The notes beneath the pieces were generated by a model that did no database searches, was not told the origin of the DNA, and was given only the letters and a program-made list of their open reading frames with translations. Positions 1 to 51,235 of a stretch of 51,235 nucleotides of DNA are shown here, in pieces. Both the position numbers and the translations under genes were made by a program. Numbering within the stretch: position 1 is the stretch's first letter; every line of letters begins with the position of its first letter. The DNA is from a virus, in IMG/VR virus record IMGVR_UViG_3300050821_002043, positions 1-51,235 of that record. The stretch is one strand, 5' to 3'.

Positions 1-134
1 CCGCCTTCGCCTCCGCCTTCGCCTACGCCTACGCCTTCGCCTCCGCCTCCGCCTACGCCTTCGCCTCCGCCTCCGCCTACGCCTTCGCCTACGCCTTCGC
101 CTACGCCTCCGCCGACGCCTTCGCCTCCGCCGAC
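1..134. repeat. Hexanucleotide tandem repeat (GCCTWC/GCCTCC-type)
   Basis: About 22 consecutive six-base units of the form GCC-NNC (TTC, TCC, TAC, GAC). It encodes the Ala-X repeat of the overlapping gene. Such arrays can gain or lose units in frame and are prone to assembly collapse, so the true copy number may differ. Confidence 0.9.
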
Positions 135-254
135 TTTAAGAAGGCTAAGTTAGGTGACAAAGATCGACTGCTTTTACTTACTGCCCAAGTCGGAGTTGAT
201 TGCCTGAAAGAAATGAAAAGTCCCGGAACAAAGTGGTTACGTTTCGTTCGTTGA
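1..254 (+). CDS. Ala-X-Ala repeat protein, C-terminal part (5' end outside the window start)
   Basis: The frame starting at base 3 is open from the window edge to a TGA at 252-254. It encodes an alternating Ala-X repeat (X = Phe, Ser, Tyr, Asp) for about 43 residues, then a non-repetitive charged tail ending in KWLRFVR. Alternating-alanine proteins of this kind occur as hypothetical proteins in phages; their function is not known to me. Joining the window ends continues this frame exactly into the ORF that begins at 51157, giving a protein of about 110 residues. An L-type junction repeat follows four bases after the stop. The opposite-strand ORF over the same repeat is a low-complexity shadow. 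Confidence 0.65.
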   Translation, partial: AFASAFAYAYAFASASAYAFASASAYAFAYAFAYASADAFASADFKKAKLGDKDRLLLLTAQVGVDCLKEMKSPGTKWLRFVR

Positions 255-257
255 TAA

Positions 258-275
258 GCCTGTCTCCAACGTATG
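258..275 (+). repeat. Junction repeat, L type (short copy)
   Basis: GCCTGTCTCC followed by AACGT and the ATG of the next gene. It lies between the Ala-X gene stop and the lipoprotein start, matching the L-type core seen at other gene ends. Confidence 0.6.
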
Positions 276-440
276 AAAATCACCCTCGCTCTCGTTGAGA
301 TAACAATAATCTGCTTGCTAACGTCCTGCGGTACCGACATCGGCGCACCCGACTACGGGGCAAGAGAGATGCCAAAACAACTTGCCGGTGAGAGTCACGA
401 TCATTATTGGCAGCGGTTAAAAGAGGGGCATTGGTTCTAA
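273..440 (+). CDS. Small predicted lipoprotein (55 aa)
   Basis: ATG at 273, TAA at 438-440. The N-terminus is MKITLALVEITIICLL followed by TSCG, which reads as a signal peptide with a lipobox and Cys near residue 19. The mature part is short, polar and ends with HWF. It would be exported and lipid-anchored. Phage lipoproteins of this size can be superinfection-exclusion proteins, but nothing here proves that role. The start codon is directly preceded by an L-type junction repeat. It is too short for a standard 60-residue cutoff; support comes from the coherent signal sequence. Confidence 0.6.
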   Translation: MKITLALVEITIICLLTSCGTDIGAPDYGAREMPKQLAGESHDHYWQRLKEGHWF

Positions 441-455
441 AACTTTATGAAACGA

Positions 456-505
456 AACACTGAATGCGTGGCTGATTGCTGCGCGAGGAGATTAGAGGCA
501 ACACG
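456..505 (+). repeat. Junction repeat, R type (diverged)
   Basis: AACAC at 456-460, then a spacer and GCGCGAGGAGATTAG followed by CAACACG just before the ATG at 508. It is the same layout as other R copies, with GATTAG in place of GACAGG. A short ORF at 447 reads NTECVADCCARR across it, resembling the NTDDT...HARRQ peptide of other copies. Confidence 0.5.
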
Positions 506-507
506 TT

Positions 508-1059
508 ATGCAGACATTAAGATCAGATTACCTCAAACTTAGACCGATTGTTTTTCCGCCGTTTAACGAGAGACAAATCTATATGCACTCATTCGATGCC
601 TGCGACCCGTTCATGCCACAAGGATTTGAGGATTACATGCCAATCGTGTCCGATTTACTTGATGCGGCAAAAGTGAAAGACCGGCAAGTTCATGTCACGA
701 TTGACGAAAAGATTATTGAATCGGGAATGTCCCAGCGTCGCCCCGGCCCGCATGTTGACGGCTGCTTTACCGGACAGAATTGGGGACATTCAGGCTGGAA
801 TCACTATTGCAACAACATTCCTATTTTGAAGCGTATGGCGATCATTGTTGCCGCGTCAATTCCTGGTTGTCGAGCTTGGCGGGGACAATTTCGAGGCGAC
901 CCGAAAAACGATGGAGATTGCAGTCATTTCGTTCACGGAGAAGGAGAAGTCTTGCCCGCAAACACTGGATACCTTCTCTCTCCTGATTGCATCCACGAAT
1001 CAATGATTTTCAATGAAAAAACAAAAAGACAGTTTCTCCGAATTGCGTTTGCGGCCTAA
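508..1059 (+). CDS. Putative 2-oxoglutarate/Fe(II)-dependent oxygenase-like phage protein
   Basis: 183 residues. The pattern H82-V-D84 within RPGPHVDG, a distal H163 in the DCIHES segment and basic residues at R174/R178 in KRQFLRIAF fit the metal-binding HxD...H and cosubstrate-binding Arg arrangement of the double-stranded beta-helix oxygenases. If so, it would hydroxylate an unknown substrate in the cytoplasm using Fe(II) and 2-oxoglutarate. Alternative: a cupin-like protein of unknown function. The start at 508 follows a diverged R-type repeat. The assignment rests on the motif pattern alone. Confidence 0.5.
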   Translation: MQTLRSDYLKLRPIVFPPFNERQIYMHSFDACDPFMPQGFEDYMPIVSDLLDAAKVKDRQVHVTIDEKIIESGMSQRRPGPHVDGCFTGQNWGHSGWNHYCNNIPILKRMAIIVAASIPGCRAWRGQFRGDPKNDGDCSHFVHGEGEVLPANTGYLLSPDCIHESMIFNEKTKRQFLRIAFAA

Positions 1060-1064
1060 CGCGA

Positions 1065-1122
1065 ACAAGGGAGTGGAATCCTGATATGAAAAGCACGAGT
1101 GGATATACGGAGAAAACAAAAC
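1065..1122 (+). repeat. Junction repeat, L-like unit 1
   Basis: ACAAGGGAGTGGAATCC followed by a short spacer, AAGCACGAG and CGGAGAAAACAAAACC. It aligns along its length with the segment at 2094-2158 (ACAAGGGAGCGGAGTCC ... AAGCACCAACG ... GAGGAAAC). Both occur at gene ends. Confidence 0.55.
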
Positions 1123-1184
1123 CAGTGGCTCTACGACAAGCGCGGCAGAAAAGGGAAAAGGATTTTGGAAAAGAAGGATTTGGA

Positions 1185-1580
1185 ATGAGCAACACGGACG
1201 ACACAGGTGATAATCACGCGCGGAGACAGGCGAACCCAAGGCGCGTGCTTGTATGCGGAGGTCGCGATTTCAACGATTGGGACTGGATGAATGAAACGCT
1301 GACCTTTTACGCTTTTGGCGCTAGCGTGATAATTCACGGCGGAGCAAGGGGAGCTGACAAACTAGCCGGAGATTGGGCTAGAGCATCGGGAACCAGATGC
1401 GAAGTTTTTCCAGCACACTGGCAACTGCACGGAAGGCGAGCAGGGCCGATTCGGAATCAACAGATGATAGACGAGGGCAAGCCCGATCTCGTCATTGCAT
1501 TTCCGGGCGGCAACGGCACAGCAGATATGGTTAAGCGAGCCGTCAAAGCTGGAATCGAATTAGTTCAACCATTCGCATGA
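1185..1580 (+). CDS. SLOG-superfamily (YspA/DUF2493-like) nucleotide-binding protein
   Basis: 131 residues from the ATG at 1185, preceded by an AGAAGGA-type ribosome-binding site; an in-frame ATG at 1086 has a weaker context. Motifs are CGGRDF (24-29), HGGARGAD (51-58), AGPIRNQQM (86-94) and AFPGGNGT (105-112), the Rossmann-like SLOG fold of YspA-type proteins. SLOG domains are proposed sensors of nucleotide-derived ligands in conflict systems; a phage copy could bind or sequester such a ligand (inference). The first 16 residues are encoded by an R-type repeat and nearly match the N-terminus of the unrelated gene at 42964. An L-type repeat follows the stop. Confidence 0.8.
   Translation: MSNTDDTGDNHARRQANPRRVLVCGGRDFNDWDWMNETLTFYAFGASVIIHGGARGADKLAGDWARASGTRCEVFPAHWQLHGRRAGPIRNQQMIDEGKPDLVIAFPGGNGTADMVKRAVKAGIELVQPFA
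1191..1231 (+). repeat. Junction repeat, R type
   Basis: AACACGGACGACACAG, seven variable bases, then TCACGCGCGGAGACAGGC. It is near-identical to 42970-43010 apart from the seven bases in the middle. It encodes the N-terminus of the SLOG protein. Confidence 0.85.
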
Positions 1581-1593
1581 ACCCCAAAGACCA

Positions 1594-1657
1594 GCCCTGT
1601 CCCCAAAGGAAAGTTCAACACTTAAAGGCAACGCCTGAGGAAACAAAGAATTTTATG
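1594..1657 (+). repeat. Junction repeat, L type carrying RBS and start
   Basis: GCCCTGTCCCCAAAG at 1594, CAACGCC near 1629 and TGAGGAAACAAAGAATTTTA before an ATG at 1655. The TGAGGAAACAA...TTATGA block recurs at 2138-2159. The short ORF from this ATG (15 codons) runs into the R copy at 1663-1702, so 1594-1702 is the most complete L-R unit seen. Confidence 0.7.
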
Positions 1658-1662
1658 AATGA

Positions 1663-1702
1663 AACACCACAGCCTGAGAGCGCGAACGAGCGAGGAGATT
1701 AG
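1663..1702 (+). repeat. Junction repeat, R type (diverged)
   Basis: AACACCACAG ... GAGCGCGAACGAGCGAGGAGATTAG, followed by CGACACACAACG and the HAD gene start. It shares the GCGAGGAGATTAG ending with the copy near 480-495. Confidence 0.6.
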
Positions 1703-1717
1703 CGACACACAACGAAT

Positions 1718-2140
1718 ATGAACGAAAGCGGATGGATAGGAGTGGACTTAGATGGAACGTTGGCCAGATATGAAGGTTGGCGCGGCACGGAAATCATTGG
1801 CGAGCCGATTGAACCTATGATCGAAAGAGTTAAGCGATGGCTGGCAGCAGGGAAAGTAGTGAAGATTTTTACGGCTAGGATGCACGGTCACGGCATGCCA
1901 ATTATCGGAGGAGGCGTGGAGGACGTTAAGACGCCCATAGAGCAATGGTGTTTGAAGCACATCGGGCAAGTTCTTGAAATCACCAATGCGAAAGATTTCG
2001 GAATGATCGAACTATGGGACGACAGATGCATTCAAGTAGAAGCAAACACCGGAATCCCGATAGCGTCTTGTCGTGATAGAAAACGAAAGTCTTACAAGGG
2101 AGCGGAGTCCCAGCATGACAAGCACCAACGTTCACACTGA
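1718..2140 (+). CDS. HAD-superfamily phosphatase-like protein
   Basis: 140 residues. VDLDGT at 9-14 supplies the nucleophile Asp10 and acid/base Asp12, FTAR at 51-54 matches motif II, and WDDR at 100-103 fits the metal-binding motif IV, with Lys93 as a motif III candidate. This is the short cap-less HAD layout common in phages; it would hydrolyse a phosphoester in the cytoplasm, substrate unknown. The last ~20 residues (after GIPIAS) are low-complexity, basic and His-rich and are encoded by the L-like repeat at 2094-2158, so the C-terminus appears to have been extended by repeat sequence. The stop TGA is part of the next gene's ribosome-binding block. Confidence 0.75.
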   Translation: MNESGWIGVDLDGTLARYEGWRGTEIIGEPIEPMIERVKRWLAAGKVVKIFTARMHGHGMPIIGGGVEDVKTPIEQWCLKHIGQVLEITNAKDFGMIELWDDRCIQVEANTGIPIASCRDRKRKSYKGAESQHDKHQRSH

Positions 2141-2158
2141 GGAAACAATAAAATTATG
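2094..2158 (+). repeat. Junction repeat, L-like unit 2 carrying RBS and start
   Basis: ACAAGGGAGCGGAGTCC, AAGCACCAACG, then TGAGGAAACAATAAAATT and ATG at 2156. It encodes the HAD protein tail and initiates the next gene. It aligns with 1065-1122 at its left part and with 1636-1657 at its right part. Confidence 0.65.
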
Positions 2159-2368
2159 AGGGATTTGGAACACTCAGAGACGCGGGAGCAGCAAAGCGAG
2201 CGAACAGGCGCATTGCCTTGTCCGTTCTGCGGGATTGTATCAGAAAATACAACTGTAGGCACGATTTATCATCCCAACAACGGCTGTATGCTTGGCGGCA
2301 AAGTGTTTAGCAAGGAGTTTTGGAACAAGCGCGCCGCGCTAGTCTCCTCGCAAACCACGAAGGATTAG
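2156..2368 (+). CDS. Lar-like zinc-ribbon protein (70 aa)
   Basis: CPFC at residues 22-25, Cys44 and a closing FWNKRA (55-60) match the restriction-alleviation Lar-like family, which normally starts near the CPFCG and ends in a WNxR motif. Classical Lar modulates host type I restriction; that role is only inferred here. The ~20 residues before CPFCG are encoded by an R-type repeat and look like a repeat-derived N-terminal extension. The second CxxC of the ribbon is incomplete (one Cys), so metal binding is uncertain. Confidence 0.6.
   Translation: MRDLEHSETREQQSERTGALPCPFCGIVSENTTVGTIYHPNNGCMLGGKVFSKEFWNKRAALVSSQTTKD
2169..2209 (+). repeat. Junction repeat, R type
   Basis: AACACTCAGAGACGCGGG ... 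AAGCGAGCGAACAGGC, located at codons 5-18 of the Lar-like gene. Here it is read in a different frame from the copy in the SLOG gene. Confidence 0.65.
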
Positions 2369-2370
2369 AT

Positions 2371-2805
2371 ATGAATTGGAGTAATAAACACAGCGGCACG
2401 ATGGGGCATCAAGACGCGAGCAGACAGGTCACGCTTTCTGAGCGTAGATCAAAGTTTGTTTACGATGCCGCAAGATTGGCCGCGCAAGCTGCCGGTGCTC
2501 CGATTGTTCCTGTTCCGTGGGATGAGCGCGAAGAGCCGTTCAAGGCGCAATTCCGAGACGTGATTGACAAACAATGCTCCGACAAGCGTTCACGTTCGCC
2601 AGAGGAATTGCATGGCACTTGGATGGAAGCATATCTCACAATGGGTTGGAAATATGGCGAGACTTACAGCCGCGAAAACAAGATTCACCCCGATCTTGTT
2701 CCTTACGATGAACTCGGACAATTAGAGCGCGATAAGGATGCCGTATTCGTTGCCTTGTGCGAGATTGCGCAACAATGGATTTACGATTTGCCTGTCTGCT
2801 CGTAA
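2371..2805 (+). CDS. RyR-domain protein
   Basis: 144 residues from the ATG at 2371; an upstream in-frame start at 2320 lies inside the previous gene. Residues 84-118 carry WMEAY, GWKYG and HPDLVPYDEL, the signature of the RyR domain, a small fold shared with ryanodine receptors and found in prokaryotic proteins linked to nucleotide-ligand conflict systems. Its ligand is unknown. The gene is bracketed by perfect 12-bp inverted repeats: CGAGCAGACAGG near its start (2417-2428) and CCTGTCTGCTCG at its stop (2791-2802), so the C-terminal LPVCS is repeat-encoded. Confidence 0.75.
   Translation: MNWSNKHSGTMGHQDASRQVTLSERRSKFVYDAARLAAQAAGAPIVPVPWDEREEPFKAQFRDVIDKQCSDKRSRSPEELHGTWMEAYLTMGWKYGETYSRENKIHPDLVPYDELGQLERDKDAVFVALCEIAQQWIYDLPVCS
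2387..2428 (+). repeat. Junction repeat, R type
   Basis: AACACAGCGGCACGA ... AAGACGCGAGCAGACAGG in the N-terminal codons of the RyR gene. Its last 12 bases are the exact inverse complement of 2791-2802. Confidence 0.8.
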
Positions 2806-2836
2806 GAAAAACGCCAGCGCATGAACAAGAAAACCA
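2790..2836 (+). repeat. Junction repeat, L type
   Basis: GCCTGTCTGCTCG, the stop codon, AACGCCAGCGC, then ATG and AAGAAAACC. The first 13 bases are identical to 4774-4786. Confidence 0.8.
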
Positions 2837-3105
2837 AAATCAATCCTGTTGGTTCACAGCCGCAGGTTGAAGGAGAAAACCCTTCTGGATTTCGCGGTGA
2901 CAAATTCAAACCAAGTTGGAAAACCCCGTCGCTACCTAGCGAGGACACGGAGGTTTTGGACTGGCTACTTCAACAAAATGGAGGAATTATTTACTGCGGA
3001 AAGTGGGGCTGGAAATGCGAAACACCGGGCGGCTTAAAAGCAACAGGCCGAACAGTCCGCGAAGCAATCGACGCAATGCGTGGCAAGACAAAGGAGAAGG
3101 AATGA
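2821..3105 (+). CDS. Hypothetical protein (94 aa)
   Basis: Not recognised. The N-terminal third is polar and probably disordered. The C-terminal half (VLDWLLQQNGGIIYCGKWGWKC ... TVREAIDAM) is compact with a predicted beta-beta-helix pattern. The start lies inside an L-type junction repeat. The stop overlaps the next ATG as ATGA, so translation is probably coupled. Confidence 0.6.
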   Translation: MNKKTKINPVGSQPQVEGENPSGFRGDKFKPSWKTPSLPSEDTEVLDWLLQQNGGIIYCGKWGWKCETPGGLKATGRTVREAIDAMRGKTKEKE

Positions 3106-3272
3106 GCTTTTGCTGCAAAACTCCCTTCCGAGACTTCGCCAGTGCAAACTTGGCGTGTAACCGGAAATTAAAGAGTAGGCACAAACGCCGGGGGCCAAAG
3201 AAAGAACCAGTATGGTGCTCTATCTGCAATGCTTGGCACAGAAAAAATAAGGAGAACTGGGTAAAATGTTAG
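3102..3272 (+). CDS. Small Cys-containing basic protein (56 aa)
   Basis: Starts at ATG 3102 in an ATGA overlap with the previous stop; a longer frame from 3003 is unlikely because it would overlap the upstream gene extensively. The sequence is basic, with FCCK near the start and a CSICNAWH motif (CxxC plus His) and a terminal Cys, a possible small zinc-binding module. Function unknown. It overlaps the start of the glycosyltransferase gene by seven bases. Confidence 0.55.
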   Translation: MSFCCKTPFRDFASANLACNRKLKSRHKRRGPKKEPVWCSICNAWHRKNKENWVKC

Positions 3273-5068
3273 TCTGCTTCCCTTACAGTCTAGTAGATCA
3301 GGCACTAGCCGCAAAACTAGCCACTTGGATTCGGGAACTAGGCCGGAATGAAGGGCATTCGTGTTTAATAGTCAGGGACGTTAGATGCGATGAGCATCCT
3401 TCGATTGAACAGGATTTAGGATCGGTTTTTGATAAAGTAGAAACGATCAGGTACTCCGAACAAATAGACGGCTGGCCGCAGGGGGCGAACCTAATGTTTC
3501 AGGCCGCTGCTCGTTATATCGAGCACAAATATAGAACCCCGTTCCTATGGCTAGAGGCCGATTGCCTCCCATTGAAATCTGGATGGGTAGCAGAGATTAG
3601 TGCCGAACACAAAAAAGGTGGCAAGCCTTTTACGGGATTCAAAGTACAAGTCCCTAACGTCCCTATCCACATGTCAGGCATCGGCTGTTATCCGTGGGAT
3701 TTATGTAACCATGCGGGGACGATCTACCAGGCAACGGAGATAGCATGGGATGTACACGCCGCCCCCCAGATTGTACCAAGGATGCACCCTACTTCGTTGA
3801 TAGCGCACAGATGGAAATACCCGCCGTTCAAAAACCAAAGCGAAGTGGACAACCTTTTAGGTCAGATCGGGAACGCAGTTATATTCCATTCGGATAAAAG
3901 CGGGACTCTCCTTGATTTCCTTAGGGAGAGGCGGGCACCCCAACAAAACCCCGTACAGGTCAACCTAGAGCGTTCCAGCCCCGTTACAGACATCCTTATA
4001 AAGACGTATTCTAAAGATTTGCCTTGGCTGGCGTGGTGCTTGCGGTCGATAAATAAGTTCACTTCGGGGTTCCGCAAAACGATCATCATATCACCAGACG
4101 ACGATATGGGTTCGACGGATAAAATGGGCTACGATTGGCAGCAAAGATTTGAATACGGGATGGGAAATTCTAACCAAGATTTTTACCTTTCCCAGCAGGT
4201 GTTTAAGATGTATGCCGATACTTTTACAGACGCTAATTTCATACTTCATATCGACTCGGACACGATCTTTACCTGCACAGTAACCCCCGAAACCTATTTT
4301 CGGGACGGTAAGCCAGTAATAATGATGACCCCGATTGATCAAGCTCACCCTGACGAGCAACAAGCGTGGCGTAAGGTGATGAACAAGTTTATGGGTAAAC
4401 CTTCTCAGTTTGAGTTTATGCGAAGATTCCCCTTTGTTTACCCCCGGTGGGCATATGGATCGCTACGGGAGTTCTGCCTGCAACGACATGGGATAACGTT
4501 AGACAAATACATCATGTCCCAACCATACCGGGAGTTCTCGGAGTTTAACTGCATGGGATTTTATCTATGGGAAAATCATCGTGACAAATTTAGCTGGGTT
4601 GATACGTCAAACGTTCCAGAAAAAGACTGGCCTGAGTTAACGGTTGACCAGCGATTCTCTCATAACCCAATTCCGACTGAGGAATGGGATAAGATTTTAG
4701 GTGGTAGCGAAGTAATTGCTGACAGGAATAAAAACCCGTCCACGGGGGATGAAACGCTATCACCTAAAGCTTTGCCTGTCTGCTCGGCACCGCAAGCACC
4801 AACGGTTACGAGGAGAAAACCAAATCGAAAGACTCTGGGGAGTGAGGACAACAAAAGGTCGGAACAGATAAGCCCAAACGGAACTCCTGACCCCTCACTC
4901 CCCAACATCTTTTCTGAAGATCAACTCGCTAAAATCAAAACTACGGAGGATTTGATTATTTTTGGCAAATCCGATGATTTCATAAAACAGCTATCCAAGT
5001 ATTTTACTGATCCTTTATCCAAAGGACGGATTATCAAAAAGCTAAAGAGCTATCCAATAATCAAGTAA
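3266..5068 (+). CDS. Large two-domain glycosyltransferase-like protein with an embedded repeat
   Basis: 600 residues. Two GT-A-like segments are visible: an N-terminal domain with EAD at 97-99 inside FLWLEADC, and a second domain (about 243-480) with IDSD at 329-332 inside ILHIDSDTIF, the metal/nucleotide-sugar binding DxD type. It should transfer sugars from activated donors to an unknown acceptor. Residues ~503-520 (LPVCSAPQAPTVTRRKPN) are encoded by an in-frame L-type junction repeat at 4774-4826, and the linker just after it contains an 11-bp inverted repeat. Residues beyond ~540 form a separate helical tail. It begins a four-gene cluster with overlapping starts and stops. Confidence 0.7.
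   Translation: MLVCFPYSLVDQALAAKLATWIRELGRNEGHSCLIVRDVRCDEHPSIEQDLGSVFDKVETIRYSEQIDGWPQGANLMFQAAARYIEHKYRTPFLWLEADCLPLKSGWVAEISAEHKKGGKPFTGFKVQVPNVPIHMSGIGCYPWDLCNHAGTIYQATEIAWDVHAAPQIVPRMHPTSLIAHRWKYPPFKNQSEVDNLLGQIGNAVIFHSDKSGTLLDFLRERRAPQQNPVQVNLERSSPVTDILIKTYSKDLPWLAWCLRSINKFTSGFRKTIIISPDDDMGSTDKMGYDWQQRFEYGMGNSNQDFYLSQQVFKMYADTFTDANFILHIDSDTIFTCTVTPETYFRDGKPVIMMTPIDQAHPDEQQAWRKVMNKFMGKPSQFEFMRRFPFVYPRWAYGSLREFCLQRHGITLDKYIMSQPYREFSEFNCMGFYLWENHRDKFSWVDTSNVPEKDWPELTVDQRFSHNPIPTEEWDKILGGSEVIADRNKNPSTGDETLSPKALPVCSAPQAPTVTRRKPNRKTLGSEDNKRSEQISPNGTPDPSLPNIFSEDQLAKIKTTEDLIIFGKSDDFIKQLSKYFTDPLSKGRIIKKLKSYPIIK
4774..4826 (+). repeat. Junction repeat, L type, inside a coding region
   Basis: GCCTGTCTGCTCGGCACCGC, AAGCACCAACGGTTACG, AGGAGAAAACCAAAT. 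It is the fullest L consensus in the window, but here sits in frame within the glycosyltransferase ORF rather than at a gene border. Its first 13 bases equal 2790-2802. Confidence 0.85.
4837..4903. repeat. 11-bp inverted repeat in the glycosyltransferase linker
   Basis: GGGGAGTGAGG at 4837-4847 and its exact inverse complement CCTCACTCCCC at 4893-4903, 45 bases apart, immediately after the embedded L repeat. Confidence 0.75.
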
Positions 5069-5757
5069 TGCTACTCTTAGTCCAGACCTACACGGCAGCT
5101 AAGGAAACCTTAATAAGGCATTGGCCGTATTTCCTTAAATCAGGGGCGGATGAAATCTGGATTGTTACAACCACCGATGACAACGATCTATCTTGGTATC
5201 CAAAAGATGTTACCATTGTTAAAATAGGGAACAACTCTTACATCAACGGCGGACATTTACCGCAACGGTTGATCGACACGCTCAAAACAGGGCTAGGTAA
5301 CAAGACTAAATTCCAGCATATTTGTATCTGCGAATACGACACAGTGTTTTTTCATCCGCTCCCGATACAACGAATGGAGCACGCCGTAGCCGGTTACTAC
5401 GCTGGCGGTCAGACCTGGAATAGTAAAGCAAGCGCCTTCTATCATAATCCTTGGGTATTTTTCAGAGAAGCTGCAATCAAGTTTGTAGAAAAAGGACAGG
5501 AAGCTATTAACGAAGGGGTCTGCGGTTACCAAACTAACTCGGCGTTTGCAACTCCTGAAGGAAGCCCGGACGTTTTCGTTGGGTACGCGTGCGAGCACTA
5601 CGACATACCTATTCAGGGAAACGTATGGACGGAATATAGCCGAAACGATCTAAAGGGTAACGGTTACTTGGAAGAAGCGCGACAAGCATACCTAGGGGGA
5701 TACGATGTGATTCATGGTATTAAGACTAAGGAAGAATTAGAGTACATAACCAGATGA
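5068..5757 (+). CDS. Glycosyltransferase-like protein (229 aa)
   Basis: The N-terminus MLLLVQTYTAAKETLIRHWP followed by DEIWIVTT resembles GT-A folds, and CEYDTVFFHPLP (88-99) carries an EYD in place of the DxD. Its TAA/ATG junction with the upstream glycosyltransferase overlaps by one base, so it is co-translated. It probably acts in the same glycan pathway. Acceptor and sugar are unknown. Confidence 0.6.
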   Translation: MLLLVQTYTAAKETLIRHWPYFLKSGADEIWIVTTTDDNDLSWYPKDVTIVKIGNNSYINGGHLPQRLIDTLKTGLGNKTKFQHICICEYDTVFFHPLPIQRMEHAVAGYYAGGQTWNSKASAFYHNPWVFFREAAIKFVEKGQEAINEGVCGYQTNSAFATPEGSPDVFVGYACEHYDIPIQGNVWTEYSRNDLKGNGYLEEARQAYLGGYDVIHGIKTKEELEYITR

Positions 5758-6299
5758 GTAAATGGATTGTGGTTAGCCGATACAGAGAGCCGAACATGGA
5801 GTGGCTTAATCAGCTTGACCGATATTCTTGGAACGTATTCGTAGATGAAAAAGGGGATGATGAATCCCGAAACCATCCTGGTAGAGAAGCTTCAACCTAT
5901 CTCCAGTGGATTGTGGATCGCTACGATAGAATAGCTGGTGAAGAAGTCGTATTCTGCCAAGCCCAGCCGTTCAACCACGACCCCGATTTCCTGTCTCATA
6001 TCCACGATGAAAAGAAAATGTGGTTTGGCGAAATACATAAGTGTGATAAACATGGTTACCCGGCTTGCGATTTTTGCCCGCTCCATTCATGGTCGGATGT
6101 ATTCTGTCTGCCTAAACTGGAAGAGTACTCGTTTGTAGCGGGCGCTCAGTACAGAGTGTTTGACGAACAGATACTAGCCCAATCCCACGACTTTTGGAAA
6201 GCATTGCTATCCTTAACTAAGTTGAGACACAAATACAACATGAGCGCGTATATCCTTGAACGCCTCTGGCCGGTTATACTTGGGATTGAACTTGTATGA
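5754..6299 (+). CDS. DUF3431-like protein (181 aa)
   Basis: The segment HPGREASTYLQWIVDRYD, then VVFCQAQPFNHDPDFLSHI, matches the pattern of DUF3431-type proteins (NxGRE..TYL...YD...FxQgxPFxH), which accompany glycosyltransferases in metagenomic phages and bacteria and are thought to act on glycans. The HKCDKHGYPACDFCPLH insert is Cys/His-rich. ATGA overlap with both neighbours places it in the glycan operon. Confidence 0.55.
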   Translation: MSKWIVVSRYREPNMEWLNQLDRYSWNVFVDEKGDDESRNHPGREASTYLQWIVDRYDRIAGEEVVFCQAQPFNHDPDFLSHIHDEKKMWFGEIHKCDKHGYPACDFCPLHSWSDVFCLPKLEEYSFVAGAQYRVFDEQILAQSHDFWKALLSLTKLRHKYNMSAYILERLWPVILGIELV

Positions 6300-6829
6300 G
6301 TATGCTTAATGACCTAGGAGTAAAATACGGTACAGATCAAAGCACTCTTAGGCACTGCTATCTATCTCTTTTTGAGTTACTATTCGCTCGATTTAACCGC
6401 AACCTTTATGTCATTCTACTAGAGATTGGATTTCAATTCGGGTGCAGTAGTAGAACGTGGAAAGAGTATTTCCCATACGGTCACATTACTGGAATTGACT
6501 TGGTAGATAATCACGCCGAGGGACTGGATAAAACCATTTACGGGGACGCTTATAGCTCCGCAGTATTTGAACAACTACCTAAAAATCATTTCCATATCAT
6601 CATTGAGGACGGATCGCACGCCGAACAAGATCAATCTTACGCGGTAACGAACTACTCCCACTTGCTTACACCGGACGGGATATTGATAATAGAGGACATA
6701 GCTAGCCTGGGGGTTACTGACCAGCTATCTAAGGTTGTGCCATCAGGATTTAATCACGCTGTTATCGACCTTCGGACAGTTAACCCAGGAGTCATAGATA
6801 ACATCTTGTTCTTAGTGTGGAGAAAGTAA
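6296..6829 (+). CDS. Class I SAM-dependent methyltransferase
   Basis: 177 residues. LEIGFQFG (42-49) is the SAM-binding glycine motif I, GIDLVD (66-71) motif II, GDAY (83-86), then EDGSHAEQD (104-112) and LTPDGILIIEDI, typical of the sugar/macrolide O-methyltransferase-like group whose N-terminus begins with a GVKYGTDQS...YLSLFE segment. It would methylate a small or glycan substrate made by the neighbouring transferases (inference). The ATGA overlap with the upstream gene supports the start. Confidence 0.75.
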   Translation: MSMLNDLGVKYGTDQSTLRHCYLSLFELLFARFNRNLYVILLEIGFQFGCSSRTWKEYFPYGHITGIDLVDNHAEGLDKTIYGDAYSSAVFEQLPKNHFHIIIEDGSHAEQDQSYAVTNYSHLLTPDGILIIEDIASLGVTDQLSKVVPSGFNHAVIDLRTVNPGVIDNILFLVWRK

Positions 6830-7068
6830 AGCCCAAGTACGAGATAGGTATTTACGGCTACGGCTCGCCGGTTCTAGAAGGAACAAATTGGACTGCCTAT
6901 TTGATATGTAATTGCAGCGGTGGGCATAGATGCCTAAGCTCAGAAACATTTTCCGAATTACTTGTCGGAATAAATAAAGTCTTAGAAGAACATGAGAATA
7001 ACGAACCTTCCGATAACTGCGGAACAGTATCTAACGGATTTATTTCTGAGAATGGACGGCTTACATGA
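6817..7068 (+). CDS. Hypothetical protein (83 aa)
   Basis: Starts at GTG 6817, overlapping the methyltransferase stop by 13 bases. Unrecognised; the N-terminal half suggests a short beta domain (YEIGIYGYGSPVLEG, AYLICNCSGG) followed by a helix (SELLVGINKVLEEHE). The ATGA overlap with the downstream gene supports its reality. Confidence 0.5.
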   Translation: MEKVKPKYEIGIYGYGSPVLEGTNWTAYLICNCSGGHRCLSSETFSELLVGINKVLEEHENNEPSDNCGTVSNGFISENGRLT

Positions 7069-7478
7069 AAATCTGCATTATTGATCCATCTAGTCAGATA
7101 TATACTACGGTTGGATATTGGATATTTACCGAACCAAATAACACAGGAGAACTAATAATCGAAGTATCTAAAATGACCGATTGGAGATTTGAGTGGGCTG
7201 TAATCGGACATGAACTAATTGAGGCGATGTTTTGTTGGTTATTCGGAATAACAACCGAGGAGTGCGACAAGTTTGATGGTAGATGTGAACGGGAGTTTGC
7301 ATCAGGAGATAGATGTAAATCAATCGAGCCGGGATTCGACAAAGAATGTCCTTACAGAATAGGACATATATTGGGAGCGGCTTGGGAGTATGCGTGGATA
7401 CATTTATCGTTAGCAAGTTGGAGTGAGTACGACGAAGAGTGTAATAGATTAATGGGTATTACTCCAAGTATTTTCTAA
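7065..7478 (+). CDS. Phage protein with HELIE motif (137 aa)
   Basis: H49-E50-L-I-E53 in WAVIGHELIEAMFC, followed by GITTEECDKFD and a later AAWEYAWIHL helix, fits a recurrent phage family with HELxE...FD. The HE pair recalls zincin-type metal sites, but the canonical HExxH is absent, so peptidase activity is not claimed. The last 20 bases overlap the convergent ATP-grasp gene. Confidence 0.6.
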   Translation: MKICIIDPSSQIYTTVGYWIFTEPNNTGELIIEVSKMTDWRFEWAVIGHELIEAMFCWLFGITTEECDKFDGRCEREFASGDRCKSIEPGFDKECPYRIGHILGAAWEYAWIHLSLASWSEYDEECNRLMGITPSIF

Positions 7479-8835
7479 TCTGATCATAGCGATTTAGAAT
7501 AGAAGATCGGTAATCAAGCGATAAAAAATCGAACTGTGGTCGGTAGTATATCTTCTCGAAGTGAACTTTCCTAACCCTCTCATACATAATATCTATTGCT
7601 CCAAGCGTAGAGTCGCTGGCTGCCGTAACGCAACCTATGAAATCGGACTCAGAGGTAGAGACTATGTGTTTATTTTCTTTTCTGACATGATACAAGAAAA
7701 GATTGTTATCTATCGACTCATCCCATCTTACGGGAATACTACCTAGGGGATCATCGGTATCTTCCATATCACCTTCGTAATTGAATAACCTAACACTAGT
7801 TCCATACGGATTTAGTATAGGGCTTCGGGAGTTCATTACATCCTCGAAGAAACTAGATACGAACGGATCTCCTATATCTCTCATGCCTATCTCGCAATAT
7901 AATCCATCGAATCCGAATCTATTCCCGGCGAACTCGGTAAAGTAGAAGTCGTTGCCGTCAAACAACAACCCGGCATCGTAAATGGACATTCCGGGTTGTT
8001 GTTTAGCCATTTCGTAAATCACATCGGGAAAGGCGATGCGGTTAATATTGCAATCCAGTTCAGTTCTTACCGATAGACACTGGTTCCCGCCTTTTTGAGC
8101 CCCTATATTACCAGACCCATAAGACTTATTTTCAAACTCTGCTAAAGTATATATCGGCTCTCCATTCCAACACAGCATTATCGGAGTTACTTCCAGCGCG
8201 TTAGGAATCTTCTTTTCAAGAGTAAACCCGTTTTTCTCGTACCCCCTTTTGTCGTTCTCCAGAGCCTCTATCATTATTTCTTTCTCGATGTCCAAGTCAT
8301 CAGAGTGGGGAACTATTGTTTTACCCTCGTTGCCGTTACTTTTGACAACGAAAATATCATTGGAATCTGCTATGAAGGCGATTCCATCGGACACCTTTTT
8401 GAACTCATGGTGTTCAGCGACCTTGATTTTCCCATCGTAGTATTCTTCAACGAAGTATTTGGCAAACTTCCTATCCTTTTCCAGTTGGCGATACTCTTTG
8501 GTAGGGAACAGACCGTTTCTAAATCCCATTCGCAATATGTCCTCAGATATTTTGTAAAGGTGGTTGTCGTCAAAGAAGATAAAATAATCGTCCTGTTCTG
8601 ATTTCGGAACCCCGCGCAACATTGATATAACGGATTCTGGAGAACGTTTATCTAGTATTCCGTCGTACAAGGATATTCTCTCTTTCTTATACTCAGCATC
8701 TTCGGATCTTAATTCTGGTAGTCGTATGAACGAACGGTCTTTAATGAACCCAACAACAACATTCTGCCCTTCCTGTAACAAATGAACAGCTAGGGGAAGC
8801 GAGTACGATGAATCGGTTATAAAAACGTAAGTCAC
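7459..8835 (-). CDS. ATP-grasp ligase (PurD-like fold)
   Basis: 458 residues. Residues 163-173 (VVKSNGNEGKT) give the ATP-grasp lysine and glycine-rich loop, 242-250 (GNIGAQKGG) the second loop, and TEFAGNRFGFDG (300-311) the metal-binding Glu/Asn segment near the active-site end. The overall pattern resembles PurD, but the N-terminal domain lacks the usual GGREH motif, so the substrate is not assigned. ATP-grasp enzymes join a carboxylate to an amine or thiol with ATP. The start overlaps the racemase stop by four bases, so the two are co-translated; a joint role in attaching a D-amino acid is possible. Last gene of the late unit. Confidence 0.7.
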   Translation of the reverse strand: MTYVFITDSSYSLPLAVHLLQEGQNVVVGFIKDRSFIRLPELRSEDAEYKKERISLYDGILDKRSPESVISMLRGVPKSEQDDYFIFFDDNHLYKISEDILRMGFRNGLFPTKEYRQLEKDRKFAKYFVEEYYDGKIKVAEHHEFKKVSDGIAFIADSNDIFVVKSNGNEGKTIVPHSDDLDIEKEIMIEALENDKRGYEKNGFTLEKKIPNALEVTPIMLCWNGEPIYTLAEFENKSYGSGNIGAQKGGNQCLSVRTELDCNINRIAFPDVIYEMAKQQPGMSIYDAGLLFDGNDFYFTEFAGNRFGFDGLYCEIGMRDIGDPFVSSFFEDVMNSRSPILNPYGTSVRLFNYEGDMEDTDDPLGSIPVRWDESIDNNLFLYHVRKENKHIVSTSESDFIGCVTAASDSTLGAIDIMYERVRKVHFEKIYYRPQFDFLSLDYRSSILNRYDQIRKYLE

Positions 8836-9461
8836 GATAATAATTTCTTGATTACGATCTCGTACGGATCAACGAACTCCTCGTACGATCTCATTACCAA
8901 CGGTAGCTCCGTACAGCCCAGAATAATCTGTTTAGCTCCGCGTTGCTTTAACTCGTTCATAATAGCGCCTATCATAAGCCTGTCTGGTTCGCAGTGTTTA
9001 CCTGACATTACGCGGTCAATTACCGTATCCACTCGAACTTGTTGATCGTCGGTGCAATAAATAGCTTCTCCGTATAATTTGTTCAGCCTGGAAGTGTCGG
9101 AGCAAATTACCCCAAACGAATCTCCATTCAGTGATTGAACAGCCAATTTAGGCATATCCAATATATCTGTACCGTCATGCCTAAGTCGATGTAGAAATAG
9201 ATACGCGGTGTTACATGCCATTACTATTTTATAAACTCCCGATCTTCGAAGGATGTTGACTCCATACTGTAAATCTTTTAGGAAAACATCGGCGTTAATC
9301 ACTCCAGTATTATTCATCCCCCGTGAAGTTAAATTAACGAATGTAATTTCAGGAAAGTCTGAATCTTCTTTAGATCCACGTTTCTGGCATTCCTCCACAA
9401 CCATACTCAGAAAACGCACACCCGCTAAAGCTCCCATGCCGCCCAGAATACCAATTCTCAC
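8832..9461 (-). CDS. Aspartate/glutamate racemase-family protein
   Basis: 209 residues. GGMGALAG (7-14), ACNTA with Cys83 and GCTELPL with Cys183 are the two-cysteine active-site motifs of cofactor-independent Asp/Glu racemases (RacX/YgeA-like). It would interconvert L and D forms of an acidic or related amino acid in the cytoplasm. The length is slightly under the usual ~230. Its start overlaps the end of the upstream virion gene by four bases and it feeds directly into the ATP-grasp gene, an unusual position at the end of a structural operon. Confidence 0.8.
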   Translation of the reverse strand: MRIGILGGMGALAGVRFLSMVVEECQKRGSKEDSDFPEITFVNLTSRGMNNTGVINADVFLKDLQYGVNILRRSGVYKIVMACNTAYLFLHRLRHDGTDILDMPKLAVQSLNGDSFGVICSDTSRLNKLYGEAIYCTDDQQVRVDTVIDRVMSGKHCEPDRLMIGAIMNELKQRGAKQIILGCTELPLVMRSYEEFVDPYEIVIKKLLS

Positions 9462-11161
9462 GGAGTAGTAGATCGTTTAGGCCACTTAGCGCCTAGTCTT
9501 GTTCCGAATGGTTTGGGTGAGGTTGCTCTACCGCTGGATTTAGGGGGTTTTGGCTCTTGTTCTTCTCCAATGTGCGCCCCGGTAGCTCCAAGTCCTGCCA
9601 CTATTAAGCCTTTGACAATCTGGGTTGCTTGAGATGCTCCAGCAGTTCCTTTCAGTTGATCGTAAACGTATTTGATTGGCCCCTGTAAGGGGATAGGCCC
9701 TATACTGGCGCTGTACTCGCCTATACCAAGCTTGGGCTTTTCTGGAGTTCCCTGATCTGGACTCCAAGGAACCGGACGGCCCTTCCAGTCTTTGCCGGAA
9801 AGGACTTCAGATATTCTTTCAACGCTAGGGTTGAGTTTTCCAGAGGCGTAATCTTTACCAATGTCATAAACCGCCTTAACCCCTGTTTCCCTGGGCTTCT
9901 GGGCGAATGATTGTCCAAATTTTTGGGCTAGTCTTTGTTTTACACTATCAGGAGCGTACTCCCAGTAAGTTAGGGAAAGGACTCTGGACATGGCCCGTAA
10001 TTCAGTTGTAATACCGGGTACTCCGGCCTCAAGTCCATATCCCTTGAATTGCATCCAATCCCCCTTATTGGGGTCTGTAAAATTGATTTTCTGGTTGCTT
10101 TTAAGAAGTTTCAATAATGCTGCGTTAGCTGCCAAGAATCCTATCCTAGTAGTCAGATATTGAGTTGCCCCTCCTAATCTTTTCCAAGCCACTGCGCGTT
10201 GACCAGGAGTAAGGTTTTTCCAATTAGCGAAATCCATCGGAGTTTTAACTATTTCCGATACTCTATTGATTTTGGATTGAGTGAGTTTAGGCCCAAAAAG
10301 ACCACCCCCACCAAGATTAGCGATCTTTCCTTTCCCTGCCCCGGTCGCATCATTGGCCCATTCAGCATATTCCCTTCCGTAATCGAGTATTTCGGCGGCG
10401 CTCATATTGGGAGTAACTTTCTTTTTCATCGCTGCTTTCCACATTTCAAACCGAATTGTTCCAAGCATATCCCATGCTCTACTTGCCGAACCAAGAACGT
10501 TTCTTAATACTGGAGTTTCTCCGAAACGCTTTTCCAGCCAGCTAGGAACACCACTTCCTAAAATGCCAGTTGGTTTACTCCCGGACCCAGCCTCAACCTT
10601 GCTATCCATCGCGATTCTGAACCAGGGATCGCGCTCCATTTCTGCCATCCTGTTCCGGTGAAAATCCCTACCATAAGCCCCCCTGTAAACATCTCCCAAG
10701 CCCTTAAAATACCTGCCCCATTCGGTTGGATGGAAAAGAAGATCACCGGCATGAGATACCGGGAAAACAATCGCGTGCCCAATAGTTTCAAGTGAACGGC
10801 CTAGATTCCAAACCGTATTAGCTACTTTTGGCCATACTCCAGTTCCGGCATATTTATTCAATTCCTTGGCGTACCGAATCATGTTCTGACGGTCACTGTT
10901 GCGCCTCCACATTTCGTTATACATGTCGTCATAAATCCGACCGAACGAAGTCTTGGTTTTTCTACCCCCGATTAGATCGCTAATCCAAGACTGGGGCGCT
11001 CTACCACCAAAAAAATGATCGTTAATCGCCTTGGAAGTACCAACAAAGTCCTCAAAATTGGTGTTATCTTTTGCCCACTTCCAAATAATAGGTCGATCCT
11101 CGTCTTTAACCGGGGAATTTCCCTTATACTCTCCACCTACCGGACATGGATTTATAGGCAC
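9458..11161 (-). CDS. Large putative virion/ejection protein (567 aa)
   Basis: GTG start at 11161 with a strong GGAGGAAAG ribosome-binding site lying inside the end of the preceding gene (10-base overlap). Helix-rich, with Trp/Arg-rich amphipathic stretches (FEMWKAAMKKKV, EYAEWANDATGAG) and a hydrophobic IVKGLIVAGLGATGAHIG near the C-terminus followed by a basic tail. Size and position after other large late genes suggest an internal virion or DNA-ejection protein, as in podoviruses. No enzymatic motif seen. The family is not recognised with confidence. Confidence 0.55.
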   Translation of the reverse strand: MPINPCPVGGEYKGNSPVKDEDRPIIWKWAKDNTNFEDFVGTSKAINDHFFGGRAPQSWISDLIGGRKTKTSFGRIYDDMYNEMWRRNSDRQNMIRYAKELNKYAGTGVWPKVANTVWNLGRSLETIGHAIVFPVSHAGDLLFHPTEWGRYFKGLGDVYRGAYGRDFHRNRMAEMERDPWFRIAMDSKVEAGSGSKPTGILGSGVPSWLEKRFGETPVLRNVLGSASRAWDMLGTIRFEMWKAAMKKKVTPNMSAAEILDYGREYAEWANDATGAGKGKIANLGGGGLFGPKLTQSKINRVSEIVKTPMDFANWKNLTPGQRAVAWKRLGGATQYLTTRIGFLAANAALLKLLKSNQKINFTDPNKGDWMQFKGYGLEAGVPGITTELRAMSRVLSLTYWEYAPDSVKQRLAQKFGQSFAQKPRETGVKAVYDIGKDYASGKLNPSVERISEVLSGKDWKGRPVPWSPDQGTPEKPKLGIGEYSASIGPIPLQGPIKYVYDQLKGTAGASQATQIVKGLIVAGLGATGAHIGEEQEPKPPKSSGRATSPKPFGTRLGAKWPKRSTTP

Positions 11162-12705
11162 GGTCTTTCCTCCAATTCTTTTAAGAACCGATCTCTAATT
11201 TGGTCGTGCGTTATTTTGCTTTTCCGTTCATTAAACGCTTTCTCAATCGCACCCGACAATTTTGTTTTTACTCCATTTTCAGTATCAATCGAATATCGTA
11301 CCCTATCGGCAACCTTTTCCATAACCGGCCTTACTGATTCTGGGGCATCTTTACCTGTATTCTGTAGCCAAGCTTCCCGCAAACCATCGGCAGTAGTTAA
11401 ATCTACCGGGAAAGACCCTTGTAGTCCCCGACCTGCCTGCGCCCAATTACTTTTAACGGTAGCGATTGGCCCTTGGTGAAAATCAGTTAAATCCTTAAAA
11501 GCGTTCTCATACGATTGCTGTTTTTCGATATTATCTGGATTGGCCTGAAGTTCGCGGTAAGCGGCATCTTTTCGAGCTTTCAATCTGGCCTCTTGGAATC
11601 TTACAACGGCGGCATCGTTAACGGGATCAAACGTTCCACTCATTACCCTTGAAACTGATTGATCGACAATCCCCTCTCCTTGTTGCTCTACTATTTTCTG
11701 CCCCCTAGTAGCTAAATCTTGGACTGATGCCCCTTCTCCCGGCGTTATTGAACCCAAATCCCCGGTAGCCATGCGTTCTTGGGTGTATTTATTTGCAACA
11801 GCAGAAACAACCGGCTCATCGTGAACAGGAACGGCAGTATAACCCTCTTGCTGAAATTCCCCATGTTGTACTGGACTAGGGGGTTCTGCCGCAGGCGCAC
11901 TCTCCGGTACACTTACTGCGGCAGCCGCCGTTGATGCCAGCGGAGATTCTACTTGCCGTACTTCTTCTTGCCCCGGCCCTTGGGTTTCCATCCCCCCTTT
12001 GACTTTTTCACTTGAAATCACCTCCCCTGGTGTTACTGCGTTTCTCTTTTTTAGTTCGGCTAAAGTTTCGGTAACCCCCACGGGTTCTTTGGGTAACACT
12101 GATTCCGTTGGTGCTTCTCCCACTTCGGGGACAGGCCGCACGTCTTGTATCGGCGGTTTTTCTAAAGCTGGCGCTGACCCCCTAACTCCACCGATTTCCC
12201 CTAATAAATTAGCGGTTATTGGAACCACCCCGTTCCACCATTCTTGACTAAATGGCTGAGAGGTTTGGATTTGTTTAAGTTGCGCTGCGGTTTGTAACCC
12301 GCCCCCTAGTAATTTATGTAGCGTATCGGGACTCCATGGATCAGCCGCCATGTGAAGAAAATCCGGTATTCCAGTAACAAACCCTTTGGCCGTATCAGCA
12401 ACCGAATTTAACGGTTTCTGTATAGCGGGGTCGCGAATAACCTCCCTACCCTCCAAAGTATCGGTCTGAGTGCCAGATTTAGGTAAAAACGAGATAGCGG
12501 GCATCCTGGACGCGGCAATGGCCGTTCCTGAGAGTGCTTTATTTATCTCTGGGGTAGGAGAAGGTTTAGGAATGTCGGGCAGAGTGGCGTAATCCCCTAA
12601 ATCCGCAGCAGCTTTCTTAGCATCTGGCAGGGCCGCGTAGTCGCCTAAATCGGCTTTTGACTCTACATCGGGTAGTGCGGAGTAATCTCCAAGATCAACA
12701 GGCAT
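11152..12705 (-). CDS. Putative internal virion protein with DLGDY repeats (517 aa)
   Basis: The N-terminus contains four related units, the first VDLGDYSALPD and then DLGDYAALPD and DLGDYATLPD, separated by short Ala/Lys linkers. The middle is Pro/Glu/Val-rich and probably disordered; the C-terminal ~200 residues are helical (ARLKARKDAAYRELQ, EKQQSYENAFKDL). Repeated DLxDY/DLxDL acidic motifs occur in phage internal proteins and may be assembly-docking peptides (inference). Overlaps the next gene, so the two are translationally coupled. Confidence 0.55.
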   Translation of the reverse strand: MPVDLGDYSALPDVESKADLGDYAALPDAKKAAADLGDYATLPDIPKPSPTPEINKALSGTAIAASRMPAISFLPKSGTQTDTLEGREVIRDPAIQKPLNSVADTAKGFVTGIPDFLHMAADPWSPDTLHKLLGGGLQTAAQLKQIQTSQPFSQEWWNGVVPITANLLGEIGGVRGSAPALEKPPIQDVRPVPEVGEAPTESVLPKEPVGVTETLAELKKRNAVTPGEVISSEKVKGGMETQGPGQEEVRQVESPLASTAAAAVSVPESAPAAEPPSPVQHGEFQQEGYTAVPVHDEPVVSAVANKYTQERMATGDLGSITPGEGASVQDLATRGQKIVEQQGEGIVDQSVSRVMSGTFDPVNDAAVVRFQEARLKARKDAAYRELQANPDNIEKQQSYENAFKDLTDFHQGPIATVKSNWAQAGRGLQGSFPVDLTTADGLREAWLQNTGKDAPESVRPVMEKVADRVRYSIDTENGVKTKLSGAIEKAFNERKSKITHDQIRDRFLKELEERPCL

Positions 12706-12710
12706 TGCAT

Positions 12711-13634
12711 TTAGGGGGGAGTATCCGAATCGAGTTCGTTAGGATCGAATCCTTTTTCGCCATACTTGGCTTTTACCGCTTCGGGATGTTTACCCGCCGC
12801 CATCGCAGCTTTAGCTTTTTGCCATTCTGATCCATGTTGATCTGCCGTGGATGAAACCGGGTTTACCATCGGAACCTCAGACCCCGGAATAAGTTTCTTG
12901 TAGGTTTCTACCCACTTATTCTTCGTCTTTTCATCCACCGTAATAATGTTTGGCCCTTCCTTTTTAACGTAAGTTCCATCTTTTTGTCTTTCCCAAGCAG
13001 TTGCCGTTCCCGGTTGAACCGTAAATACTTTCCCGGGATTTTTAGGGTCTTTTTGCCAAACATCAGGGTTAGCTAGGGGATCGTACGAAGTAAGTCCAGA
13101 TGGTTTAATCTGCGCGTCAAGGGCTGCTAACTGGTTTTTAAGCGTGTCGTCGTGCCGTTCTTTATTTATCCGTAGGGCTGTTCTTCCCCCGGTAGTCTCC
13201 AAGGCATATTGGTGATCGCTCATCACTTTATTGTAGGCTGCCGGATACGCACCAGTTCCCCTTAATTTCTCGATATTATTAAGATCAGACAGTAACCCGG
13301 CAGTATCTTTAGACGCACGTTCTCCTTCGGAAGCGGAAATATCTTGAGCGGTTTTCCGTAAATTAAGGGTTTCTTCCGCTACGCTTCTAGCCCTATCTGC
13401 TGATTCAGCCGTATCCTTCCAGTGAATGGCCTGATCCTCCTCTTTCTTCATCGCTATGGCGTGCATGACCTCTTGGTTCTGAATTTGATTTTCTAATTTG
13501 GCTGCAAGTAACTCTCTTTGATTTCGCTTTGCTGATACAGCAGCCATTAAGGAAAAACCTTTCAGGAAGTTGTCTACCCCCCTTTGGCCCCCCCATTCTT
13601 GGCCTAGAAACTCTGGCGGTGCTAATCCTGCCAT
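12711..13634 (-). CDS. Putative virion protein, helical (307 aa)
   Basis: Strongly helical and charged, residues ~25-130 giving a long coiled-coil-like segment (SAKRNQRELLAAKLENQIQ ... EETLNLRKTAQDI). The C-terminal third is Lys/Pro/Gly-rich with VKAKYGEKGFDPNELDSD. Lies among late genes with spacing of one base to its neighbour. Likely an internal or ejection component; no family recognised. Confidence 0.5.
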   Translation of the reverse strand: MAGLAPPEFLGQEWGGQRGVDNFLKGFSLMAAVSAKRNQRELLAAKLENQIQNQEVMHAIAMKKEEDQAIHWKDTAESADRARSVAEETLNLRKTAQDISASEGERASKDTAGLLSDLNNIEKLRGTGAYPAAYNKVMSDHQYALETTGGRTALRINKERHDDTLKNQLAALDAQIKPSGLTSYDPLANPDVWQKDPKNPGKVFTVQPGTATAWERQKDGTYVKKEGPNIITVDEKTKNKWVETYKKLIPGSEVPMVNPVSSTADQHGSEWQKAKAAMAAGKHPEAVKAKYGEKGFDPNELDSDTPP

Positions 13635-13635
13635 G

Positions 13636-14388
13636 TTACCCTCCTAAATTCTGAGCGTTCATATACCACGGTTCAAATGTTCCCGATTGGTCGTATTGCG
13701 CTACCCCAGCCTGTCCACCGCCGCCCTTTCCTATTCCTCCACCCATGCCTCCAAGATACGCTCCCAGTAGGGACATGATAGTATTATGGATTCCTGATAT
13801 CATTGGGTCAGGGGCTGCTGCAACGTTGTATTTGAATTGTTGAGACTGTTGAGCCAATTCCGCATTCTGGAAGTTGGCCGCTAACTGTTGTTGCGGAGAT
13901 ACAAATTCTGCCGCTGGATTCATTATATCTCCACTAGCTAGGCTGGCCCATTGCTGTGCGCTATTACCGCCTTGACCAAGCATGGATGCTCCTTGTTTCA
14001 TTAAATCCAAGCTCGTAAGTCCTAAATCACGGGCGGTAAGATTTCTACTCATTCCGCTGCCAGCGTACCCACCCGATAACGCCCCAAAAGCATCGCTCCT
14101 TTGAATCTGGTCGATAACATCTTGCGGAAGATTCCCGCCCAATAACGAGCTGGCGTCCCCTAAAAGCTGACCTGTATCAGATTCACCCTTAGCTAAGTTG
14201 GCGCTGTATCCTGGAAGAAGCTTATTTTGTTCCTGAGTGAGATAATCCGTGTATTGCTGACCTAGCTTGGCAATGTCTCCGAAATTAGCAAGATTCCCTG
14301 TTATAGACTGAGATTGGGCAGTTTGGGGGCTTTGATTCTTCCAAGTGGCTACTTGGGGTTTTTTACCGAATATTGCATCTAAAAACAT
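13636..14388 (-). CDS. Putative ejection/pilot-type virion protein (250 aa)
   Basis: N-terminus MFLDAIFGKKPQVATW, a Gln/Ala-rich middle (PQQQLAANFQNAELAQQSQQ) and a C-terminal segment with SLLGAYLGGMGGGIGKGGGG that could insert in a membrane. This layout resembles DNA pilot/ejection proteins that leave the capsid during injection, by composition only. Located between the 440-aa and 307-aa late genes in the same orientation. Confidence 0.5.
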   Translation of the reverse strand: MFLDAIFGKKPQVATWKNQSPQTAQSQSITGNLANFGDIAKLGQQYTDYLTQEQNKLLPGYSANLAKGESDTGQLLGDASSLLGGNLPQDVIDQIQRSDAFGALSGGYAGSGMSRNLTARDLGLTSLDLMKQGASMLGQGGNSAQQWASLASGDIMNPAAEFVSPQQQLAANFQNAELAQQSQQFKYNVAAAPDPMISGIHNTIMSLLGAYLGGMGGGIGKGGGGQAGVAQYDQSGTFEPWYMNAQNLGG

Positions 14389-14400
14389 AATTATATCACC

Positions 14401-15723
14401 TCATAGTAATCCATGTGATCTCCCGCCTAAATTGAAATCCACCATAGCGGTTAACATCTGACCTGAGAGATATTCACTCAACTGCTTGTCGATTTCCTGT
14501 AAGGCTAGCTGTTCGTTTAACCCCGCTTCCTGCCATTTTTCCTGTCGCTGCAACATGATGGCGTTACACATCTGGCGGATAGCCTCAAAGTTTTTGACGA
14601 TCATCTGGTCGCCGGGTTGTTTCTTCTGCCATCTAAGTTTGGCTACGAACCTTATTGTCTTGGAATCACTTTTGTTAGCATATAATCTGTACTGTCTCCG
14701 CCGAGACCCGTCAGGGTAGGTAACATCCCCTTCATCTCGTAATTCCGGGGCACAATGGATAAAATGATGCCCATGTTTATGGTATTTAAAAAATATGCTC
14801 TTAATATCTATCGGGCAACCATTAAAACTTACTGCAATAATGGTCTCAACTTCTTTTGGAGCTAGAATTAATCCCCCGGTAACTGGCGCTTCGTATTCCT
14901 GCAAGGTTCCTACAGCTTGAATCTTGTCCATGATTCGCATCTCGGCTTGTTCTAATACCCGAGACAACTCGCTTTTACCCATGTTCATGCCGCCGTTAAG
15001 TTCAAACGCCAGCCTTGCCCTAGTCCAACCAAAGGTGTTAACCCCGTAGGTAGCCATGTCGGACTCGTAATCAGCTTTACGCTTAATAGAGTTAACCGGG
15101 TCTAGGAGGTATTTTTTAACCTCTGATTGGAGGGTTTGAAAACAACGATCCGAAAATACCTTAGCCCCCTCATGGTCGTTACTTTCTTCCGACCAGATGG
15201 ATTGGATCATTAGTTTTATTGCCGGGATATTTTGGACAATTAAGTAGGTGGTATCATCCACAATCGGCAACCACCGTTTAGGCCCAGTAACTCTGACCGT
15301 AGCGTTAGGCGTTAACCCGGGAAAATCGTACTGATGACGTAGAATAGTAGAATCATTAGGATCAGGTTGGTCGAACTGATCTACAAGGGGTAAATCATGC
15401 GCCATTGACGGGTCAACATAGGTAAACTGATTAACTATGTCGTACCATCCAAACTTGATATCGGTAGAGTTATTAACTGAAGCTCCCCCGGTAACTTCAA
15501 CGAAATATGCCGACTCCATTTCTTGAGGTAAAAGAATTGTTGTACCGGAAGCAACGATATCTACCGTCATCATCCCGTTAACTGGCACTAGTTGATCTAG
15601 GATTCGCCTCTGAGCTTCGTCAGTACGAGTAGTTACCCTTGGATCATTAGGTGGAACCCCATTTTCCACCACCGTTGCCAGGAGCGGTCTCGCGGAGCCG
15701 AAATTAATCCCCCCAGATGCCAT
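14401..15723 (-). CDS. Late virion protein, possible tail/connector component (440 aa)
   Basis: Not recognised by name. The N-terminal ~160 residues are beta-rich (VDIVASGTTILLPQEMESAYFVEV, YDFPGLTPNATVRVTG), the middle is helical with KSELSRVLEQAEMRIMDKIQ, and the C-terminus ends in a helical bundle (ICNAIMLQRQEKWQEAGLNEQ). Its place between the collar-domain gene and ejection-type genes suggests a tail hub or connector subunit. Confidence 0.45.
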   Translation of the reverse strand: MASGGINFGSARPLLATVVENGVPPNDPRVTTRTDEAQRRILDQLVPVNGMMTVDIVASGTTILLPQEMESAYFVEVTGGASVNNSTDIKFGWYDIVNQFTYVDPSMAHDLPLVDQFDQPDPNDSTILRHQYDFPGLTPNATVRVTGPKRWLPIVDDTTYLIVQNIPAIKLMIQSIWSEESNDHEGAKVFSDRCFQTLQSEVKKYLLDPVNSIKRKADYESDMATYGVNTFGWTRARLAFELNGGMNMGKSELSRVLEQAEMRIMDKIQAVGTLQEYEAPVTGGLILAPKEVETIIAVSFNGCPIDIKSIFFKYHKHGHHFIHCAPELRDEGDVTYPDGSRRRQYRLYANKSDSKTIRFVAKLRWQKKQPGDQMIVKNFEAIRQMCNAIMLQRQEKWQEAGLNEQLALQEIDKQLSEYLSGQMLTAMVDFNLGGRSHGLL

Positions 15724-15726
15724 AAA

Positions 15727-16479
15727 TTAGTAACCAACGAACTGACAAATGCAGCACGCCCGGTAAGGAGGTAAAGTAGGCACAGCCGTTTGTGGCACGG
15801 GCGGGGTACCGCTAGGGTCTGACCCGAAATTCGCGAGTGTAATTGTATTAACGATGCTGGTATCAGTTTTTCCGGTAACAACCCCGGTTTTGGGAGTGTT
15901 ATTGTTGGTAGTAACAATCTCATCCCCGGTTAACTGAACCTTCATGTTGGGCAGATCGGTGTTCTTAATAGCGTAGGTAGAAGACCCACCTGACTTGGTA
16001 GCTCCACCTGTTACGTTAGTCTGCCATCCAGCGTTGTAGCCGCTAATTGGGGTGTTATCCATCCGGCCAAATACCGGGAATTGGTCTGACCAGTTATCCG
16101 TTCCGTTATTACCGTTACAAATAGCCCACCCATCCCAATCGCTACCAATTATCCCTAGTCCAGAGTTATCAAAAAACGCAGTCGGATCACCCCTAAACAT
16201 TCGTAGCTCAGAAGGGTTGCCGGAGTAAAACTTTCTCCAGTTACCACTATAAAACAGGAATAAACCAAGAGGACGACCGTTACCGTCTGTTTTTAGCCAA
16301 GCTTTGTCCTGGTCTCCTACTGCTGGGGTAGTAGAGCTAATAACATACGGTGTAAACGGCCCACCAGATACCGCCTCTGCTAGCGAAAGGCTATTTAGAA
16401 GAGTAACTAGATCAGCAACCGAAGTCGGGTTAGCGTTCGGGTCTGGATTTCCGAACTGGCAAGTGACAGTGGCGCTCAT
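15727..16479 (-). CDS. Tail-collar-domain fibre protein (250 aa)
   Basis: The segment WDGWAICNGNNGTDNWSDQFPVFG (about residues 114-138) matches the phage tail collar motif GW..CdG..GtpdlrdrF, followed by a Gly/Ser/Thr-rich distal part and a Cys-containing C-terminus. It would be a short fibre or receptor-binding accessory. ATGA overlap with the upstream 585-aa gene. Confidence 0.65.
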   Translation of the reverse strand: MSATVTCQFGNPDPNANPTSVADLVTLLNSLSLAEAVSGGPFTPYVISSTTPAVGDQDKAWLKTDGNGRPLGLFLFYSGNWRKFYSGNPSELRMFRGDPTAFFDNSGLGIIGSDWDGWAICNGNNGTDNWSDQFPVFGRMDNTPISGYNAGWQTNVTGGATKSGGSSTYAIKNTDLPNMKVQLTGDEIVTTNNNTPKTGVVTGKTDTSIVNTITLANFGSDPSGTPPVPQTAVPTLPPYRACCICQFVGY

Positions 16480-18233
16480 TTCTGGTTCCTCTTGGATTTC
16501 TCTACCATTCTCAGATCGCTAATTCTAAATCGGTTAAGGCTCATGTACCCAGTCCATTGCAACTTAGCATGAATTTCGTACGCTCGCTTTAAATCTCTAC
16601 CCGTACTACTATCAGTCCCTACGTCTGGACGCATTAACCCAAACCGGGGCTGGAATCCTTCCCGTAAAGTAGGAGTACCGTTGGAAATCTGTCCTACAGA
16701 CCCAATAGGGGTAATTGTTGGAAGCGGGTATTTATCTTGCGTCTGCCACGGTAACCAGCTGGGGTAGTTGTCCGGTTTATACCAAGCCTCAAAAGTGGTG
16801 TTTTCTTTTACGTTATCTACCCAGACATCAGCCCCTATAAAAGTGTTCTCATTAAAGTATTGCTGGGAAGTAAACGATTTTGGCACCACGTAACTAACAA
16901 TCGGGCCACTTGTATCACTGGTAGAATCAAAGTCTATCTCGTAAATACAGTTAAACCCGTCATCATCCAGTCCAAAAGCAAACGCGCGGTGTTCCCCAGC
17001 AAAGATGCCTTCGACTAATTGGGTGATCTTTATTCCGCTCCAATGCCCATCCCAGGATGGTTTCTGGGTCTGACCGAAACTCGATAGAATATCAAAATCC
17101 AGGGATAGAATCCCGTTATGATACGGTTTACCGTTGTTCCAGATCGGGGTAGCGGTTGCGATTAGTCGATTATTGAAATGAATCGAGGAAGTAAACTCTA
17201 GTAGTACCGGAGTTTCAACGTCCACATAATTACTTACTTCTGTTGAAAGCGGTAATTGAAACCAACCCCTGGCTTCTGCTCTGGCCTGCCGGTATGTTCT
17301 CCAACCATCCCCTGCCCTAAACCAGATATCCCCGTTAACCGCCGTAAAGGCCCTGTGGCCGCGTCCGCCGACTTCGATTAGCGCCATCACCTGGAATTGG
17401 CTTTGTTTCCATTGGCTGCGCTCAAGGTTTAGAAAGAATGATGCTGCTCCCTTTTCGGCAAAAGCGAATAACTGCCCTTGCCCCATTGATGTGTCTTGTT
17501 CGGGAACAAATGCCAGCCCCTTGCAATGACCCATCGTGAACGGCAAAGAAGCAGCACCACCTTCCGAGCGGAAGTTTGTTTCGGTAAATTGTAGAACGCT
17601 TAACCCCGGTTCTCCAGTATGGCTACCGTATAGGTCGCCGAAGTAAATATCCCTAAAATTCTTTCCTACTAGAACAATCCTGCCCATCCCGTAGGCCATG
17701 ATTGTTCCGGTAAATATCTCGTCCTTATTAGCCCTGCGAGCGGTTACCCCGTCAAAAATGATAGGAGCATTTTCTCCGTCCTGAGTGATATGGAATCTGT
17801 CGGCTTGAACCATGTAAGCCTTTTGGATGCTTGGCCTATTCTGGGTGGGCAAATACAGTTCTGTTATATCTATAGATGTTCTACGTGGAACAACTTGGAA
17901 CAATCTTCCGCCGATTGAGACAACAAACATCTCAGTATCAAGCGATGGATCGAAATACGATGCTCCTTGGAATAGTCCTGATTGAAACGCTGCTTGTGAA
18001 CCAACCGGGTTAGCTCCTCCATGACCTCCCTGATCGTCGTAGGTGATATTGTTAGTAAAGTTTCGGCTTAGGAACTTAAACGCTGGCCGGGTAGTAAGTT
18101 CTCCACTCCTACAAATCACGTTTTCCCCGTACTGATACTGATCGTCGTTAATTAGAACAGGGTTACGGCCTGAGTCTTGCCCCCCGGCAAATGATACCGT
18201 TCCATCGTAAATTCTATTTTGATCGACAATCAT
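16476..18233 (-). CDS. Large beta-rich virion protein (585 aa)
   Basis: Begins MIVDQNRIYDGTVSFAGGQD and a segment VICRSGELTTRPAFKFLS. Repeated beta-strand motifs (FHITQDGENAPIIFDGVTARR, GRIVLVGKNFRDIYFGDLYG, AFTAVNGDIWFRAGDGWRTYRQ) suggest a propeller or stacked-beta fold, as seen in a recurrent podovirus tail/stabilisation protein described only as hypothetical. Four-base overlaps on both sides embed it in the late unit. Confidence 0.5.
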   Translation of the reverse strand: MIVDQNRIYDGTVSFAGGQDSGRNPVLINDDQYQYGENVICRSGELTTRPAFKFLSRNFTNNITYDDQGGHGGANPVGSQAAFQSGLFQGASYFDPSLDTEMFVVSIGGRLFQVVPRRTSIDITELYLPTQNRPSIQKAYMVQADRFHITQDGENAPIIFDGVTARRANKDEIFTGTIMAYGMGRIVLVGKNFRDIYFGDLYGSHTGEPGLSVLQFTETNFRSEGGAASLPFTMGHCKGLAFVPEQDTSMGQGQLFAFAEKGAASFFLNLERSQWKQSQFQVMALIEVGGRGHRAFTAVNGDIWFRAGDGWRTYRQARAEARGWFQLPLSTEVSNYVDVETPVLLEFTSSIHFNNRLIATATPIWNNGKPYHNGILSLDFDILSSFGQTQKPSWDGHWSGIKITQLVEGIFAGEHRAFAFGLDDDGFNCIYEIDFDSTSDTSGPIVSYVVPKSFTSQQYFNENTFIGADVWVDNVKENTTFEAWYKPDNYPSWLPWQTQDKYPLPTITPIGSVGQISNGTPTLREGFQPRFGLMRPDVGTDSSTGRDLKRAYEIHAKLQWTGYMSLNRFRISDLRMVEKSKRNQK

Positions 18234-18583
18234 GGTGAAGTTGGCCCATCGTACTCTCCATTAGATATATCGGAATCAAGATGAGAAATCTCATAGGCTA
18301 AGGCTGTAACGTAACGAATGCTACCCGGAGGAGTAGCTCCTGTATCGAACGAACCCGAATTACTGCCTATTCGATTCGTATTAAATCCAGCATTATCTCC
18401 AGTATGTTGAGGGGGTTGAGGGGAATGACTATCAATTCTGTAAAAGATATGCGCGTTAGGAGTAGATGATGAAAGAGATACGGTTAATGGCGTATCTCCA
18501 TCAACCGGATCAAATACTACGGTAGCGCACTTGGCTGATTGGCCCGAACTTTGACCTGCTAAAACTGATAATACTCCGCTCAT
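18230..18583 (-). CDS. Chitobiase/beta-sandwich-like small virion protein (117 aa)
   Basis: DGDTPLTVSLSSSTPNAHIFYR followed by IDSHSPQPP resembles the chitobiase C-terminal beta-sandwich motif (T.S...A.I.YT.DGS.P) often attached to extracellular or tail proteins. Probably a tail decoration or fibre accessory. Four-base overlaps on both sides. Confidence 0.5.
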   Translation of the reverse strand: MSGVLSVLAGQSSGQSAKCATVVFDPVDGDTPLTVSLSSSTPNAHIFYRIDSHSPQPPQHTGDNAGFNTNRIGSNSGSFDTGATPPGSIRYVTALAYEISHLDSDISNGEYDGPTSP

Positions 18584-21099
18584 GTTACATTCGCTATTGG
18601 CGTAGCAATCCAGGACGTAGATGTATCCTTTCGAGCAGCCATGCTGCCGTATTGAGCAACGGTACGAGTTCCGGTTAAACCAGAACCCAAAAGAGTCATT
18701 GTATCCGCCGTAATTGCAACACTGAGATTTGCTGGTGACATATTGGTAAACAAAATCACAGTTCCAATCGGATAAGCTACGTTGGCGTTAGAATCTATGG
18801 TGAACGTTCTAGCGTTATTATCCCCAACCGGATGATAGATTTCCTTGCCGCTATCATTTAGAACCGTTGTATAGTTGGCACTCTTTGAGTTCTGGGGAAT
18901 GTGTCGGAAACCAATTAAGGTCGTAATCTCCGGCATCGAATAAGTAAGATTGTCTGCCCCTGCCGTTACAGTTGCGGTTGTTGATGGCGCGGTGAACGTC
19001 CACTTATTGACGCTCGTTGCCGTTGCGACCCCAATAGTCGGAGTAACGAGAGTCGGGCTTGTTGCTAGGACAGAGCTGCCAGTACCAGTTACCGTAGCCG
19101 CAACGGCATTTCCGGCATTATCTCCCCTTAGTGGTAGTAACGTGCTAGCTATTGTGCCGCTGGCAAGAGTCGGAAGTTGCGCGGCAGGTACTTTGGCGGT
19201 TCCATCGAGAGAGGCGTACCCATTAGCCACGCCCTTATTGGCTACGTTCTCTGCCGTGTAACCTAGGGCATTAGAAATTACTGAGCCTGAATATCCTGAT
19301 ACCCCGGAATGAGTTTGGAGTGCCGGATCGCCAGACCCTTCGTTATAAAATAACTGCTTTAGCTTCCCATTCTTATCAAGAACCCGGATATTTCGAATAT
19401 AAAATGTATTTACTCCTGTTTGCGCGGTATCTGTTCCGCGCCATCCGAAGAAGAAATACTGGCTTGTTTTCCCCACCCAAGTTTCTAGTGGGAACTCCCT
19501 TGAATACCATCTACCCCTAGCCCACCATCCGATGTCTGCTCGATCATTTCCGGTATCATCCAACTGACATATTCCATTTTGATCCCGCGCCGGGGAGTTA
19601 CCTGTAGAATCAGAGAATAAAATGTATGACGATGGTCTTGTTGAATTATTTGCATCATCTAGCAGTATCTCGTATTTCAAAACGTCCCCTGTGGCTAAAA
19701 CGTAGTCTCCGCCCGGAGGAGTGTAGGCGTAATACAGGCTACCTCCCGATGAGAAGTTTCCAGTAACTTTAACCGAACCAGTTAGGGCAGAACTTGCGTT
19801 TTCTTTGTTATTGAAATGCAGATGCGTTGCCGTTCCCCATGTTTGGGTAGCAGTACGGAAGTTTCCCCTCCAGTTATTACCCCATTCGTATAGACCATCA
19901 ACATATCCCGGCTGAATTGGCTGGTAATAGTGTCCGCTAGCCATTCCGGTAGCGGTGTTACCGAAAATCTGGATGTTGGTAGCTGGCGTATCAGCGCCAG
20001 TTATTTTTACAAAAGAAGTATCGGTAGTGGATGTGCCGAAGTCAGCAGTGCAATCCGAAATCGTAATGTCGTCGTAAATGTATCCGTTCGATCCTTCAAT
20101 ATCTAGGAAGTATCCGTTTAATCCCGAAGCGTGGCAGTTATGAACTCGAAGGTGGCGGACGTGTCCAGTGTCCATATAGAGAAACCTGTTAGCCCCCGTA
20201 GAAACACAGTTTTCCATTGTAACTCCACCCGTATCTTCCGACGCTCCACCGCTATAGGCTTGATAGGCACTTGTACCATTCGTCATTCCCAAGACGATGT
20301 TATCAATCATCGTTCCTTGGATGCTAGCAGCCTGACCGCTCATGCAAATCATCTGGCCGTAATCGAATCCCGACGCAAAAGTATCGACTAAGCAGTTTTC
20401 TATTAAAGCATTGGTAACTGCCACTTGAACTCCCGCGACTGTCGCCGGAGAAATACCTAAGCCAAATGATTCTGCTCCAGTAGCTAAGTGTCCATACATT
20501 CCAATCAAATGAACCCCGGAAATAACACAATTACTTCCAGTAAGGGCTACACCGTAAGTCTTGAAATCTGAGCTGTTAGCAGCGACCAATACTGCCCCGT
20601 TAGCGTCCACCGTCATATCGCGCACTTCCGCCCCGCTTACGTCCGCAAGTCCCCCGGAAGAAAAAACTTGCGCCTGATGACTCGAACCGTTCCCGCCTAT
20701 AGCGGTTATGCACTTAACAGTTGTAACATTCTTACCAGACCCGATATATTTACACCCCAATTTAACGGAGAATCCAAGGCTTGAAGAACCCTGTTGATAG
20801 GCAGATGTTTGGAATGTTCCAGGCCCAAAATGTACCGTTGTTCCAGTCGATATTCCCCTAAGAACCGTATCTAGTTTTACCGATGTACTGCAATCATAGG
20901 GATCAACTTCTGTCCCCATGCCCTTACCATCAGCCCTAGTAGCACTTAACCAAATCTCTTTAGTCGTGAAGTTGTAAACATCGGTAATCGTAACGTTATC
21001 GAAATTACCCGTCCCGGCAGGGGTATTGGTGAGCTTAAAGCCCTGCATGTCGATGTCGCTTTGGACAAGAGGGTTAAAAAGTGGTTCTCCCCTTGGCAT
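18580..21099 (-). CDS. Tail spike, parallel beta-helix (839 aa)
   Basis: The N-terminus DIDMQGFKLTN is the common tail-fibre attachment motif. Residues ~75-390 form repeated short beta/turn units (GTTVHFGPGTFQTS, GAEVRDMTVDANGAV, LIENCLVDTFASGFDYG, HVRHLRVHNCHASGL, NIQIFGNTATGM) typical of the pectate-lyase-like right-handed beta-helix used by phage depolymerases or adsorption spikes. The distal part is Thr/Ser-rich with LIGFRHIPQNSKSANYTTVLN. Depolymerase activity is not shown. Confidence 0.75.
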   Translation of the reverse strand: MPRGEPLFNPLVQSDIDMQGFKLTNTPAGTGNFDNVTITDVYNFTTKEIWLSATRADGKGMGTEVDPYDCSTSVKLDTVLRGISTGTTVHFGPGTFQTSAYQQGSSSLGFSVKLGCKYIGSGKNVTTVKCITAIGGNGSSHQAQVFSSGGLADVSGAEVRDMTVDANGAVLVAANSSDFKTYGVALTGSNCVISGVHLIGMYGHLATGAESFGLGISPATVAGVQVAVTNALIENCLVDTFASGFDYGQMICMSGQAASIQGTMIDNIVLGMTNGTSAYQAYSGGASEDTGGVTMENCVSTGANRFLYMDTGHVRHLRVHNCHASGLNGYFLDIEGSNGYIYDDITISDCTADFGTSTTDTSFVKITGADTPATNIQIFGNTATGMASGHYYQPIQPGYVDGLYEWGNNWRGNFRTATQTWGTATHLHFNNKENASSALTGSVKVTGNFSSGGSLYYAYTPPGGDYVLATGDVLKYEILLDDANNSTRPSSYILFSDSTGNSPARDQNGICQLDDTGNDRADIGWWARGRWYSREFPLETWVGKTSQYFFFGWRGTDTAQTGVNTFYIRNIRVLDKNGKLKQLFYNEGSGDPALQTHSGVSGYSGSVISNALGYTAENVANKGVANGYASLDGTAKVPAAQLPTLASGTIASTLLPLRGDNAGNAVAATVTGTGSSVLATSPTLVTPTIGVATATSVNKWTFTAPSTTATVTAGADNLTYSMPEITTLIGFRHIPQNSKSANYTTVLNDSGKEIYHPVGDNNARTFTIDSNANVAYPIGTVILFTNMSPANLSVAITADTMTLLGSGLTGTRTVAQYGSMAARKDTSTSWIATPIANVT

Positions 21100-21100
21100 A

Positions 21101-21436
21101 TTACGTGGGCAAAACTTGTACCAGCCATCGCAAATAGCTGTTTGATGTGTCCGGTAGTCCGTTCAATTTGATAGTGAACCCGGTTAAAGAAGTGGCAATA
21201 AATTCGAAATCCAGATTAAGGGCTGGGTTGTCTAGGGTGTTAATAATCTCAGCCTCAACGAAAGAGTATGCGCCTGCCTTAGTAACTTGAAATGTTACAA
21301 CCTTTGTTTGCACGCCCTGAGTAAGCTGAGTTAGTCCCGGCTCTACGTAGGCGAGTGGATTAGTCCCCGGTGGAGCGACAGATATTGGATCAAGTATCTG
21401 GAAATTTGACTCGTCGGTATTGCTGCAAGTTATCAT
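21101..21436 (-). CDS. Hypothetical late virion protein (111 aa)
   Basis: Beta-rich, no recognised family (QTKVVTFQVTKAGAYSFVEAE, LDFEFIATSLTGFTIKLNG). Probably a spike accessory because it directly precedes the spike gene with a one-base gap. Its first codons read MITCSNTDESNF, closely resembling MIDCTTTTEMNL at the start of the adjacent HNH gene. Confidence 0.5.
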   Translation of the reverse strand: MITCSNTDESNFQILDPISVAPPGTNPLAYVEPGLTQLTQGVQTKVVTFQVTKAGAYSFVEAEIINTLDNPALNLDFEFIATSLTGFTIKLNGLPDTSNSYLRWLVQVLPT

Positions 21437-21439
21437 GTT

Positions 21440-22147
21440 TTATGATGGGAGTGTAACGGAGTGAGTTTCCAAAAATGATATAAGCCTTGTATCTACTGGA
21501 TGAGGTCGGTATAGGCGGTCAACATAACTCCATGCGCTGCTATATGAAACTCCCGCCAATCTAGCTAGCTCCGCAGCAGTAGTTCTTTCCCCATCAATTA
21601 AAATACACAGATTATTTGTTTTATTGTTGGCCTGTTCGGTCATTGTAGCCCATCGGCAATTATCTGGAGAGTAACCTTTTGATGTATCAATTCTGTCAAT
21701 AGTATGCCCGTCTGGACGATTACCCATGTCTGCCAAGAAATTTTTGTATCCGTCCTTCCCATTCCATCTGTCACAAACGGTAATTCCTGTGTAGTATTTC
21801 TTATATCTTTCGTGTGTCTTAGTCCCGACCCTGCAACGTTTTTTTATACTGCACCAAGTCTTGTATTCTACGGTTCTCGTCGAATACCCCTTGTAATTGA
21901 CTTCCTTTCTTCTGCATCCGCACGATACCGTTGCTCCTGACCATACTTTGTACCAATGAATGGTTTTAACGGTACCGCAATCGCATCTACATTTGGCTGT
22001 AGCTCTATTCTTAGGAAATATCTCCATAACTGTTAGCTTGTTGTATTTCTTACCAATACAATTTAGCATCGCTATACAGGCAGGAGTTTTTCTTCCTAAA
22101 CGCTGAGGATTTAGATTCATTTCGGTAGTAGTCGTGCAATCAATCAT
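21440..22147 (-). CDS. HNH homing-endonuclease-like protein
   Basis: 235 residues. CRCDCG (53-58) and SCGCRR (75-80) form a zinc knuckle; GHTIDRID (147-154) and GYSPDNCRWAT (158-168) are the HNH signature of phage free-standing homing endonucleases; residues 187-212 (TTAAELARLAGVSYSSAW...) form a C-terminal helix-turn-helix for target recognition. It would nick or cut DNA and promote its own spread. It is wedged between late genes and not itself a virion protein; its N-terminal codons mimic those of the following gene, hinting at how it inserted. Confidence 0.8.
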   Translation of the reverse strand: MIDCTTTTEMNLNPQRLGRKTPACIAMLNCIGKKYNKLTVMEIFPKNRATAKCRCDCGTVKTIHWYKVWSGATVSCGCRRKEVNYKGYSTRTVEYKTWCSIKKRCRVGTKTHERYKKYYTGITVCDRWNGKDGYKNFLADMGNRPDGHTIDRIDTSKGYSPDNCRWATMTEQANNKTNNLCILIDGERTTAAELARLAGVSYSSAWSYVDRLYRPHPVDTRLISFLETHSVTLPS

Positions 22148-22212
22148 GTTAAATTACGCGACAATGCGACGGTCAGAACAAGTCCAACCGCCGCTATTGC
22201 CAAGGGCTTCAT
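22144..22212 (-). CDS. Very small membrane peptide (22 aa)
   Basis: ATG at 22212 overlaps the preceding stop as ATGA, and its own stop overlaps the HNH ATG. The peptide MKPLAIAAVGLVLTVALS... is a single hydrophobic segment. The double overlap and hydrophobicity argue for translation, but the length makes it tentative. Confidence 0.35.
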   Translation of the reverse strand: MKPLAIAAVGLVLTVALSRNLT

Positions 22213-22454
22213 GCCGTTGGGGGAGCTGTCGTAGTTGATACTGGAGCGTCTGGAACCTTGTCGTCAACGACTTTGGCCTGTGCCGCTACATCGTCGATTG
22301 CCGCTTGCAATTCAGGAGTAACGTTACCAGCCGCGTCTGCCGCTGCCTGTAATGTTGCTACCTTATCTAGCAAGGTCTGTGTTTCGGCACCGATCTTTCC
22401 CAACTCAGAACTGATTGTTTTGAGTTGTGCCGCTGCATCGGATTGTGTTGCCAT
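22209..22454 (-). CDS. Helical late protein (81 aa)
   Basis: Starts at ATG 22454 (MATQSDAAAQLKTISSEL). Ala/Asp/Gln-rich with heptad-like periodicity, resembling small coiled-coil phage proteins of unknown role. An alternative GTG start at 22544 would add a 30-residue hydrophobic N-terminus (FFLWLILYRLH) and overlap the upstream gene; in that form it would be membrane-anchored. Which start is used is not settled by the sequence. Confidence 0.5.
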   Translation of the reverse strand: MATQSDAAAQLKTISSELGKIGAETQTLLDKVATLQAAADAAGNVTPELQAAIDDVAAQAKVVDDKVPDAPVSTTTAPPTA

Positions 22455-22540
22455 AATGTGATATACCTTTCTGTTAATCCTATGTAGTCGGTACAGGATA
22501 AGCCATAGGAAGAATATCTCTGTAAAATGTAAAATGTAGT

Positions 22541-22726
22541 TCACGCTGGTTCTGCTTTCTTTACGACCGGCATTTCCACGTTGACCGTGATTTTGATTCC
22601 GTTGAGCATTTCCTGAAACTTAGTCAGTTTATCGTCAAGCATCGTGTCTATCTGTGCGATTCGTGTCTGCATAACAGCATCGATGTTTTTAGTTGCGTGC
22701 TCGATTGAATCAAAGGCGAAGTCCAT
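22541..22726 (-). CDS. Small coiled-coil protein (61 aa)
   Basis: MDFAFDSIEHATKNIDAVMQ... continues as an amphipathic helix to about residue 45, then a short beta-like tail. Unrecognised. Start overlaps the stop of the 51-aa gene upstream (one shared base), consistent with coupled translation. Confidence 0.45.
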   Translation of the reverse strand: MDFAFDSIEHATKNIDAVMQTRIAQIDTMLDDKLTKFQEMLNGIKITVNVEMPVVKKAEPA

Positions 22727-22881
22727 TAGTCTTCCTCAATCTCAACATCTTTCCAGTATCCCAACGGAGGATCGGTTTTAGAGTTTTCGTCAATCCACCA
22801 CTGCCGCAAAACCAGCCGTGGCTTTTCAGGGTCATCGCTTGCCGGACTCCTAAAGAACTTTAAGTAATTTGTTCGTACCAT
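22726..22881 (-). CDS. Small acidic late protein (51 aa)
   Basis: ATG 22881 to TAA 22726-22728. The sequence is rich in Pro, Trp and acidic residues (PRLVLRQWWIDENSKTDPPL, ending EIEED). Unrecognised. Spacing is tight on both sides in the late unit, filling what would otherwise be a 156-base gap. Confidence 0.5.
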   Translation of the reverse strand: MVRTNYLKFFRSPASDDPEKPRLVLRQWWIDENSKTDPPLGYWKDVEIEED

Positions 22882-22882
22882 T

Positions 22883-23428
22883 TTAGAATTTGATCGCAGC
22901 CGCTATTCCGGGGTGAACAATCACTCCATCGAAGTTAGTCCACTTCTCTCCCTCAATGAATGCGTTAACTGAGAACGTATCGTTGCCGTCATGGAATAGA
23001 ACAGCCGTAGCCCCAATTCCAGTAACAGCGTTAGCTACGTTGGTCTGAGAACCAGCTCCACCAAGGGGCATAATTAGCCCCGCCACCGTGAACACGGTAG
23101 GAGTAAGAGGAAGGTTTTTGAGCGTATATTTAGCTCCTATTACGGCTGAAGGTGCCCAGAATGTGTTCCCCAGAAAGTCCACCCTGACACCGGCAAAGGC
23201 GTAATCGCTTACTGGGTACAGTAACGCAGCCCCGAATCCCCACGGCTTATTTACTCCACCTACCTTGATATATGGATCGTAGCTAGGGTAAATAGCCAAG
23301 GACGCTTGGCGGGCAGTAAACATCCCGCTAATGTCTTTTAGGAACGGTTCTGATACTGTCGTAGTGGTATCAGTACCAGCAAAACAGGTTACTGCGATTA
23401 ACGATGCAATTAGAACTAATTTCTTCAT
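22883..23428 (-). CDS. Exported protein, outer-membrane beta-barrel-like (181 aa)
   Basis: Start at ATG 23428, overlapping the previous stop as ATGA; an ORF from 23485 would extend into the lipoprotein gene. The signal peptide is MKKLVLIASLIAVTCFAG. The mature part alternates hydrophobic strands and turns (GFGAALLYPVSDYAFAGVRVDF, APSAVIGAKYTL, FTVAGLIMPLGG) and ends IAAAIKF with terminal Phe, typical of outer-membrane barrels. A phage-encoded barrel could change the infected cell surface or help lysis. Its position beside a lipoprotein and two small membrane proteins suggests an envelope/lysis cluster. Confidence 0.6.
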   Translation of the reverse strand: MKKLVLIASLIAVTCFAGTDTTTTVSEPFLKDISGMFTARQASLAIYPSYDPYIKVGGVNKPWGFGAALLYPVSDYAFAGVRVDFLGNTFWAPSAVIGAKYTLKNLPLTPTVFTVAGLIMPLGGAGSQTNVANAVTGIGATAVLFHDGNDTFSVNAFIEGEKWTNFDGVIVHPGIAAAIKF

Positions 23429-23880
23429 GGTGTAGCTGTCGGAGTTGACGTATGGGTTGAAAAAGGATATGCCGCGTCCTCGCATCCTTCGGCAATAGCC
23501 TCTAGATATTGAGCTGCCAGTTTCGGGTTTCCTTTAAGGTTAGAGTATAGACCAGCGTAGATGGACTGGATGGATGTCCCCAGGGACGCCCATTGACCTA
23601 TGTTGGTGTTCTTTGTGAACAAGGCTACGGTAGCGTTAATTTCATCAGGAGTTGGAACTGTTCCGCTTGCGAATGATCGCAGGCCGTGAGCAATTCCATA
23701 GATGTAATTAGCTACCTTGTTCTGGTCTGCTGGCTTAATCCCGAATGTCAGGGTTGCGTTGCAAACTATTGTCGCTGCAATCTTGGCATTTGCCGGAGTT
23801 GCGTATCCGCCGTTTTGAAGCGTAGAGCAACTTAATAGTGGGATGGCTAATGCGAGTGTAAGTATGGGTTTTAGTTTCAT
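23425..23880 (-). CDS. Predicted lipoprotein (151 aa)
   Basis: Signal peptide MKLKPILTLALAIPLLSCS with lipobox LLSC and lipidated Cys at residue 18. Mature part mostly helical, ending in a Thr/Pro-rich tail. A spanin-like role is possible from the context but the size and composition are not diagnostic. Start directly abuts the 44-aa membrane gene. Confidence 0.6.
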   Translation of the reverse strand: MKLKPILTLALAIPLLSCSTLQNGGYATPANAKIAATIVCNATLTFGIKPADQNKVANYIYGIAHGLRSFASGTVPTPDEINATVALFTKNTNIGQWASLGTSIQSIYAGLYSNLKGNPKLAAQYLEAIAEGCEDAAYPFSTHTSTPTATP

Positions 23881-23883
23881 GTT

Positions 23884-24018
23884 TTATCGTTGAGCAAATG
23901 GCATTAGTGCCAGGATTATTACTGCTATTGGAAGCAGAATAGGTAATCGCTGCGGCCATATCATGCTGCTAACGGCAAGCCCTATTACTGCTATGGTTAA
24001 GAATGCGGATACACTCAT
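23884..24018 (-). CDS. Two-segment membrane peptide, holin-like (44 aa)
   Basis: ATG at 24018 overlaps the previous stop as ATGA. Two hydrophobic segments (FLTIAVIGLAVSSMI and PILLPIAVIILALMPF) separated by WPQRL, then a short polar end. Size, topology and neighbours fit a small holin or other membrane protein; no specific family. Confidence 0.5.
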   Translation of the reverse strand: MSVSAFLTIAVIGLAVSSMIWPQRLPILLPIAVIILALMPFAQR

Positions 24019-24293
24019 GGTTGTTGTCCTTCTGTTGTTACCGGAACTGGTGATTCCGGTTTATTAACTATCTCTGTTTTAATTGGGTCTGGAGTAACGG
24101 TAGTAGTTTGGCTAGGACTTGTTTTAACCAGCATAGAGACAAGACTTCCTATTAATGCAGCCGTAATCTGGGCTAATTCGGATGGAATCTTTTTCTCCGA
24201 ATACGATAATACGCATACCTCAACTACGCACAAAAACGCCGATGCCGCAACAGTGCTTGTAATAACACTTATGGTTGATTTGTTGTCGTTCAT
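24015..24293 (-). CDS. Membrane protein, holin-like (92 aa)
   Basis: Two predicted transmembrane segments (VAASAFLCVVEVCVLSY and LAQITAALIGSLVSMLV) followed by a Thr/Pro-rich hydrophilic C-terminus. Holins often look like this, and the next genes encode another small membrane protein, a lipoprotein and an exported barrel, so lysis is plausible though no endolysin was recognised in the window. ATGA overlap with the upstream gene. Confidence 0.5.
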   Translation of the reverse strand: MNDNKSTISVITSTVAASAFLCVVEVCVLSYSEKKIPSELAQITAALIGSLVSMLVKTSPSQTTTVTPDPIKTEIVNKPESPVPVTTEGQQP

Positions 24294-25249
24294 TTTTTAG
24301 ACGGAGGAGATGTCGGCATTGCCGTAGCAAGAGAAGGATCGGTTGTATAAGTTGAAACGACCCACCCCGGAGTGGTATTCCATCCCGCGTATCCGGTATT
24401 AAATCCTTTGTTGTACGTCCATGTTAGTGGGTACTGTTGTGGCCCGGTAACGTTTGTTATATCATCAGATAGTTGTCCGTGAAAAGTTTGCTTACTTCCC
24501 TCTGATACTGCTAAGGGTTTATTAATCCCCATCGGGAAGAATCCTCCCCCGGTTGGCATATATCCCCCTGTACCTCCACCGAACGGGTCGAACCCTGCCG
24601 TTGCCGGATTTAATTGTCCCCCGTATTTACTAGGATCGGAGTTCATGTACGAAAACTGAGGCCCGACTCCTGAAGTTGAAAACGGCCCAGCTTGAGCGAA
24701 TACGCCTGTTTCCTGTCCGGCCTGCATACCGGCAGGCAGAGGATCGGGACTAGGCCAACTTGCAGGAAGTTGTGTTCCGTCTTGATTAACTGCCGTTCCC
24801 GTAGAACCACTAGCCGTAACACCCTCAAAAGGATTGGTTAAAGTCCCTGGGTCTCCACTAGCTGAGACTCCCGCAAATGGATCGGGTAATGATCCAGGTT
24901 CTGAAAATGGAGGAACCGTTGAATCCGGTAACCCTGAAAAAATATCTCCCGGTGAACCCTGAGAGAAATCTTGCTGTGAAACAAACGGTTGCTGAGTAGT
25001 ACCGGCGAATCCAGATGCTTGCACCCCGGCAAACGGATCATAAGGAGGAGCGTATCCTCCTGCTTGTGGGTACCATCCCCAATCAGGCAGCCCGCTTGCA
25101 AACGTCATGTAACCTCCGGTGTTAGCAGTAGGAGATTGGCCGTATAAATAATTGTACCACCCTCCCGGTACGGTAGCCGATGTAGAAGGCTGCGGGAATG
25201 GCTGGAATCCAGAATTAGAAGGTATTGGGGTTGGTTCTGCGAAAGCCAT
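24290..25249 (-). CDS. Gly/Pro-rich repeat protein (319 aa)
   Basis: Low-complexity, Gly/Pro/Ser/Thr/Phe-rich. A unit of the form DPFAGVxASG recurs three times (DPFAGVQASG, DPFAGVSASG, NPFEGVTASG). The C-terminal ~80 residues are less repetitive (QYPLTWTYNKGFNTGYAGWN). Possibly an extended virion or surface protein. No family recognised. Confidence 0.5.
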   Translation of the reverse strand: MAFAEPTPIPSNSGFQPFPQPSTSATVPGGWYNYLYGQSPTANTGGYMTFASGLPDWGWYPQAGGYAPPYDPFAGVQASGFAGTTQQPFVSQQDFSQGSPGDIFSGLPDSTVPPFSEPGSLPDPFAGVSASGDPGTLTNPFEGVTASGSTGTAVNQDGTQLPASWPSPDPLPAGMQAGQETGVFAQAGPFSTSGVGPQFSYMNSDPSKYGGQLNPATAGFDPFGGGTGGYMPTGGGFFPMGINKPLAVSEGSKQTFHGQLSDDITNVTGPQQYPLTWTYNKGFNTGYAGWNTTPGWVVSTYTTDPSLATAMPTSPPSKK

Positions 25250-25250
25250 T

Positions 25251-25520
25251 TTAAGTTCCTTGCATCGAACGTAACCACATTAAATACCCCGCCCATCCCG
25301 GCATCTGAGATGGTACGAACCCGGGATGATTCCCTGGCATAATCGGAGGTACTCTGCCGGGTACAAATCCGGGTTGACCACCGGGCATTGCAGGCGGTGG
25401 GTGCATTTGACCTAAACCACTACCCGGCCCGAACGTTCCCATAGTTGAATTACCCATTGGTTGAGGAGGGATAGGTTGTAACCCTGGAGGCATCGGTCGA
25501 TTTGGTTGGGTAGAGTTCAT
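25251..25520 (-). CDS. Pro/Met/Gly-rich small protein (89 aa)
   Basis: Low complexity, with repeated PG/MP motifs (GGQPGFVPGRVPPIMPGNHPGFVP contains two near-copies of PGFVPxxxP). Composition is like the downstream 319-aa protein. Overlaps the preceding stop as ATGA. Function unknown. Confidence 0.45.
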   Translation of the reverse strand: MNSTQPNRPMPPGLQPIPPQPMGNSTMGTFGPGSGLGQMHPPPAMPGGQPGFVPGRVPPIMPGNHPGFVPSQMPGWAGYLMWLRSMQGT

Positions 25521-26047
25521 AATCCTAAGTGCCTAATTATCTGGGATATGATTACTCTGAAAGTAAGTTTACCATATGCCTCAAGTTTGTTTTTCCTAGT
25601 CAAGCTAAGTACCTTTTGTAGAGTTCCATCAAATTGCTCGATCTTACTATCAATCTCATCCAATCTAAATTGCACCCGTATATGTTCTCTACTGGATAGA
25701 TGGTTGGCGTCACGGTATTCCTCTAGTTTCTTCTTCTCCCGTAATTGTTTCTTTAGTTGGTGAACAATTTTCGATAGTTGAAACGGGTCGCCCAGCCTCA
25801 TAATTCGCACCGTAACCATAGATAGCGGAATCAAGGTAGCCAATATCAGGATTGCTCTCGCTACCGTAAAACTCGTTACCGGCTCGTAGAGCATCGTGTA
25901 AGCGCGACAACCTAAAAACACCGAGTACACCAGAAAAAAAGTCCTCGTCAACAAACGGTATGTATTCCATCTCTCGATTAGTAGATACAAAACCGTCAGG
26001 GCGAATATTGTGTAACACGTTGCTGTGGCAATCCCTATCCATATCAT
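25517..26047 (-). CDS. Multi-pass membrane protein with coiled-coil tail (176 aa)
   Basis: Residues ~1-90 contain three to four hydrophobic segments (ATCYTIFALTVLYLLI, RTFFLVYSVFLGC, ARAILILATLIPLSMV). Residues ~100-165 are a charged helix (LKKQLREKKKLEEYR, QFRLDEIDSKIEQFD). Unrecognised; likely in the inner membrane with a cytoplasmic coiled coil. Confidence 0.5.
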   Translation of the reverse strand: MIWIGIATATCYTIFALTVLYLLIERWNTYRLLTRTFFLVYSVFLGCRAYTMLYEPVTSFTVARAILILATLIPLSMVTVRIMRLGDPFQLSKIVHQLKKQLREKKKLEEYRDANHLSSREHIRVQFRLDEIDSKIEQFDGTLQKVLSLTRKNKLEAYGKLTFRVIISQIIRHLGL

Positions 26048-26191
26048 TTACCTAAATCTTTCACTGTTATCAAAATGTTGAGTTATTAGGTGTAAAATAC
26101 CTTTAATCGTAACTCCATCAAACGGGTTTGGTCGTATCGAGGCGGGGCAAGTAGCAAGTCCGACTATAGAAAGTAAAATCATAAGCTTCAT
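26048..26191 (-). CDS. Small exported or membrane protein (47 aa)
   Basis: ATG 26191 to TAA 26048-26050. N-terminus MKLMILLSIVGLATCPAS reads as a signal peptide with a possible lipobox Cys at residue 15. Short polar remainder. Ends just before the next ATG at 26047. Too short for firm support. Confidence 0.45.
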   Translation of the reverse strand: MKLMILLSIVGLATCPASIRPNPFDGVTIKGILHLITQHFDNSERFR

Positions 26192-26204
26192 GGTCTGGGA
26201 GGCT

Positions 26205-26555
26205 TCATTTAAAAAGTAGCCGGATAAACAATTCCACTACCGCAATTAAAACTCCCGATGCCATAAGTCCTGTAACAAAGTATCCCTTGGCTACGTCCTT
26301 TGTTAAATAGAGCTTGTCTTTGTCACTCATCGCAGCCCGCCATTCGTTAGCGTTTTGCCTCCATTTTTCTGCTATGTTTTCGGCTTTCTCTACTGCGCGT
26401 TCGGCTGACGATAAAGCTGCGTTCACGGCGTCTTTTTGAGCGTTGGAAAGTTGGCTATATCTGGCATCCCGCTCATCCATTACAGAGCGGATGTGCTCGT
26501 GTAGGGTGTCAACGCTCCAACCTGACACATTTGTTTTAGTTTCACCTGCTGGCAT
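26205..26555 (-). CDS. Coiled-coil protein with C-terminal membrane anchor (116 aa)
   Basis: Central helix (DAVNAALSSAERAVEKAENI, EKWRQNANEWRAAMSDKDKL) followed by a C-terminal transmembrane segment (FVTGLMASGVLIAVVELFIRLLF). This layout recurs in small phage proteins next to lysis genes. Role not known. Confidence 0.55.
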   Translation of the reverse strand: MPAGETKTNVSGWSVDTLHEHIRSVMDERDARYSQLSNAQKDAVNAALSSAERAVEKAENIAEKWRQNANEWRAAMSDKDKLYLTKDVAKGYFVTGLMASGVLIAVVELFIRLLFK

Positions 26556-26558
26556 AAA

Positions 26559-26882
26559 TCATATCCCAATCGTTCTCCCTGTTTCATAAAAAGTACCGGA
26601 ATAAGCTACAAAAGAAATAACTGAGTTTTTGCTAACTACTCCGGTAGCTATTCCGTTGCCTAAAAGTCCTGTTCCTAGGGTCAATACTCGTGGTAAAACT
26701 CCATCGTTAGCGATAATCAAAACCAATCTTTGCCCATCGGGAGGAGTTCCACTTACTGAAATCGTTGTGGCTTGTGCTGCCGTCCATGTAGCAATGTGTG
26801 TAGCAACGGTTGGATCAATCGTAACCGGTACTCCCGAACCGGGGGTTGGAGTTAAAACTTTACATCCAGCTATGTCAGCCAT
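26559..26882 (-). CDS. Small beta-rich virion protein (107 aa)
   Basis: Begins MADIAGCKVLTPTPGSG, then beta strands (ATTISVSGTPPDGQRLVLII, ATGVVSKNSVISFVAYSG). Resembles small structural proteins found after tail-fibre genes. Start overlaps the end of the fibre gene by 13 bases. Confidence 0.5.
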   Translation of the reverse strand: MADIAGCKVLTPTPGSGVPVTIDPTVATHIATWTAAQATTISVSGTPPDGQRLVLIIANDGVLPRVLTLGTGLLGNGIATGVVSKNSVISFVAYSGTFYETGRTIGI

Positions 26883-29215
26883 GATTCCTCCATCACAAGT
26901 TCTCCGCTCAGTTGCTCAACCAAATGAACCAGCTTTTCCATGTCCACCTTAATTCTGCGTCCGGTGCGTTCGTTCTCGGAATAGAAAATCCATTTGTCCG
27001 TACCATTCTGGTGGGGGCTTATGAGAGTTTCGTTACCGCTGGAATCTTGCACGTACTGTTCTCCCGATTTTTGATAAAAGGCTGTGGTGTTTGCGGCCAG
27101 AGTTGGTTTGGACGTATTGTTTGCGTAAACTTCAACTGCCGTGTTGTTGGCAGAAGGAAATGCTGCGCCTCCAATACTCATTGAGGTTCCAACCGAAACG
27201 CTAGCAATAAACGTAGCCATATCGGTTGTAGGAGCGATTGATAACGCCAACGCGCCAGAAATGTTGTCGTAGATAAAGAAATTCTTCGTTCCATTCCCTG
27301 ACGAATCAATCCCAATATCCCATTTTTCAACGGAGTTAGCCCCAAACATGATCGAGGCTTGAGTGTTCGCATTCGTTCCGAACAATTTAAGTTGAGGAAG
27401 TGTAGTGCCTGTAAGATTTAGGGTTGTTCCGGTAGCCTGACCCAATACAGGGGAAGCGAAAGATGGAGTATTATGGAAAACAATATTTCCCGTTCCAGTT
27501 GCCCCGGTAGATGTTACTCCTTCAATCGTAGCATGACCTGCACTTGTCACCTTGAATGGATTGCTCGTTCCAACTCGTAAACTATCCGCTCCCAACGCCC
27601 ATTTGTTTGTAAAAGTAACGTTCGTTCCAGCTACCGGCTCACTGGCGTAGAGACTCATGTAGTCGGTGAACGTGGTCGCGCTTGAGGCCGCAATCGTATT
27701 CCCGCCTAGCTTGTTCGTGTAGGCCGCTGCGACCGTTCCACTCGAAGTAGTATCAGTTAGCGTTCCTGAAATGCCTTTTAGCCGAACACCGTTGGTCGTC
27801 CACGCCGCAACACTTTGGTTGCCGGATAAGATTAGTGCCGCACCGGAAATGGTTTGGTCAGCGGTGAAGGATTGCGCGGTATCAAGCCATGCCAGCCCAC
27901 TCTGGGCTGATTTTAGGTTTGTTTCGGTAGGCGTTACAAGCCACGTACCAACTCCGCCTCCTAAGTTACTCAACCCTGCCACGGGAAGCCCGGTACAATT
28001 AGTAAGAGTTCCTGATGTTGGAGTCCCTAGTAATGGAGTAACTAATGTTGGAGAAGTATCCATTACAAACTTGGTTCCGGTACCTGTCTGAGATGCTATT
28101 GAGGTTGCGTTACCAACGCTGGTAATAGGCCCAGTTAAATTGGCATTTGTAGTAACATTTCCCGCGGTTAATCCTGATGCTGTTCCCGTTAAATTGGTTG
28201 CAACTCCTGAGGCAGGTGTTCCAAGAATAGGAGCAATAAAAGTTGGGCCATTATTAAATACTGCTAGTCCAGTACCAGTTTCATCACTGATAACCCCTGC
28301 TAATTGCGAGCTAGTTGTAGAAGCAAATTGTGACAACGGATTTGCCGTTAGCGCATCTCCTCCACCTGTTCCCGCTCCTATCGCAGTACGGAACGCAGAC
28401 GCACTTAACGCTGTAACTGAATTGTCAGCATTGATCCTTGTAAACGTTATCGCACTTGGGTTTGTAAGTTTGAAAAACGCATCCCCAACCGTTGTAGCCC
28501 CTAAATCGGTATCCGTTACCGTAACATTACTGGATAGAGCATGACCGTTAACTGTGGTTGACGTAGGTACCGAGCCAATAGCTGATGGCGTAATAGTAAC
28601 GTCTGCTGCTGCTGTGAGCCTCCCCTGCGCGTCCACGGTAAAGGAGGGCGACTTGTTGGCTGCTCCATAGCTTGCTGCAGTTACAGCCGTGTTTGCGAGC
28701 GCGGGAGCGGCATCTGAGCGCATGAATGTGGCCGCAGACCCATTTACCACGCTTCCGCTTACCGTTGCGGTAGGATTAGCCCCACTTACCCCGGCAGGTA
28801 TTGAGAAGAAGCCTTTTGTACCACCACTATCTGTCCCGTAGTATTTGGTATTACCCGGTGAAGCAGAATCGCCGTTAAGGGTAATTGTGTTTACGCTTCT
28901 ACTTAGACTTTGGGAAAATGTTAGAGCTGATTCTTTAGAGTTAAACGTTGACCAATCAGCCTGTTTCAAATATCCGTCATGCGTAGCATCGGAGGCCTGC
29001 GTAGCGTAGGCAGGTTTGTTTTGAACGTTCGCCCAGTCTGGGTCTTGATCTGCCGCGACCCAGCTAAAATCAAAGTCGGTGTTACTCTTTTTTGCCAGAT
29101 GTTGCCCGGTAGTGCCGCCTATCGGAACCCCTACCCCTGATGGCCCCATTTTATCAATGACTACATCCCTGATAATAGGGTCGGGGAATATTACATCTAT
29201 TTCTACGTCAGGCAT
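26870..29215 (-). CDS. Long tail fibre protein (781 aa)
   Basis: N-terminal domain with GGTTGQHLAKKSNTDFDFSWV, a typical fibre attachment sequence. The shaft is Gly/Thr/Ala-rich with repeated units of the type LLGTPTSGTLTNCTGLP, ILGTPASGVATNLTGTASG and SPTLVTPLLGTP. The distal part has GTTLPQLKLFGTNANTQ and AFYQKSGEQYVQDSSGN. The extreme C-terminus is an amphipathic helix (KVDMEKLVHLVEQLSGE). It should be receptor-binding or a shaft component. Confidence 0.75.
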   Translation of the reverse strand: MPDVEIDVIFPDPIIRDVVIDKMGPSGVGVPIGGTTGQHLAKKSNTDFDFSWVAADQDPDWANVQNKPAYATQASDATHDGYLKQADWSTFNSKESALTFSQSLSRSVNTITLNGDSASPGNTKYYGTDSGGTKGFFSIPAGVSGANPTATVSGSVVNGSAATFMRSDAAPALANTAVTAASYGAANKSPSFTVDAQGRLTAAADVTITPSAIGSVPTSTTVNGHALSSNVTVTDTDLGATTVGDAFFKLTNPSAITFTRINADNSVTALSASAFRTAIGAGTGGGDALTANPLSQFASTTSSQLAGVISDETGTGLAVFNNGPTFIAPILGTPASGVATNLTGTASGLTAGNVTTNANLTGPITSVGNATSIASQTGTGTKFVMDTSPTLVTPLLGTPTSGTLTNCTGLPVAGLSNLGGGVGTWLVTPTETNLKSAQSGLAWLDTAQSFTADQTISGAALILSGNQSVAAWTTNGVRLKGISGTLTDTTSSGTVAAAYTNKLGGNTIAASSATTFTDYMSLYASEPVAGTNVTFTNKWALGADSLRVGTSNPFKVTSAGHATIEGVTSTGATGTGNIVFHNTPSFASPVLGQATGTTLNLTGTTLPQLKLFGTNANTQASIMFGANSVEKWDIGIDSSGNGTKNFFIYDNISGALALSIAPTTDMATFIASVSVGTSMSIGGAAFPSANNTAVEVYANNTSKPTLAANTTAFYQKSGEQYVQDSSGNETLISPHQNGTDKWIFYSENERTGRRIKVDMEKLVHLVEQLSGELVMEESWLT

Positions 29216-29546
29216 TTGTGACTGTGTTTAAGACTGTGATTGTTCCTGAGATATACGGCCCTAGTTTTTCCCCGGTAGGTTTCTGAAACAGCATATCCCA
29301 CTGTTGTTGTCCCAAGGTAAACGTCGCTGTCTCGGTAGAGTCCAAGGAAATTGTTACCTGTCCTGCGGTTGGGTTAGTTATGGTTGGCCCTAGATCAATC
29401 AATTTTCCGGTTCCATTTCTTGATTTAGCGAATACCTGCCACCCATTTAGGTTAATAGCCGCCCCGGTTCCGTCCTTAACGTTAAATATAATTGGGTCAA
29501 GAGTTATCCCCTTGTAAACCGTAATGTCTAAGGAACCTGGAGTCAT
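29208..29546 (-). CDS. BppU-like N-terminal baseplate/fibre attachment domain (112 aa)
   Basis: The sequence YKGITLDPIIFNVKDGTGAAI...GWQVFAKSR...LIDLGPTIT...GQVTISLDSTETATF...WDMLF matches the beta-sandwich pattern of BppU-type baseplate domains that hold fibres on the virion. Overlaps the start of the long fibre gene by eight bases, so the two are likely coupled partners. Confidence 0.65.
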   Translation of the reverse strand: MTPGSLDITVYKGITLDPIIFNVKDGTGAAINLNGWQVFAKSRNGTGKLIDLGPTITNPTAGQVTISLDSTETATFTLGQQQWDMLFQKPTGEKLGPYISGTITVLNTVTNA

Positions 29547-29714
29547 TCACTCTTTCGGTGGTTCTAGCTGACTAATCCAATAATCACAGTCCTGAATAGC
29601 TCCCTCAAATAATGCTATCCTGAATTGCGAATTATTTAGATCAGCCTGCGCCTGTTGTTTTTGGTTAACGTACTCGGTACGCTTTGCTTCTAATTGTTCC
29701 TTGGTTAGTTCCAT
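29547..29714 (-). CDS. Small coiled-coil protein (55 aa)
   Basis: ATG 29714 to TGA 29547-29549. MELTKEQLEAKRTEYVNQKQQAQADLNN... is a charged amphipathic helix, like the small coiled-coil proteins that follow phage capsid genes. One-base overlap context with the next gene (ATG at 29546). Confidence 0.55.
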   Translation of the reverse strand: MELTKEQLEAKRTEYVNQKQQAQADLNNSQFRIALFEGAIQDCDYWISQLEPPKE

Positions 29715-29730
29715 AATCTGTCCTCTCTGT

Positions 29731-29762
29731 CCTACCCCCTAAGTTTTAACCCAAGGGGTAGG
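29731..29762. other. Hairpin downstream of the capsid gene
   Basis: Perfect 8-bp inverted repeat CCTACCCC (29731-29738) and GGGGTAGG (29755-29762) with a 16-base loop, between the putative capsid gene and the next late gene. No U-tract follows in the transcribed direction, so it is more likely an mRNA end-stabilising or processing structure than a classical terminator. Confidence 0.55.
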
Positions 29763-29772
29763 AAGTGAGAAG

Positions 29773-31032
29773 TCAGATTGATTTAGTGAACACTGGTTCG
29801 TAAACCGGGTCGTAGCAGCTATTACGTAGCTGACGAAGCGGAGGACAAACTTTGTGCATTACTGCCCAGCCTAGATAGGTTAATCCAGGCTCGCTCGCAG
29901 AAGCGAAAATCGCGTCCAAGAAAATCTTGGTACCACGCGGGTTGCACTCCTTGTGAGGAATACGCAGGATTTGGAAGTCTCCCGTGTATTTGACAGGGTT
30001 GAATTTGAATTTACCCAACTGACTGATTGGGCGTTTTACCAGTTGTCGGAACACTTTCTTAATGTGAACGACACTGATTTGATACTGCGCATAAAGATAC
30101 GCCGGATTTCGATCCTGCTTATACCCCTTGGTCGCAGTTAATTGTGGCGGCAGATATGGAGGCACCCGCACATACGGGTTCCCAGCTCCACCGGGCTGAT
30201 TGTAGCGTTCGCAGAATCGGTCGTAAACGAAACGATATCCGTTCCAGCTCCACACCGCACCCAGAGGGCGAAGCAGGATGTCTGGTTCAGCAAATCGGAA
30301 GTCTTGCCGCAAACTCGGGTCTTGACGAATCAAGCTCCGGCCCGTGACATCATCGGTGTACAGGTCGTAAACCGGACGCCCGCTGTCTTTTTCGTTTCCG
30401 CTTGCCCCTTCAACGCTAGCCCCGTCCATTTCGAGTCTGGTATAAATCTGCTCCAGAGTGCCCACGGTTAGAGTTGATGTCGGAGGGTTATTGATATCGA
30501 ACGACGTAGCTTCAATATCGAAGCCGTTAATCGCGTTTTCAGTTACCTTGTGGTCGCTTAAACGGATGTATTCGTGTCGATCCCGATCTTCCCACACGTA
30601 CCCAGTACCCCATTCCAGGTTGGACATGAGGGCGCTAATCATCTGTTCGATTTCATAGTCGCTTCTCAAATCTTCAACACAGAACTCAGGAGTTTGAAGG
30701 TTACGCGCTTGAACGTTATACGGTCTGCTTGTCTGCCCCCACTGTTGGACTTCGGGAGTAGGCAAACAGGCGTCGTTTGATCCCCCATCACTGAACACTT
30801 CGTCCACCCAACTGGTATCGGTTCCGCCTGCGGTTCCACCAGTAGTAGGTACGGTGCGCTCAAAGATGATGTTATTGAGGATTTTCCCCATGCCGTCTTT
30901 CCATTCGCCACGGGGAGTCCCAGCTAGCCACGGGCCAGAGGGAGCGAGTTTTCGGTAGAGTTCTCCGCTAAACCGGCCCGACTCTGCGATAAACCCGTTG
31001 GTAATTGGTGTGCATACTGCTGCTTCACCCAT
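29773..31032 (-). CDS. Putative major capsid protein (419 aa)
   Basis: Position after portal and scaffold genes, size and the flanking structured leader and hairpin suggest the major capsid protein. The sequence has VWSWNGYRFVYDRFCERYN and a C-terminal domain rich in beta strands (KFNPVKYTGDFQILRIPHKEC, GLTYLGWAVMHKVCPPL). No signature that I can name. Alone among the head genes it has its own ~200-base leader with a consensus -35 box, consistent with high expression. Confidence 0.6.
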   Translation of the reverse strand: MGEAAVCTPITNGFIAESGRFSGELYRKLAPSGPWLAGTPRGEWKDGMGKILNNIIFERTVPTTGGTAGGTDTSWVDEVFSDGGSNDACLPTPEVQQWGQTSRPYNVQARNLQTPEFCVEDLRSDYEIEQMISALMSNLEWGTGYVWEDRDRHEYIRLSDHKVTENAINGFDIEATSFDINNPPTSTLTVGTLEQIYTRLEMDGASVEGASGNEKDSGRPVYDLYTDDVTGRSLIRQDPSLRQDFRFAEPDILLRPLGAVWSWNGYRFVYDRFCERYNQPGGAGNPYVRVPPYLPPQLTATKGYKQDRNPAYLYAQYQISVVHIKKVFRQLVKRPISQLGKFKFNPVKYTGDFQILRIPHKECNPRGTKIFLDAIFASASEPGLTYLGWAVMHKVCPPLRQLRNSCYDPVYEPVFTKSI

Positions 31033-31077
31033 ATAGTTACCTCGTCTTTTCTTCTAAAAAGTTTAACGAATGAAGTT

Positions 31078-31095
31078 CCGTTATCTAAATAACGG
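31078..31095. other. Palindrome in the capsid-gene leader
   Basis: CCGTTAT-CTAA-ATAACGG, a perfect 7-bp stem with a 4-base loop about 45 bases upstream of the capsid ATG (minus strand). A second perfect palindrome, GAGCTTAAGCTC, lies at 31159-31170. These are candidates for RNA structures in the 5' leader. Confidence 0.5.
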
Positions 31096-31204
31096 CATCC
31101 GTTCTCACCCCCGGAAGGCTCACAAGGTAACTACGCGCCTTCTTCGATTTCGGCTATGGAGCTTAAGCTCTTTCGATTATTTTGGTTATCGCCTACGGAT
31201 TGAC

Positions 31205-31233
31205 GGGTTACACTAAGTTGATAGTGCTGTCAA
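31205..31233 (-). promoter_or_regulatory. Candidate promoter for the capsid gene
   Basis: On the minus strand, TTGACA (31233-31228) is a perfect -35 consensus. The -10 is less clear: TGTAAC at 15 or TAACCC at 17 bases. It lies in the only sizeable gap of the late unit (31033-31243), right after the scaffold stop. Confidence 0.4.
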
Positions 31234-31243
31234 CAATTTTTAT

Positions 31244-32494
31244 TTAACCTAGCTCCTGCGATCTTTTTATAGATGCTTTAATAGCATCAGCTAGCGGTAG
31301 TTCTTCGTCAGTTTCTTCCGACTTACTAACTGTTTTACGAGAAGTACTACCACCTAATCCCGGCTCTGCATCTTCGTAGTCGGCTAGTCTTTTAAGTAAA
31401 GCCTGATTTTGCTTGTGCTTATCTTGTAGTAATCCCCAAACTAGAGGGAATCCAGCCGCCATCTTAGCTGCGATAGCCATTTCCTTCCGATCTTCGGTAC
31501 GTAACATGATGTGCTCGGCTGCGCTATCAATCTTGTCTTGAGCAGCGTTAAATTCCGCAAACTTGGGATCGTTGGAGCGCTTGAATATCCCGATTTTGAA
31601 CTTGTCGCTAAGAATCGTGCTGGCCTCGGTTAAATCCTGCTTGGTATTGGCCTCTAGCTCTTGAAACGCCTTGCTTCGGTTGATCTGATCGTTGGCTTGA
31701 AGCTGTTTATTAACGTTGGCGGCGTTTCGTAGAACCTGTTCCTTCTCGGAGTCGATTCTATCTATCCCCGTTACGGCGCTCTCAAGTTTGTTGCTTAGAA
31801 TCTTGGAACTTACCTCCCCCAGTAACTCGTCCAGCTTATCCACCCTAGCTTTTCCCTTCAATTCCAGGGCTGACTCGATTAACGTAGGGTCTCCACCGGC
31901 ATCTTTGAATGCAGACTTGGCTTGTTCGAGTAATTGTTGGCGTGGAACCACGTATCTGTCCTGAAACTGGGGGTGCTCCTGTAGCATGGCCTTCTGAACC
32001 AAGGCATCTGCCGACTGAAGTTGTTTTTCTAAGGTCTCGATCCTTACTTTGGCATCCGGGTCTCCAGCTTTAGCCTTCTCCTCAGCGGCAACCCTGGCCT
32101 CGCGTTCTTTTTTAGCCTCTTTTACGGCCTCGATACGTTTAGCGTCCAAATCAGCCCATTGTTTCCTATTGGATTCACTCTTGATGTTGTCGGGAATCGG
32201 GGTCGGAGTGGGTTCTTCTGGGGTTTCTTCCTTTTTTGCTTCCGGTAGGTCGGTAAACACGCTATCGGGGAGAAATTCCTTTGTTTCTTCCTTGGTTTTC
32301 TCCTGTTTAGCCTTGGGTTCAGGAGCTTTTTTCTCTACCTTTGGCTCAACCTTCTCTGGTTTTTCCTCGGTTACCTCGGGCTTTTCAGTTTTCTCCTCTG
32401 GTTCTGGGAACATGTTATCCCAAATCTCTTCGATTGGCGCTCCAAAGGGTTTTTCTTCGGTTGATGTTTCGATTACTGCTGTTTCCTCGGCCAT
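31244..32494 (-). CDS. Putative scaffolding protein (416 aa)
   Basis: Start at ATG 32494 (MAEETAVIE), because the alternative at 32524 lies within the preceding gene. Very acidic and Glu/Lys/Pro-rich for the first ~130 residues (TEKPEVTEEKPEKVEPKVEK), then a long helical middle and a helical basic C-terminus, the composition expected of scaffold proteins. Lies between portal and capsid genes. Confidence 0.65.
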   Translation of the reverse strand: MAEETAVIETSTEEKPFGAPIEEIWDNMFPEPEEKTEKPEVTEEKPEKVEPKVEKKAPEPKAKQEKTKEETKEFLPDSVFTDLPEAKKEETPEEPTPTPIPDNIKSESNRKQWADLDAKRIEAVKEAKKEREARVAAEEKAKAGDPDAKVRIETLEKQLQSADALVQKAMLQEHPQFQDRYVVPRQQLLEQAKSAFKDAGGDPTLIESALELKGKARVDKLDELLGEVSSKILSNKLESAVTGIDRIDSEKEQVLRNAANVNKQLQANDQINRSKAFQELEANTKQDLTEASTILSDKFKIGIFKRSNDPKFAEFNAAQDKIDSAAEHIMLRTEDRKEMAIAAKMAAGFPLVWGLLQDKHKQNQALLKRLADYEDAEPGLGGSTSRKTVSKSEETDEELPLADAIKASIKRSQELG

Positions 32495-32496
32495 AT

Positions 32497-32778
32497 TTAT
32501 TTCTCTTTCGCTGTCGCTCCCCAATTTCGTCTTAGTGTTTGTTCTTGTGTTTGTTTTAATCTACCCATTTCCTTTAACTTGTTGTAGAAAAACGAGTATC
32601 CCCTGATAAATCCTAGCCTGAACGATTCGGATTCCTTATCAATCTCAGACACTCCCCCGTAGATTGGAGAAGATTCGTCCATTGCTTCCATAACCAGTTT
32701 AACAATCTCGTCTTTAGCAAGTGCATCACGCCAGCTTTTAATCAAATCTTCGTCTTGTAGAAATTCCGTAGTGGTCAT
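32497..32778 (-). CDS. Hypothetical head-module protein (93 aa)
   Basis: Helical, mixed charge (DEDLIKSWRDALAKDEIVKLV, GFIRGYSFFYNKLKEMGRLKQ). ATGA overlap with the portal stop. Small proteins in this position are common in head modules, role unknown. Confidence 0.55.
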   Translation of the reverse strand: MTTTEFLQDEDLIKSWRDALAKDEIVKLVMEAMDESSPIYGGVSEIDKESESFRLGFIRGYSFFYNKLKEMGRLKQTQEQTLRRNWGATAKEK

Positions 32779-35027
32779 GCGTGATTCATGGTTTCAAATC
32801 GTTTAAGGATCATGTCGTGAGCGGTTGTTTTATCTTTTCTAGCAACATCAAACTCCATCTTCTTATCTTTCCTAGCCTCATCGAGCTTCATTTTTGTTTC
32901 CTTAGTTTTAGCTTCCAGCATAACTTTCAGTAGTCCTTCCATCATCTTAGGATCGACTTTGGGTTGAGCCTTCTGGTTGGATTTCTGGGCTTTCTCCACT
33001 TGTTTTTTAAGTTGATCGGTGATTTTACCCAAACTCATCTGGACTTTGGTTAGCCGCTTATATTCGTTCTTTAGCGTTGGGTCGCCTTTAATAGCTTCCA
33101 AGTGCTGATGGTCGTGCGGGCCTGCGTTATCAAGTCTCGTTATTAATGACGCGGGATCACCTTGGCCGGATGAGAGTTGTTGAACCCTATTAGTTAAATC
33201 TCCAAAATGAGTCTGCAAATGTACCATCGGATTATCTTCCGGGATAACGTCGATCTTGGAACCGGGTAGCCCGAACATGATATTCTCCATCTCGGCTTTT
33301 TGAGCCTGACCACTAGGAACGCCCAAGTCCTCAAACTTCTTCCAGAACCTATCAACCTGAGATTGGCCTACTAAATTTCCGCCAATCATACGAAGTAGAT
33401 TCTGTCTCCCCTCGGCATCCATCGTCCCCATTAGTTGAGCAAGTCTATCAGCTACCACCTGTTGATTTTGAGGGCTACCATATCCAACGTTACGGACTGC
33501 TTTAACCGAGCAAACGTTTTCAAACTTTAACGCTTCTTCGGGGACGTTATCTTCCTCGATTAACTTCTTACGCATCGCTATCGCTTCTTCCCCGCCAGCG
33601 TCCTTTTCAGAAATGTTAGGGTCTAACATTCTTCGCAAAATCTCCTGATGCATGTCGTCTTGATGATGATAATCCCGGTCGTATGCGCCTCTTGTTAAAG
33701 TAGTTTGGGCGGTAACTTCTAGTTGTTGCTGGCCGAGGGTAGGAGCTGGAGTCTCGTCCACTCTCTGACGGTACTGACCGACGTTACCTTCAAGGGTGTT
33801 ATTTAAAAGCTGCTTGACACTCATCGGGCCGTCTAATTGAGCCCGCATCTGAGTCTGTAACGCTTCCCAATCGGGAGGGATAAAGTTTATTCCTGAAGCT
33901 CTAACAATGGGAGTTTGCTGGATTTTCTCCATCGCTTGTCCGGTCTTGGCTTGTAGCGAAATACCGCAGCTTGCCATCGCCCCGTTTATCAGCGTACACA
34001 TGAAACGGTTGGATAGATCGCGGAAATCAAAAATCTTAGGCCCCAATCCTTTTACCGAGTACCACATCCCATCAGGGCCAACATCGAAAAAGAACGGGTT
34101 AATAATCTGGTGGAACGATTCGTACATCCCTACCTTTTGAAATAGGAAATCATCCTCTCCCTCGTACCCATCTTCCTGATCTGGGGTGGTATCCAGAACA
34201 ATGCTCTGGGTAATTTTACCATCGAACTCTTTCATCAGATGGATTTTGTAGTAGATGCGAGCGGCTTTGTTTCCCCAGATACAATCACCCCTTCGTAACG
34301 ATGCTTCGTACTGAGTCCAAGCATGATGGTAGGAATCTTTTAAGGAATGCGGAGCGGCTTTGATAATAGCGTGCTTGGCTAGTTTTACGTTCCATCCACT
34401 CTTTTCGGAAACGTCTTTACTAATCTTTTTGTAGAGTTGAACCGGATCGTAATGACCTGCGATAACCATTTCTTCCAGTAAATCGAGGTCGCACATCGCG
34501 TTATCCGAAACCCACACCGAGTCATCCCGCTTGGAGATAAAATGCCATCCACGCTTGGAATCCCACATGATCGGCCCCCGACCGTGGACTACCTTCTGAT
34601 AGTTGGATAGCTGAACGTTATACTTGTACCCCTTCCATCCCCACAAAGTATCCGAATAACGTTGCGATAGTTTTTCGCTCCACTCGAAATTCTTTTGTTT
34701 ATTGTCCCCGTAATACAGTTCGATGTTGGCAGCTCTTGGTACTCCGAAGAATAGCTCGTAATAAGGGGTGGTAGCAGCCGCTACGTCGCCCTCGGCCTCA
34801 CGGAAATTGATATTAGCATCGTCCCCCCGTCCTGCCCTATCCATCTTCTCCTGATCGTACGGGCTAAGTCCGTCAATCAACTCTTGCACCATCGCCCGGT
34901 TACGGGAACGGGTGGAATCGCCTTCGCGTAACTCTTGAATCCTATCCCTTACTCCGGAAATCTTACTGACTCGGCTATCGGGAGGCAGCAGTGTTTCCTT
35001 ATCAAGGCTTAGGATGTCGTCTAACAT
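32775..35027 (-). CDS. Portal protein (750 aa)
   Basis: Long protein in the canonical place between terminase and scaffold. Residues ~1-130 are helical; a region with YELFFGVPRAANIELYYGDNKQKNFEW and SRYSDTLWGWKG-like helices, a wing-type central part (FHQIINPFFFDVGPDGMWYSVKG), and a long C-terminal charged helix ending in repeats of KxKMxxDxARKDKK type (KETKMKLDEARKDKKMEFD contains two copies) typical of podovirus portal barrels. It forms the dodecameric DNA gate at the vertex. Confidence 0.75.
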   Translation of the reverse strand: MLDDILSLDKETLLPPDSRVSKISGVRDRIQELREGDSTRSRNRAMVQELIDGLSPYDQEKMDRAGRGDDANINFREAEGDVAAATTPYYELFFGVPRAANIELYYGDNKQKNFEWSEKLSQRYSDTLWGWKGYKYNVQLSNYQKVVHGRGPIMWDSKRGWHFISKRDDSVWVSDNAMCDLDLLEEMVIAGHYDPVQLYKKISKDVSEKSGWNVKLAKHAIIKAAPHSLKDSYHHAWTQYEASLRRGDCIWGNKAARIYYKIHLMKEFDGKITQSIVLDTTPDQEDGYEGEDDFLFQKVGMYESFHQIINPFFFDVGPDGMWYSVKGLGPKIFDFRDLSNRFMCTLINGAMASCGISLQAKTGQAMEKIQQTPIVRASGINFIPPDWEALQTQMRAQLDGPMSVKQLLNNTLEGNVGQYRQRVDETPAPTLGQQQLEVTAQTTLTRGAYDRDYHHQDDMHQEILRRMLDPNISEKDAGGEEAIAMRKKLIEEDNVPEEALKFENVCSVKAVRNVGYGSPQNQQVVADRLAQLMGTMDAEGRQNLLRMIGGNLVGQSQVDRFWKKFEDLGVPSGQAQKAEMENIMFGLPGSKIDVIPEDNPMVHLQTHFGDLTNRVQQLSSGQGDPASLITRLDNAGPHDHQHLEAIKGDPTLKNEYKRLTKVQMSLGKITDQLKKQVEKAQKSNQKAQPKVDPKMMEGLLKVMLEAKTKETKMKLDEARKDKKMEFDVARKDKTTAHDMILKRFETMNHA

Positions 35028-35320
35028 TACGGAAGAATTATTCGGGAAGGTTCCTTTGGTTCTACGTTTTTACGTTTAGCGTCCTTTTGCAGTAACTCTG
35101 TTCGGATGTGTTTAAGTAGAACCCCAAGGTTATTTGAAGCGGGAGAGAATCCTTTGTTGTCTTGAACCGAATGGACTTGGGCAAAGTAAAACTTCGCATC
35201 GTTCTCGTACCCTATAACTATTTGGTACAATTCGGTAAGATCGTACTCGCGTTCACCATTCTTCTTGTTTAGGCCGGTGACTCGGTTTTGTATGTCGGAC
35301 TCTGACGGTTCTTCCAGCAA
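35027..35320 (-). CDS. Hypothetical protein (97 aa)
   Basis: Helical (LTELYQIVIGYENDAKFYFAQ, NNLGVLLKHIRTELLQKDAKR). Overlaps the 3' end of the upstream gene by 52 bases and meets the portal ATG at its last base. No family recognised. Confidence 0.5.
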   Translation of the reverse strand: MLEEPSESDIQNRVTGLNKKNGEREYDLTELYQIVIGYENDAKFYFAQVHSVQDNKGFSPASNNLGVLLKHIRTELLQKDAKRKNVEPKEPSRIILP

Positions 35321-35901
35321 AATGAAATTGGGTATTGAGACTGACGGGATTCGCTATCATTGATTTCTAGCATTGTCAACGGAAACCACACCTGGGAAGA
35401 ATTTACACAATGACAAACTCCACAATTTAATAGTTGAGAATCAGACGAAGTTTTATGTTCCCCTTTAGTCTCAGTTACCATCTTAGCTATAGTTTGGCAT
35501 ACTCCACCGCAGCCCTGAACTCGAATGTTTAGATGACATCCACGGCAAATAATAGCCCTTCGTTCTGCTTCTTCCTGGGATACGAACGGTTTTCCCTGCT
35601 TGCTCCATTCCAAATAAATTTTAGCAACATCCATAATATCTCCCCAGCTAAGCCTTGTATTTACCCACTGCGGGTCGCCGGTTTGATAGGTGCATAAATC
35701 AGGAGGTAGTCGGGAACAAAGTTGGGCCTGCATCTGTTCAAATAAATCATCGGGAATAGGAAGCCCGTTCGCTCTCCTATGTTCCTTTGCTTTTTCCACC
35801 CACGTATAAGGATCAGTGGCTTCGGTTTTATGTCCGGTTTCAGGATGAGTGTACGTGAACCCATCAGGAGGACATTCTTTTAAAGTTTTAAGCGTTTGCA
35901 T
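35269..35901 (-). CDS. Cys-rich zinc-binding-type protein (210 aa)
   Basis: Residues ~118-175 contain CRGCHLNIRVQGCGGVC and LLNCGVCHCVN, a dense set of Cys residues that could bind one or two zinc ions. The N-terminal part is a helical domain (DIMDVAKIYLEWSKQGKPF). Similar Cys-rich proteins sit next to terminase genes in several phages; a role in packaging or transcription is only inferred. Confidence 0.55.
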   Translation of the reverse strand: MQTLKTLKECPPDGFTYTHPETGHKTEATDPYTWVEKAKEHRRANGLPIPDDLFEQMQAQLCSRLPPDLCTYQTGDPQWVNTRLSWGDIMDVAKIYLEWSKQGKPFVSQEEAERRAIICRGCHLNIRVQGCGGVCQTIAKMVTETKGEHKTSSDSQLLNCGVCHCVNSSQVWFPLTMLEINDSESRQSQYPISFCWKNRQSPTYKTESPA

Positions 35902-37642
35902 ACCGGCTCAACGGCACCATTTCCTTAGCCCAACTCTGCCAGTTTTCGCTTCTAGTTCTACCTGAAATTACGGTTGCGGACGGCAAATATCCTCTGCGCA
36001 AACACAATTCCTGCATAACTGCAAAGCAATCTGAGAAATCTGGAGAACCTCCGATCAAATCGTGCATCTCTTTTTTGCTCTGGACTATGGAGCGAGGTGC
36101 GTATCTTTCGTAATCAATTTTACGTTGGCAAAATTCCTTAGCCGTCTGCACATCAAGTCCTCTAATCTGATTTCTTTCAACAGCTACTCTAACCTGCAAC
36201 CATAGTTGAGTAACTTTGTTTACAACCTCCTGCGCCCAAGTCCTAGGATTGATGTCGCTTACTGTTCGGTCTTTATCCGGGTACCCGCCAAATTCAACTT
36301 CAACAATATCCTCGCTCCATTCCCGCTTAAAAATAGCCGATACTCCTCCACCTTCTCCTGAAGAATCCATAGCAAAGTTTTCTGGATCAACCCCTCTAGA
36401 CTTACATTCCTCCCTAGTTTGACGAGCGATTTGGTAATGGATTGGTTCCTTGGAAGTGATATCAACTTTCAAACAAATAATTTCAGTAGGGCAAAGAACC
36501 CGATGATGAATATGAACTCCGTCAACTTCGCTATCGCATAACCCAACTTTTCCAAATCGTAATACCCTACGGTTTCCTCCCTCAAATGCAGGGTCTAAGG
36601 CAGCAACGAGTATTGGTTCATTAACCCACACTGGGTTATCTCTGGCATGGAATTTGTCCAACATTGAAGCCGTAAGAACAGTTTTGGTTAATCCTTCAGG
36701 AGGCCAGAACCCTCTACGCTCCTGCCAGTATCTAGGAGAATTTTCTCCGTATTGTTCTTTAGCTTTATCTAAATCCGACTGAGAAATCATTCCCGGATAC
36801 TTCTGATATCCAAGAATTACGTTAGGCGCTTTGTGTCCATCAAGATGAATGCAAACGCCCCCTCGTTTAGTTTTCCATTTCTCGCTTTCAACGGTGACCG
36901 AATCCCATCCAGCCGCAGGTTCGGACAAAAGACCGTGTTGATCGAATTGGGAATTTGCGTTCCCTAGCATAATAAGAAGAAACTTCTGGCAACCCGTTCT
37001 TAGGTTGATACAGGCATCGACAACCGCTTGTAGTGCTCCCGGGCCTTCATCAATCCCAACAATAACCTTTGGCGCGTGACGACCCTTAATTTGTTCGATT
37101 ACATCTTCGGTATCTCCCTGCTTAACGGCGACCCCAAAAATACCTTTGTCATCCTCTCCCTTAATGGTTTGAATCTTGGGCTTCGGATGTTGGACAACGT
37201 TTCCAAATCCGCATTGGCTTGTACGATAAAACTTGTGAACATCTTTCCATAAAAGCTCCCGTAATGACCCAAGGTTGGTAGAACTAATAGGACATTTTGT
37301 TTGTAACGGGTCAGCCATCCACGCGGCATTAATAAAACACGCTACGCAGGTGGATTTCCATGAAGCAGACGGGCCGGTAAACACAATCTCGCCACATCCA
37401 TGATAAGCCGAAATTAACTCATCCATCATCATTTCTGACCAGTCGTTCCAGATTAAAAGTGGTTTATCGTATCTGTTCCATATCAGATCGATGGCGCGGT
37501 GGAGATGTTCGTATGCTCCAAGGAATCCGGTTGCTCTGTGAAGGCTTGGTACTTCCGTGGGATGCACATCGAATGCCATCCACAACTCGATGTCGGCTTC
37601 TGTGCAACCGTCAGCAAAAGTTACCCCGTATTTTTGGATCAT
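35888..37642 (-). CDS. terL: Terminase large subunit
   Basis: 584 residues. Walker A variant TGPSASWKST (89-98, Lys96), Walker B VIVGIDEG (193-200, Asp198/Glu199), and LGNAN (226-230) as coupling motif. The nuclease domain begins with ALDPAFEGG (348-356, Asp350) and continues to MDSSGEGGG. Terminase pumps DNA into the procapsid using ATP and cuts the concatemer. The start is close to a GCAAGG-type site; the gene heads the leftward late unit, with a 12-bp inverted repeat just upstream. Confidence 0.85.
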   Translation of the reverse strand: MIQKYGVTFADGCTEADIELWMAFDVHPTEVPSLHRATGFLGAYEHLHRAIDLIWNRYDKPLLIWNDWSEMMMDELISAYHGCGEIVFTGPSASWKSTCVACFINAAWMADPLQTKCPISSTNLGSLRELLWKDVHKFYRTSQCGFGNVVQHPKPKIQTIKGEDDKGIFGVAVKQGDTEDVIEQIKGRHAPKVIVGIDEGPGALQAVVDACINLRTGCQKFLLIMLGNANSQFDQHGLLSEPAAGWDSVTVESEKWKTKRGGVCIHLDGHKAPNVILGYQKYPGMISQSDLDKAKEQYGENSPRYWQERRGFWPPEGLTKTVLTASMLDKFHARDNPVWVNEPILVAALDPAFEGGNRRVLRFGKVGLCDSEVDGVHIHHRVLCPTEIICLKVDITSKEPIHYQIARQTREECKSRGVDPENFAMDSSGEGGGVSAIFKREWSEDIVEVEFGGYPDKDRTVSDINPRTWAQEVVNKVTQLWLQVRVAVERNQIRGLDVQTAKEFCQRKIDYERYAPRSIVQSKKEMHDLIGGSPDFSDCFAVMQELCLRRGYLPSATVISGRTRSENWQSWAKEMVPLSRYANA

Positions 37643-37664
37643 CCTTGCAAACTCGTTAGACTTG

Positions 37665-37712
37665 TGCTAGGAAGCGCACGTTGCAACCAAGCACAATAGA
37701 CGCTTCCTAGCA
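37665..37712. repeat. 12-bp inverted repeat upstream of the terminase gene
   Basis: TGCTAGGAAGCG (37665-37676) and CGCTTCCTAGCA (37701-37712), a perfect inverted repeat with 24 bases between, in the divergent gap 37643-37784. Candidate operator or packaging-recognition site, or a hairpin. Confidence 0.6.
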
Positions 37713-37784
37713 ATGCGATTGTTCTATTTCGAGAAGCGGGAGCTGATTAAAAAGTGGGAGTAACGCGCTGTCCACCACGAGGAT

Positions 37785-37889
37785 ATGTCGGATAAATTCG
37801 AGGATGACGGTAAAGAAGCCGAATCCGATATCGCCCAAGCAATAGCCGATACCTTTAGGCTATGTGCGTACGAATTAAAGAAACTATGA
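37785..37889 (+). CDS. Small acidic protein (34 aa)
   Basis: ATG 37785 preceded by a GAGG ribosome-binding site; the stop overlaps the phosphoesterase ATG as ATGA. Sequence MSDKFEDDGKEAESDIAQAI... is acidic and helical. Function unknown; the overlap supports expression. Confidence 0.5.
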   Translation: MSDKFEDDGKEAESDIAQAIADTFRLCAYELKKL

Positions 37890-38689
37890 GTGCCAAATAC
37901 ATTGTTGCAATTTCTGATACTCACTGCGGATCGACATTGGGGTTATCGGTTAAACATCTTTTGGATGACGGAGGTACCTACACCCCTTCCCCTCTCCAAA
38001 ATAAACTGTGGGAACATTGGAAAGATTTCTGGAAATGGACGTATCGGATCATAGGTAACGAACCATTCATTTTGGTTCACAACGGAGACATAGTTGATGG
38101 AGTACATCATAGGACGACGACATTATCTTCTCATAATCTCACTATCCAATCCCGGTTGGCGGCTGAAATCTTAGAACCCCATATCTCAAGGGCTTTAGCG
38201 TATTATCAGATTAGGGGAACAGAAGCCCACGCCGGGCAATCGGCTCAAGAAGAAGAAGCGTTAGCGTGTGTGCTTGGAGCGGTACGAGATAAGAAATCAG
38301 GTCAGTATGCAAGGTGGGAATTGTGGATGGAGTTTGGTAATGAATTACTACATTTTTCCCATCATATAGGTTCAACAACAAGTACCGCCTACGAGTCCAG
38401 CGCCCCAATGAGGGAGCTAGTAGCTGCGTTTGTTGAGGCCGGGCAGTTCCGTCAACGCCCACCAGATATGATTATCCGCTCTCATCGTCATAGGTACACC
38501 GAAGTTAAAACTCCGAATGGTAGAATTATCGTAACCCCCGGGTGGCAGTTGCGGACACCCTTCGTTTTTAAAATAGATCGCATGCGCGCTCCGATGTTGG
38601 GAGGAATTGTGATCGGTAGAGGAGATGAGGGGGTGTACGTCAGGGAAAGAATTTACACGTTAGAACGCGGTGAAGTTGTAAAGGTATGA
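37886..38689 (+). CDS. Calcineurin-like metallophosphoesterase
   Basis: 267 residues from ATG 37886, supported by the ATGA overlap; an in-frame start eight codons upstream is possible. Motifs are SDTH (10-13), GDIVDG (67-72), GTEAH (111-115, in place of GNHD/E), HHIG (159-162) and SHRHR (199-203, in place of GHTH). This is the dinuclear metal site of phosphodiesterases; the substrate may be nucleic acid or a nucleotide. The next gene begins four bases before its stop. Confidence 0.75.
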   Translation: MSAKYIVAISDTHCGSTLGLSVKHLLDDGGTYTPSPLQNKLWEHWKDFWKWTYRIIGNEPFILVHNGDIVDGVHHRTTTLSSHNLTIQSRLAAEILEPHISRALAYYQIRGTEAHAGQSAQEEEALACVLGAVRDKKSGQYARWELWMEFGNELLHFSHHIGSTTSTAYESSAPMRELVAAFVEAGQFRQRPPDMIIRSHRHRYTEVKTPNGRIIVTPGWQLRTPFVFKIDRMRAPMLGGIVIGRGDEGVYVRERIYTLERGEVVKV

Positions 38690-38949
38690 GTCTCCCTAAA
38701 ATTAGCATGACTGAATGGCTGGAGGCTGAACGAGCGTCTACCAAGGATCGGTTTGAACCTCAACCAAAAGGTTCGTTGACTGTTGAGCAATACGCCAAGG
38801 CAAGAGTGTTATCCTATAGTCGGGCGCAAACGGTGTTAAGCTTGCTGTGCCATACTGGCCATGCCAGCAGGAAAAGATGGTACGATGGGAGAAGCGGGAC
38901 AAGGATGGTGTATTGGCTTAAACCTAAAAAAGAGTGGCCGAAAAAATGA
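38686..38949 (+). CDS. Winged-helix-like phage protein (87 aa)
   Basis: SLTVEQYAKARVLSYSRAQT followed by VLSLLCHTGHASRKRW and TRMVYWLKP fits a small winged helix-turn-helix with a beta-wing, likely DNA-binding. ATGA overlaps on both sides. Confidence 0.6.
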   Translation: MSLPKISMTEWLEAERASTKDRFEPQPKGSLTVEQYAKARVLSYSRAQTVLSLLCHTGHASRKRWYDGRSGTRMVYWLKPKKEWPKK

Positions 38950-39155
38950 GCACCCGGTACGACCAAATGATTGACGGGGATTGGCATCCCTTAAAGCGTA
39001 AGAATCAGCGTACTCAATGCTGTGCCTGCGGTTTAACTCACGTCGAAGAATACCGAGTTAGGAACGGTGTGATAGAGTGCCGGGTATGGGTTGATAGCAA
39101 AGCTACATATTGCCGCAGGAAACGTATGGGGATTAAGATTGTTCGTCGGAAGTAG
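38946..39155 (+). CDS. Small zinc-ribbon-like protein (69 aa)
   Basis: Starts at ATG 38946 in ATGA overlap with the preceding stop. CCACGLTH and later single Cys residues (ECRVW, YCRRK) could form one zinc site. Basic C-terminus (RKRMGIKIVRRK). Function unknown. Overlaps the convergent 39133 gene by 23 bases. Confidence 0.55.
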   Translation: MSTRYDQMIDGDWHPLKRKNQRTQCCACGLTHVEEYRVRNGVIECRVWVDSKATYCRRKRMGIKIVRRK

Positions 39156-39363
39156 ATTCTGCTTCTTTCCTATTCTGAAGATAATCGTTAATAGAGATTG
39201 AGAGCCGTTCCACTCCTTCAACCGAGCAGCCTTCCAGCCAGCTTAGGATCGCGTCCTCAGCTGCTCCAAACCCCAGTCCGTCCTGGATTGAGCGCAACAT
39301 TCGGGTAGCGGCGCAGTCTAGGACTATTTTTGCTTCTTCGGTTTTCTCTTGGAGCGCGTGCAT
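39133..39363 (-). CDS. Hypothetical protein (76 aa)
   Basis: Helical, acidic C-terminus (AEDAILSWLEGCSVEGVERL). Unrecognised. Last gene of a short leftward unit that starts at 40136, three bases from the next. Confidence 0.45.
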   Translation of the reverse strand: MHALQEKTEEAKIVLDCAATRMLRSIQDGLGFGAAEDAILSWLEGCSVEGVERLSISINDYLQNRKEAESTSDEQS

Positions 39364-39365
39364 GT

Positions 39366-39638
39366 TTAACTCACTTTGGAGACAGGCGGAGCTTCTTTTA
39401 CAGCTCGTTTAAGTTCGCGTTGAATCCATACGCGATCAGGCCACGGAACACAGGAATGCATTGAGCCTAGAAATGGTTTGTTAATTCTAACAACTGTAGA
39501 ACAATCAGGGCAAATCCCGTAGTGATGATGCCCTCTCCACCAAGTATGTTCCAAACACCAACTATAAAAATCCTGAGACATCGGCATTGTCTTTGGATCA
39601 TAAGTTTCGGCAGTAACTCCAGGCGGATAGGTTTTCAT
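39366..39638 (-). CDS. His/Trp/Cys-rich small protein (90 aa)
   Basis: WCLEHTWWRGHHHYGICPDC, followed by MHSCVPWPD, suggests a zinc site of CxxC...C plus histidines. A few phage proteins with this layout are known only as hypothetical. ATGA overlap with the upstream gene. Confidence 0.5.
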   Translation of the reverse strand: MKTYPPGVTAETYDPKTMPMSQDFYSWCLEHTWWRGHHHYGICPDCSTVVRINKPFLGSMHSCVPWPDRVWIQRELKRAVKEAPPVSKVS

Positions 39639-39877
39639 GTATAGGGCTCTTGAGACCTTTTTACCAAGGTTACGAATCCGAATGTTCTGATTCTGTCGGT
39701 GGTTAATATGTCACCGTCGTACCAGTGCCAAACTTGGTATCCGTCCTTCAAGCACTGTGACATTTCTAGGTTAATACGGTCAGCTTCTCGATTGAACATT
39801 GAAACAATATCATGGCCTGTCTCCCGGCTTAAAGCGGAGTGTGTGGTGTCGTGAGATAACCCTACTTTTGTGGACAT
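39635..39877 (-). CDS. Hypothetical protein with repeat-encoded N-terminus (80 aa)
   Basis: Starts with an AAGGAGA ribosome-binding site. Residues ~8-21 (SHDTTHSALSRETGHD) are encoded by an R-type repeat in the minus orientation; the same peptide pattern appears in the genes at 44097 (NALSEQTG) and 43495 (KQLSAQTG). The rest (CLKDGYQVWHWYDGDILTTDRI) is compact, function unknown. Confidence 0.55.
   Translation of the reverse strand: MSTKVGLSHDTTHSALSRETGHDIVSMFNREADRINLEMSQCLKDGYQVWHWYDGDILTTDRIRTFGFVTLVKRSQEPYT
39815..39855 (-). repeat. Junction repeat, R type, minus strand
   Basis: On the minus strand: CTCACGACACCACACACTC, CGCTTTAAGC, CGGGAGACAGGC. It closely matches the plus-strand copies at 43807 and 44097, and here too lies at a gene's 5' end in the sense orientation. 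Confidence 0.8.
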
Positions 39878-39917
39878 GATTTCTCCTTAAAAGCTTGGAG
39901 TTGTTGAAGTTGATACT

Positions 39918-40136
39918 CTACCGTAGTCGCAACTGGTCGATGGTCGAGGGGGTTGGTATTTCACCAACTGCGGCAGGTACTGTTGGCCTATCGTTTTCCT
40001 GCTCCGGCTGTCCGGTACAGACAGTTGATTCTGCATCCCCTCGCATTTCTTTTCGTTTGTTCCTGCGTCGCAAATTATGTAGCACTCGATTCTTGGATAT
40101 CCACTTTCTCTGTCTTTCCACATTGCTCATCGCCAT
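39918..40136 (-). CDS. Small basic phage protein (72 aa)
   Basis: N-terminus MAMSNVERQRKWISKNRVLHNLRRRNKRK is a basic helix of a type frequent in small phage DNA-binding proteins. Start at 40136 or 40130. Lies directly downstream of a promoter with four phased repeats, so it may be the regulated or autoregulating gene. The overlapping ORF in another frame is a shadow. Confidence 0.5.
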   Translation of the reverse strand: MAMSNVERQRKWISKNRVLHNLRRRNKRKEMRGDAESTVCTGQPEQENDRPTVPAAVGEIPTPSTIDQLRLR

Positions 40137-40137
40137 C

Positions 40138-40176
40138 GTTATACGTTGTTATACCGTTCGTTATACATCGTTATAC
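40138..40176. promoter_or_regulatory. Four phased GTTATAC repeats (operator array)
   Basis: GTTATAC at 40138, 40148, 40160 and 40170, with spacings of 10, 12 and 10 bases, about one helical turn apart. Immediately upstream of the leftward gene starting at 40136. On the minus strand each reads GTATAAC and one doubles as the -10 box. Candidate binding array for a regulator. Confidence 0.75.
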
Positions 40177-40187
40177 TAACGTGTCAA
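40160..40187 (-). promoter_or_regulatory. Leftward promoter overlapping the operator array
   Basis: Minus strand TTGACA (40187-40182), 16-base spacer, TATAAC (40165-40160). A near-consensus sigma70-type promoter whose -10 and spacer lie within the GTATAAC repeats, so a protein bound to them would block or modulate it. Confidence 0.65.
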
Positions 40188-40204
40188 GAACTGATTTTAG
40201 GGCG

Positions 40205-40256
40205 GCCTGTCCCCAGAGCGTTGCATGCCCAACGGCGTCAAGAGAAAACGAAAATA
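40205..40256 (+). repeat. Junction repeat, L type, intergenic
   Basis: GCCTGTCCCCAGAGCGTTGCA, AACGGCGTCAAGAGAAAACG, AAAATAC. Closest to the copy at 43966-44017. It is not at an obvious gene end. On the minus strand it reads as an R-core upstream of the leftward promoter. Confidence 0.7.
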
Positions 40257-40604
40257 CGAGGGAGTTTTCAAAACCACTCCCCAGGGGTGTTTTGCAGGGA
40301 TAGTTTTGAGCTGGTAGGCGATCTACGCTGAGGGTAGAAATAAAGGATAGTTTTACGGAGGAGGTTATACGCCATCCACCATTGCAAAAAGAGAGCCTAC
40401 CATGCCACCGCACCCGTCACCCGATCCTAGGAATAAAGCATTCATTCTGTTAGGGTTACGCTGCAAGCGTGGCAGCTGCTAGCCCCTGAGCGTACAGGCA
40501 ACGCGCTAGGATGACCGTAGATTGGCGATCTCCTTGTCGATGATACAATCACCCTGCCGTTCAATCACAACGCCGTGTAGCCTGTCCTACGGCGTCGGTT
40601 AACC
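40257..40604. other. Intergenic region without recognised gene
   Basis: No convincing coding sequence. Contains a weak stem (GGGAGT at 40260-40265 with ACTCCC at 40276-40281), an isolated GCCTGTC at 40580-40586 and a GTACAGGCAACG segment near 40494 that recall the junction repeats. Together with 40137-40256 this is the largest non-coding gap and could hold a regulatory or replication site, not shown. Confidence 0.4.
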
Positions 40605-41042
40605 CTACTCCTTCGGCTGAACAGCTATCACGGTCTGCTGCGAGTACACCTTCAGCCCTCCCATAACCCCCGATCCTTGCTCAGCCTCCTGCCAGTTGTG
40701 CAACATAGAAGCTGAGTTGACTGCTGCTTTTACCTTGTCTGCTCCGGTGAATAGGATCGGTTCGGGCATCGTTTCGATGTGTTTTGCCAGGCGGCGTACA
40801 CCTTTACTCAGGCTGAGTTTGGTTTCCTTCGAGTCATCTTCGAGTAAGCTTTTCAGAGCATCTGAGGGTTTGATTGCAGGTTGATTGCGCTCCGGGCCAT
40901 TAGGTTTTGCTGGTGCAATTTGCCAGTTATCGCGCTTACTCCAGCTTATGACGGTGTTCTCGTTTAGGTTTAACCTACGAGCTGCTTCGCGAACCCCTAC
41001 AGCGATTGCAAGAGTCTTTACTGCTTCGCGGTCTGCTTTCAT
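40605..41042 (-). CDS. Helix-turn-helix DNA-binding protein (145 aa)
   Basis: KTLAIAVGVREAARRLNLNENTVISWSKRDNW (about 9-40) is a homeodomain-like HTH of the kind used by small terminase subunits and phage regulators. The remainder is helical and ends with a beta strand (KVYSQQTVIAVQPKE). It lies between the leftward operator and a rightward promoter, so it could be the repressor for the GTTATAC array or the missing small terminase; sequence alone does not decide. Confidence 0.6.
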   Translation of the reverse strand: MKADREAVKTLAIAVGVREAARRLNLNENTVISWSKRDNWQIAPAKPNGPERNQPAIKPSDALKSLLEDDSKETKLSLSKGVRRLAKHIETMPEPILFTGADKVKAAVNSASMLHNWQEAEQGSGVMGGLKVYSQQTVIAVQPKE

Positions 41043-41105
41043 TTGCGCTTCGCGCTAAGTGATAACGTTGAGTGCCCATTAAGTCAAACGGACAGGCAGC
41101 GCGAT

Positions 41106-41133
41106 TTGACAGCGGAAGCGGATTCGATATATT
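41106..41133 (+). promoter_or_regulatory. Rightward early promoter
   Basis: TTGACA (41106-41111), 16-base spacer, TATATT (41128-41133). Near-consensus promoter divergent from the HTH gene and preceding the rightward early genes. An isolated GACAGGC at 41091-41097 lies just upstream. Confidence 0.6.
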
Positions 41134-41136
41134 ATT

Positions 41137-41292
41137 ATGTATATGTTGAATGAACACGCGCAAGCGTTAGGACGCTTGAATCGAGGCGTTAAGAAAACAA
41201 TGAGTAAAGCTGCAATGAAACAACGAAAAAACGCCGCAAAACAACCGCGCAAAGCTAAAAAACAAAGATTTTTGACCTCCGCAAGCTACTAA
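41137..41292 (+). CDS. Small very basic protein (51 aa)
   Basis: Open from ATG 41137 to TAA 41290-41292, rich in Lys/Arg/Ala (KKTMSKAAMKQRKNAAK). It begins right after the promoter -10 box, so translation may start at the internal ATG at 41143 or 41200. A basic nucleic-acid-binding peptide is possible. Support is moderate. Confidence 0.4.
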   Translation: MYMLNEHAQALGRLNRGVKKTMSKAAMKQRKNAAKQPRKAKKQRFLTSASY

Positions 41293-41373
41293 TAATCAAC
41301 CTATTACAAACAATCGTATTTAGACCTAAAGATTTTCCTTGAACGGAATCGGTTTCGCTATAGTCTTACCTAC

Positions 41374-41640
41374 ATGAGCGAAAATATTAAGACAGAAGAA
41401 AAGGCCGGAGTGAGCCAGAAATCACGATACGCAAGTCTAATCGAAGCTTGCGAAATGGGCAGCGAGTCGGGCGCGGAAGAAGTCTTAAAACTCCTAAGGC
41501 AGCGTGACGACCTACTCGACGCGCTCAAGGGTTTGGCCGGTCAAATCCAACTCGGCAAGCTGAACATCCGAAAAGACTTTAGCCTAATAAACGCTCACGC
41601 CGTTGCGACAAAGGCAATCTACAAAGCTGAGGGCAAATAA
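41374..41640 (+). CDS. Hypothetical early protein (88 aa)
   Basis: Helical: EEVLKLLRQRDDLLDALKGL, then HAVATKAIYKAEG. The DLLDALKGL...A..AI.KAEG pattern is common in small phage proteins of unknown function and recurs in the next gene (LLEACKAV...DAISKAEQ). Confidence 0.6.
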   Translation: MSENIKTEEKAGVSQKSRYASLIEACEMGSESGAEEVLKLLRQRDDLLDALKGLAGQIQLGKLNIRKDFSLINAHAVATKAIYKAEGK

Positions 41641-41641
41641 C

Positions 41642-42103
41642 ATGAAAAAACACTGGAACGAGAAAGACTTCATTGAAACCGCTCGCGGCGAGTTTTCAGT
41701 GAAAGGCTATTGCGCAAAATGCTCCGGCGACATGCAGCGATTGAGTGACGGCGTTCTGCGCCACTACAATTCGCACCTCAACGTGAAGCGTTCGGTTGTA
41801 CTAACCAAACTAACTCCAAGCCTAGTGACAACTACCACGCTTCCGCAACACGCTGTAACAAGTCCTTGGAAAGTAAGTGACGAGCTATTACGGCTGAGAG
41901 AAATTAACGCTGAACTACTTGAAGCATGCAAAGCCGTATACAACTCAATTAGGGACGACGGCGGAACAGATTTGTCAGTCGGAATCATTCGGCAGCTTAC
42001 AGACGCAATTTCAAAAGCCGAGCAAACATCGGCCTTAGACTTGCCGCCACTAGACTTAGGTAAGCCCAAACGAGGCCACGATAAACCCGTGCAACTGGAA
42101 TGA
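41642..42103 (+). CDS. Hypothetical early protein with CxxC (153 aa)
   Basis: Start ATG 41642, one base after the previous stop. N-terminal YCAKCSGDMQRL gives a CxxC and a later HYNSHL, a possible zinc finger. C-terminal half has INAELLEACKAVYNS and LTDAISKAEQ like its upstream neighbour, then a basic tail. Unrecognised. Confidence 0.55.
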   Translation: MKKHWNEKDFIETARGEFSVKGYCAKCSGDMQRLSDGVLRHYNSHLNVKRSVVLTKLTPSLVTTTTLPQHAVTSPWKVSDELLRLREINAELLEACKAVYNSIRDDGGTDLSVGIIRQLTDAISKAEQTSALDLPPLDLGKPKRGHDKPVQLE

Positions 42104-42393
42104 CTAACGAATACCAGAAAGAAGATTTGCCGGAAGTTTACGAGCAACAGTCGAAATTTGCAGCTTGGTTTCTATCAGAGCTAACCGTTCCTGCCAAGCT
42201 TAGGCAAATCGCGCTTAACTCTGACAATCCAGACGAGTTTATCTGGAAAATCCAACAGGATTCGAACGCAAACGGCGACCTAATGAAAGAGCTTTACAAA
42301 TGGGAACACTCTACGCCTGAAAACACAGAGCGTTTCAAACATGCTGGCTGGTTCGGGATAGCAAACGTGTTTTGGAGTGAACAACAGAAATGA
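42100..42393 (+). CDS. Hypothetical early protein (97 aa)
   Basis: Helical/Trp-containing (FAAWFLSELTVPAKLRQIAL, ELYKWEHSTPENTERF). Unrecognised. ATGA overlaps with both neighbours place it in a translationally coupled early operon. Confidence 0.55.
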   Translation: MTNEYQKEDLPEVYEQQSKFAAWFLSELTVPAKLRQIALNSDNPDEFIWKIQQDSNANGDLMKELYKWEHSTPENTERFKHAGWFGIANVFWSEQQK

Positions 42394-42869
42394 GTGTTCT
42401 TAATACAATAGGGGTAGACACAGTTAAGATTGCCGAACAAATCCTTCAGATCGAGTACGGTAAAGTAGGGGACGACGTTCTTACAAAAAAGGAAAGGATT
42501 TGCGATCTCCTAGAAGAATTTGCAAAAAATCGCGTTCTTTCGGCGTTCAAGACAGGCCGCGACATGGCGCAGAGTATAGCCAAAGAACAAGAAAGGCTAC
42601 GCCTTGCTTCACTAAACTATGAGGGACTAATTGAGGACAGCGAGATCGCTCGTATTGCCCGCGTAGAGAAAACTCTTAGGACTTTAATCGTTTGGCTGTC
42701 TCAAGTAGCCGGTTCGCCAATAAACCTTAACGAAGCTCACGATCTCCTAGACACTCTCGCAGGCTCTAAATCTGACCGGCCTGCTCACAAACTTGGCGAC
42801 GTAGCTTGGGATATTCAGAAAGAGGATCACTTGTCTCCTGATAAGGCAAAACACGACGACGCACAATGA
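42390..42869 (+). CDS. Hypothetical early helical protein (159 aa)
   Basis: Helical throughout (KERICDLLEEFAKNRVLSAFK, EIARIARVEKTLRTLIVWLSQ). Contains an internal GACAGGC at 42551, probably a chance or diverged repeat core. Unrecognised. ATGA overlap with the following small membrane peptide. Confidence 0.55.
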   Translation: MSVLNTIGVDTVKIAEQILQIEYGKVGDDVLTKKERICDLLEEFAKNRVLSAFKTGRDMAQSIAKEQERLRLASLNYEGLIEDSEIARIARVEKTLRTLIVWLSQVAGSPINLNEAHDLLDTLAGSKSDRPAHKLGDVAWDIQKEDHLSPDKAKHDDAQ

Positions 42870-42967
42870 GAAAACAAAATATCTCCTACCGACACGCTTG
42901 TATAACCAAAACGGTTGTGATTATAAGCCTTTTATTTACAGTAGTTTATAACTTATTTTATCTATGA
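42866..42967 (+). CDS. Small membrane peptide (33 aa)
   Basis: Overlaps the upstream stop and downstream start, both as ATGA. C-terminal half TVVIISLLFTVVYNLFYL is a single hydrophobic segment. Role unknown. Confidence 0.45.
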   Translation: MRKQNISYRHACITKTVVIISLLFTVVYNLFYL

Positions 42968-43329
42968 GCAACACGGACGACACAGTTCCTAGTCACGCGC
43001 GGAGACAGGCTAGGCTTCTGCACAATCAACAAATCCGAGAACGCAATCGAGCTAAATCTAAAAATCGTGCTTCATCACCTCACGGGAACGGCGGAACTAG
43101 AGTAATGTCGCCAACAGGCTTCGACATCAACAAGGAAGAAAATGATCTCCTAAATTTCATTAATGATAATCCTATTCTGCAATCGTGCTTATACGATATT
43201 GATATGATGCCAGAACAACTAATTAGGGGCAACATGCTGTTTCAGCAACGTACGGGGCGTAAATCAAAGGCATGGTGTGACATGTTAATTATCGCTTCAC
43301 ATTTTCGGGACGCATTAAGGAAACCATAA
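42964..43329 (+). CDS. Hypothetical early protein with repeat N-terminus (121 aa)
   Basis: The N-terminus MSNTDDTVPSHARRQA is encoded by the R repeat and nearly matches that of the SLOG protein at 1185. After it comes a basic segment (LLHNQQIRERNRAKSKNR), then a unique C-terminal domain (LLNFINDNPILQSCLYDI, FQQRTGRKSKAWCDMLIIA). Unrecognised. Confidence 0.6.
   Translation: MSNTDDTVPSHARRQARLLHNQQIRERNRAKSKNRASSPHGNGGTRVMSPTGFDINKEENDLLNFINDNPILQSCLYDIDMMPEQLIRGNMLFQQRTGRKSKAWCDMLIIASHFRDALRKP
42970..43010 (+). repeat. Junction repeat, R type
   Basis: Identical to 1191-1231 except for seven consecutive central bases (TTCCTAG versus GTGATAA). Includes TCACGCGCGGAGACAGGC. Confidence 0.85.
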
Positions 43330-43330
43330 A

Positions 43331-43498
43331 ATGAATCCGACAGGTTGGCACGAGTTGCATGGCTCTAAGGCGCGAAAAGCGAGAAATAAAATTAGACGAG
43401 CAAGAATGATCGCGCTTTTCGACCAACCACGATGGAGTTTTAGTCGCAAACCATTTCCCGCAAATTCCGGCAACGTGTTAAAAGAGAAAGCTAGATGA
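43331..43498 (+). CDS. Small basic protein (55 aa)
   Basis: ATG 43331; stop overlaps the next ATG as ATGA. Very basic (GSKARKARNKIRRARM), probably nucleic-acid-associated. Unrecognised. Confidence 0.5.
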   Translation: MNPTGWHELHGSKARKARNKIRRARMIALFDQPRWSFSRKPFPANSGNVLKEKAR

Positions 43499-44100
43499 AA
43501 ACTCTCATTTTCTTTCTAAGCGTGGCCTGCTTGCAAATAAGCAAAGCAGCGCCCAACGGCTCTGAGTGTCCCGAGGATTTTGGGAGTGAAACACAGACAG
43601 CCCAGGGCTTCGATCACACGCCTGGGACAGGCCTTGCTATCGACCAAAACGGCAATCAACTTTCAGAAAGGGGGGATGTGAAATGCCCGGACAAAAATGG
43701 ATCGGTGATGACGGACTCGAACACGAGTATCCGCCATACAACCCAAGTCCGCAGTAACGCAGCGTCAAACGTTCAATCCGCCGACGCTGCCTCATCTTCT
43801 CGTTTTCTCACGACACCACACAGTAAACAGTTAAGCGCGCAGACAGGCAAAGATTTGGGCGCTGGTGGCTATGCAAGCAAGCCGCAGGATGAATCGGCAA
43901 GACCGCCTGATAGTTCATCTAGTATGGCGGGATTAACCGCTGCTTCGGCCAGCGTCCACACCTTCGCCTGTCCCCAAAGCGTTGCAACTCGCGCGCTCTC
44001 CGTAGAAAACCAAAAAGAGAGTGCCGCCGAGATGTACGCTAGATTACTGTGGGAGGATGTCGGTAAATGGTTTGAACCAAAGGACTTAAGGATTAAATGA
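43495..44100 (+). CDS. Exported low-complexity protein built on junction repeats (201 aa)
   Basis: Signal peptide MKTLIFFLSVACLQISKAA. The remainder is polar, Ser/Thr/Asn-rich and probably unstructured, and is interrupted by repeat-encoded peptides: KQLSAQTGKD (R copy 43807-43848) and FACPQSVATRALSVENQKES (L copy 43966-44017). This is as if noncoding repeat sequence had been captured into a secreted ORF. The last ~25 residues (EMYARLLWEDVGKWF) look like a folded helix. Function unknown; the ORF may be only partly functional. Confidence 0.45.
   Translation: MKTLIFFLSVACLQISKAAPNGSECPEDFGSETQTAQGFDHTPGTGLAIDQNGNQLSERGDVKCPDKNGSVMTDSNTSIRHTTQVRSNAASNVQSADAASSSRFLTTPHSKQLSAQTGKDLGAGGYASKPQDESARPPDSSSSMAGLTAASASVHTFACPQSVATRALSVENQKESAAEMYARLLWEDVGKWFEPKDLRIK
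43807..43848 (+). repeat. Junction repeat, R type
   Basis: CTCACGACACCACACAGT, AAGCGCGCAGACAGGC. Match to 39855-39815 (minus) in the first 16 bases. Confidence 0.8.
43966..44017 (+). repeat. Junction repeat, L type
   Basis: GCCTGTCCCCAAAGCGTTGCA, CTCCGTAGAAAACCAAAAAG. Nearest relative at 40205-40256 (first 20 bases differ at one position). Confidence 0.8.
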
Positions 44101-44135
44101 CACCACAAACTAACGCTTTAAGCGAACAGACAGGC
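44097..44135 (+). repeat. Junction repeat, R type
   Basis: ATGACACCACAAACTAACGC, TTTAAGCGAACAGACAGGC. It contains the gene start. Confidence 0.8.
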
Positions 44136-44513
44136 TGCGCTTTGTGCGGAGATACGAAGTCTAAAAAGCGCGAGTGCTATTACTACGCCGCGCAAGATAA
44201 GTTTGATCCTGGATATACTCCGCGATTGACCTATGATGAACGCTGCGTCTTGCAATCTGGATTCAATCCAATATGCGAAAACCGTTCGGAGTGTAGAAAA
44301 CGCTATCAGGAAATTAAAAAACCTAAGCGACTTATGGGCGATATTCTCGAAGAGTGTCTGCACCATCTGAACAAGAATCGAAGGAATCTTCGCTGCCCTA
44401 TATGCAATAGACCAGTGTTCGGTGAAACCGCCGCGCCTTGTATTGACTGCATCTGTGGAAAGCCTGTCCCCGACGCGCAAGAAACACCAACGGTAACGGA
44501 GGAAAAACAATGA
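44097..44513 (+). CDS. Zinc-cluster protein with repeat-encoded ends (138 aa)
   Basis: N-terminal MTPQTNALSEQTG is R-repeat-encoded, followed directly by CALCG; C-terminal PVPDAQETPTVTEEKQ is L-repeat-encoded. Between them lie CALC, CENRSECRK and a treble set CPIC...CIDCIC, suggesting two small zinc sites. The gene core is thus enclosed by inverted-repeat ends. Function unknown. Its stop overlaps the ATG of the transposon-interrupted gene. Confidence 0.6.
   Translation: MTPQTNALSEQTGCALCGDTKSKKRECYYYAAQDKFDPGYTPRLTYDERCVLQSGFNPICENRSECRKRYQEIKKPKRLMGDILEECLHHLNKNRRNLRCPICNRPVFGETAAPCIDCICGKPVPDAQETPTVTEEKQ
44462..44512 (+). repeat. Junction repeat, L type carrying RBS and start
   Basis: GCCTGTCCCCGACGCGCAAG, AAACACCAACGGTAACG, GAGGAAAAACAATG. 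The GGAGG and ATG inside it initiate the next gene (44510). Confidence 0.85.
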
Positions 44514-44602
44514 ACCTATCTCATCAAGACGAATTTACTTTGATGTCAATGATTCGTGGTCACGAACAAAAGATTCAAATGGACTCAATCAATCATCGTT
44601 CC

Positions 44603-44630
44603 GACATCTGGGTAGTGGGCTACTTTGATT
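44603..44630 (+). repeat. Left target duplication and terminal inverted repeat
   Basis: GACATCTG target copy followed by the 20-bp left inverted repeat of the transposon. Confidence 0.9.
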
Positions 44631-44679
44631 GATTTATGGAAATTATACAGGAGTGCCCGAAAATAGTTGAAGAAAGTTC

Positions 44680-44708
44680 TTGCAATAGCCAAGCAACTTC
44701 GGTATTGT
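44680..44708 (+). promoter_or_regulatory. Candidate promoter inside the transposon
   Basis: TTGCAA (44680-44685), 17-base spacer, TATTGT (44703-44708), six bases before the ATG of the first passenger gene. Reasonable sigma70-like match. Confidence 0.4.
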
Positions 44709-44714
44709 AATCGC

Positions 44715-44981
44715 ATGAACAAAGAAAACCGCGGAAACAAGGTGAGAAATTGGACAGTTAAAATGGGCGATCCTGGCCCGAATCATAACGCTTCTAAGCG
44801 GAAATGTCAGCTTTTCAAAACAGCGAGAGCAAAAATAGGGTGCGCGCACTTCAAGGCTGGCGAAATCGTGGCAGTTGACTGGTGCGCGAGTAATCCAATA
44901 GGCAAAGAGTGGTATACCTGCACGAAGGACGGTAAATCCGCCGTATACCCGGAAGATCACCTGACCAACTTTGTTCTTTGA
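44715..44981 (+). CDS. Transposon passenger protein 1 (88 aa)
   Basis: ATG 44715 chosen over an upstream start at 44667, which would precede the promoter-like -10 box. C-terminal half FKAGEIVAVDWCASNPIGKEWYTCTKDGKSAVYPEDHLT suggests a small SH3-like barrel. Unrecognised. Inside the transposon. Confidence 0.5.
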   Translation: MNKENRGNKVRNWTVKMGDPGPNHNASKRKCQLFKTARAKIGCAHFKAGEIVAVDWCASNPIGKEWYTCTKDGKSAVYPEDHLTNFVL

Positions 44982-44983
44982 GC

Positions 44984-45391
44984 ATGAGCTTTCACTCTGA
45001 GGATATGTCAGACGAATACGGCATCAAAGATCGTGAAATGATGCGACTGGAAAAAAAGGCTTTAGCTGCCTTGCTGGAACACTGGCCCAAGATTCACAAA
45101 GCAATTAGAAGCGACATTCAACTCGCCGAGGCTGCCGAGGATATTGCCGCACTCGCAGAATTGGAACGCATCGCCAGAAGCTTCAAATGCGCTACCTTCG
45201 ATCAAAGCGAAATCACCCCGGAAATACGCGCCAAAATGAACGAGGGAAGGCGAAAAGCCGAGCAAAGCGAGATGAACGTTTACGATGCCTCAAAAGACAG
45301 TGATAAGTGTCCAACGTGCGGGAGTGTTCTCAGTCGTGTTGATTATCACGGCTTCGGCAAACGTTGCACCATTTGCAACACAATATCATGA
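44984..45391 (+). CDS. Transposon passenger protein 2, zinc ribbon (135 aa)
   Basis: ATG 44984 (TTG 44978 is a possible alternative). Helical middle (DIQLAEAAEDIAALAELERIA) and a C-terminal CPTCGSVLSR...KRCTIC ribbon. The zinc ribbon just before a DDE transposase recalls the InsA-type DNA-binding partner of IS1, although the protein is longer. Stop overlaps the transposase ATG as ATGA. Confidence 0.55.
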   Translation: MSFHSEDMSDEYGIKDREMMRLEKKALAALLEHWPKIHKAIRSDIQLAEAAEDIAALAELERIARSFKCATFDQSEITPEIRAKMNEGRRKAEQSEMNVYDASKDSDKCPTCGSVLSRVDYHGFGKRCTICNTIS

Positions 45392-46233
45392 ATCGGCTTA
45401 CCGTAGAACAAAGGACAAGCATCGTTGCGTGTCTCGTGGAGGGCAATTCCCAGCGCGCAACGTGCCGTATGACGGGCCTCGCCAAGAAAACCGTGTCGAG
45501 ACTAGCGGTGGAGCTTGGCGAGGCATGTGAAAGGTTCGCCGACAACATCATGCGCGATCTGCCATGCACGCAGATTCAGTGCGATGAAATTTGGAGCTTC
45601 TGTTACGCCAAGCAAAAGAACGTTCCAAAGCATCTAAAAGGCTCTGGCGCTGGCGACGTTTGGACGTGGGTAGCGATTGACCCCGATACGAAGTTAATAC
45701 CCGCGTGGTATATCGGCGACCGCACAGCGCAGAGCGCCTACCCGTTCATGCGCTCGATTTCCAAGCGGTTGAAGAACCGCGTCAAGTTATCCACAGACGG
45801 GCATCGCGCCTACCTAATCGCGGTCAAGGCGGCATTCCATCTGCAAGAGATCGACTTCGGTATGCTCCGCAAGATTTACGGAGAAAACACGCTGGAGGGC
45901 AAATACAGCCCCGGCGAGTGCATTGGCACAGAGCGCACGATCATTAGCGGACAGATCAGCAAAAGCGAAATCTGCACAAGCCACGCTGAGCGCCAGAATC
46001 TCACGATGCGTATGCAGATGCGGCGTTTTACACGGCTCACAAATGCCTTCTCGAAAAAGATCGAGAATCACCGCCTCGCGTGCGCTTTGCATTTTGTTCA
46101 CTACAACTTTTGCCGAATCCATAGCTCGTTGCGAATAACTCCGGCGATGGCCGCTGGCCTCAGTGACCGCGTTTGGGAGATTTCGGACTTGGTAGAACTT
46201 TTAACCGCCGAGGAGATGGCCCTTGCAGCGTAA
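45388..46233 (+). CDS. IS1-type DDE transposase (281 aa)
   Basis: Start ATG 45388 in ATGA overlap with the upstream gene. N-terminal HTH (SIVACLVEGNSQRATCRMTG, 11-30). Catalytic triad Asp66 (QCDEIWSF), Asp137 (LSTDGHRAY) and Glu201 (SHAERQN) and the closing ACALHFVHYNFCRIHSSLRI segment match the single-ORF IS1-like transposases common in environmental bacteria. Cuts and joins the element ends. Confidence 0.9.
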   Translation: MNRLTVEQRTSIVACLVEGNSQRATCRMTGLAKKTVSRLAVELGEACERFADNIMRDLPCTQIQCDEIWSFCYAKQKNVPKHLKGSGAGDVWTWVAIDPDTKLIPAWYIGDRTAQSAYPFMRSISKRLKNRVKLSTDGHRAYLIAVKAAFHLQEIDFGMLRKIYGENTLEGKYSPGECIGTERTIISGQISKSEICTSHAERQNLTMRMQMRRFTRLTNAFSKKIENHRLACALHFVHYNFCRIHSSLRITPAMAAGLSDRVWEISDLVELLTAEEMALAA

Positions 46234-46543
46234 CCACACCGCCAGTGCCACGGCAATCTGGACATCGCCTGCCCTCGCCATAGCGGCCAAACGGGAGAAG
46301 CCCGTTGCCATCGCAACGCTTGCACGCGCTCCTTTGCGTAATCTTCTCAGCCTTGGCAACGACGCCGTGCGCGATCTGGTTCGCGTCCGGCTTTCGCTTG
46401 CCGCGCTTCTTACCTTTCGGCCAGCCTCCCAGCTTGGCGTTGGCGCGAGCTGCGCGGGTCTTGGCTCTCGATCTGGCCTTGCCACCTTCCGCGCCGATCA
46501 GAGCGCCTACGTTAATTTCGTTTCCACAGTGCGGGCATTTCAT
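46160..46543 (-). CDS. Convergent zinc-ribbon protein inside the transposon (127 aa)
   Basis: N-terminus MKCPHCGNEINVGALIG followed by an Ala/Lys/Arg-rich linker ending in LGGWPKGKKRGKRK resembles small CPHCG...LGG(R/W)P proteins often found with mobile elements. The C-terminal CKRCDGNG and CPDCRGTG pair is a DnaJ-type zinc motif. Overlaps the transposase end by 74 bases on the opposite strand. Function unknown. Confidence 0.55.
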   Translation of the reverse strand: MKCPHCGNEINVGALIGAEGGKARSRAKTRAARANAKLGGWPKGKKRGKRKPDANQIAHGVVAKAEKITQRSACKRCDGNGLLPFGRYGEGRRCPDCRGTGGVVTLQGPSPRRLKVLPSPKSPKRGH

Positions 46544-46584
46544 CCCGCAAACTTAGCAACCTAATCAATGACATGCGCGAACAA

Positions 46585-46612
46585 AATCAAAGTAGCCCAC
46601 TACCGACATCTG
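46585..46612 (+). repeat. Right terminal inverted repeat and target duplication
   Basis: 20-bp right inverted repeat (46585-46604) followed by the second GACATCTG copy (46605-46612). Confidence 0.9.
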
Positions 46613-46870
46613 CTCCAACCGGCACAAAAACGCCGACACCAGCATCCTAGCCAACCCCTCAGCCACTTCTAAGGAGAAGAACAAACAAACGATTCTAGCG
46701 GCCTTACAGCGCGCGGGCGAGGCAACCTGTGAACGATTGGAATCTCTAACCGGCCTCTCGCACCAAGCCTGTTCTCCAAGAATTTCTGAACTCCGAAGAG
46801 ACGGTAAGATTGTTGTCTGCGGACGCGGGGTTACTAAAAGTGGGAAGCAGGCACGTATTTATAAAATTGT

Positions 46871-47035
46871 ATGAATGATAAAACAGAATTGATTAATGAT
46901 CTAATCCGGTCTTGCGACGATTTGATAGAATATTGCTATCACTCCCTTTTCCTAAAGACATCAGACATGGACGCTCTTTCTCGGATTAGAATACGTCTAG
47001 AAGCAGAATTGCAGGAAAATACAAAAACGCCGTGA
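46871..47035 (+). CDS. Small early protein (54 aa)
   Basis: ATGA overlap with the wHTH gene end. Helical (ELINDLIRSCDDLIEYCYHS, DALSRIRIRLEAELQ). Ends KTP, in a segment AAAAACGCCG like that in several junction repeats. Unrecognised. Confidence 0.5.
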   Translation: MNDKTELINDLIRSCDDLIEYCYHSLFLKTSDMDALSRIRIRLEAELQENTKTP

Positions 47036-47056
47036 ATCTGAAAGCGAGATTTCCTC

Positions 47057-47146
47057 ATGCCTCAAAAGATTTCAAATTATAAGGTCAGAAACACGGACTC
47101 CACGGCTGATAGCGACCCGAACAGACAGGCCACCCAACGAACATGA
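47057..47146 (+). CDS. 29-codon ORF across an R repeat
   Basis: MPQKISNYKVRNTDSTADSD and so on; ends in ATGA overlap with the VRR-NUC gene. NTDSTADSDPNRQAT parallels NTDDTGDNHARRQAN in the SLOG gene. It may be a leader peptide coupling translation to the nuclease rather than a protein gene. Confidence 0.35.
   Translation: MPQKISNYKVRNTDSTADSDPNRQATQRT
47090..47130 (+). repeat. Junction repeat, R type
   Basis: AACACGGACTCCACGGCTG, CGACCCGAACAGACAGGC, followed by CCACCCAACGAAC and the VRR-NUC ATG. Confidence 0.8.
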
Positions 47147-47595
47147 AACTAACCTCCACAGTCTTACCGGAATCGTTCCTCCGCTGTCTCGACCCTGTTG
47201 AGCGTAAAAAACTCTCTGGCGGTCAAATTACGTGGCAAGAAGCCCTATCCCAGGGGCAAGTTAAGAACGAGCGCCAGCTACAGAATCAGATTGTTAATCT
47301 ACTCCGATTAAAGGGGATTGAACCTCTCTGGCATCGCACGGATAAGAAAAGCGCGGCAACGATAGGATGGCCGGATATTACGTTCGCTGTTTGTTTAGCT
47401 CCCAATAATGACAAACGCTACATGGTTTACGATTCTGTCCCTTGCGCCTGGGAAGTTAAGTTCGGAAAGGGGTCGCTTTCAATCGCGCAACAGCAAATGC
47501 ACGTCAGACTTTCAACCCCTCCAAACGCATGGCGCATTCGCGTTATCAAATCGGTGGACGAAGCCTTAGAAGAATTAAAGAAACTAGGATTATGA
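47143..47595 (+). CDS. VRR-NUC-type nuclease (150 aa)
   Basis: Glu43 in NERQLQNQIVNLLR, Asp78 in GWPDIT (75-80) and Glu104/Lys106 in WEVK form the PD-(D/E)XK active site; QQQMHVRL follows. VRR-NUC nucleases act on branched or nicked DNA in phage replication or recombination. ATGA overlap at both ends. Confidence 0.8.
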   Translation: MKLTSTVLPESFLRCLDPVERKKLSGGQITWQEALSQGQVKNERQLQNQIVNLLRLKGIEPLWHRTDKKSAATIGWPDITFAVCLAPNNDKRYMVYDSVPCAWEVKFGKGSLSIAQQQMHVRLSTPPNAWRIRVIKSVDEALEELKKLGL

Positions 47596-47792
47596 ATGAC
47601 CTTGCCGCCGAAACCCACGCATTTCATTTCGCCAAAGCTCTCGAAGCTCTCCAAGATATGACCGCGATAGCCTTCGATATGTCCACCCAAGGGACTCAAC
47701 TTTTTAAAGAAGCTCAAGATAGGTTTGAGTTACATAGAAGTAAATGTCAAAAAGAGTTTATGGAACTAAACACCGACGCCACAGGTACTTAA
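47592..47792 (+). CDS. Small early protein (66 aa)
   Basis: Start ATG 47592, an ATGA overlap with the nuclease stop. Helical (AETHAFHFAKALEALQDMTA). The C-terminus ELNTDATGT is encoded by the start of an R-type repeat. Unrecognised. Confidence 0.5.
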   Translation: MNDLAAETHAFHFAKALEALQDMTAIAFDMSTQGTQLFKEAQDRFELHRSKCQKEFMELNTDATGT

Positions 47793-47817
47793 TACACAAC
47801 AAGGACAGGCAACACGC
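47769..47817 (+). repeat. Junction repeat, R type
   Basis: AACACCGACGCCACAGGT, spacer, AAGGACAGGCAACACGC. It spans the end of the 66-aa gene and the gap before the SSB-like gene. Confidence 0.7.
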
Positions 47818-47841
47818 AGTTAAACTAAGAAAGAAAAGACA

Positions 47842-48237
47842 ATGCACATAAACCAACTCAAGGAAAGTAACTACCTCAAAAAAGAAGATTGCGACCCGCC
47901 AATCTTGGTGACGATCAAAGGCGATCTAACCCAGGAAAACGTAGCAATGGAAGGGAAACCCGAAGATTTGAAATGGGCGATTCATTTCAAAGAAGTCGAT
48001 AAACCAATGATCCTAAATTCCACAAACGGCCAACTAATCGCAATGGCTACCGGCAGCGAGAACTCGGAAGATTGGGACGGTAAAGTTATCGTTCTCTACA
48101 ACGATCCGAACGTGAGCTTCCAAGGAAAGTTAGTTGGCGGTATCAGAGTCAGAGCACCAAAGAAAACTAAACAAGGCAATATCTTACCACCGGCACAACA
48201 GACCGAACCTGACGACTCAGACCAATTGCCGTTTTGA
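47842..48237 (+). CDS. SSB-like single-strand-binding phage protein (131 aa)
   Basis: Beta-rich body (PPILVTIKGDL, KWAIHFKEVDKPMILN, GKVIVLYNDPNVSFQGKLVG) and a C-terminal acidic tail DDSDQLPF (124-131) like the protein-docking tip of bacterial SSB. It matches a widespread phage family of unknown-function proteins with this layout. Likely binds DNA or replication partners. Confidence 0.6.
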   Translation: MHINQLKESNYLKKEDCDPPILVTIKGDLTQENVAMEGKPEDLKWAIHFKEVDKPMILNSTNGQLIAMATGSENSEDWDGKVIVLYNDPNVSFQGKLVGGIRVRAPKKTKQGNILPPAQQTEPDDSDQLPF

Positions 48238-48241
48238 TTAT

Positions 48242-48520
48242 ATGAGAACAATCCCCGACGATCCAAGAATCGACAACTACGGACAAGATTCCGGTTATTG
48301 CGGCGAGTGCGGCAATCATCTCGATGAAGGTCGCTGCACCTGTAACCGATGCGACGAATGCGATTACAACTTGGATGAGAACAACGAAGAACCGATGGAG
48401 ATAACCGTTCCTCACCTTCAAACCAAACTGCCTGTTACGTTAAAAGTCTGTGGGATTTGTTTTGAAAAACTGGAGAGCGAGAGAGCTTCATCGAAGCAGG
48501 AGACAGGCAAATCACTATGA
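48242..48520 (+). CDS. Multi-CxxC zinc protein (92 aa)
   Basis: Start ATG 48242, five bases after the previous stop. CGECGNHLDEGRCTCNRCDEC and a distal CGIC suggest two zinc sites. C-terminus KQETGKSL is encoded by an R-type core (48502-48508). Unrecognised; ATGA overlap with the next gene. Confidence 0.55.
   Translation: MRTIPDDPRIDNYGQDSGYCGECGNHLDEGRCTCNRCDECDYNLDENNEEPMEITVPHLQTKLPVTLKVCGICFEKLESERASSKQETGKSL
48498..48508 (+). repeat. Junction repeat, R core, left arm
   Basis: AGGAGACAGGC, the exact inverse complement of 48780-48790. The two arms bracket the 91-aa gene. Confidence 0.8.
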
Positions 48521-48792
48521 ACCTAGAAGAAATAATCTCAGGAGCAGTTAAGAACCAAATTGAGGAAATGGTCGAAAAAATGGTTTATAACAGAAAACAA
48601 TCTTGGGACGAGAAGGATCATCCGACAGGAATTGAGGAAGAAGTTGCTCGGCAGATTACTCTTATTGCCAGAGAGGAAGTTGTTAAACACGAATCATCCA
48701 TTCGCATCGCAGTCAAGGATTCGCTAGCTAATAGCCCAGCGCGATTCAAAATCACTGCGTATTCAGAGATAGAAATTCCGCCTGTCTCCTGA
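48517..48792 (+). CDS. Hypothetical protein enclosed by perfect inverted repeats (91 aa)
   Basis: Helical (EEIISGAVKNQIEEMVEKMV, EVARQITLIAREEVVKHESS) with a beta-type C-terminus (FKITAYSEIEIPPVS). Unrecognised. It lies between AGGAGACAGGC (48498) and GCCTGTCTCCT (48780), the best example of gene bracketing; the final PVS is repeat-encoded. Confidence 0.6.
   Translation: MNLEEIISGAVKNQIEEMVEKMVYNRKQSWDEKDHPTGIEEEVARQITLIAREEVVKHESSIRIAVKDSLANSPARFKITAYSEIEIPPVS
48780..48790 (+). repeat. Junction repeat, L core, right arm
   Basis: GCCTGTCTCCT followed by GACC and the next ATG. Perfect 11-bp inverse of 48498-48508. Confidence 0.8.
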
Positions 48793-48794
48793 CC

Positions 48795-48974
48795 ATGAAA
48801 AACAAGAGTGCTCCCGTTGAGAAAAGAGAAAAAACCTTCCGCGAGGTAGCAGAAATAATGAACTGCTCCCCACGACCGCTACAACAGGATTTGGAGACGG
48901 AGAAAGAGTTTTATGGTTCTCTCAGCGATGCCAAGCGCCGTGAATTTACCGAGCAGACAGGCAACACGCCATGA
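48795..48974 (+). CDS. Small early protein with R-repeat C-terminus (59 aa)
   Basis: ATG 48795 to TGA 48972-48974, ATGA overlap with the next gene. KTFREVAEIMNCSPRPLQQ suggests a helix-turn-helix-like N-terminal half; the C-terminus REFTEQTGNTP is encoded by an R repeat. Unrecognised. Confidence 0.5.
   Translation: MKNKSAPVEKREKTFREVAEIMNCSPRPLQQDLETEKEFYGSLSDAKRREFTEQTGNTP
48925..48970 (+). repeat. Junction repeat, R type
   Basis: GATGCCAAGCGCCGTGAATT, ACCGAGCAGACAGGCAACACG, then CCATG. Ending matches the copies at 2417 (CGAGCAGACAGG) and 47801 (GACAGGCAACACGC). Confidence 0.75.
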
Positions 48975-49093
48975 AAGAATACAAAAAGGGAACATGGAGG
49001 CCTTGCGTGCTTGGTGGTGGAGTTGTCTGGTATAATATTGCCGGATTTGAGCCCGACATGACCTGCAAAAACTGTGGAGACGATCTAGGATGA
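48971..49093 (+). CDS. Small protein with CxxC (40 aa)
   Basis: ATG 48971 and stop 49091-49093, ATGA overlaps on both sides. Has WRPCVLGGG and CKNCGDDLG, a possible minimal zinc site. Unrecognised. Confidence 0.5.
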   Translation: MKEYKKGTWRPCVLGGGVVWYNIAGFEPDMTCKNCGDDLG

Positions 49094-49374
49094 ACTACCG
49101 GCGAAACGAGTTGTACGTAGATAACGAAGTCAGGTTTTATATCACGCTTCGGCGCAAGGAACTTGTTAAAGGTGTTAAAAACCCTGGCGGCATAACCGAG
49201 GACGAAGTTGTAAACGCCGATCTACGTAACCTCTACACCAATGAACACCCCGAATGGGTACTGGCTTGGGATAAACGAGAAAAAGCCCGGCAAAAACACA
49301 AGAAAGATTTGGAGCGAATTGAAAACGAAGCGATAGGACTAGTACCGGAACTAGAAGTGAATCACACAACATGA
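49090..49374 (+). CDS. Hypothetical early protein (94 aa)
   Basis: Charged and helical (NEVRFYITLRRKELVKGVKN, KREKARQKHKKDLERIE). Unrecognised. Coupled to neighbours by ATGA overlaps. Confidence 0.5.
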   Translation: MNYRRNELYVDNEVRFYITLRRKELVKGVKNPGGITEDEVVNADLRNLYTNEHPEWVLAWDKREKARQKHKKDLERIENEAIGLVPELEVNHTT

Positions 49375-49460
49375 ACAGGTTATCTCACAATTTTGCCATC
49401 AAAATCCGAAGATTGCCCGCGAAAAGGGTGGTTAAAATAGTTGTTGACTGTGTTGAATGA
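49371..49460 (+). CDS. Very small basic ORF (29 aa)
   Basis: Starts in ATGA overlap, MNRLSHNFAIKIRRLPAKRV... Too short to be sure of; could be a leader before the replication gene. Confidence 0.3.
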   Translation: MNRLSHNFAIKIRRLPAKRVVKIVVDCVE

Positions 49461-49476
49461 TTAGTCCACGATATCC

Positions 49477-50376
49477 ATGTTAACGATGCACAGGGGGTTT
49501 ACTAAATTGTTCAATACAATCGTCACTAGCACAATTTGGCAGGAGGACGATACGACCAGAATCGTATGGATCACGATGCTCGCTATTGCCGACGCTGACG
49601 GAAAGGTGAGCGCGGCAATACCTGGACTGGCCTCGGTCGCAAACGTAAGCGTTGAAGATTGCGAGAACTCAATAGGGAAACTCAAATCCCCTGATTCTTA
49701 TTCTCGTACCAAAGATTTTGAAGGTCGGAGGATCGAAGAAACGGACGGGGGGTGGAACATTCTCAACTATCTCAAATACCGCCGCATGATGAGCGAGGAG
49801 GAGCGGAGAGAATACAAACGGATTAAGCAAGCCCAATACCGAGCTAGGGAGCGTGGACAATCTGTGGACAAGCGTAGTACTGATGTGGACTCCCGTAGTC
49901 GTAAGTTGAAAAAGTTGACACAGGCAGAAGGAGAAGCAGACACAGAAGCAAAAGAATTACTCGCTAACGCTCGTTTTCAAAAAGCATGGAATGATTGGGA
50001 ACAGCACAGAAAAGAAAAGAAGTCTTCAATTACTCCTACTGCCAGAAAACAACAATTATCCCTTTGCGCCAAAATCGGTGTAGATCGCGCGGTTGCCGCA
50101 ATCGAGTTTTCTACAATGAACGGGTATTCGGGACTTTTTGAACCAAACCAAAAGAAAGGTGTTCGACCAGTTCCTGAATCTCACAAGAAAGTTGACCCCG
50201 CTTCGATTCCGATTCCAGAACGCTTCAAATCTTGGGTTGCTGAAGTTTACCCTGAAAAGCGAGAAGAAGCGATGAAATGGACGACCTGGGCTGACGCTCC
50301 TTCTTGGTTGCGTCGAGAATGGAAAAGTGAGGCAATAGGAACTTTAGCAAATGAAGATTCATCGCCAAGAACATAA
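49477..50376 (+). CDS. Replication-initiation/replisome-organizer-like protein (299 aa)
   Basis: N-terminal ~110 residues follow the phage replication organizer pattern: FNTIVTSTIWQEDDTTRIVW, MLAIADADGKVSAAIPGLA (winged helix), then DGGWNILNYLKYR. A polar linker, then a second helical domain (RFQKAWNDWEQHRKEKKSS ... DRAVAAIEFSTMNGYSGLF). Such proteins bind the phage origin and recruit host helicase. It overlaps the next gene by 26 bases. No polymerase, primase or helicase gene was recognised in the window. Confidence 0.7.
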   Translation: MLTMHRGFTKLFNTIVTSTIWQEDDTTRIVWITMLAIADADGKVSAAIPGLASVANVSVEDCENSIGKLKSPDSYSRTKDFEGRRIEETDGGWNILNYLKYRRMMSEEERREYKRIKQAQYRARERGQSVDKRSTDVDSRSRKLKKLTQAEGEADTEAKELLANARFQKAWNDWEQHRKEKKSSITPTARKQQLSLCAKIGVDRAVAAIEFSTMNGYSGLFEPNQKKGVRPVPESHKKVDPASIPIPERFKSWVAEVYPEKREEAMKWTTWADAPSWLRREWKSEAIGTLANEDSSPRT

Positions 50377-50926
50377 GGCAACGGCTATCGGCGGCATCGT
50401 TACCCGAAGTGCTTTAGAAGCGCGTTGGGCGATATTCTTTACTGGAATTGGTTTGGAATGGAAATACGAACCGACTACTTTTCGGCTACGTAATGGTCAC
50501 AACTACACGCCAGATTTCAAAGTGGAAAACTTGGGATGGATTGAAATTAAACCCACCTTGGGTCACTTGCGAGAATCGGTTAAGAAGATCAAGCAGTTTA
50601 TTTCCGAGCCTTGTTGTACAGATCAGGTTTACGCGATTTGCTCTATGCAGCCAATGTTTCGTTACGGGGAAATTATTCTTTTCACGAAAGGAAAAATCTT
50701 TCTCCCTACCGAGATTCAAATGTGTGCGAAGATTACCAAAGCTGTTGACGAAAACGCAAAGGCGATAAAGCACGAAGCGATTACCTCAGCATTTCACGCT
50801 GCAAATGCCGTCAAATTGGATCACATGATTTCTATTTCCGACCAATTTAGAATGAACCGAGAGGAAATTTTAGCACGCAGGAAACGGCCTGTCCCCAGAG
50901 TGGAAGAAACACCAACGCACGTATGA
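50351..50926 (+). CDS. PD-(D/E)XK endonuclease-like protein (191 aa)
   Basis: RSALEARWA (19-27, Glu23), YTPDF (52-56, Asp55) and WIEIKP (63-68, Glu65/Lys67) form a PD-(D/E)XK nuclease site, of the type used by phage resolvases/exonucleases and VSR-like enzymes. A helical tail follows. The C-terminus RPVPRVEETPTHV is encoded by an L-type junction repeat and resembles the tail of the unrelated 44097 protein (PVPDAQETPTV). Confidence 0.7.
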   Translation: MKIHRQEHKATAIGGIVTRSALEARWAIFFTGIGLEWKYEPTTFRLRNGHNYTPDFKVENLGWIEIKPTLGHLRESVKKIKQFISEPCCTDQVYAICSMQPMFRYGEIILFTKGKIFLPTEIQMCAKITKAVDENAKAIKHEAITSAFHAANAVKLDHMISISDQFRMNREEILARRKRPVPRVEETPTHV

Positions 50927-50936
50927 GAAAACCATG
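50887..50936 (+). repeat. Junction repeat, L type carrying start
   Basis: GCCTGTCCCCAGAGTGGAAG, AAACACCAACGCACG, TATGAGAAAACCATG. It encodes the nuclease tail and initiates the next small gene. Confidence 0.85.
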
Positions 50937-51086
50937 ATCCTTTTCCTCTCCTCCATCTTCACAGGCGGCCACACCGATGGCGAACGATTGGTTGATTTTA
51001 AAGAAAGCGACCCAGCCGCGCCAAGTTCGGACGTTTGGGTAGGTTTAGTTATTTTGATAGCATTGTTCGTATGGTTTGTGACGTAA
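50934..51086 (+). CDS. Small membrane protein (50 aa)
   Basis: ATG 50934, from the L repeat; TAA 51084-51086. Two hydrophobic parts (MILFLSSIFTGG and VWVGLVILIALFVWFVT), the second a likely C-terminal transmembrane helix. Role unknown. Confidence 0.5.
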   Translation: MILFLSSIFTGGHTDGERLVDFKESDPAAPSSDVWVGLVILIALFVWFVT

Positions 51087-51128
51087 TTGTTAAGTTTAAA
51101 GGATACCACACTTGATTTTCACATGCAA

Positions 51129-51159
51129 GAAACAGGCAACATCAAATGAAGAAACAATG
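51129..51159 (+). repeat. Junction repeat, R type (short) with RBS/start
   Basis: GAAACAGGCAACATC, then AAATGAAGAAACAATG leading into the Ala-X gene. With 258-267 it brackets that gene if the window ends join. Confidence 0.55.
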
Positions 51160-51235
51160 AAAACGATCAAACCGAACAAGGAAATCGCACTAAACGTAGC
51201 TCGCTCAATTAACGGAGCGTTATGTCGCGGATCGG
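51157..51235 (+). CDS. Start of the Ala-X-Ala repeat protein (3' end beyond the window)
   Basis: ATG 51157, MKTIKPNKEIALNVARSING and so on, open to the window end with one leftover base. Joined to base 1 it continues in frame as Ala-Ala-Phe-Ala-Ser, the repeat gene ending at 254. A helical, slightly basic N-terminal segment precedes the repeat. Confidence 0.6.
   Translation, partial: MKTIKPNKEIALNVARSINGALCRGS

Follow-up and report, generated by a model that had tools for sequence, protein, structure and literature searches.

The window analysed here, the whole 51,235-nt stretch of an uncultured phage (IMGVR_UViG_3300050821_002043), was split into an accessory region of ~17 kb and a structural region of 34 kb. 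It carries about two dozen short related repeats, one kind lying 5′ of small accessory genes and a mirror-cored kind lying 3′. No 7-mer of the accessory region is more over-represented than GACAGGC/GCCTGTC (22 observed versus 1.67 expected), and the three cores in the structural region are at chance level. Comparison of core counts with shuffled sequence, as the initial annotation had proposed, gave 25 in the whole window against 4.5 ± 1.9. The cores are thus restricted to the non-structural part (22 in 17 kb versus 3 in 34 kb), with the L copy at 12136 as the exception. The only structural match recorded previously, near 13709, has the core and nothing more, and a full L copy (12091-12136) had been missed.

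Around the core are two orientation-specific families of ~45-50 bp, R at gene 5′ ends and L at gene 3′ ends, which share a 7-10-bp core, GSRGACAGGC, in opposite orientations. The copies and two of the gene bodies between them are given below with strand, context, and profile score.

R, 1185..1231, plus: N-terminal codons (MSNTDDT...HARRQA) of a DprA/SLOG-like gene; 29.8 bits
YAcAr/DprA-like gene body, 1232..1580, plus: PF10686; protein homology from residue 20
R with weak flank, 2163..2209, plus: N-terminus of a “PCPFCG” zinc-ribbon-like gene; 14.0 bits
R, 2383..2429, plus: N-terminus of the RyR-domain gene; 23.8 bits
RyR-domain gene body, 2430..2789, plus: homologs align over residues 21-139 only
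R, 39815..39861, minus: N-terminus of minus-strand gene 39635-39877; 21.6 bits
R, 42964..43010, plus: near-identical to 1185-1231, before an unrelated gene; 35.1 bits
R, 43586..43632, plus: within ORF 43495-44100; 18.9 bits
R, 43802..43848, plus: within ORF 43495-44100; 27.6 bits
R, 44089..44135, plus: N-terminus of gene 44097-44513; 25.2 bits
R, 47084..47130, plus: 5′ of gene 47143-47595; 24.8 bits
R, 47764..47810, plus: between genes 47592-47792 and 47842-48237; 16.2 bits
R with weak flank, 48462..48508, plus: stop/start overlap of 48242-48520 and 48517-48792; 20.2 bits
R with weak flank, 48916..48962, plus: stop/start overlap of 48795-48974 and 48971-49093; 23.3 bits
R with AACAGGC core, 51091..51137, plus: end of the record; 11.9 bits
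L, 258..307, plus: end of the upstream gene and start of gene 273-440; 39.9 bits
L, 1595..1648, plus: directly 3′ of the stop of the DprA/SLOG-like gene; 19.0 bits
Degenerate L, coreless, 2112..2149, plus: 13.5 bits, flank only
L, 2790..2839, plus: codes final residues and stop of the RyR gene; 29.4 bits
L, 4774..4820, plus: linker of ORF 3266-5068; 36.3 bits
L, 12091..12136, minus: low-complexity linker of structural-side ORF 11152-12705; 21.8 bits, outside the training set
L, 39341..39387, minus: stop/start junction of minus-strand 39366-39638 and 39133-39363; 36.9 bits
L, 40205..40249, plus: intergenic, control region; 34.1 bits
Degenerate L with TTGTCTCC core, 42830..42880, plus: 12.4 bits
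L, 43966..44011, plus: within ORF 43495-44100; 29.2 bits
L, 44462..44509, plus: C-terminal tail of gene 44097-44513; 33.1 bits
L, 48780..48826, plus: end of gene 48517-48792 and start of 48795-48974; 36.1 bits
L, 50887..50932, plus: C-terminal tail of endonuclease-like gene 50351-50926; 31.8 bits

The suggested profile scan of this genome against shuffled sequence returned 16 R-model and 13 L-model matches of at least ~10 bits, compared with 0.0 (R) and 0.025 (L) per shuffled 51 kb; the window counts include the training copies, and three of the 16 R-model matches are L copies in reverse. The repeats described in the initial annotation are therefore real, but the two families were confirmed to different degrees. 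When each copy was left out in turn and the core was masked, L proved robust, being recovered in 9 of 11 cases (L 258..307, left out of the model, scored 11.8 bits on its flank only), whereas R was recovered in only ~5 of 13, with a good score only for the 1225/43004 pair. R consists of two good subgroups and a weak remainder, and because so few copies were recovered, R outside the subgroups depends mainly on the core.

Copies of the same orientation resemble each other more than copies of opposite orientation (permutation p<0.0002), and the best match has the same orientation for 21 of 24 copies, the pattern that spread from R to R and from L to L would produce. Aligned identity of 0.28, versus ~0.22 at other offsets, weakly suggests that L and R may share descent beyond the core. 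A scheme treating them as the two parts of a single ~70-bp element was abandoned, since complete copies were unconvincing.

The distance from a copy to a gene boundary has a median of 36 bp, versus 90 at random positions (p~0.002), which upholds the placement at gene starts and ends claimed earlier, but five copies lie inside ORFs rather than at junctions (4774, 43626, 43842, 43966, and 12136). Gene starts often follow GACAGGC closely, gene stops often fall a little inside GCCTGTC, and several copies of both families finish 10-16 bp 5′ of an ATG, often where stop and start overlap as ATGA. The minus strand shows the R-gene-L order as well (from 39861 to 39341), and a tendency of R and L to alternate along the genome is no more than suggestive (p=0.08). 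Inverted-core brackets are present, as reported, around the genes at 1185, 2371, 44097, and 48517; the one at 51157/1 presupposes a circular map, and the record has no end repeats. Copies are translated in several frames, some of them within disordered or low-complexity linkers of ORFs, which places the conservation at the DNA level.

For the RyR and DprA/SLOG-like genes, a protein versus nucleotide search placed the R and L edges at the limits of protein homology. The span aligned by RyR homologs is the stretch between the R core and the L core, and an annotated DprA-like relative starts ~4 residues ahead of its match. In addition, R1185 and R42964 have 41 of 47 bp in common; the similarity runs precisely from the ATG to the core and stops outside, and the genes themselves are unrelated. 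This is one recently shared module.

Our tentative interpretation, to which we give a little less than an even chance, is that the repeats are gene-boundary linkers that seed gene-by-gene recombination. Short dispersed boundary repeats would separate the accessory genes, with R lying 5′ and L lying 3′ of a gene body. The repeats would act as short homology patches where pieces the size of a gene are joined in or exchanged, R recombining with R and L with L, through homologous or annealing recombination of the phage or its host. We propose that, because joints form in or beside reading frames, they would turn into N- and C-terminal protein tails or internal disordered linkers, in whatever frame arises. 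We infer that recombination between copies gave rise to the arrangement, with the core maintained as the joint itself.

Of the roles suggested in the initial annotation, cassette-like exchange fits best, given the homology limits at the cores and the 47-bp module, and that interpretation is partly supported overall. Exchange is not directly shown, because the searched collections held no related phage with genes swapped at the repeats: pattern and protein scans of viral contigs found one other carrier, the 100%-identical contig IMGVR_UViG_3300020579_000037. A pattern scan of genome contigs gave, among the matches listed, mostly one conserved Burkholderiales sequence, and the L pattern (GCCTGTCYSCN{27,30}GAGAAAAC) had a single, chance-level match in 779 genomes of two arbitrarily chosen phyla. 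The repeat was absent from L013 and L014 (one gene in common); a repeat in L014 is unrelated, being a 12-bp tandem array. Besides the missing swapped relative, several results count against the linker interpretation: scans of the window proteins recognised neither a recombinase nor an annealing protein, R copies outside the subgroups are hardly identifiable once the core is removed, several copies lie inside ORFs, R-L alternation is only suggestive, and the R and L of one gene show no special likeness.

It is unlikely, though less so than for the other rivals, that the repeats are a selfish element of ~47 bp that disperses by inserting in both orientations, like Rickettsia palindromic elements or MITEs. 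Its copies would survive where tolerated (gene ends, N-terminal tails, and disordered linkers), consistent with the copies seen, in differing frames, in the tails of proteins and in low-complexity linkers and with the sharp edges of the 47-bp identity at 1185 and 42964. Moreover, R 43802..43848 carries at its outer end GTTTTCTC, the L tail in reverse complement at the correct distance, and fits the L pattern in reverse, which suggests a single family in two orientations. However, the edges of the shared module, the sole one assessable, show no target-site duplication; R and L form separate orientation-specific subfamilies, unexpected under random-orientation insertion; and the core is conserved far beyond the flanks, a comparison biased by searching with the core.

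Somewhat less probable again is that the repeats are binding sites for a regulator, antiterminator, or nucleoid/segregation protein of phage or host, with the core as putative recognition sequence. The 7-bp core is perfect amid variable flanks, orientation follows gene direction, and the sites are confined to the accessory region. Binding would, however, leave the 47-bp ATG-to-core modules, the flank subfamilies, and the copies in coding linkers unexplained, and promoter- and terminator-like sites at the repeats were not above shuffles.

We consider it improbable that single genes are inserted and exchanged as cassettes with dedicated oriented ends (R at 5′, L at 3′, with an inverted 7-bp core) served by a putative recombinase or annealing protein, in an integron-like system whose genes each have two unlike ends. 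Translation-start modules supplying ribosome-binding sites and start codons, as start-associated sequences do, are more doubtful still. Several copies do lie 10-16 bp before an ATG, and L44462 includes GGAGG, but Shine-Dalgarno length is 3.47 at element-associated starts versus 3.35 elsewhere, and many copies are intragenic or 3′ of the start. The earlier suggestion of such modules is therefore unsupported, and L does not as a rule supply the next ribosome-binding site.

Transcript-processing hairpins, also suggested initially, found no support in folding with RNA energies. Neither of two full L-R junctions folded better than shuffles (z = 1.19 and -0.78), further element spans gave no stable fold (z = -0.41 to 1.60), and R and L around the same gene were no more alike than other pairs (permutation). 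These null folds, covering shorter junctions and spans, and the permutation speak against hairpins and cognate R-L pairing. Rfam and tRNA scans of the window had no matches. Integron-like cassettes with an attC-type site at each L-R junction are very improbable and attC-like sites were rejected: the GCCTGTC...GACAGGC ends and the genes starting and stopping at cores recall the attC layout, but the core lacks the GTTRRRY consensus, RYYYAAC ... GTTRRRY sites and strong self-complementarity are missing, the junctions and spans folded do no better than shuffles, there is no junction-specific R-L complementarity (p=0.09), many R or L copies are solitary, and no integrase was recognised among the window proteins scanned.

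Phage mosaic boundaries mostly have no recognisable joint sequence (PMC3029335), and how phages insert single genes without harming their neighbours is a long-standing question. A phage in which many genes still display joints on either side, with protein homology ending there, would make gene-by-gene exchange directly testable once a relative or a host is available, and boundary repeats can evidently turn into protein tails in several reading frames.

The statement that no named element has this layout holds for the exact sequence, but comparable phage boundary repeats have already been published. The PeSLs of T4-type phages, reportedly described as “mobile regulatory cassettes” by Arbiol et al. 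(2010), are said to combine an early promoter with a stem-loop and to be imperfect repeats scattered between the genes of a plastic region, with a proposed role in the shuffling of modules. The R/L repeats are likewise dispersed, imperfect, and located between genes of a plastic region; unlike PeSLs, they are not enriched in promoter-like sites or stem-loops.

The start-associated sequence (SAS) of Cluster K mycobacteriophages is a 13-bp motif, GGGATAGGAGCCC, located 3-7 bp 5′ of start codons and containing AGGAG (PMC3203893). As with SAS/ESAS, there are many copies per phage in the non-structural half, at boundaries of unrelated genes, and rare outside the phage group (PMC3203893). The units here differ in being ~47 bp, lying at gene ends as well as starts, extending into coding sequence, and having an inconsistent Shine-Dalgarno; the SAS motif itself, at ≤3 mismatches, had 9 matches in the window versus 11.3 expected by chance. 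In Campylobacter group II phages CP21/CP220, too, rearranged modules are separated by degenerate repeat units, built on a 13-bp core and present in direct and inverted orientation, but these form 1-3 kb arrays between 28-55-kb modules rather than lying singly around single genes (PMC4546147). Microbacterium phages of clusters EC, EF, EG, and EI have 5-12 copies of a conserved motif among non-structural genes, placed 5′ of starts or in short intergenic regions, with no inverted-core 3′ partner described (PMC7302621).

In lambdoid boundary (linker) sequences and the ~50-bp recombination of Cluster I mycobacteriophages, as here, the borders of modules carry short conserved stretches at which homologous recombination is proposed to take place (PMC3029335). 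Those are common to different phages at one boundary, whereas ours recur at many boundaries of one genome. Lambdoid linkers lie at the limits of exchanged gene modules; the candidate counterpart here is the RyR and DprA-like homology ending at the cores, observed in a single phage. Distinct 5′ and 3′ versions with inverted cores set the present repeats apart from the lambdoid and Cluster I sequences, and they are best read as a new, paired inverted-core variant of the phage boundary repeats already known.

The initial annotation described a family of inverted repeats at gene junctions, and this description held up in part. The core GACAGGC/GCCTGTC occurred 25 times in the whole window against 4.5 expected. 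The accessory region (1–5100 and 39300–51235) held 22 copies against 1.67 expected, making it the top-ranked of all 7-mers there, whereas the 34-kb structural region held 3. At about 10 bits or more, the R model (gene-start copies) matched the window 16 times and the L model (gene-end copies) 13 times, compared to none to 0.025 matches per window in shuffled sequence; these counts include the training copies, and three of the 16 R-model matches are L copies read in reverse. For this reason, we repeated the search with each copy withheld in turn and its core masked. Nine of 11 L copies were recovered using the remaining ten (up to 11.8 bits). Thus, L is a genuine family of sequences about 50 bp long, with the layout GCCTGTCYCC, about 10 bp, AAACACCAACG, about 8 bp, GAGAAAAC. 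Recovery of the thirteen R copies was uneven: the pair with cores at 1225 and 43004 was strongly recovered (10.6–11.3 bits), three others were weakly recovered, and the rest were not. R is therefore a set of subgroups, including (1225, 43004, 47124, 47804) and (43842, 39821 on the minus strand, 44129); the core is what unites the copies outside these two.

On the coding strand, R (GACAGGC) lies mostly at gene starts and L (GCCTGTC) mostly at gene ends, a rule that is true for both strands (minus strand: R at 39861–39815, L at 39387–39341). Copies of one orientation are more alike than opposite ones reverse-complemented (permutation P < 0.0002), and 21 of 24 copies found their best match in the same orientation. 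R and L have in common an inverted core of 7–10 bp, outside which their likeness is barely above chance; in the R copy at 43842, the L tail appears as its reverse complement, GTTTTCTC, at the matching distance. A test of whether R and L alternate strictly along the genome gave no more than a suggestive result (P = 0.08).

Cores lay a median of 36 bp from a gene boundary; random positions gave 90 bp (P about 0.002). In many cases a gene's final codons and its stop fall within L. R copies either carry a gene's first 13–20 codons or sit 12–16 bp upstream of its ATG, frequently where stop and start overlap as ATGA. Some copies lie inside ORFs:

43626, 43842 and 43966: copies within a low-complexity ORF
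4774: copy in a linker of a 600-residue protein
12136: newly found L copy in a linker, rich in proline, within a structural-side protein of 517 residues

Since the core is translated in various frames (RQA, QTG/ETG; PV, CP, LS), it is the DNA that is conserved and not the peptide. A small ORF at 273–440 carries a lipoprotein-like signal (LLTSC), and its signal peptide is mostly encoded by the L copy at 258.

Phage homologs of the RyR-domain gene (2371–2805) align only across residues 21–137/139; residue 20 is the last of the R core, and residue 140 the first of the L core. For the DprA/SLOG-like gene (1185–1580), alignment begins at about residue 20 in most of 40 viral relatives and in many phage records, with some beginning at residues 9–15; the gene annotated in Bordetella phage PHB04 begins about four residues ahead of the match. 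The N-termini that R encodes are therefore additions unique to this phage. The R copies starting at 1185 and 42964 are identical at 41 of 47 bp, a stretch that spans the ATG through the final base of the core, with mismatches grouped in the 8-bp middle and unrelated surroundings. This means that, fairly recently, a discrete start module was joined to two unrelated genes.

Any explanation must cover the gene-sized homology blocks ending at repeats, the orientation-specific sister copies, the shared module with ATG and core as its limits, and the confinement to the accessory region. Most simply, the repeats would be joints between gene pieces. They would serve as homology patches where general or annealing recombination splices the pieces, each R pairing with another R and each L with another L, and would then stay on as protein tails or linkers. 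We infer the recombination step; no recombinase was recognised among the window proteins scanned. The cassette-like exchange proposed initially is favoured by homology that stops at repeats and by the shared 47-bp module, but no relative showing a gene exchange at the repeats was found. Just one near relative, a 20-kb contig, turned up in the viral collection; it is 100% identical across the 7.2 kb compared. Searches of 50,697 phage records with the first 6 kb of the window (megablast) and two large structural proteins (tblastn) returned no match, so the phage is very divergent. The window, a single 51,235-bp IMG/VR virus record, has no end repeats; at its very start (2–131), a degenerate hexamer, CGCCTN, is repeated in tandem about 22 times. 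In a contig with a distant relative of one gene, a 12-bp tandem array (GTCGCAAGTCNN) lies at 4605–4924.

The strongest rival is a small selfish repeat inserted at these sites, with which the sharp module edges agree. Kinship by orientation and the absence of target duplications, however, speak against it. It is also possible that the core is a protein-binding site. Folds of two complete L–R junctions and of single elements were no better than shuffles (z −0.78 to 1.60), and R and L matched each other no better than other pairs, whether around one gene (P = 0.18) or meeting at one junction (P = 0.09). These results argue against the transcript-processing hairpins suggested initially and against attC-like sites, whose GTTRRRY the core does not resemble. 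The suggested translation start modules also fell away as ribosome-binding modules, since Shine-Dalgarno matches showed no gain in length at element-associated starts (3.47 vs 3.35 elsewhere). Promoter-like and terminator-like sites were at chance level, and Rfam gave no match.

Other elements were also seen. A near-consensus sigma-70 promoter (TTGACA, 16–18 bp, TATATT/TATTAT) at 41106–41135, between divergent genes and directly following a weak core copy at 41091, is possibly the main rightward promoter of the accessory region. Clustered GTTATACGTT-like repeats in the intergenic stretch at 40136–40176, ahead of the minus-strand gene 39887–40123, are possibly operator sites. An IS1-type insertion sequence (44611–46605) fills the interval from L44462 to R47124, where it interrupts a small ORF; it has terminal inverted repeats of ~20–25 bp and an apparent 8-bp target duplication (GACATCTG), and its transposase ORF (45388–46233, DDE_Tnp_IS1) shows about 50% identity to copies on rhizobial plasmids. 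A row of ORFs lying between the accessory and structural regions (3266–6299; weak DUF6492 match, DUF3431) may be glycosyltransferase-type or sugar-related. Among the matches listed, a bacterial repeat from Aerophototrophica crusticola, AACACGGACGACACGGACGCCGC...CGGCACACGGACAGGC, fits the R pattern; it appears hairpin-forming and probably belongs to an unrelated family of host hairpins.

One published proposal explains mosaicism by homologous recombination at short boundary sequences, although such sequences are not findable at most mosaic boundaries (PMC3029335). Cluster K mycobacteriophages carry 11–19 start-associated sequences, half with 17-bp inverted repeats, at non-structural genes only (PMC3203893); Microbacterium phages have several motifs of this kind (PMC7302621), and between Campylobacter phage modules lie arrays whose degenerate units share a core (PMC4546147). 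The window repeats are the same general kind of element. Unlike those repeats, they come in separate 5′ and 3′ versions whose cores are inverted, and they reach into coding sequence.

Follow-up and report, generated by a model that had tools for sequence, protein, structure and literature searches.

Insertion sequences of the IS1 family have ends that begin GGT..TG and target duplications of 8-9 bp, and the transposase of classical IS1 is made by an insA/insB' frameshift and has an N-terminal zinc finger. Siguier et al. (2009), as cited in PMC7986276, reportedly discussed the IS1595 family with regard to IS1 and to where insertion sequences end and transposons begin. IS-like elements that carry passenger genes have been termed transporter insertion sequences, or tIS, and the broad kind of element described below is already known in this form (PMC7986276). 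In Tn7-like transposons, the cargo includes defence systems (PMC8649781).

The element considered here lies in a virus contig, IMG/VR record IMGVR_UViG_3300050821_002043, and the whole stretch analysed (51,235 nucleotides) is called the window. The intact element occupies 44611-46604 (1994 bp). Its parts and flanks are as follows:

44510-44602, plus strand: 5' part of the interrupted phage gene (joined-flank ORF)
44603-44610, no strand: left copy of the target-site duplication, GACATCTG, the same as 46605-46612
44611-44630, plus strand: left terminal inverted repeat, GGTAGTGGGCTACTTTGATT, 20/20 complementary to the right end
44680-44708, plus strand: candidate weak sigma-70-like promoter (TTGCAA, 17 nt, TATTGT), read from the sequence
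44715-44981, plus strand: passenger P1, 88 aa (ORF)
44984-45391, plus strand: passenger P2, 135 aa, with a C-terminal zinc-ribbon-like CPTC...CTIC (ORF; phage relatives)
45388-46233, plus strand: DDE transposase, 281 aa, helix-turn-helix and RNase H-like domain (Pfam DDE_Tnp_IS1, invariant residues, model)
46160-46543, minus strand: accessory protein, 127 aa, zinc ribbon with SRAKTRAARANAKLGGWPKGKKRGKR and the DANQIAHGVVAKAE motif; overlaps the 3' end of the transposase gene
46585-46604, minus strand: right terminal inverted repeat, 20/20 match with the left end
46605-46612, no strand: right copy of the target-site duplication, GACATCTG
46613-46874, plus strand: 3' part of the interrupted phage gene (joined-flank ORF)

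The initial annotation had delimited 44603-46612, and this extent is exact, since it runs from one target duplication to the other; the perfect 20-bp repeats and the exact 8-bp duplication that it described are likewise present at the positions listed. A perfect repeat of 20 bp together with such a duplication is far beyond what chance can account for, and the same pattern is seen again in relatives, at differing target sequences. The flanks, when joined with one copy of the duplication, form a single ORF of 120 aa, and the insertion therefore split a phage gene. In a sister IMG/VR record, 100% identical over 11,236 bp, the element occupies the same position; this speaks against a chimera or a one-off assembly error, even if related samples may underlie both assemblies. 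The contig is metagenomic, but with an exact duplication and intact ends, which are a biological signature, and a second record identical over 11.2 kb, an assembly chimera is extremely improbable. A search for phages with an empty site, made with the terminase-like ORF, returned only the sister record.

The transposase matches Pfam PF03400 (DDE_Tnp_IS1) at 32.1 bits, above the cut-off of 24.1, and the NCBIfam IS1 model NF033558 clearly at 54.5 bits, under the cut-off of 100. The putative catalytic residues D66, D137, and E201 are invariant across 32 sequences. In an AlphaFold2 model (mean pLDDT 78), the first core strand contains D66, D137 follows directly on a later strand and E201 sits in a helix, with low confidence at residues 198-220 around E201. 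The best PDB fold matches of the model are DDE transposases and integrases. The gene had been called a DDE transposase from the outset, and these matches bear this out.

The likeness to IS1 extends to the GGTAGTG ends, which follow the GGTnnTG pattern, and to the 8-bp target duplication. The differences lie in the protein and in the gene content. The transposase is encoded by one continuous ORF of 281 aa without an insA/insB' frameshift, and its N-terminus, in the model and the ORF, consists of three helices from residue 6, with no paired CxxC and no zinc finger. The element also carries cargo and a separate accessory gene. With a score below the NCBIfam IS1 cut-off, a single ORF and no N-terminal zinc finger, the element therefore belongs to a separate cargo-carrying group. 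Thus, of the description as an intact IS1-type transposon with passengers in a phage, the IS1-like DDE transposase, the passengers and the phage-like genome stand, but plain membership of IS1 does not. IS1595 is also distinct, since a Pfam search of the transposase gave no match to DDE_Tnp_IS1595 (PF12762). Among annotated phages, a search with the transposase gave a single match (29%), an unannotated relative in Brevundimonas phage vB_BpoS-Gurke (L229, ON529850.1 174809-175666), which sits in a stretch of almost 6 kb nearly without annotated genes.

Relatives are numerous. Among 84,980 bacterial and archaeal species, each represented by a single genome, we counted 467 loci that encode a relative, and in IMG/VR 206; from each of these two sets, 80 loci were kept. 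Complete elements with matching ends and an 8-bp duplication could be delimited at 117 of the 183 loci examined. Removal of repeats left a working set of 107, or 106 distinct elements once L149 was dropped as a duplicate of L147. These 106 span many phyla, are 1.3-5.0 kb long and have differing 8-bp duplications. Members share GGTAGTG ends and 8-bp duplications, carry swappable cargo and encode a small accessory protein. Their most frequent end is GGTAGTGGGTCAGTTTGA, of which the end in the window is a variant. Like tIS, the element in the window combines IS-type ends and a transposase with passengers that are not conserved with the transposase. It differs in that its family is very large, has cargo that can be swapped and conserves an accessory protein, and in that its own branch resides in phages and carries phage genes.

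The cargo is highly diverse, with 223 singletons among about 420 ORFs, some of which are spurious. In what is here called the bacterial branch (all elements outside the subclade of the window, some of them in IMG/VR contigs), 150 cargo ORFs include PD-Lambda-2_B (13), P63C (10), RmrA (about 7), capP (6), SocA/Panacea (6) and an SDH-type protease (5), as well as BglII endonuclease, methyltransferases, HigB, Fic, HipA and PIN. The control was 75 flank ORFs of the same loci, where the PADLOC matches were confined to methyltransferase, mad2 and one transporter, and PD-Lambda-2, RmrA and capP were absent; P63C, SocA and HTH_3 are absent from the 25 of 57 Pfam families listed for the flank controls. 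Compared with its flanks, the cargo of the bacterial branch is therefore enriched for defence and toxin-antitoxin genes. Defence systems among the cargo are shared with Tn7-like transposons; compared with these, the element in the window is far smaller and has a single DDE transposase. One virus contig (L025:2206-3622) has the arrangement of the bacterial branch: after the same end come a bacterial-type accessory protein and a ClpP/SDH-like protease.

The accessory protein also belongs to the family. A small basic protein with a DxNxLAxxIV and/or GRLGGLKGGKARA motif was found by pattern search in 94 of the 107 elements, a few of these matches possibly arising by chance. Searches with it gave no convincing match in Pfam and none in NCBIfam. 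Its gene usually sits just inside the left end, whereas in the subclade of the window it is antisense at the right end, where it is conserved in L004, L005, L006, L023, and L114. With a dN/dS of about 0.25 over the mostly non-overlapping N-terminal part, the gene is under purifying selection, as judged from sequence comparison. Three small genes had been taken as carried inside the element; P1 and P2 are indeed passengers, but the antisense gene is this subclade-conserved accessory gene and not cargo.

In the subclade, a zinc ribbon and a basic GGWPKGKKRGK stretch precede a DxNQLAxxIV motif. A profile comparison of the subclade form with that of bacterial elements gave a probability of 93.7% and an E value of 1.9e-7 over 24 columns only, so the apparent link between the two branches consists of a 24-column motif. 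In virus contigs, the zinc-ribbon/basic module also occurs as a free-standing gene, accompanied by neither recognised ends nor a transposase. L031 has the accessory motif on its own. Small free-standing genes with NAKLGGWPKGK and a zinc ribbon are present in L231, L232, L235, L236, L238, L242, and L246, and at least L231 also has a DxNALAHxVV motif. The protein of the phage branch may thus be a fusion of the zinc-ribbon/basic module with the family motif. Most likely, it acts as a DNA-binding accessory or regulator.

In the transposase tree, the window, L004, L005, L006, L023, L031, and L114 form a subclade (SH-aLRT 99). Six of these seven are in IMG/VR virus contigs, and the seventh, L031, is in a bacterial (Verrucomicrobiaceae) MAG. 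Could the element be an ordinary bacterial tIS that jumped recently from the host chromosome, with bacterial cargo and an incidental presence in the phage? The family is abundant in bacterial genomes (467 loci), and L031, in its bacterial MAG, is a 67% relative. However, the best copy in the 84,980 bacterial and archaeal genomes is only 67% identical; the closest copies (91%, 88%, 69%, and 67%) are all in IMG/VR contigs, some of them phages that are not recognisably related; the 18-bp end was found in none of the 387 Verrucomicrobiota genomes tested; and the cargo of the bacterial branch looks different from that of the window, where P2 is related to phage genes. A recent arrival from the host chromosome is, on this evidence, improbable.

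Relatedness between the phages was established by direct protein comparison because hallmark Pfam and PHROG searches gave nothing: Terminase_6N had no match in the window, and large window ORFs of structural size had none in PHROGs, although homologues exist in G008 (L192) and G009 (L193). The phage of the window has many ORFs in common with G003 (L005) and G008, among them two that were called putative terminase and putative portal on their size, position and motif. G005 (L023) and G006 (L114) are distant relatives, while G002 (L004), whose transposase is 91% identical, is not recognisably related. This distribution suggests that the element moves between unrelated phages.

Elsewhere in the window, two 47-bp stretches (1185-1231 and 42964-43010), 91% identical, lie at the starts of two different ORFs and encode MSNTDDT...HARRQA, a shared N-terminal module of phage early genes. 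The ORFs at 7459-9461 and 3266-6829, as read from their translations, presumably resemble ATP-grasp enzyme, amino-acid racemase and glycosyl/methyltransferase-like proteins.

The passengers differ between close relatives. The initial annotation had proposed to see whether passenger genes are constant between copies; they are not, since close relatives each have different ones. The sister record alone has a copy with both the same ends and the same genes, and there it occupies the same site; the other copies have the ends, the transposase and the accessory gene in common, but not the passengers. P1, which has an alternative TTG start at 44667 that would give 104 aa, has no Pfam or PHROG match and no relatives beyond the sister record, so that a phage origin is for P1 no more than possible. 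P2 overlaps the start of the transposase by ATGA and has relatives in phages L192 and L193, with amino acid identities of 84% and 83% over the aligned parts and dN/dS values of 0.14 and 0.09, respectively. A search of annotated phages with P2 gave no match.

It might be argued that the P2-like genes in L192, L193, and L194 are leftovers of earlier insertions, P2 being a transposon gene that spread to phages. L194 is a decayed copy in which about 2.5 kb take in a lone terminal repeat, a P2-like fragment and a truncated transposase, and this speaks for the explanation. In L192 and L193, however, neither transposon ends nor transposase remnants are found near the gene, even allowing four mismatches. 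P2 was not found in any other element of the family, and the P2-like gene of L192 lies near homologues of window genes from around 36-41 kb, in a neighbourhood common to the phage of the window. The leftover explanation is thus unlikely. A preferable reading of these comparisons is that at least one of the two true passengers, P2, was derived from the early region of related phages, the direction of capture probably being from phage to transposon.

Beyond P2, sequence comparison shows phage relatives of the cargo only partly in the case of L005 and weakly in that of L004. Immediately upstream of the P2 relative in L192 lies a gene that contains pieces similar to L005 passengers, and an L004 passenger matches the phage family phrog_29001 (E 1e-11) over 36 residues; the L006 passenger has no match among annotated phages.

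Another possibility is that P1 and P2 are not cargo and serve transposition or its regulation. Their closely spaced or overlapping starts and stops place them in one operon with the transposase, which would fit such a role, yet they are not conserved even where the transposases are 88-91% identical, and this makes it quite improbable. The same arrangement, passengers and then transposase in one direction, suggests one transcript from the left end. The candidate promoter at 44680-44708 has an imperfect palindrome between its hexamers; it is below the threshold of a promoter scan, which found nothing above chance in the window. The left ends of L004, L005, L023, and L114 have strong TTGACA-16-TATNNT-like sites, several with a palindrome between the hexamers, and promoter-like sites with up to two mismatches occur in 14 of 106 left ends compared with 1 of 106 inside transposase genes. 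By analogy with IS1, one might guess that a left-end promoter is repressed by the accessory protein or the transposase.

Taken together, the element is quite probably an autonomous cargo transposon of an IS1-like family, from a branch that is now phage-resident, with exchangeable cargo and with P2 obtained from phages. The transposase would most likely bind the 20-bp ends, cut them and join them into a new target, leaving the 8-bp duplication. The passengers, which lie ahead of the transposase on the side of the left end, are probably read from a promoter in that end and co-translated with the transposase, while the antisense gene at the right end would supply the element's own small basic zinc-ribbon protein. 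Exchange of passengers, presumably by recombination, would leave relatives with similar ends, transposase and accessory gene and other cargo. The proposed consequence is that short blocks of phage genes may be carried between phage genomes.

Some loci may record such events. An ORF of L005 begins MNRLSTEDRTR, a copy of a transposase start, and is possibly the scar of a cargo exchange at this point. Phage contig L027 (G016) has two tandem transposase-less versions at 9925-11400. Both have a right end, a transposase stub and an accessory gene of 47 aa (the start of the accessory gene); the first of these mini-elements has both ends and is 819 bp long. Exact 20-bp ends without a recognisable partner end or transposase occur at L019:1412, L020:28, L021:12342, and L024:231, and are possibly remnants. 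A more specific reading, which we put forward tentatively as it may well not hold, is that the autonomous, phage-resident lineage serves to capture and exchange early genes of phages. Its cargo would be swappable, its transposase-less cassettes would be moved in trans, and its accessory protein would have arisen when a small zinc-ribbon protein of phages was fused to the motif of the family. If so, the lineage would represent, on the phage side, a family whose bacterial members carry defence systems.

No description of this transposon family was found in open-licence papers. Judged provisionally against those papers, four things appear to be new: how large and coherent the family is, the accessory protein, the defence genes in the cargo, and a branch that resides in phages and carries phage genes. 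Compact and widespread, the wider family carries defence and toxin-antitoxin genes, and its diagnostic end and diagnostic accessory protein make it possible to set the limits of such cargo islands to the exact base in draft genomes. Phage genomes are mosaics, and a standing question is by what route short blocks of genes pass from one phage to an unrelated one; a phage-resident transposon lineage loaded with phage genes would, if confirmed, be a concrete vehicle for such transfer.
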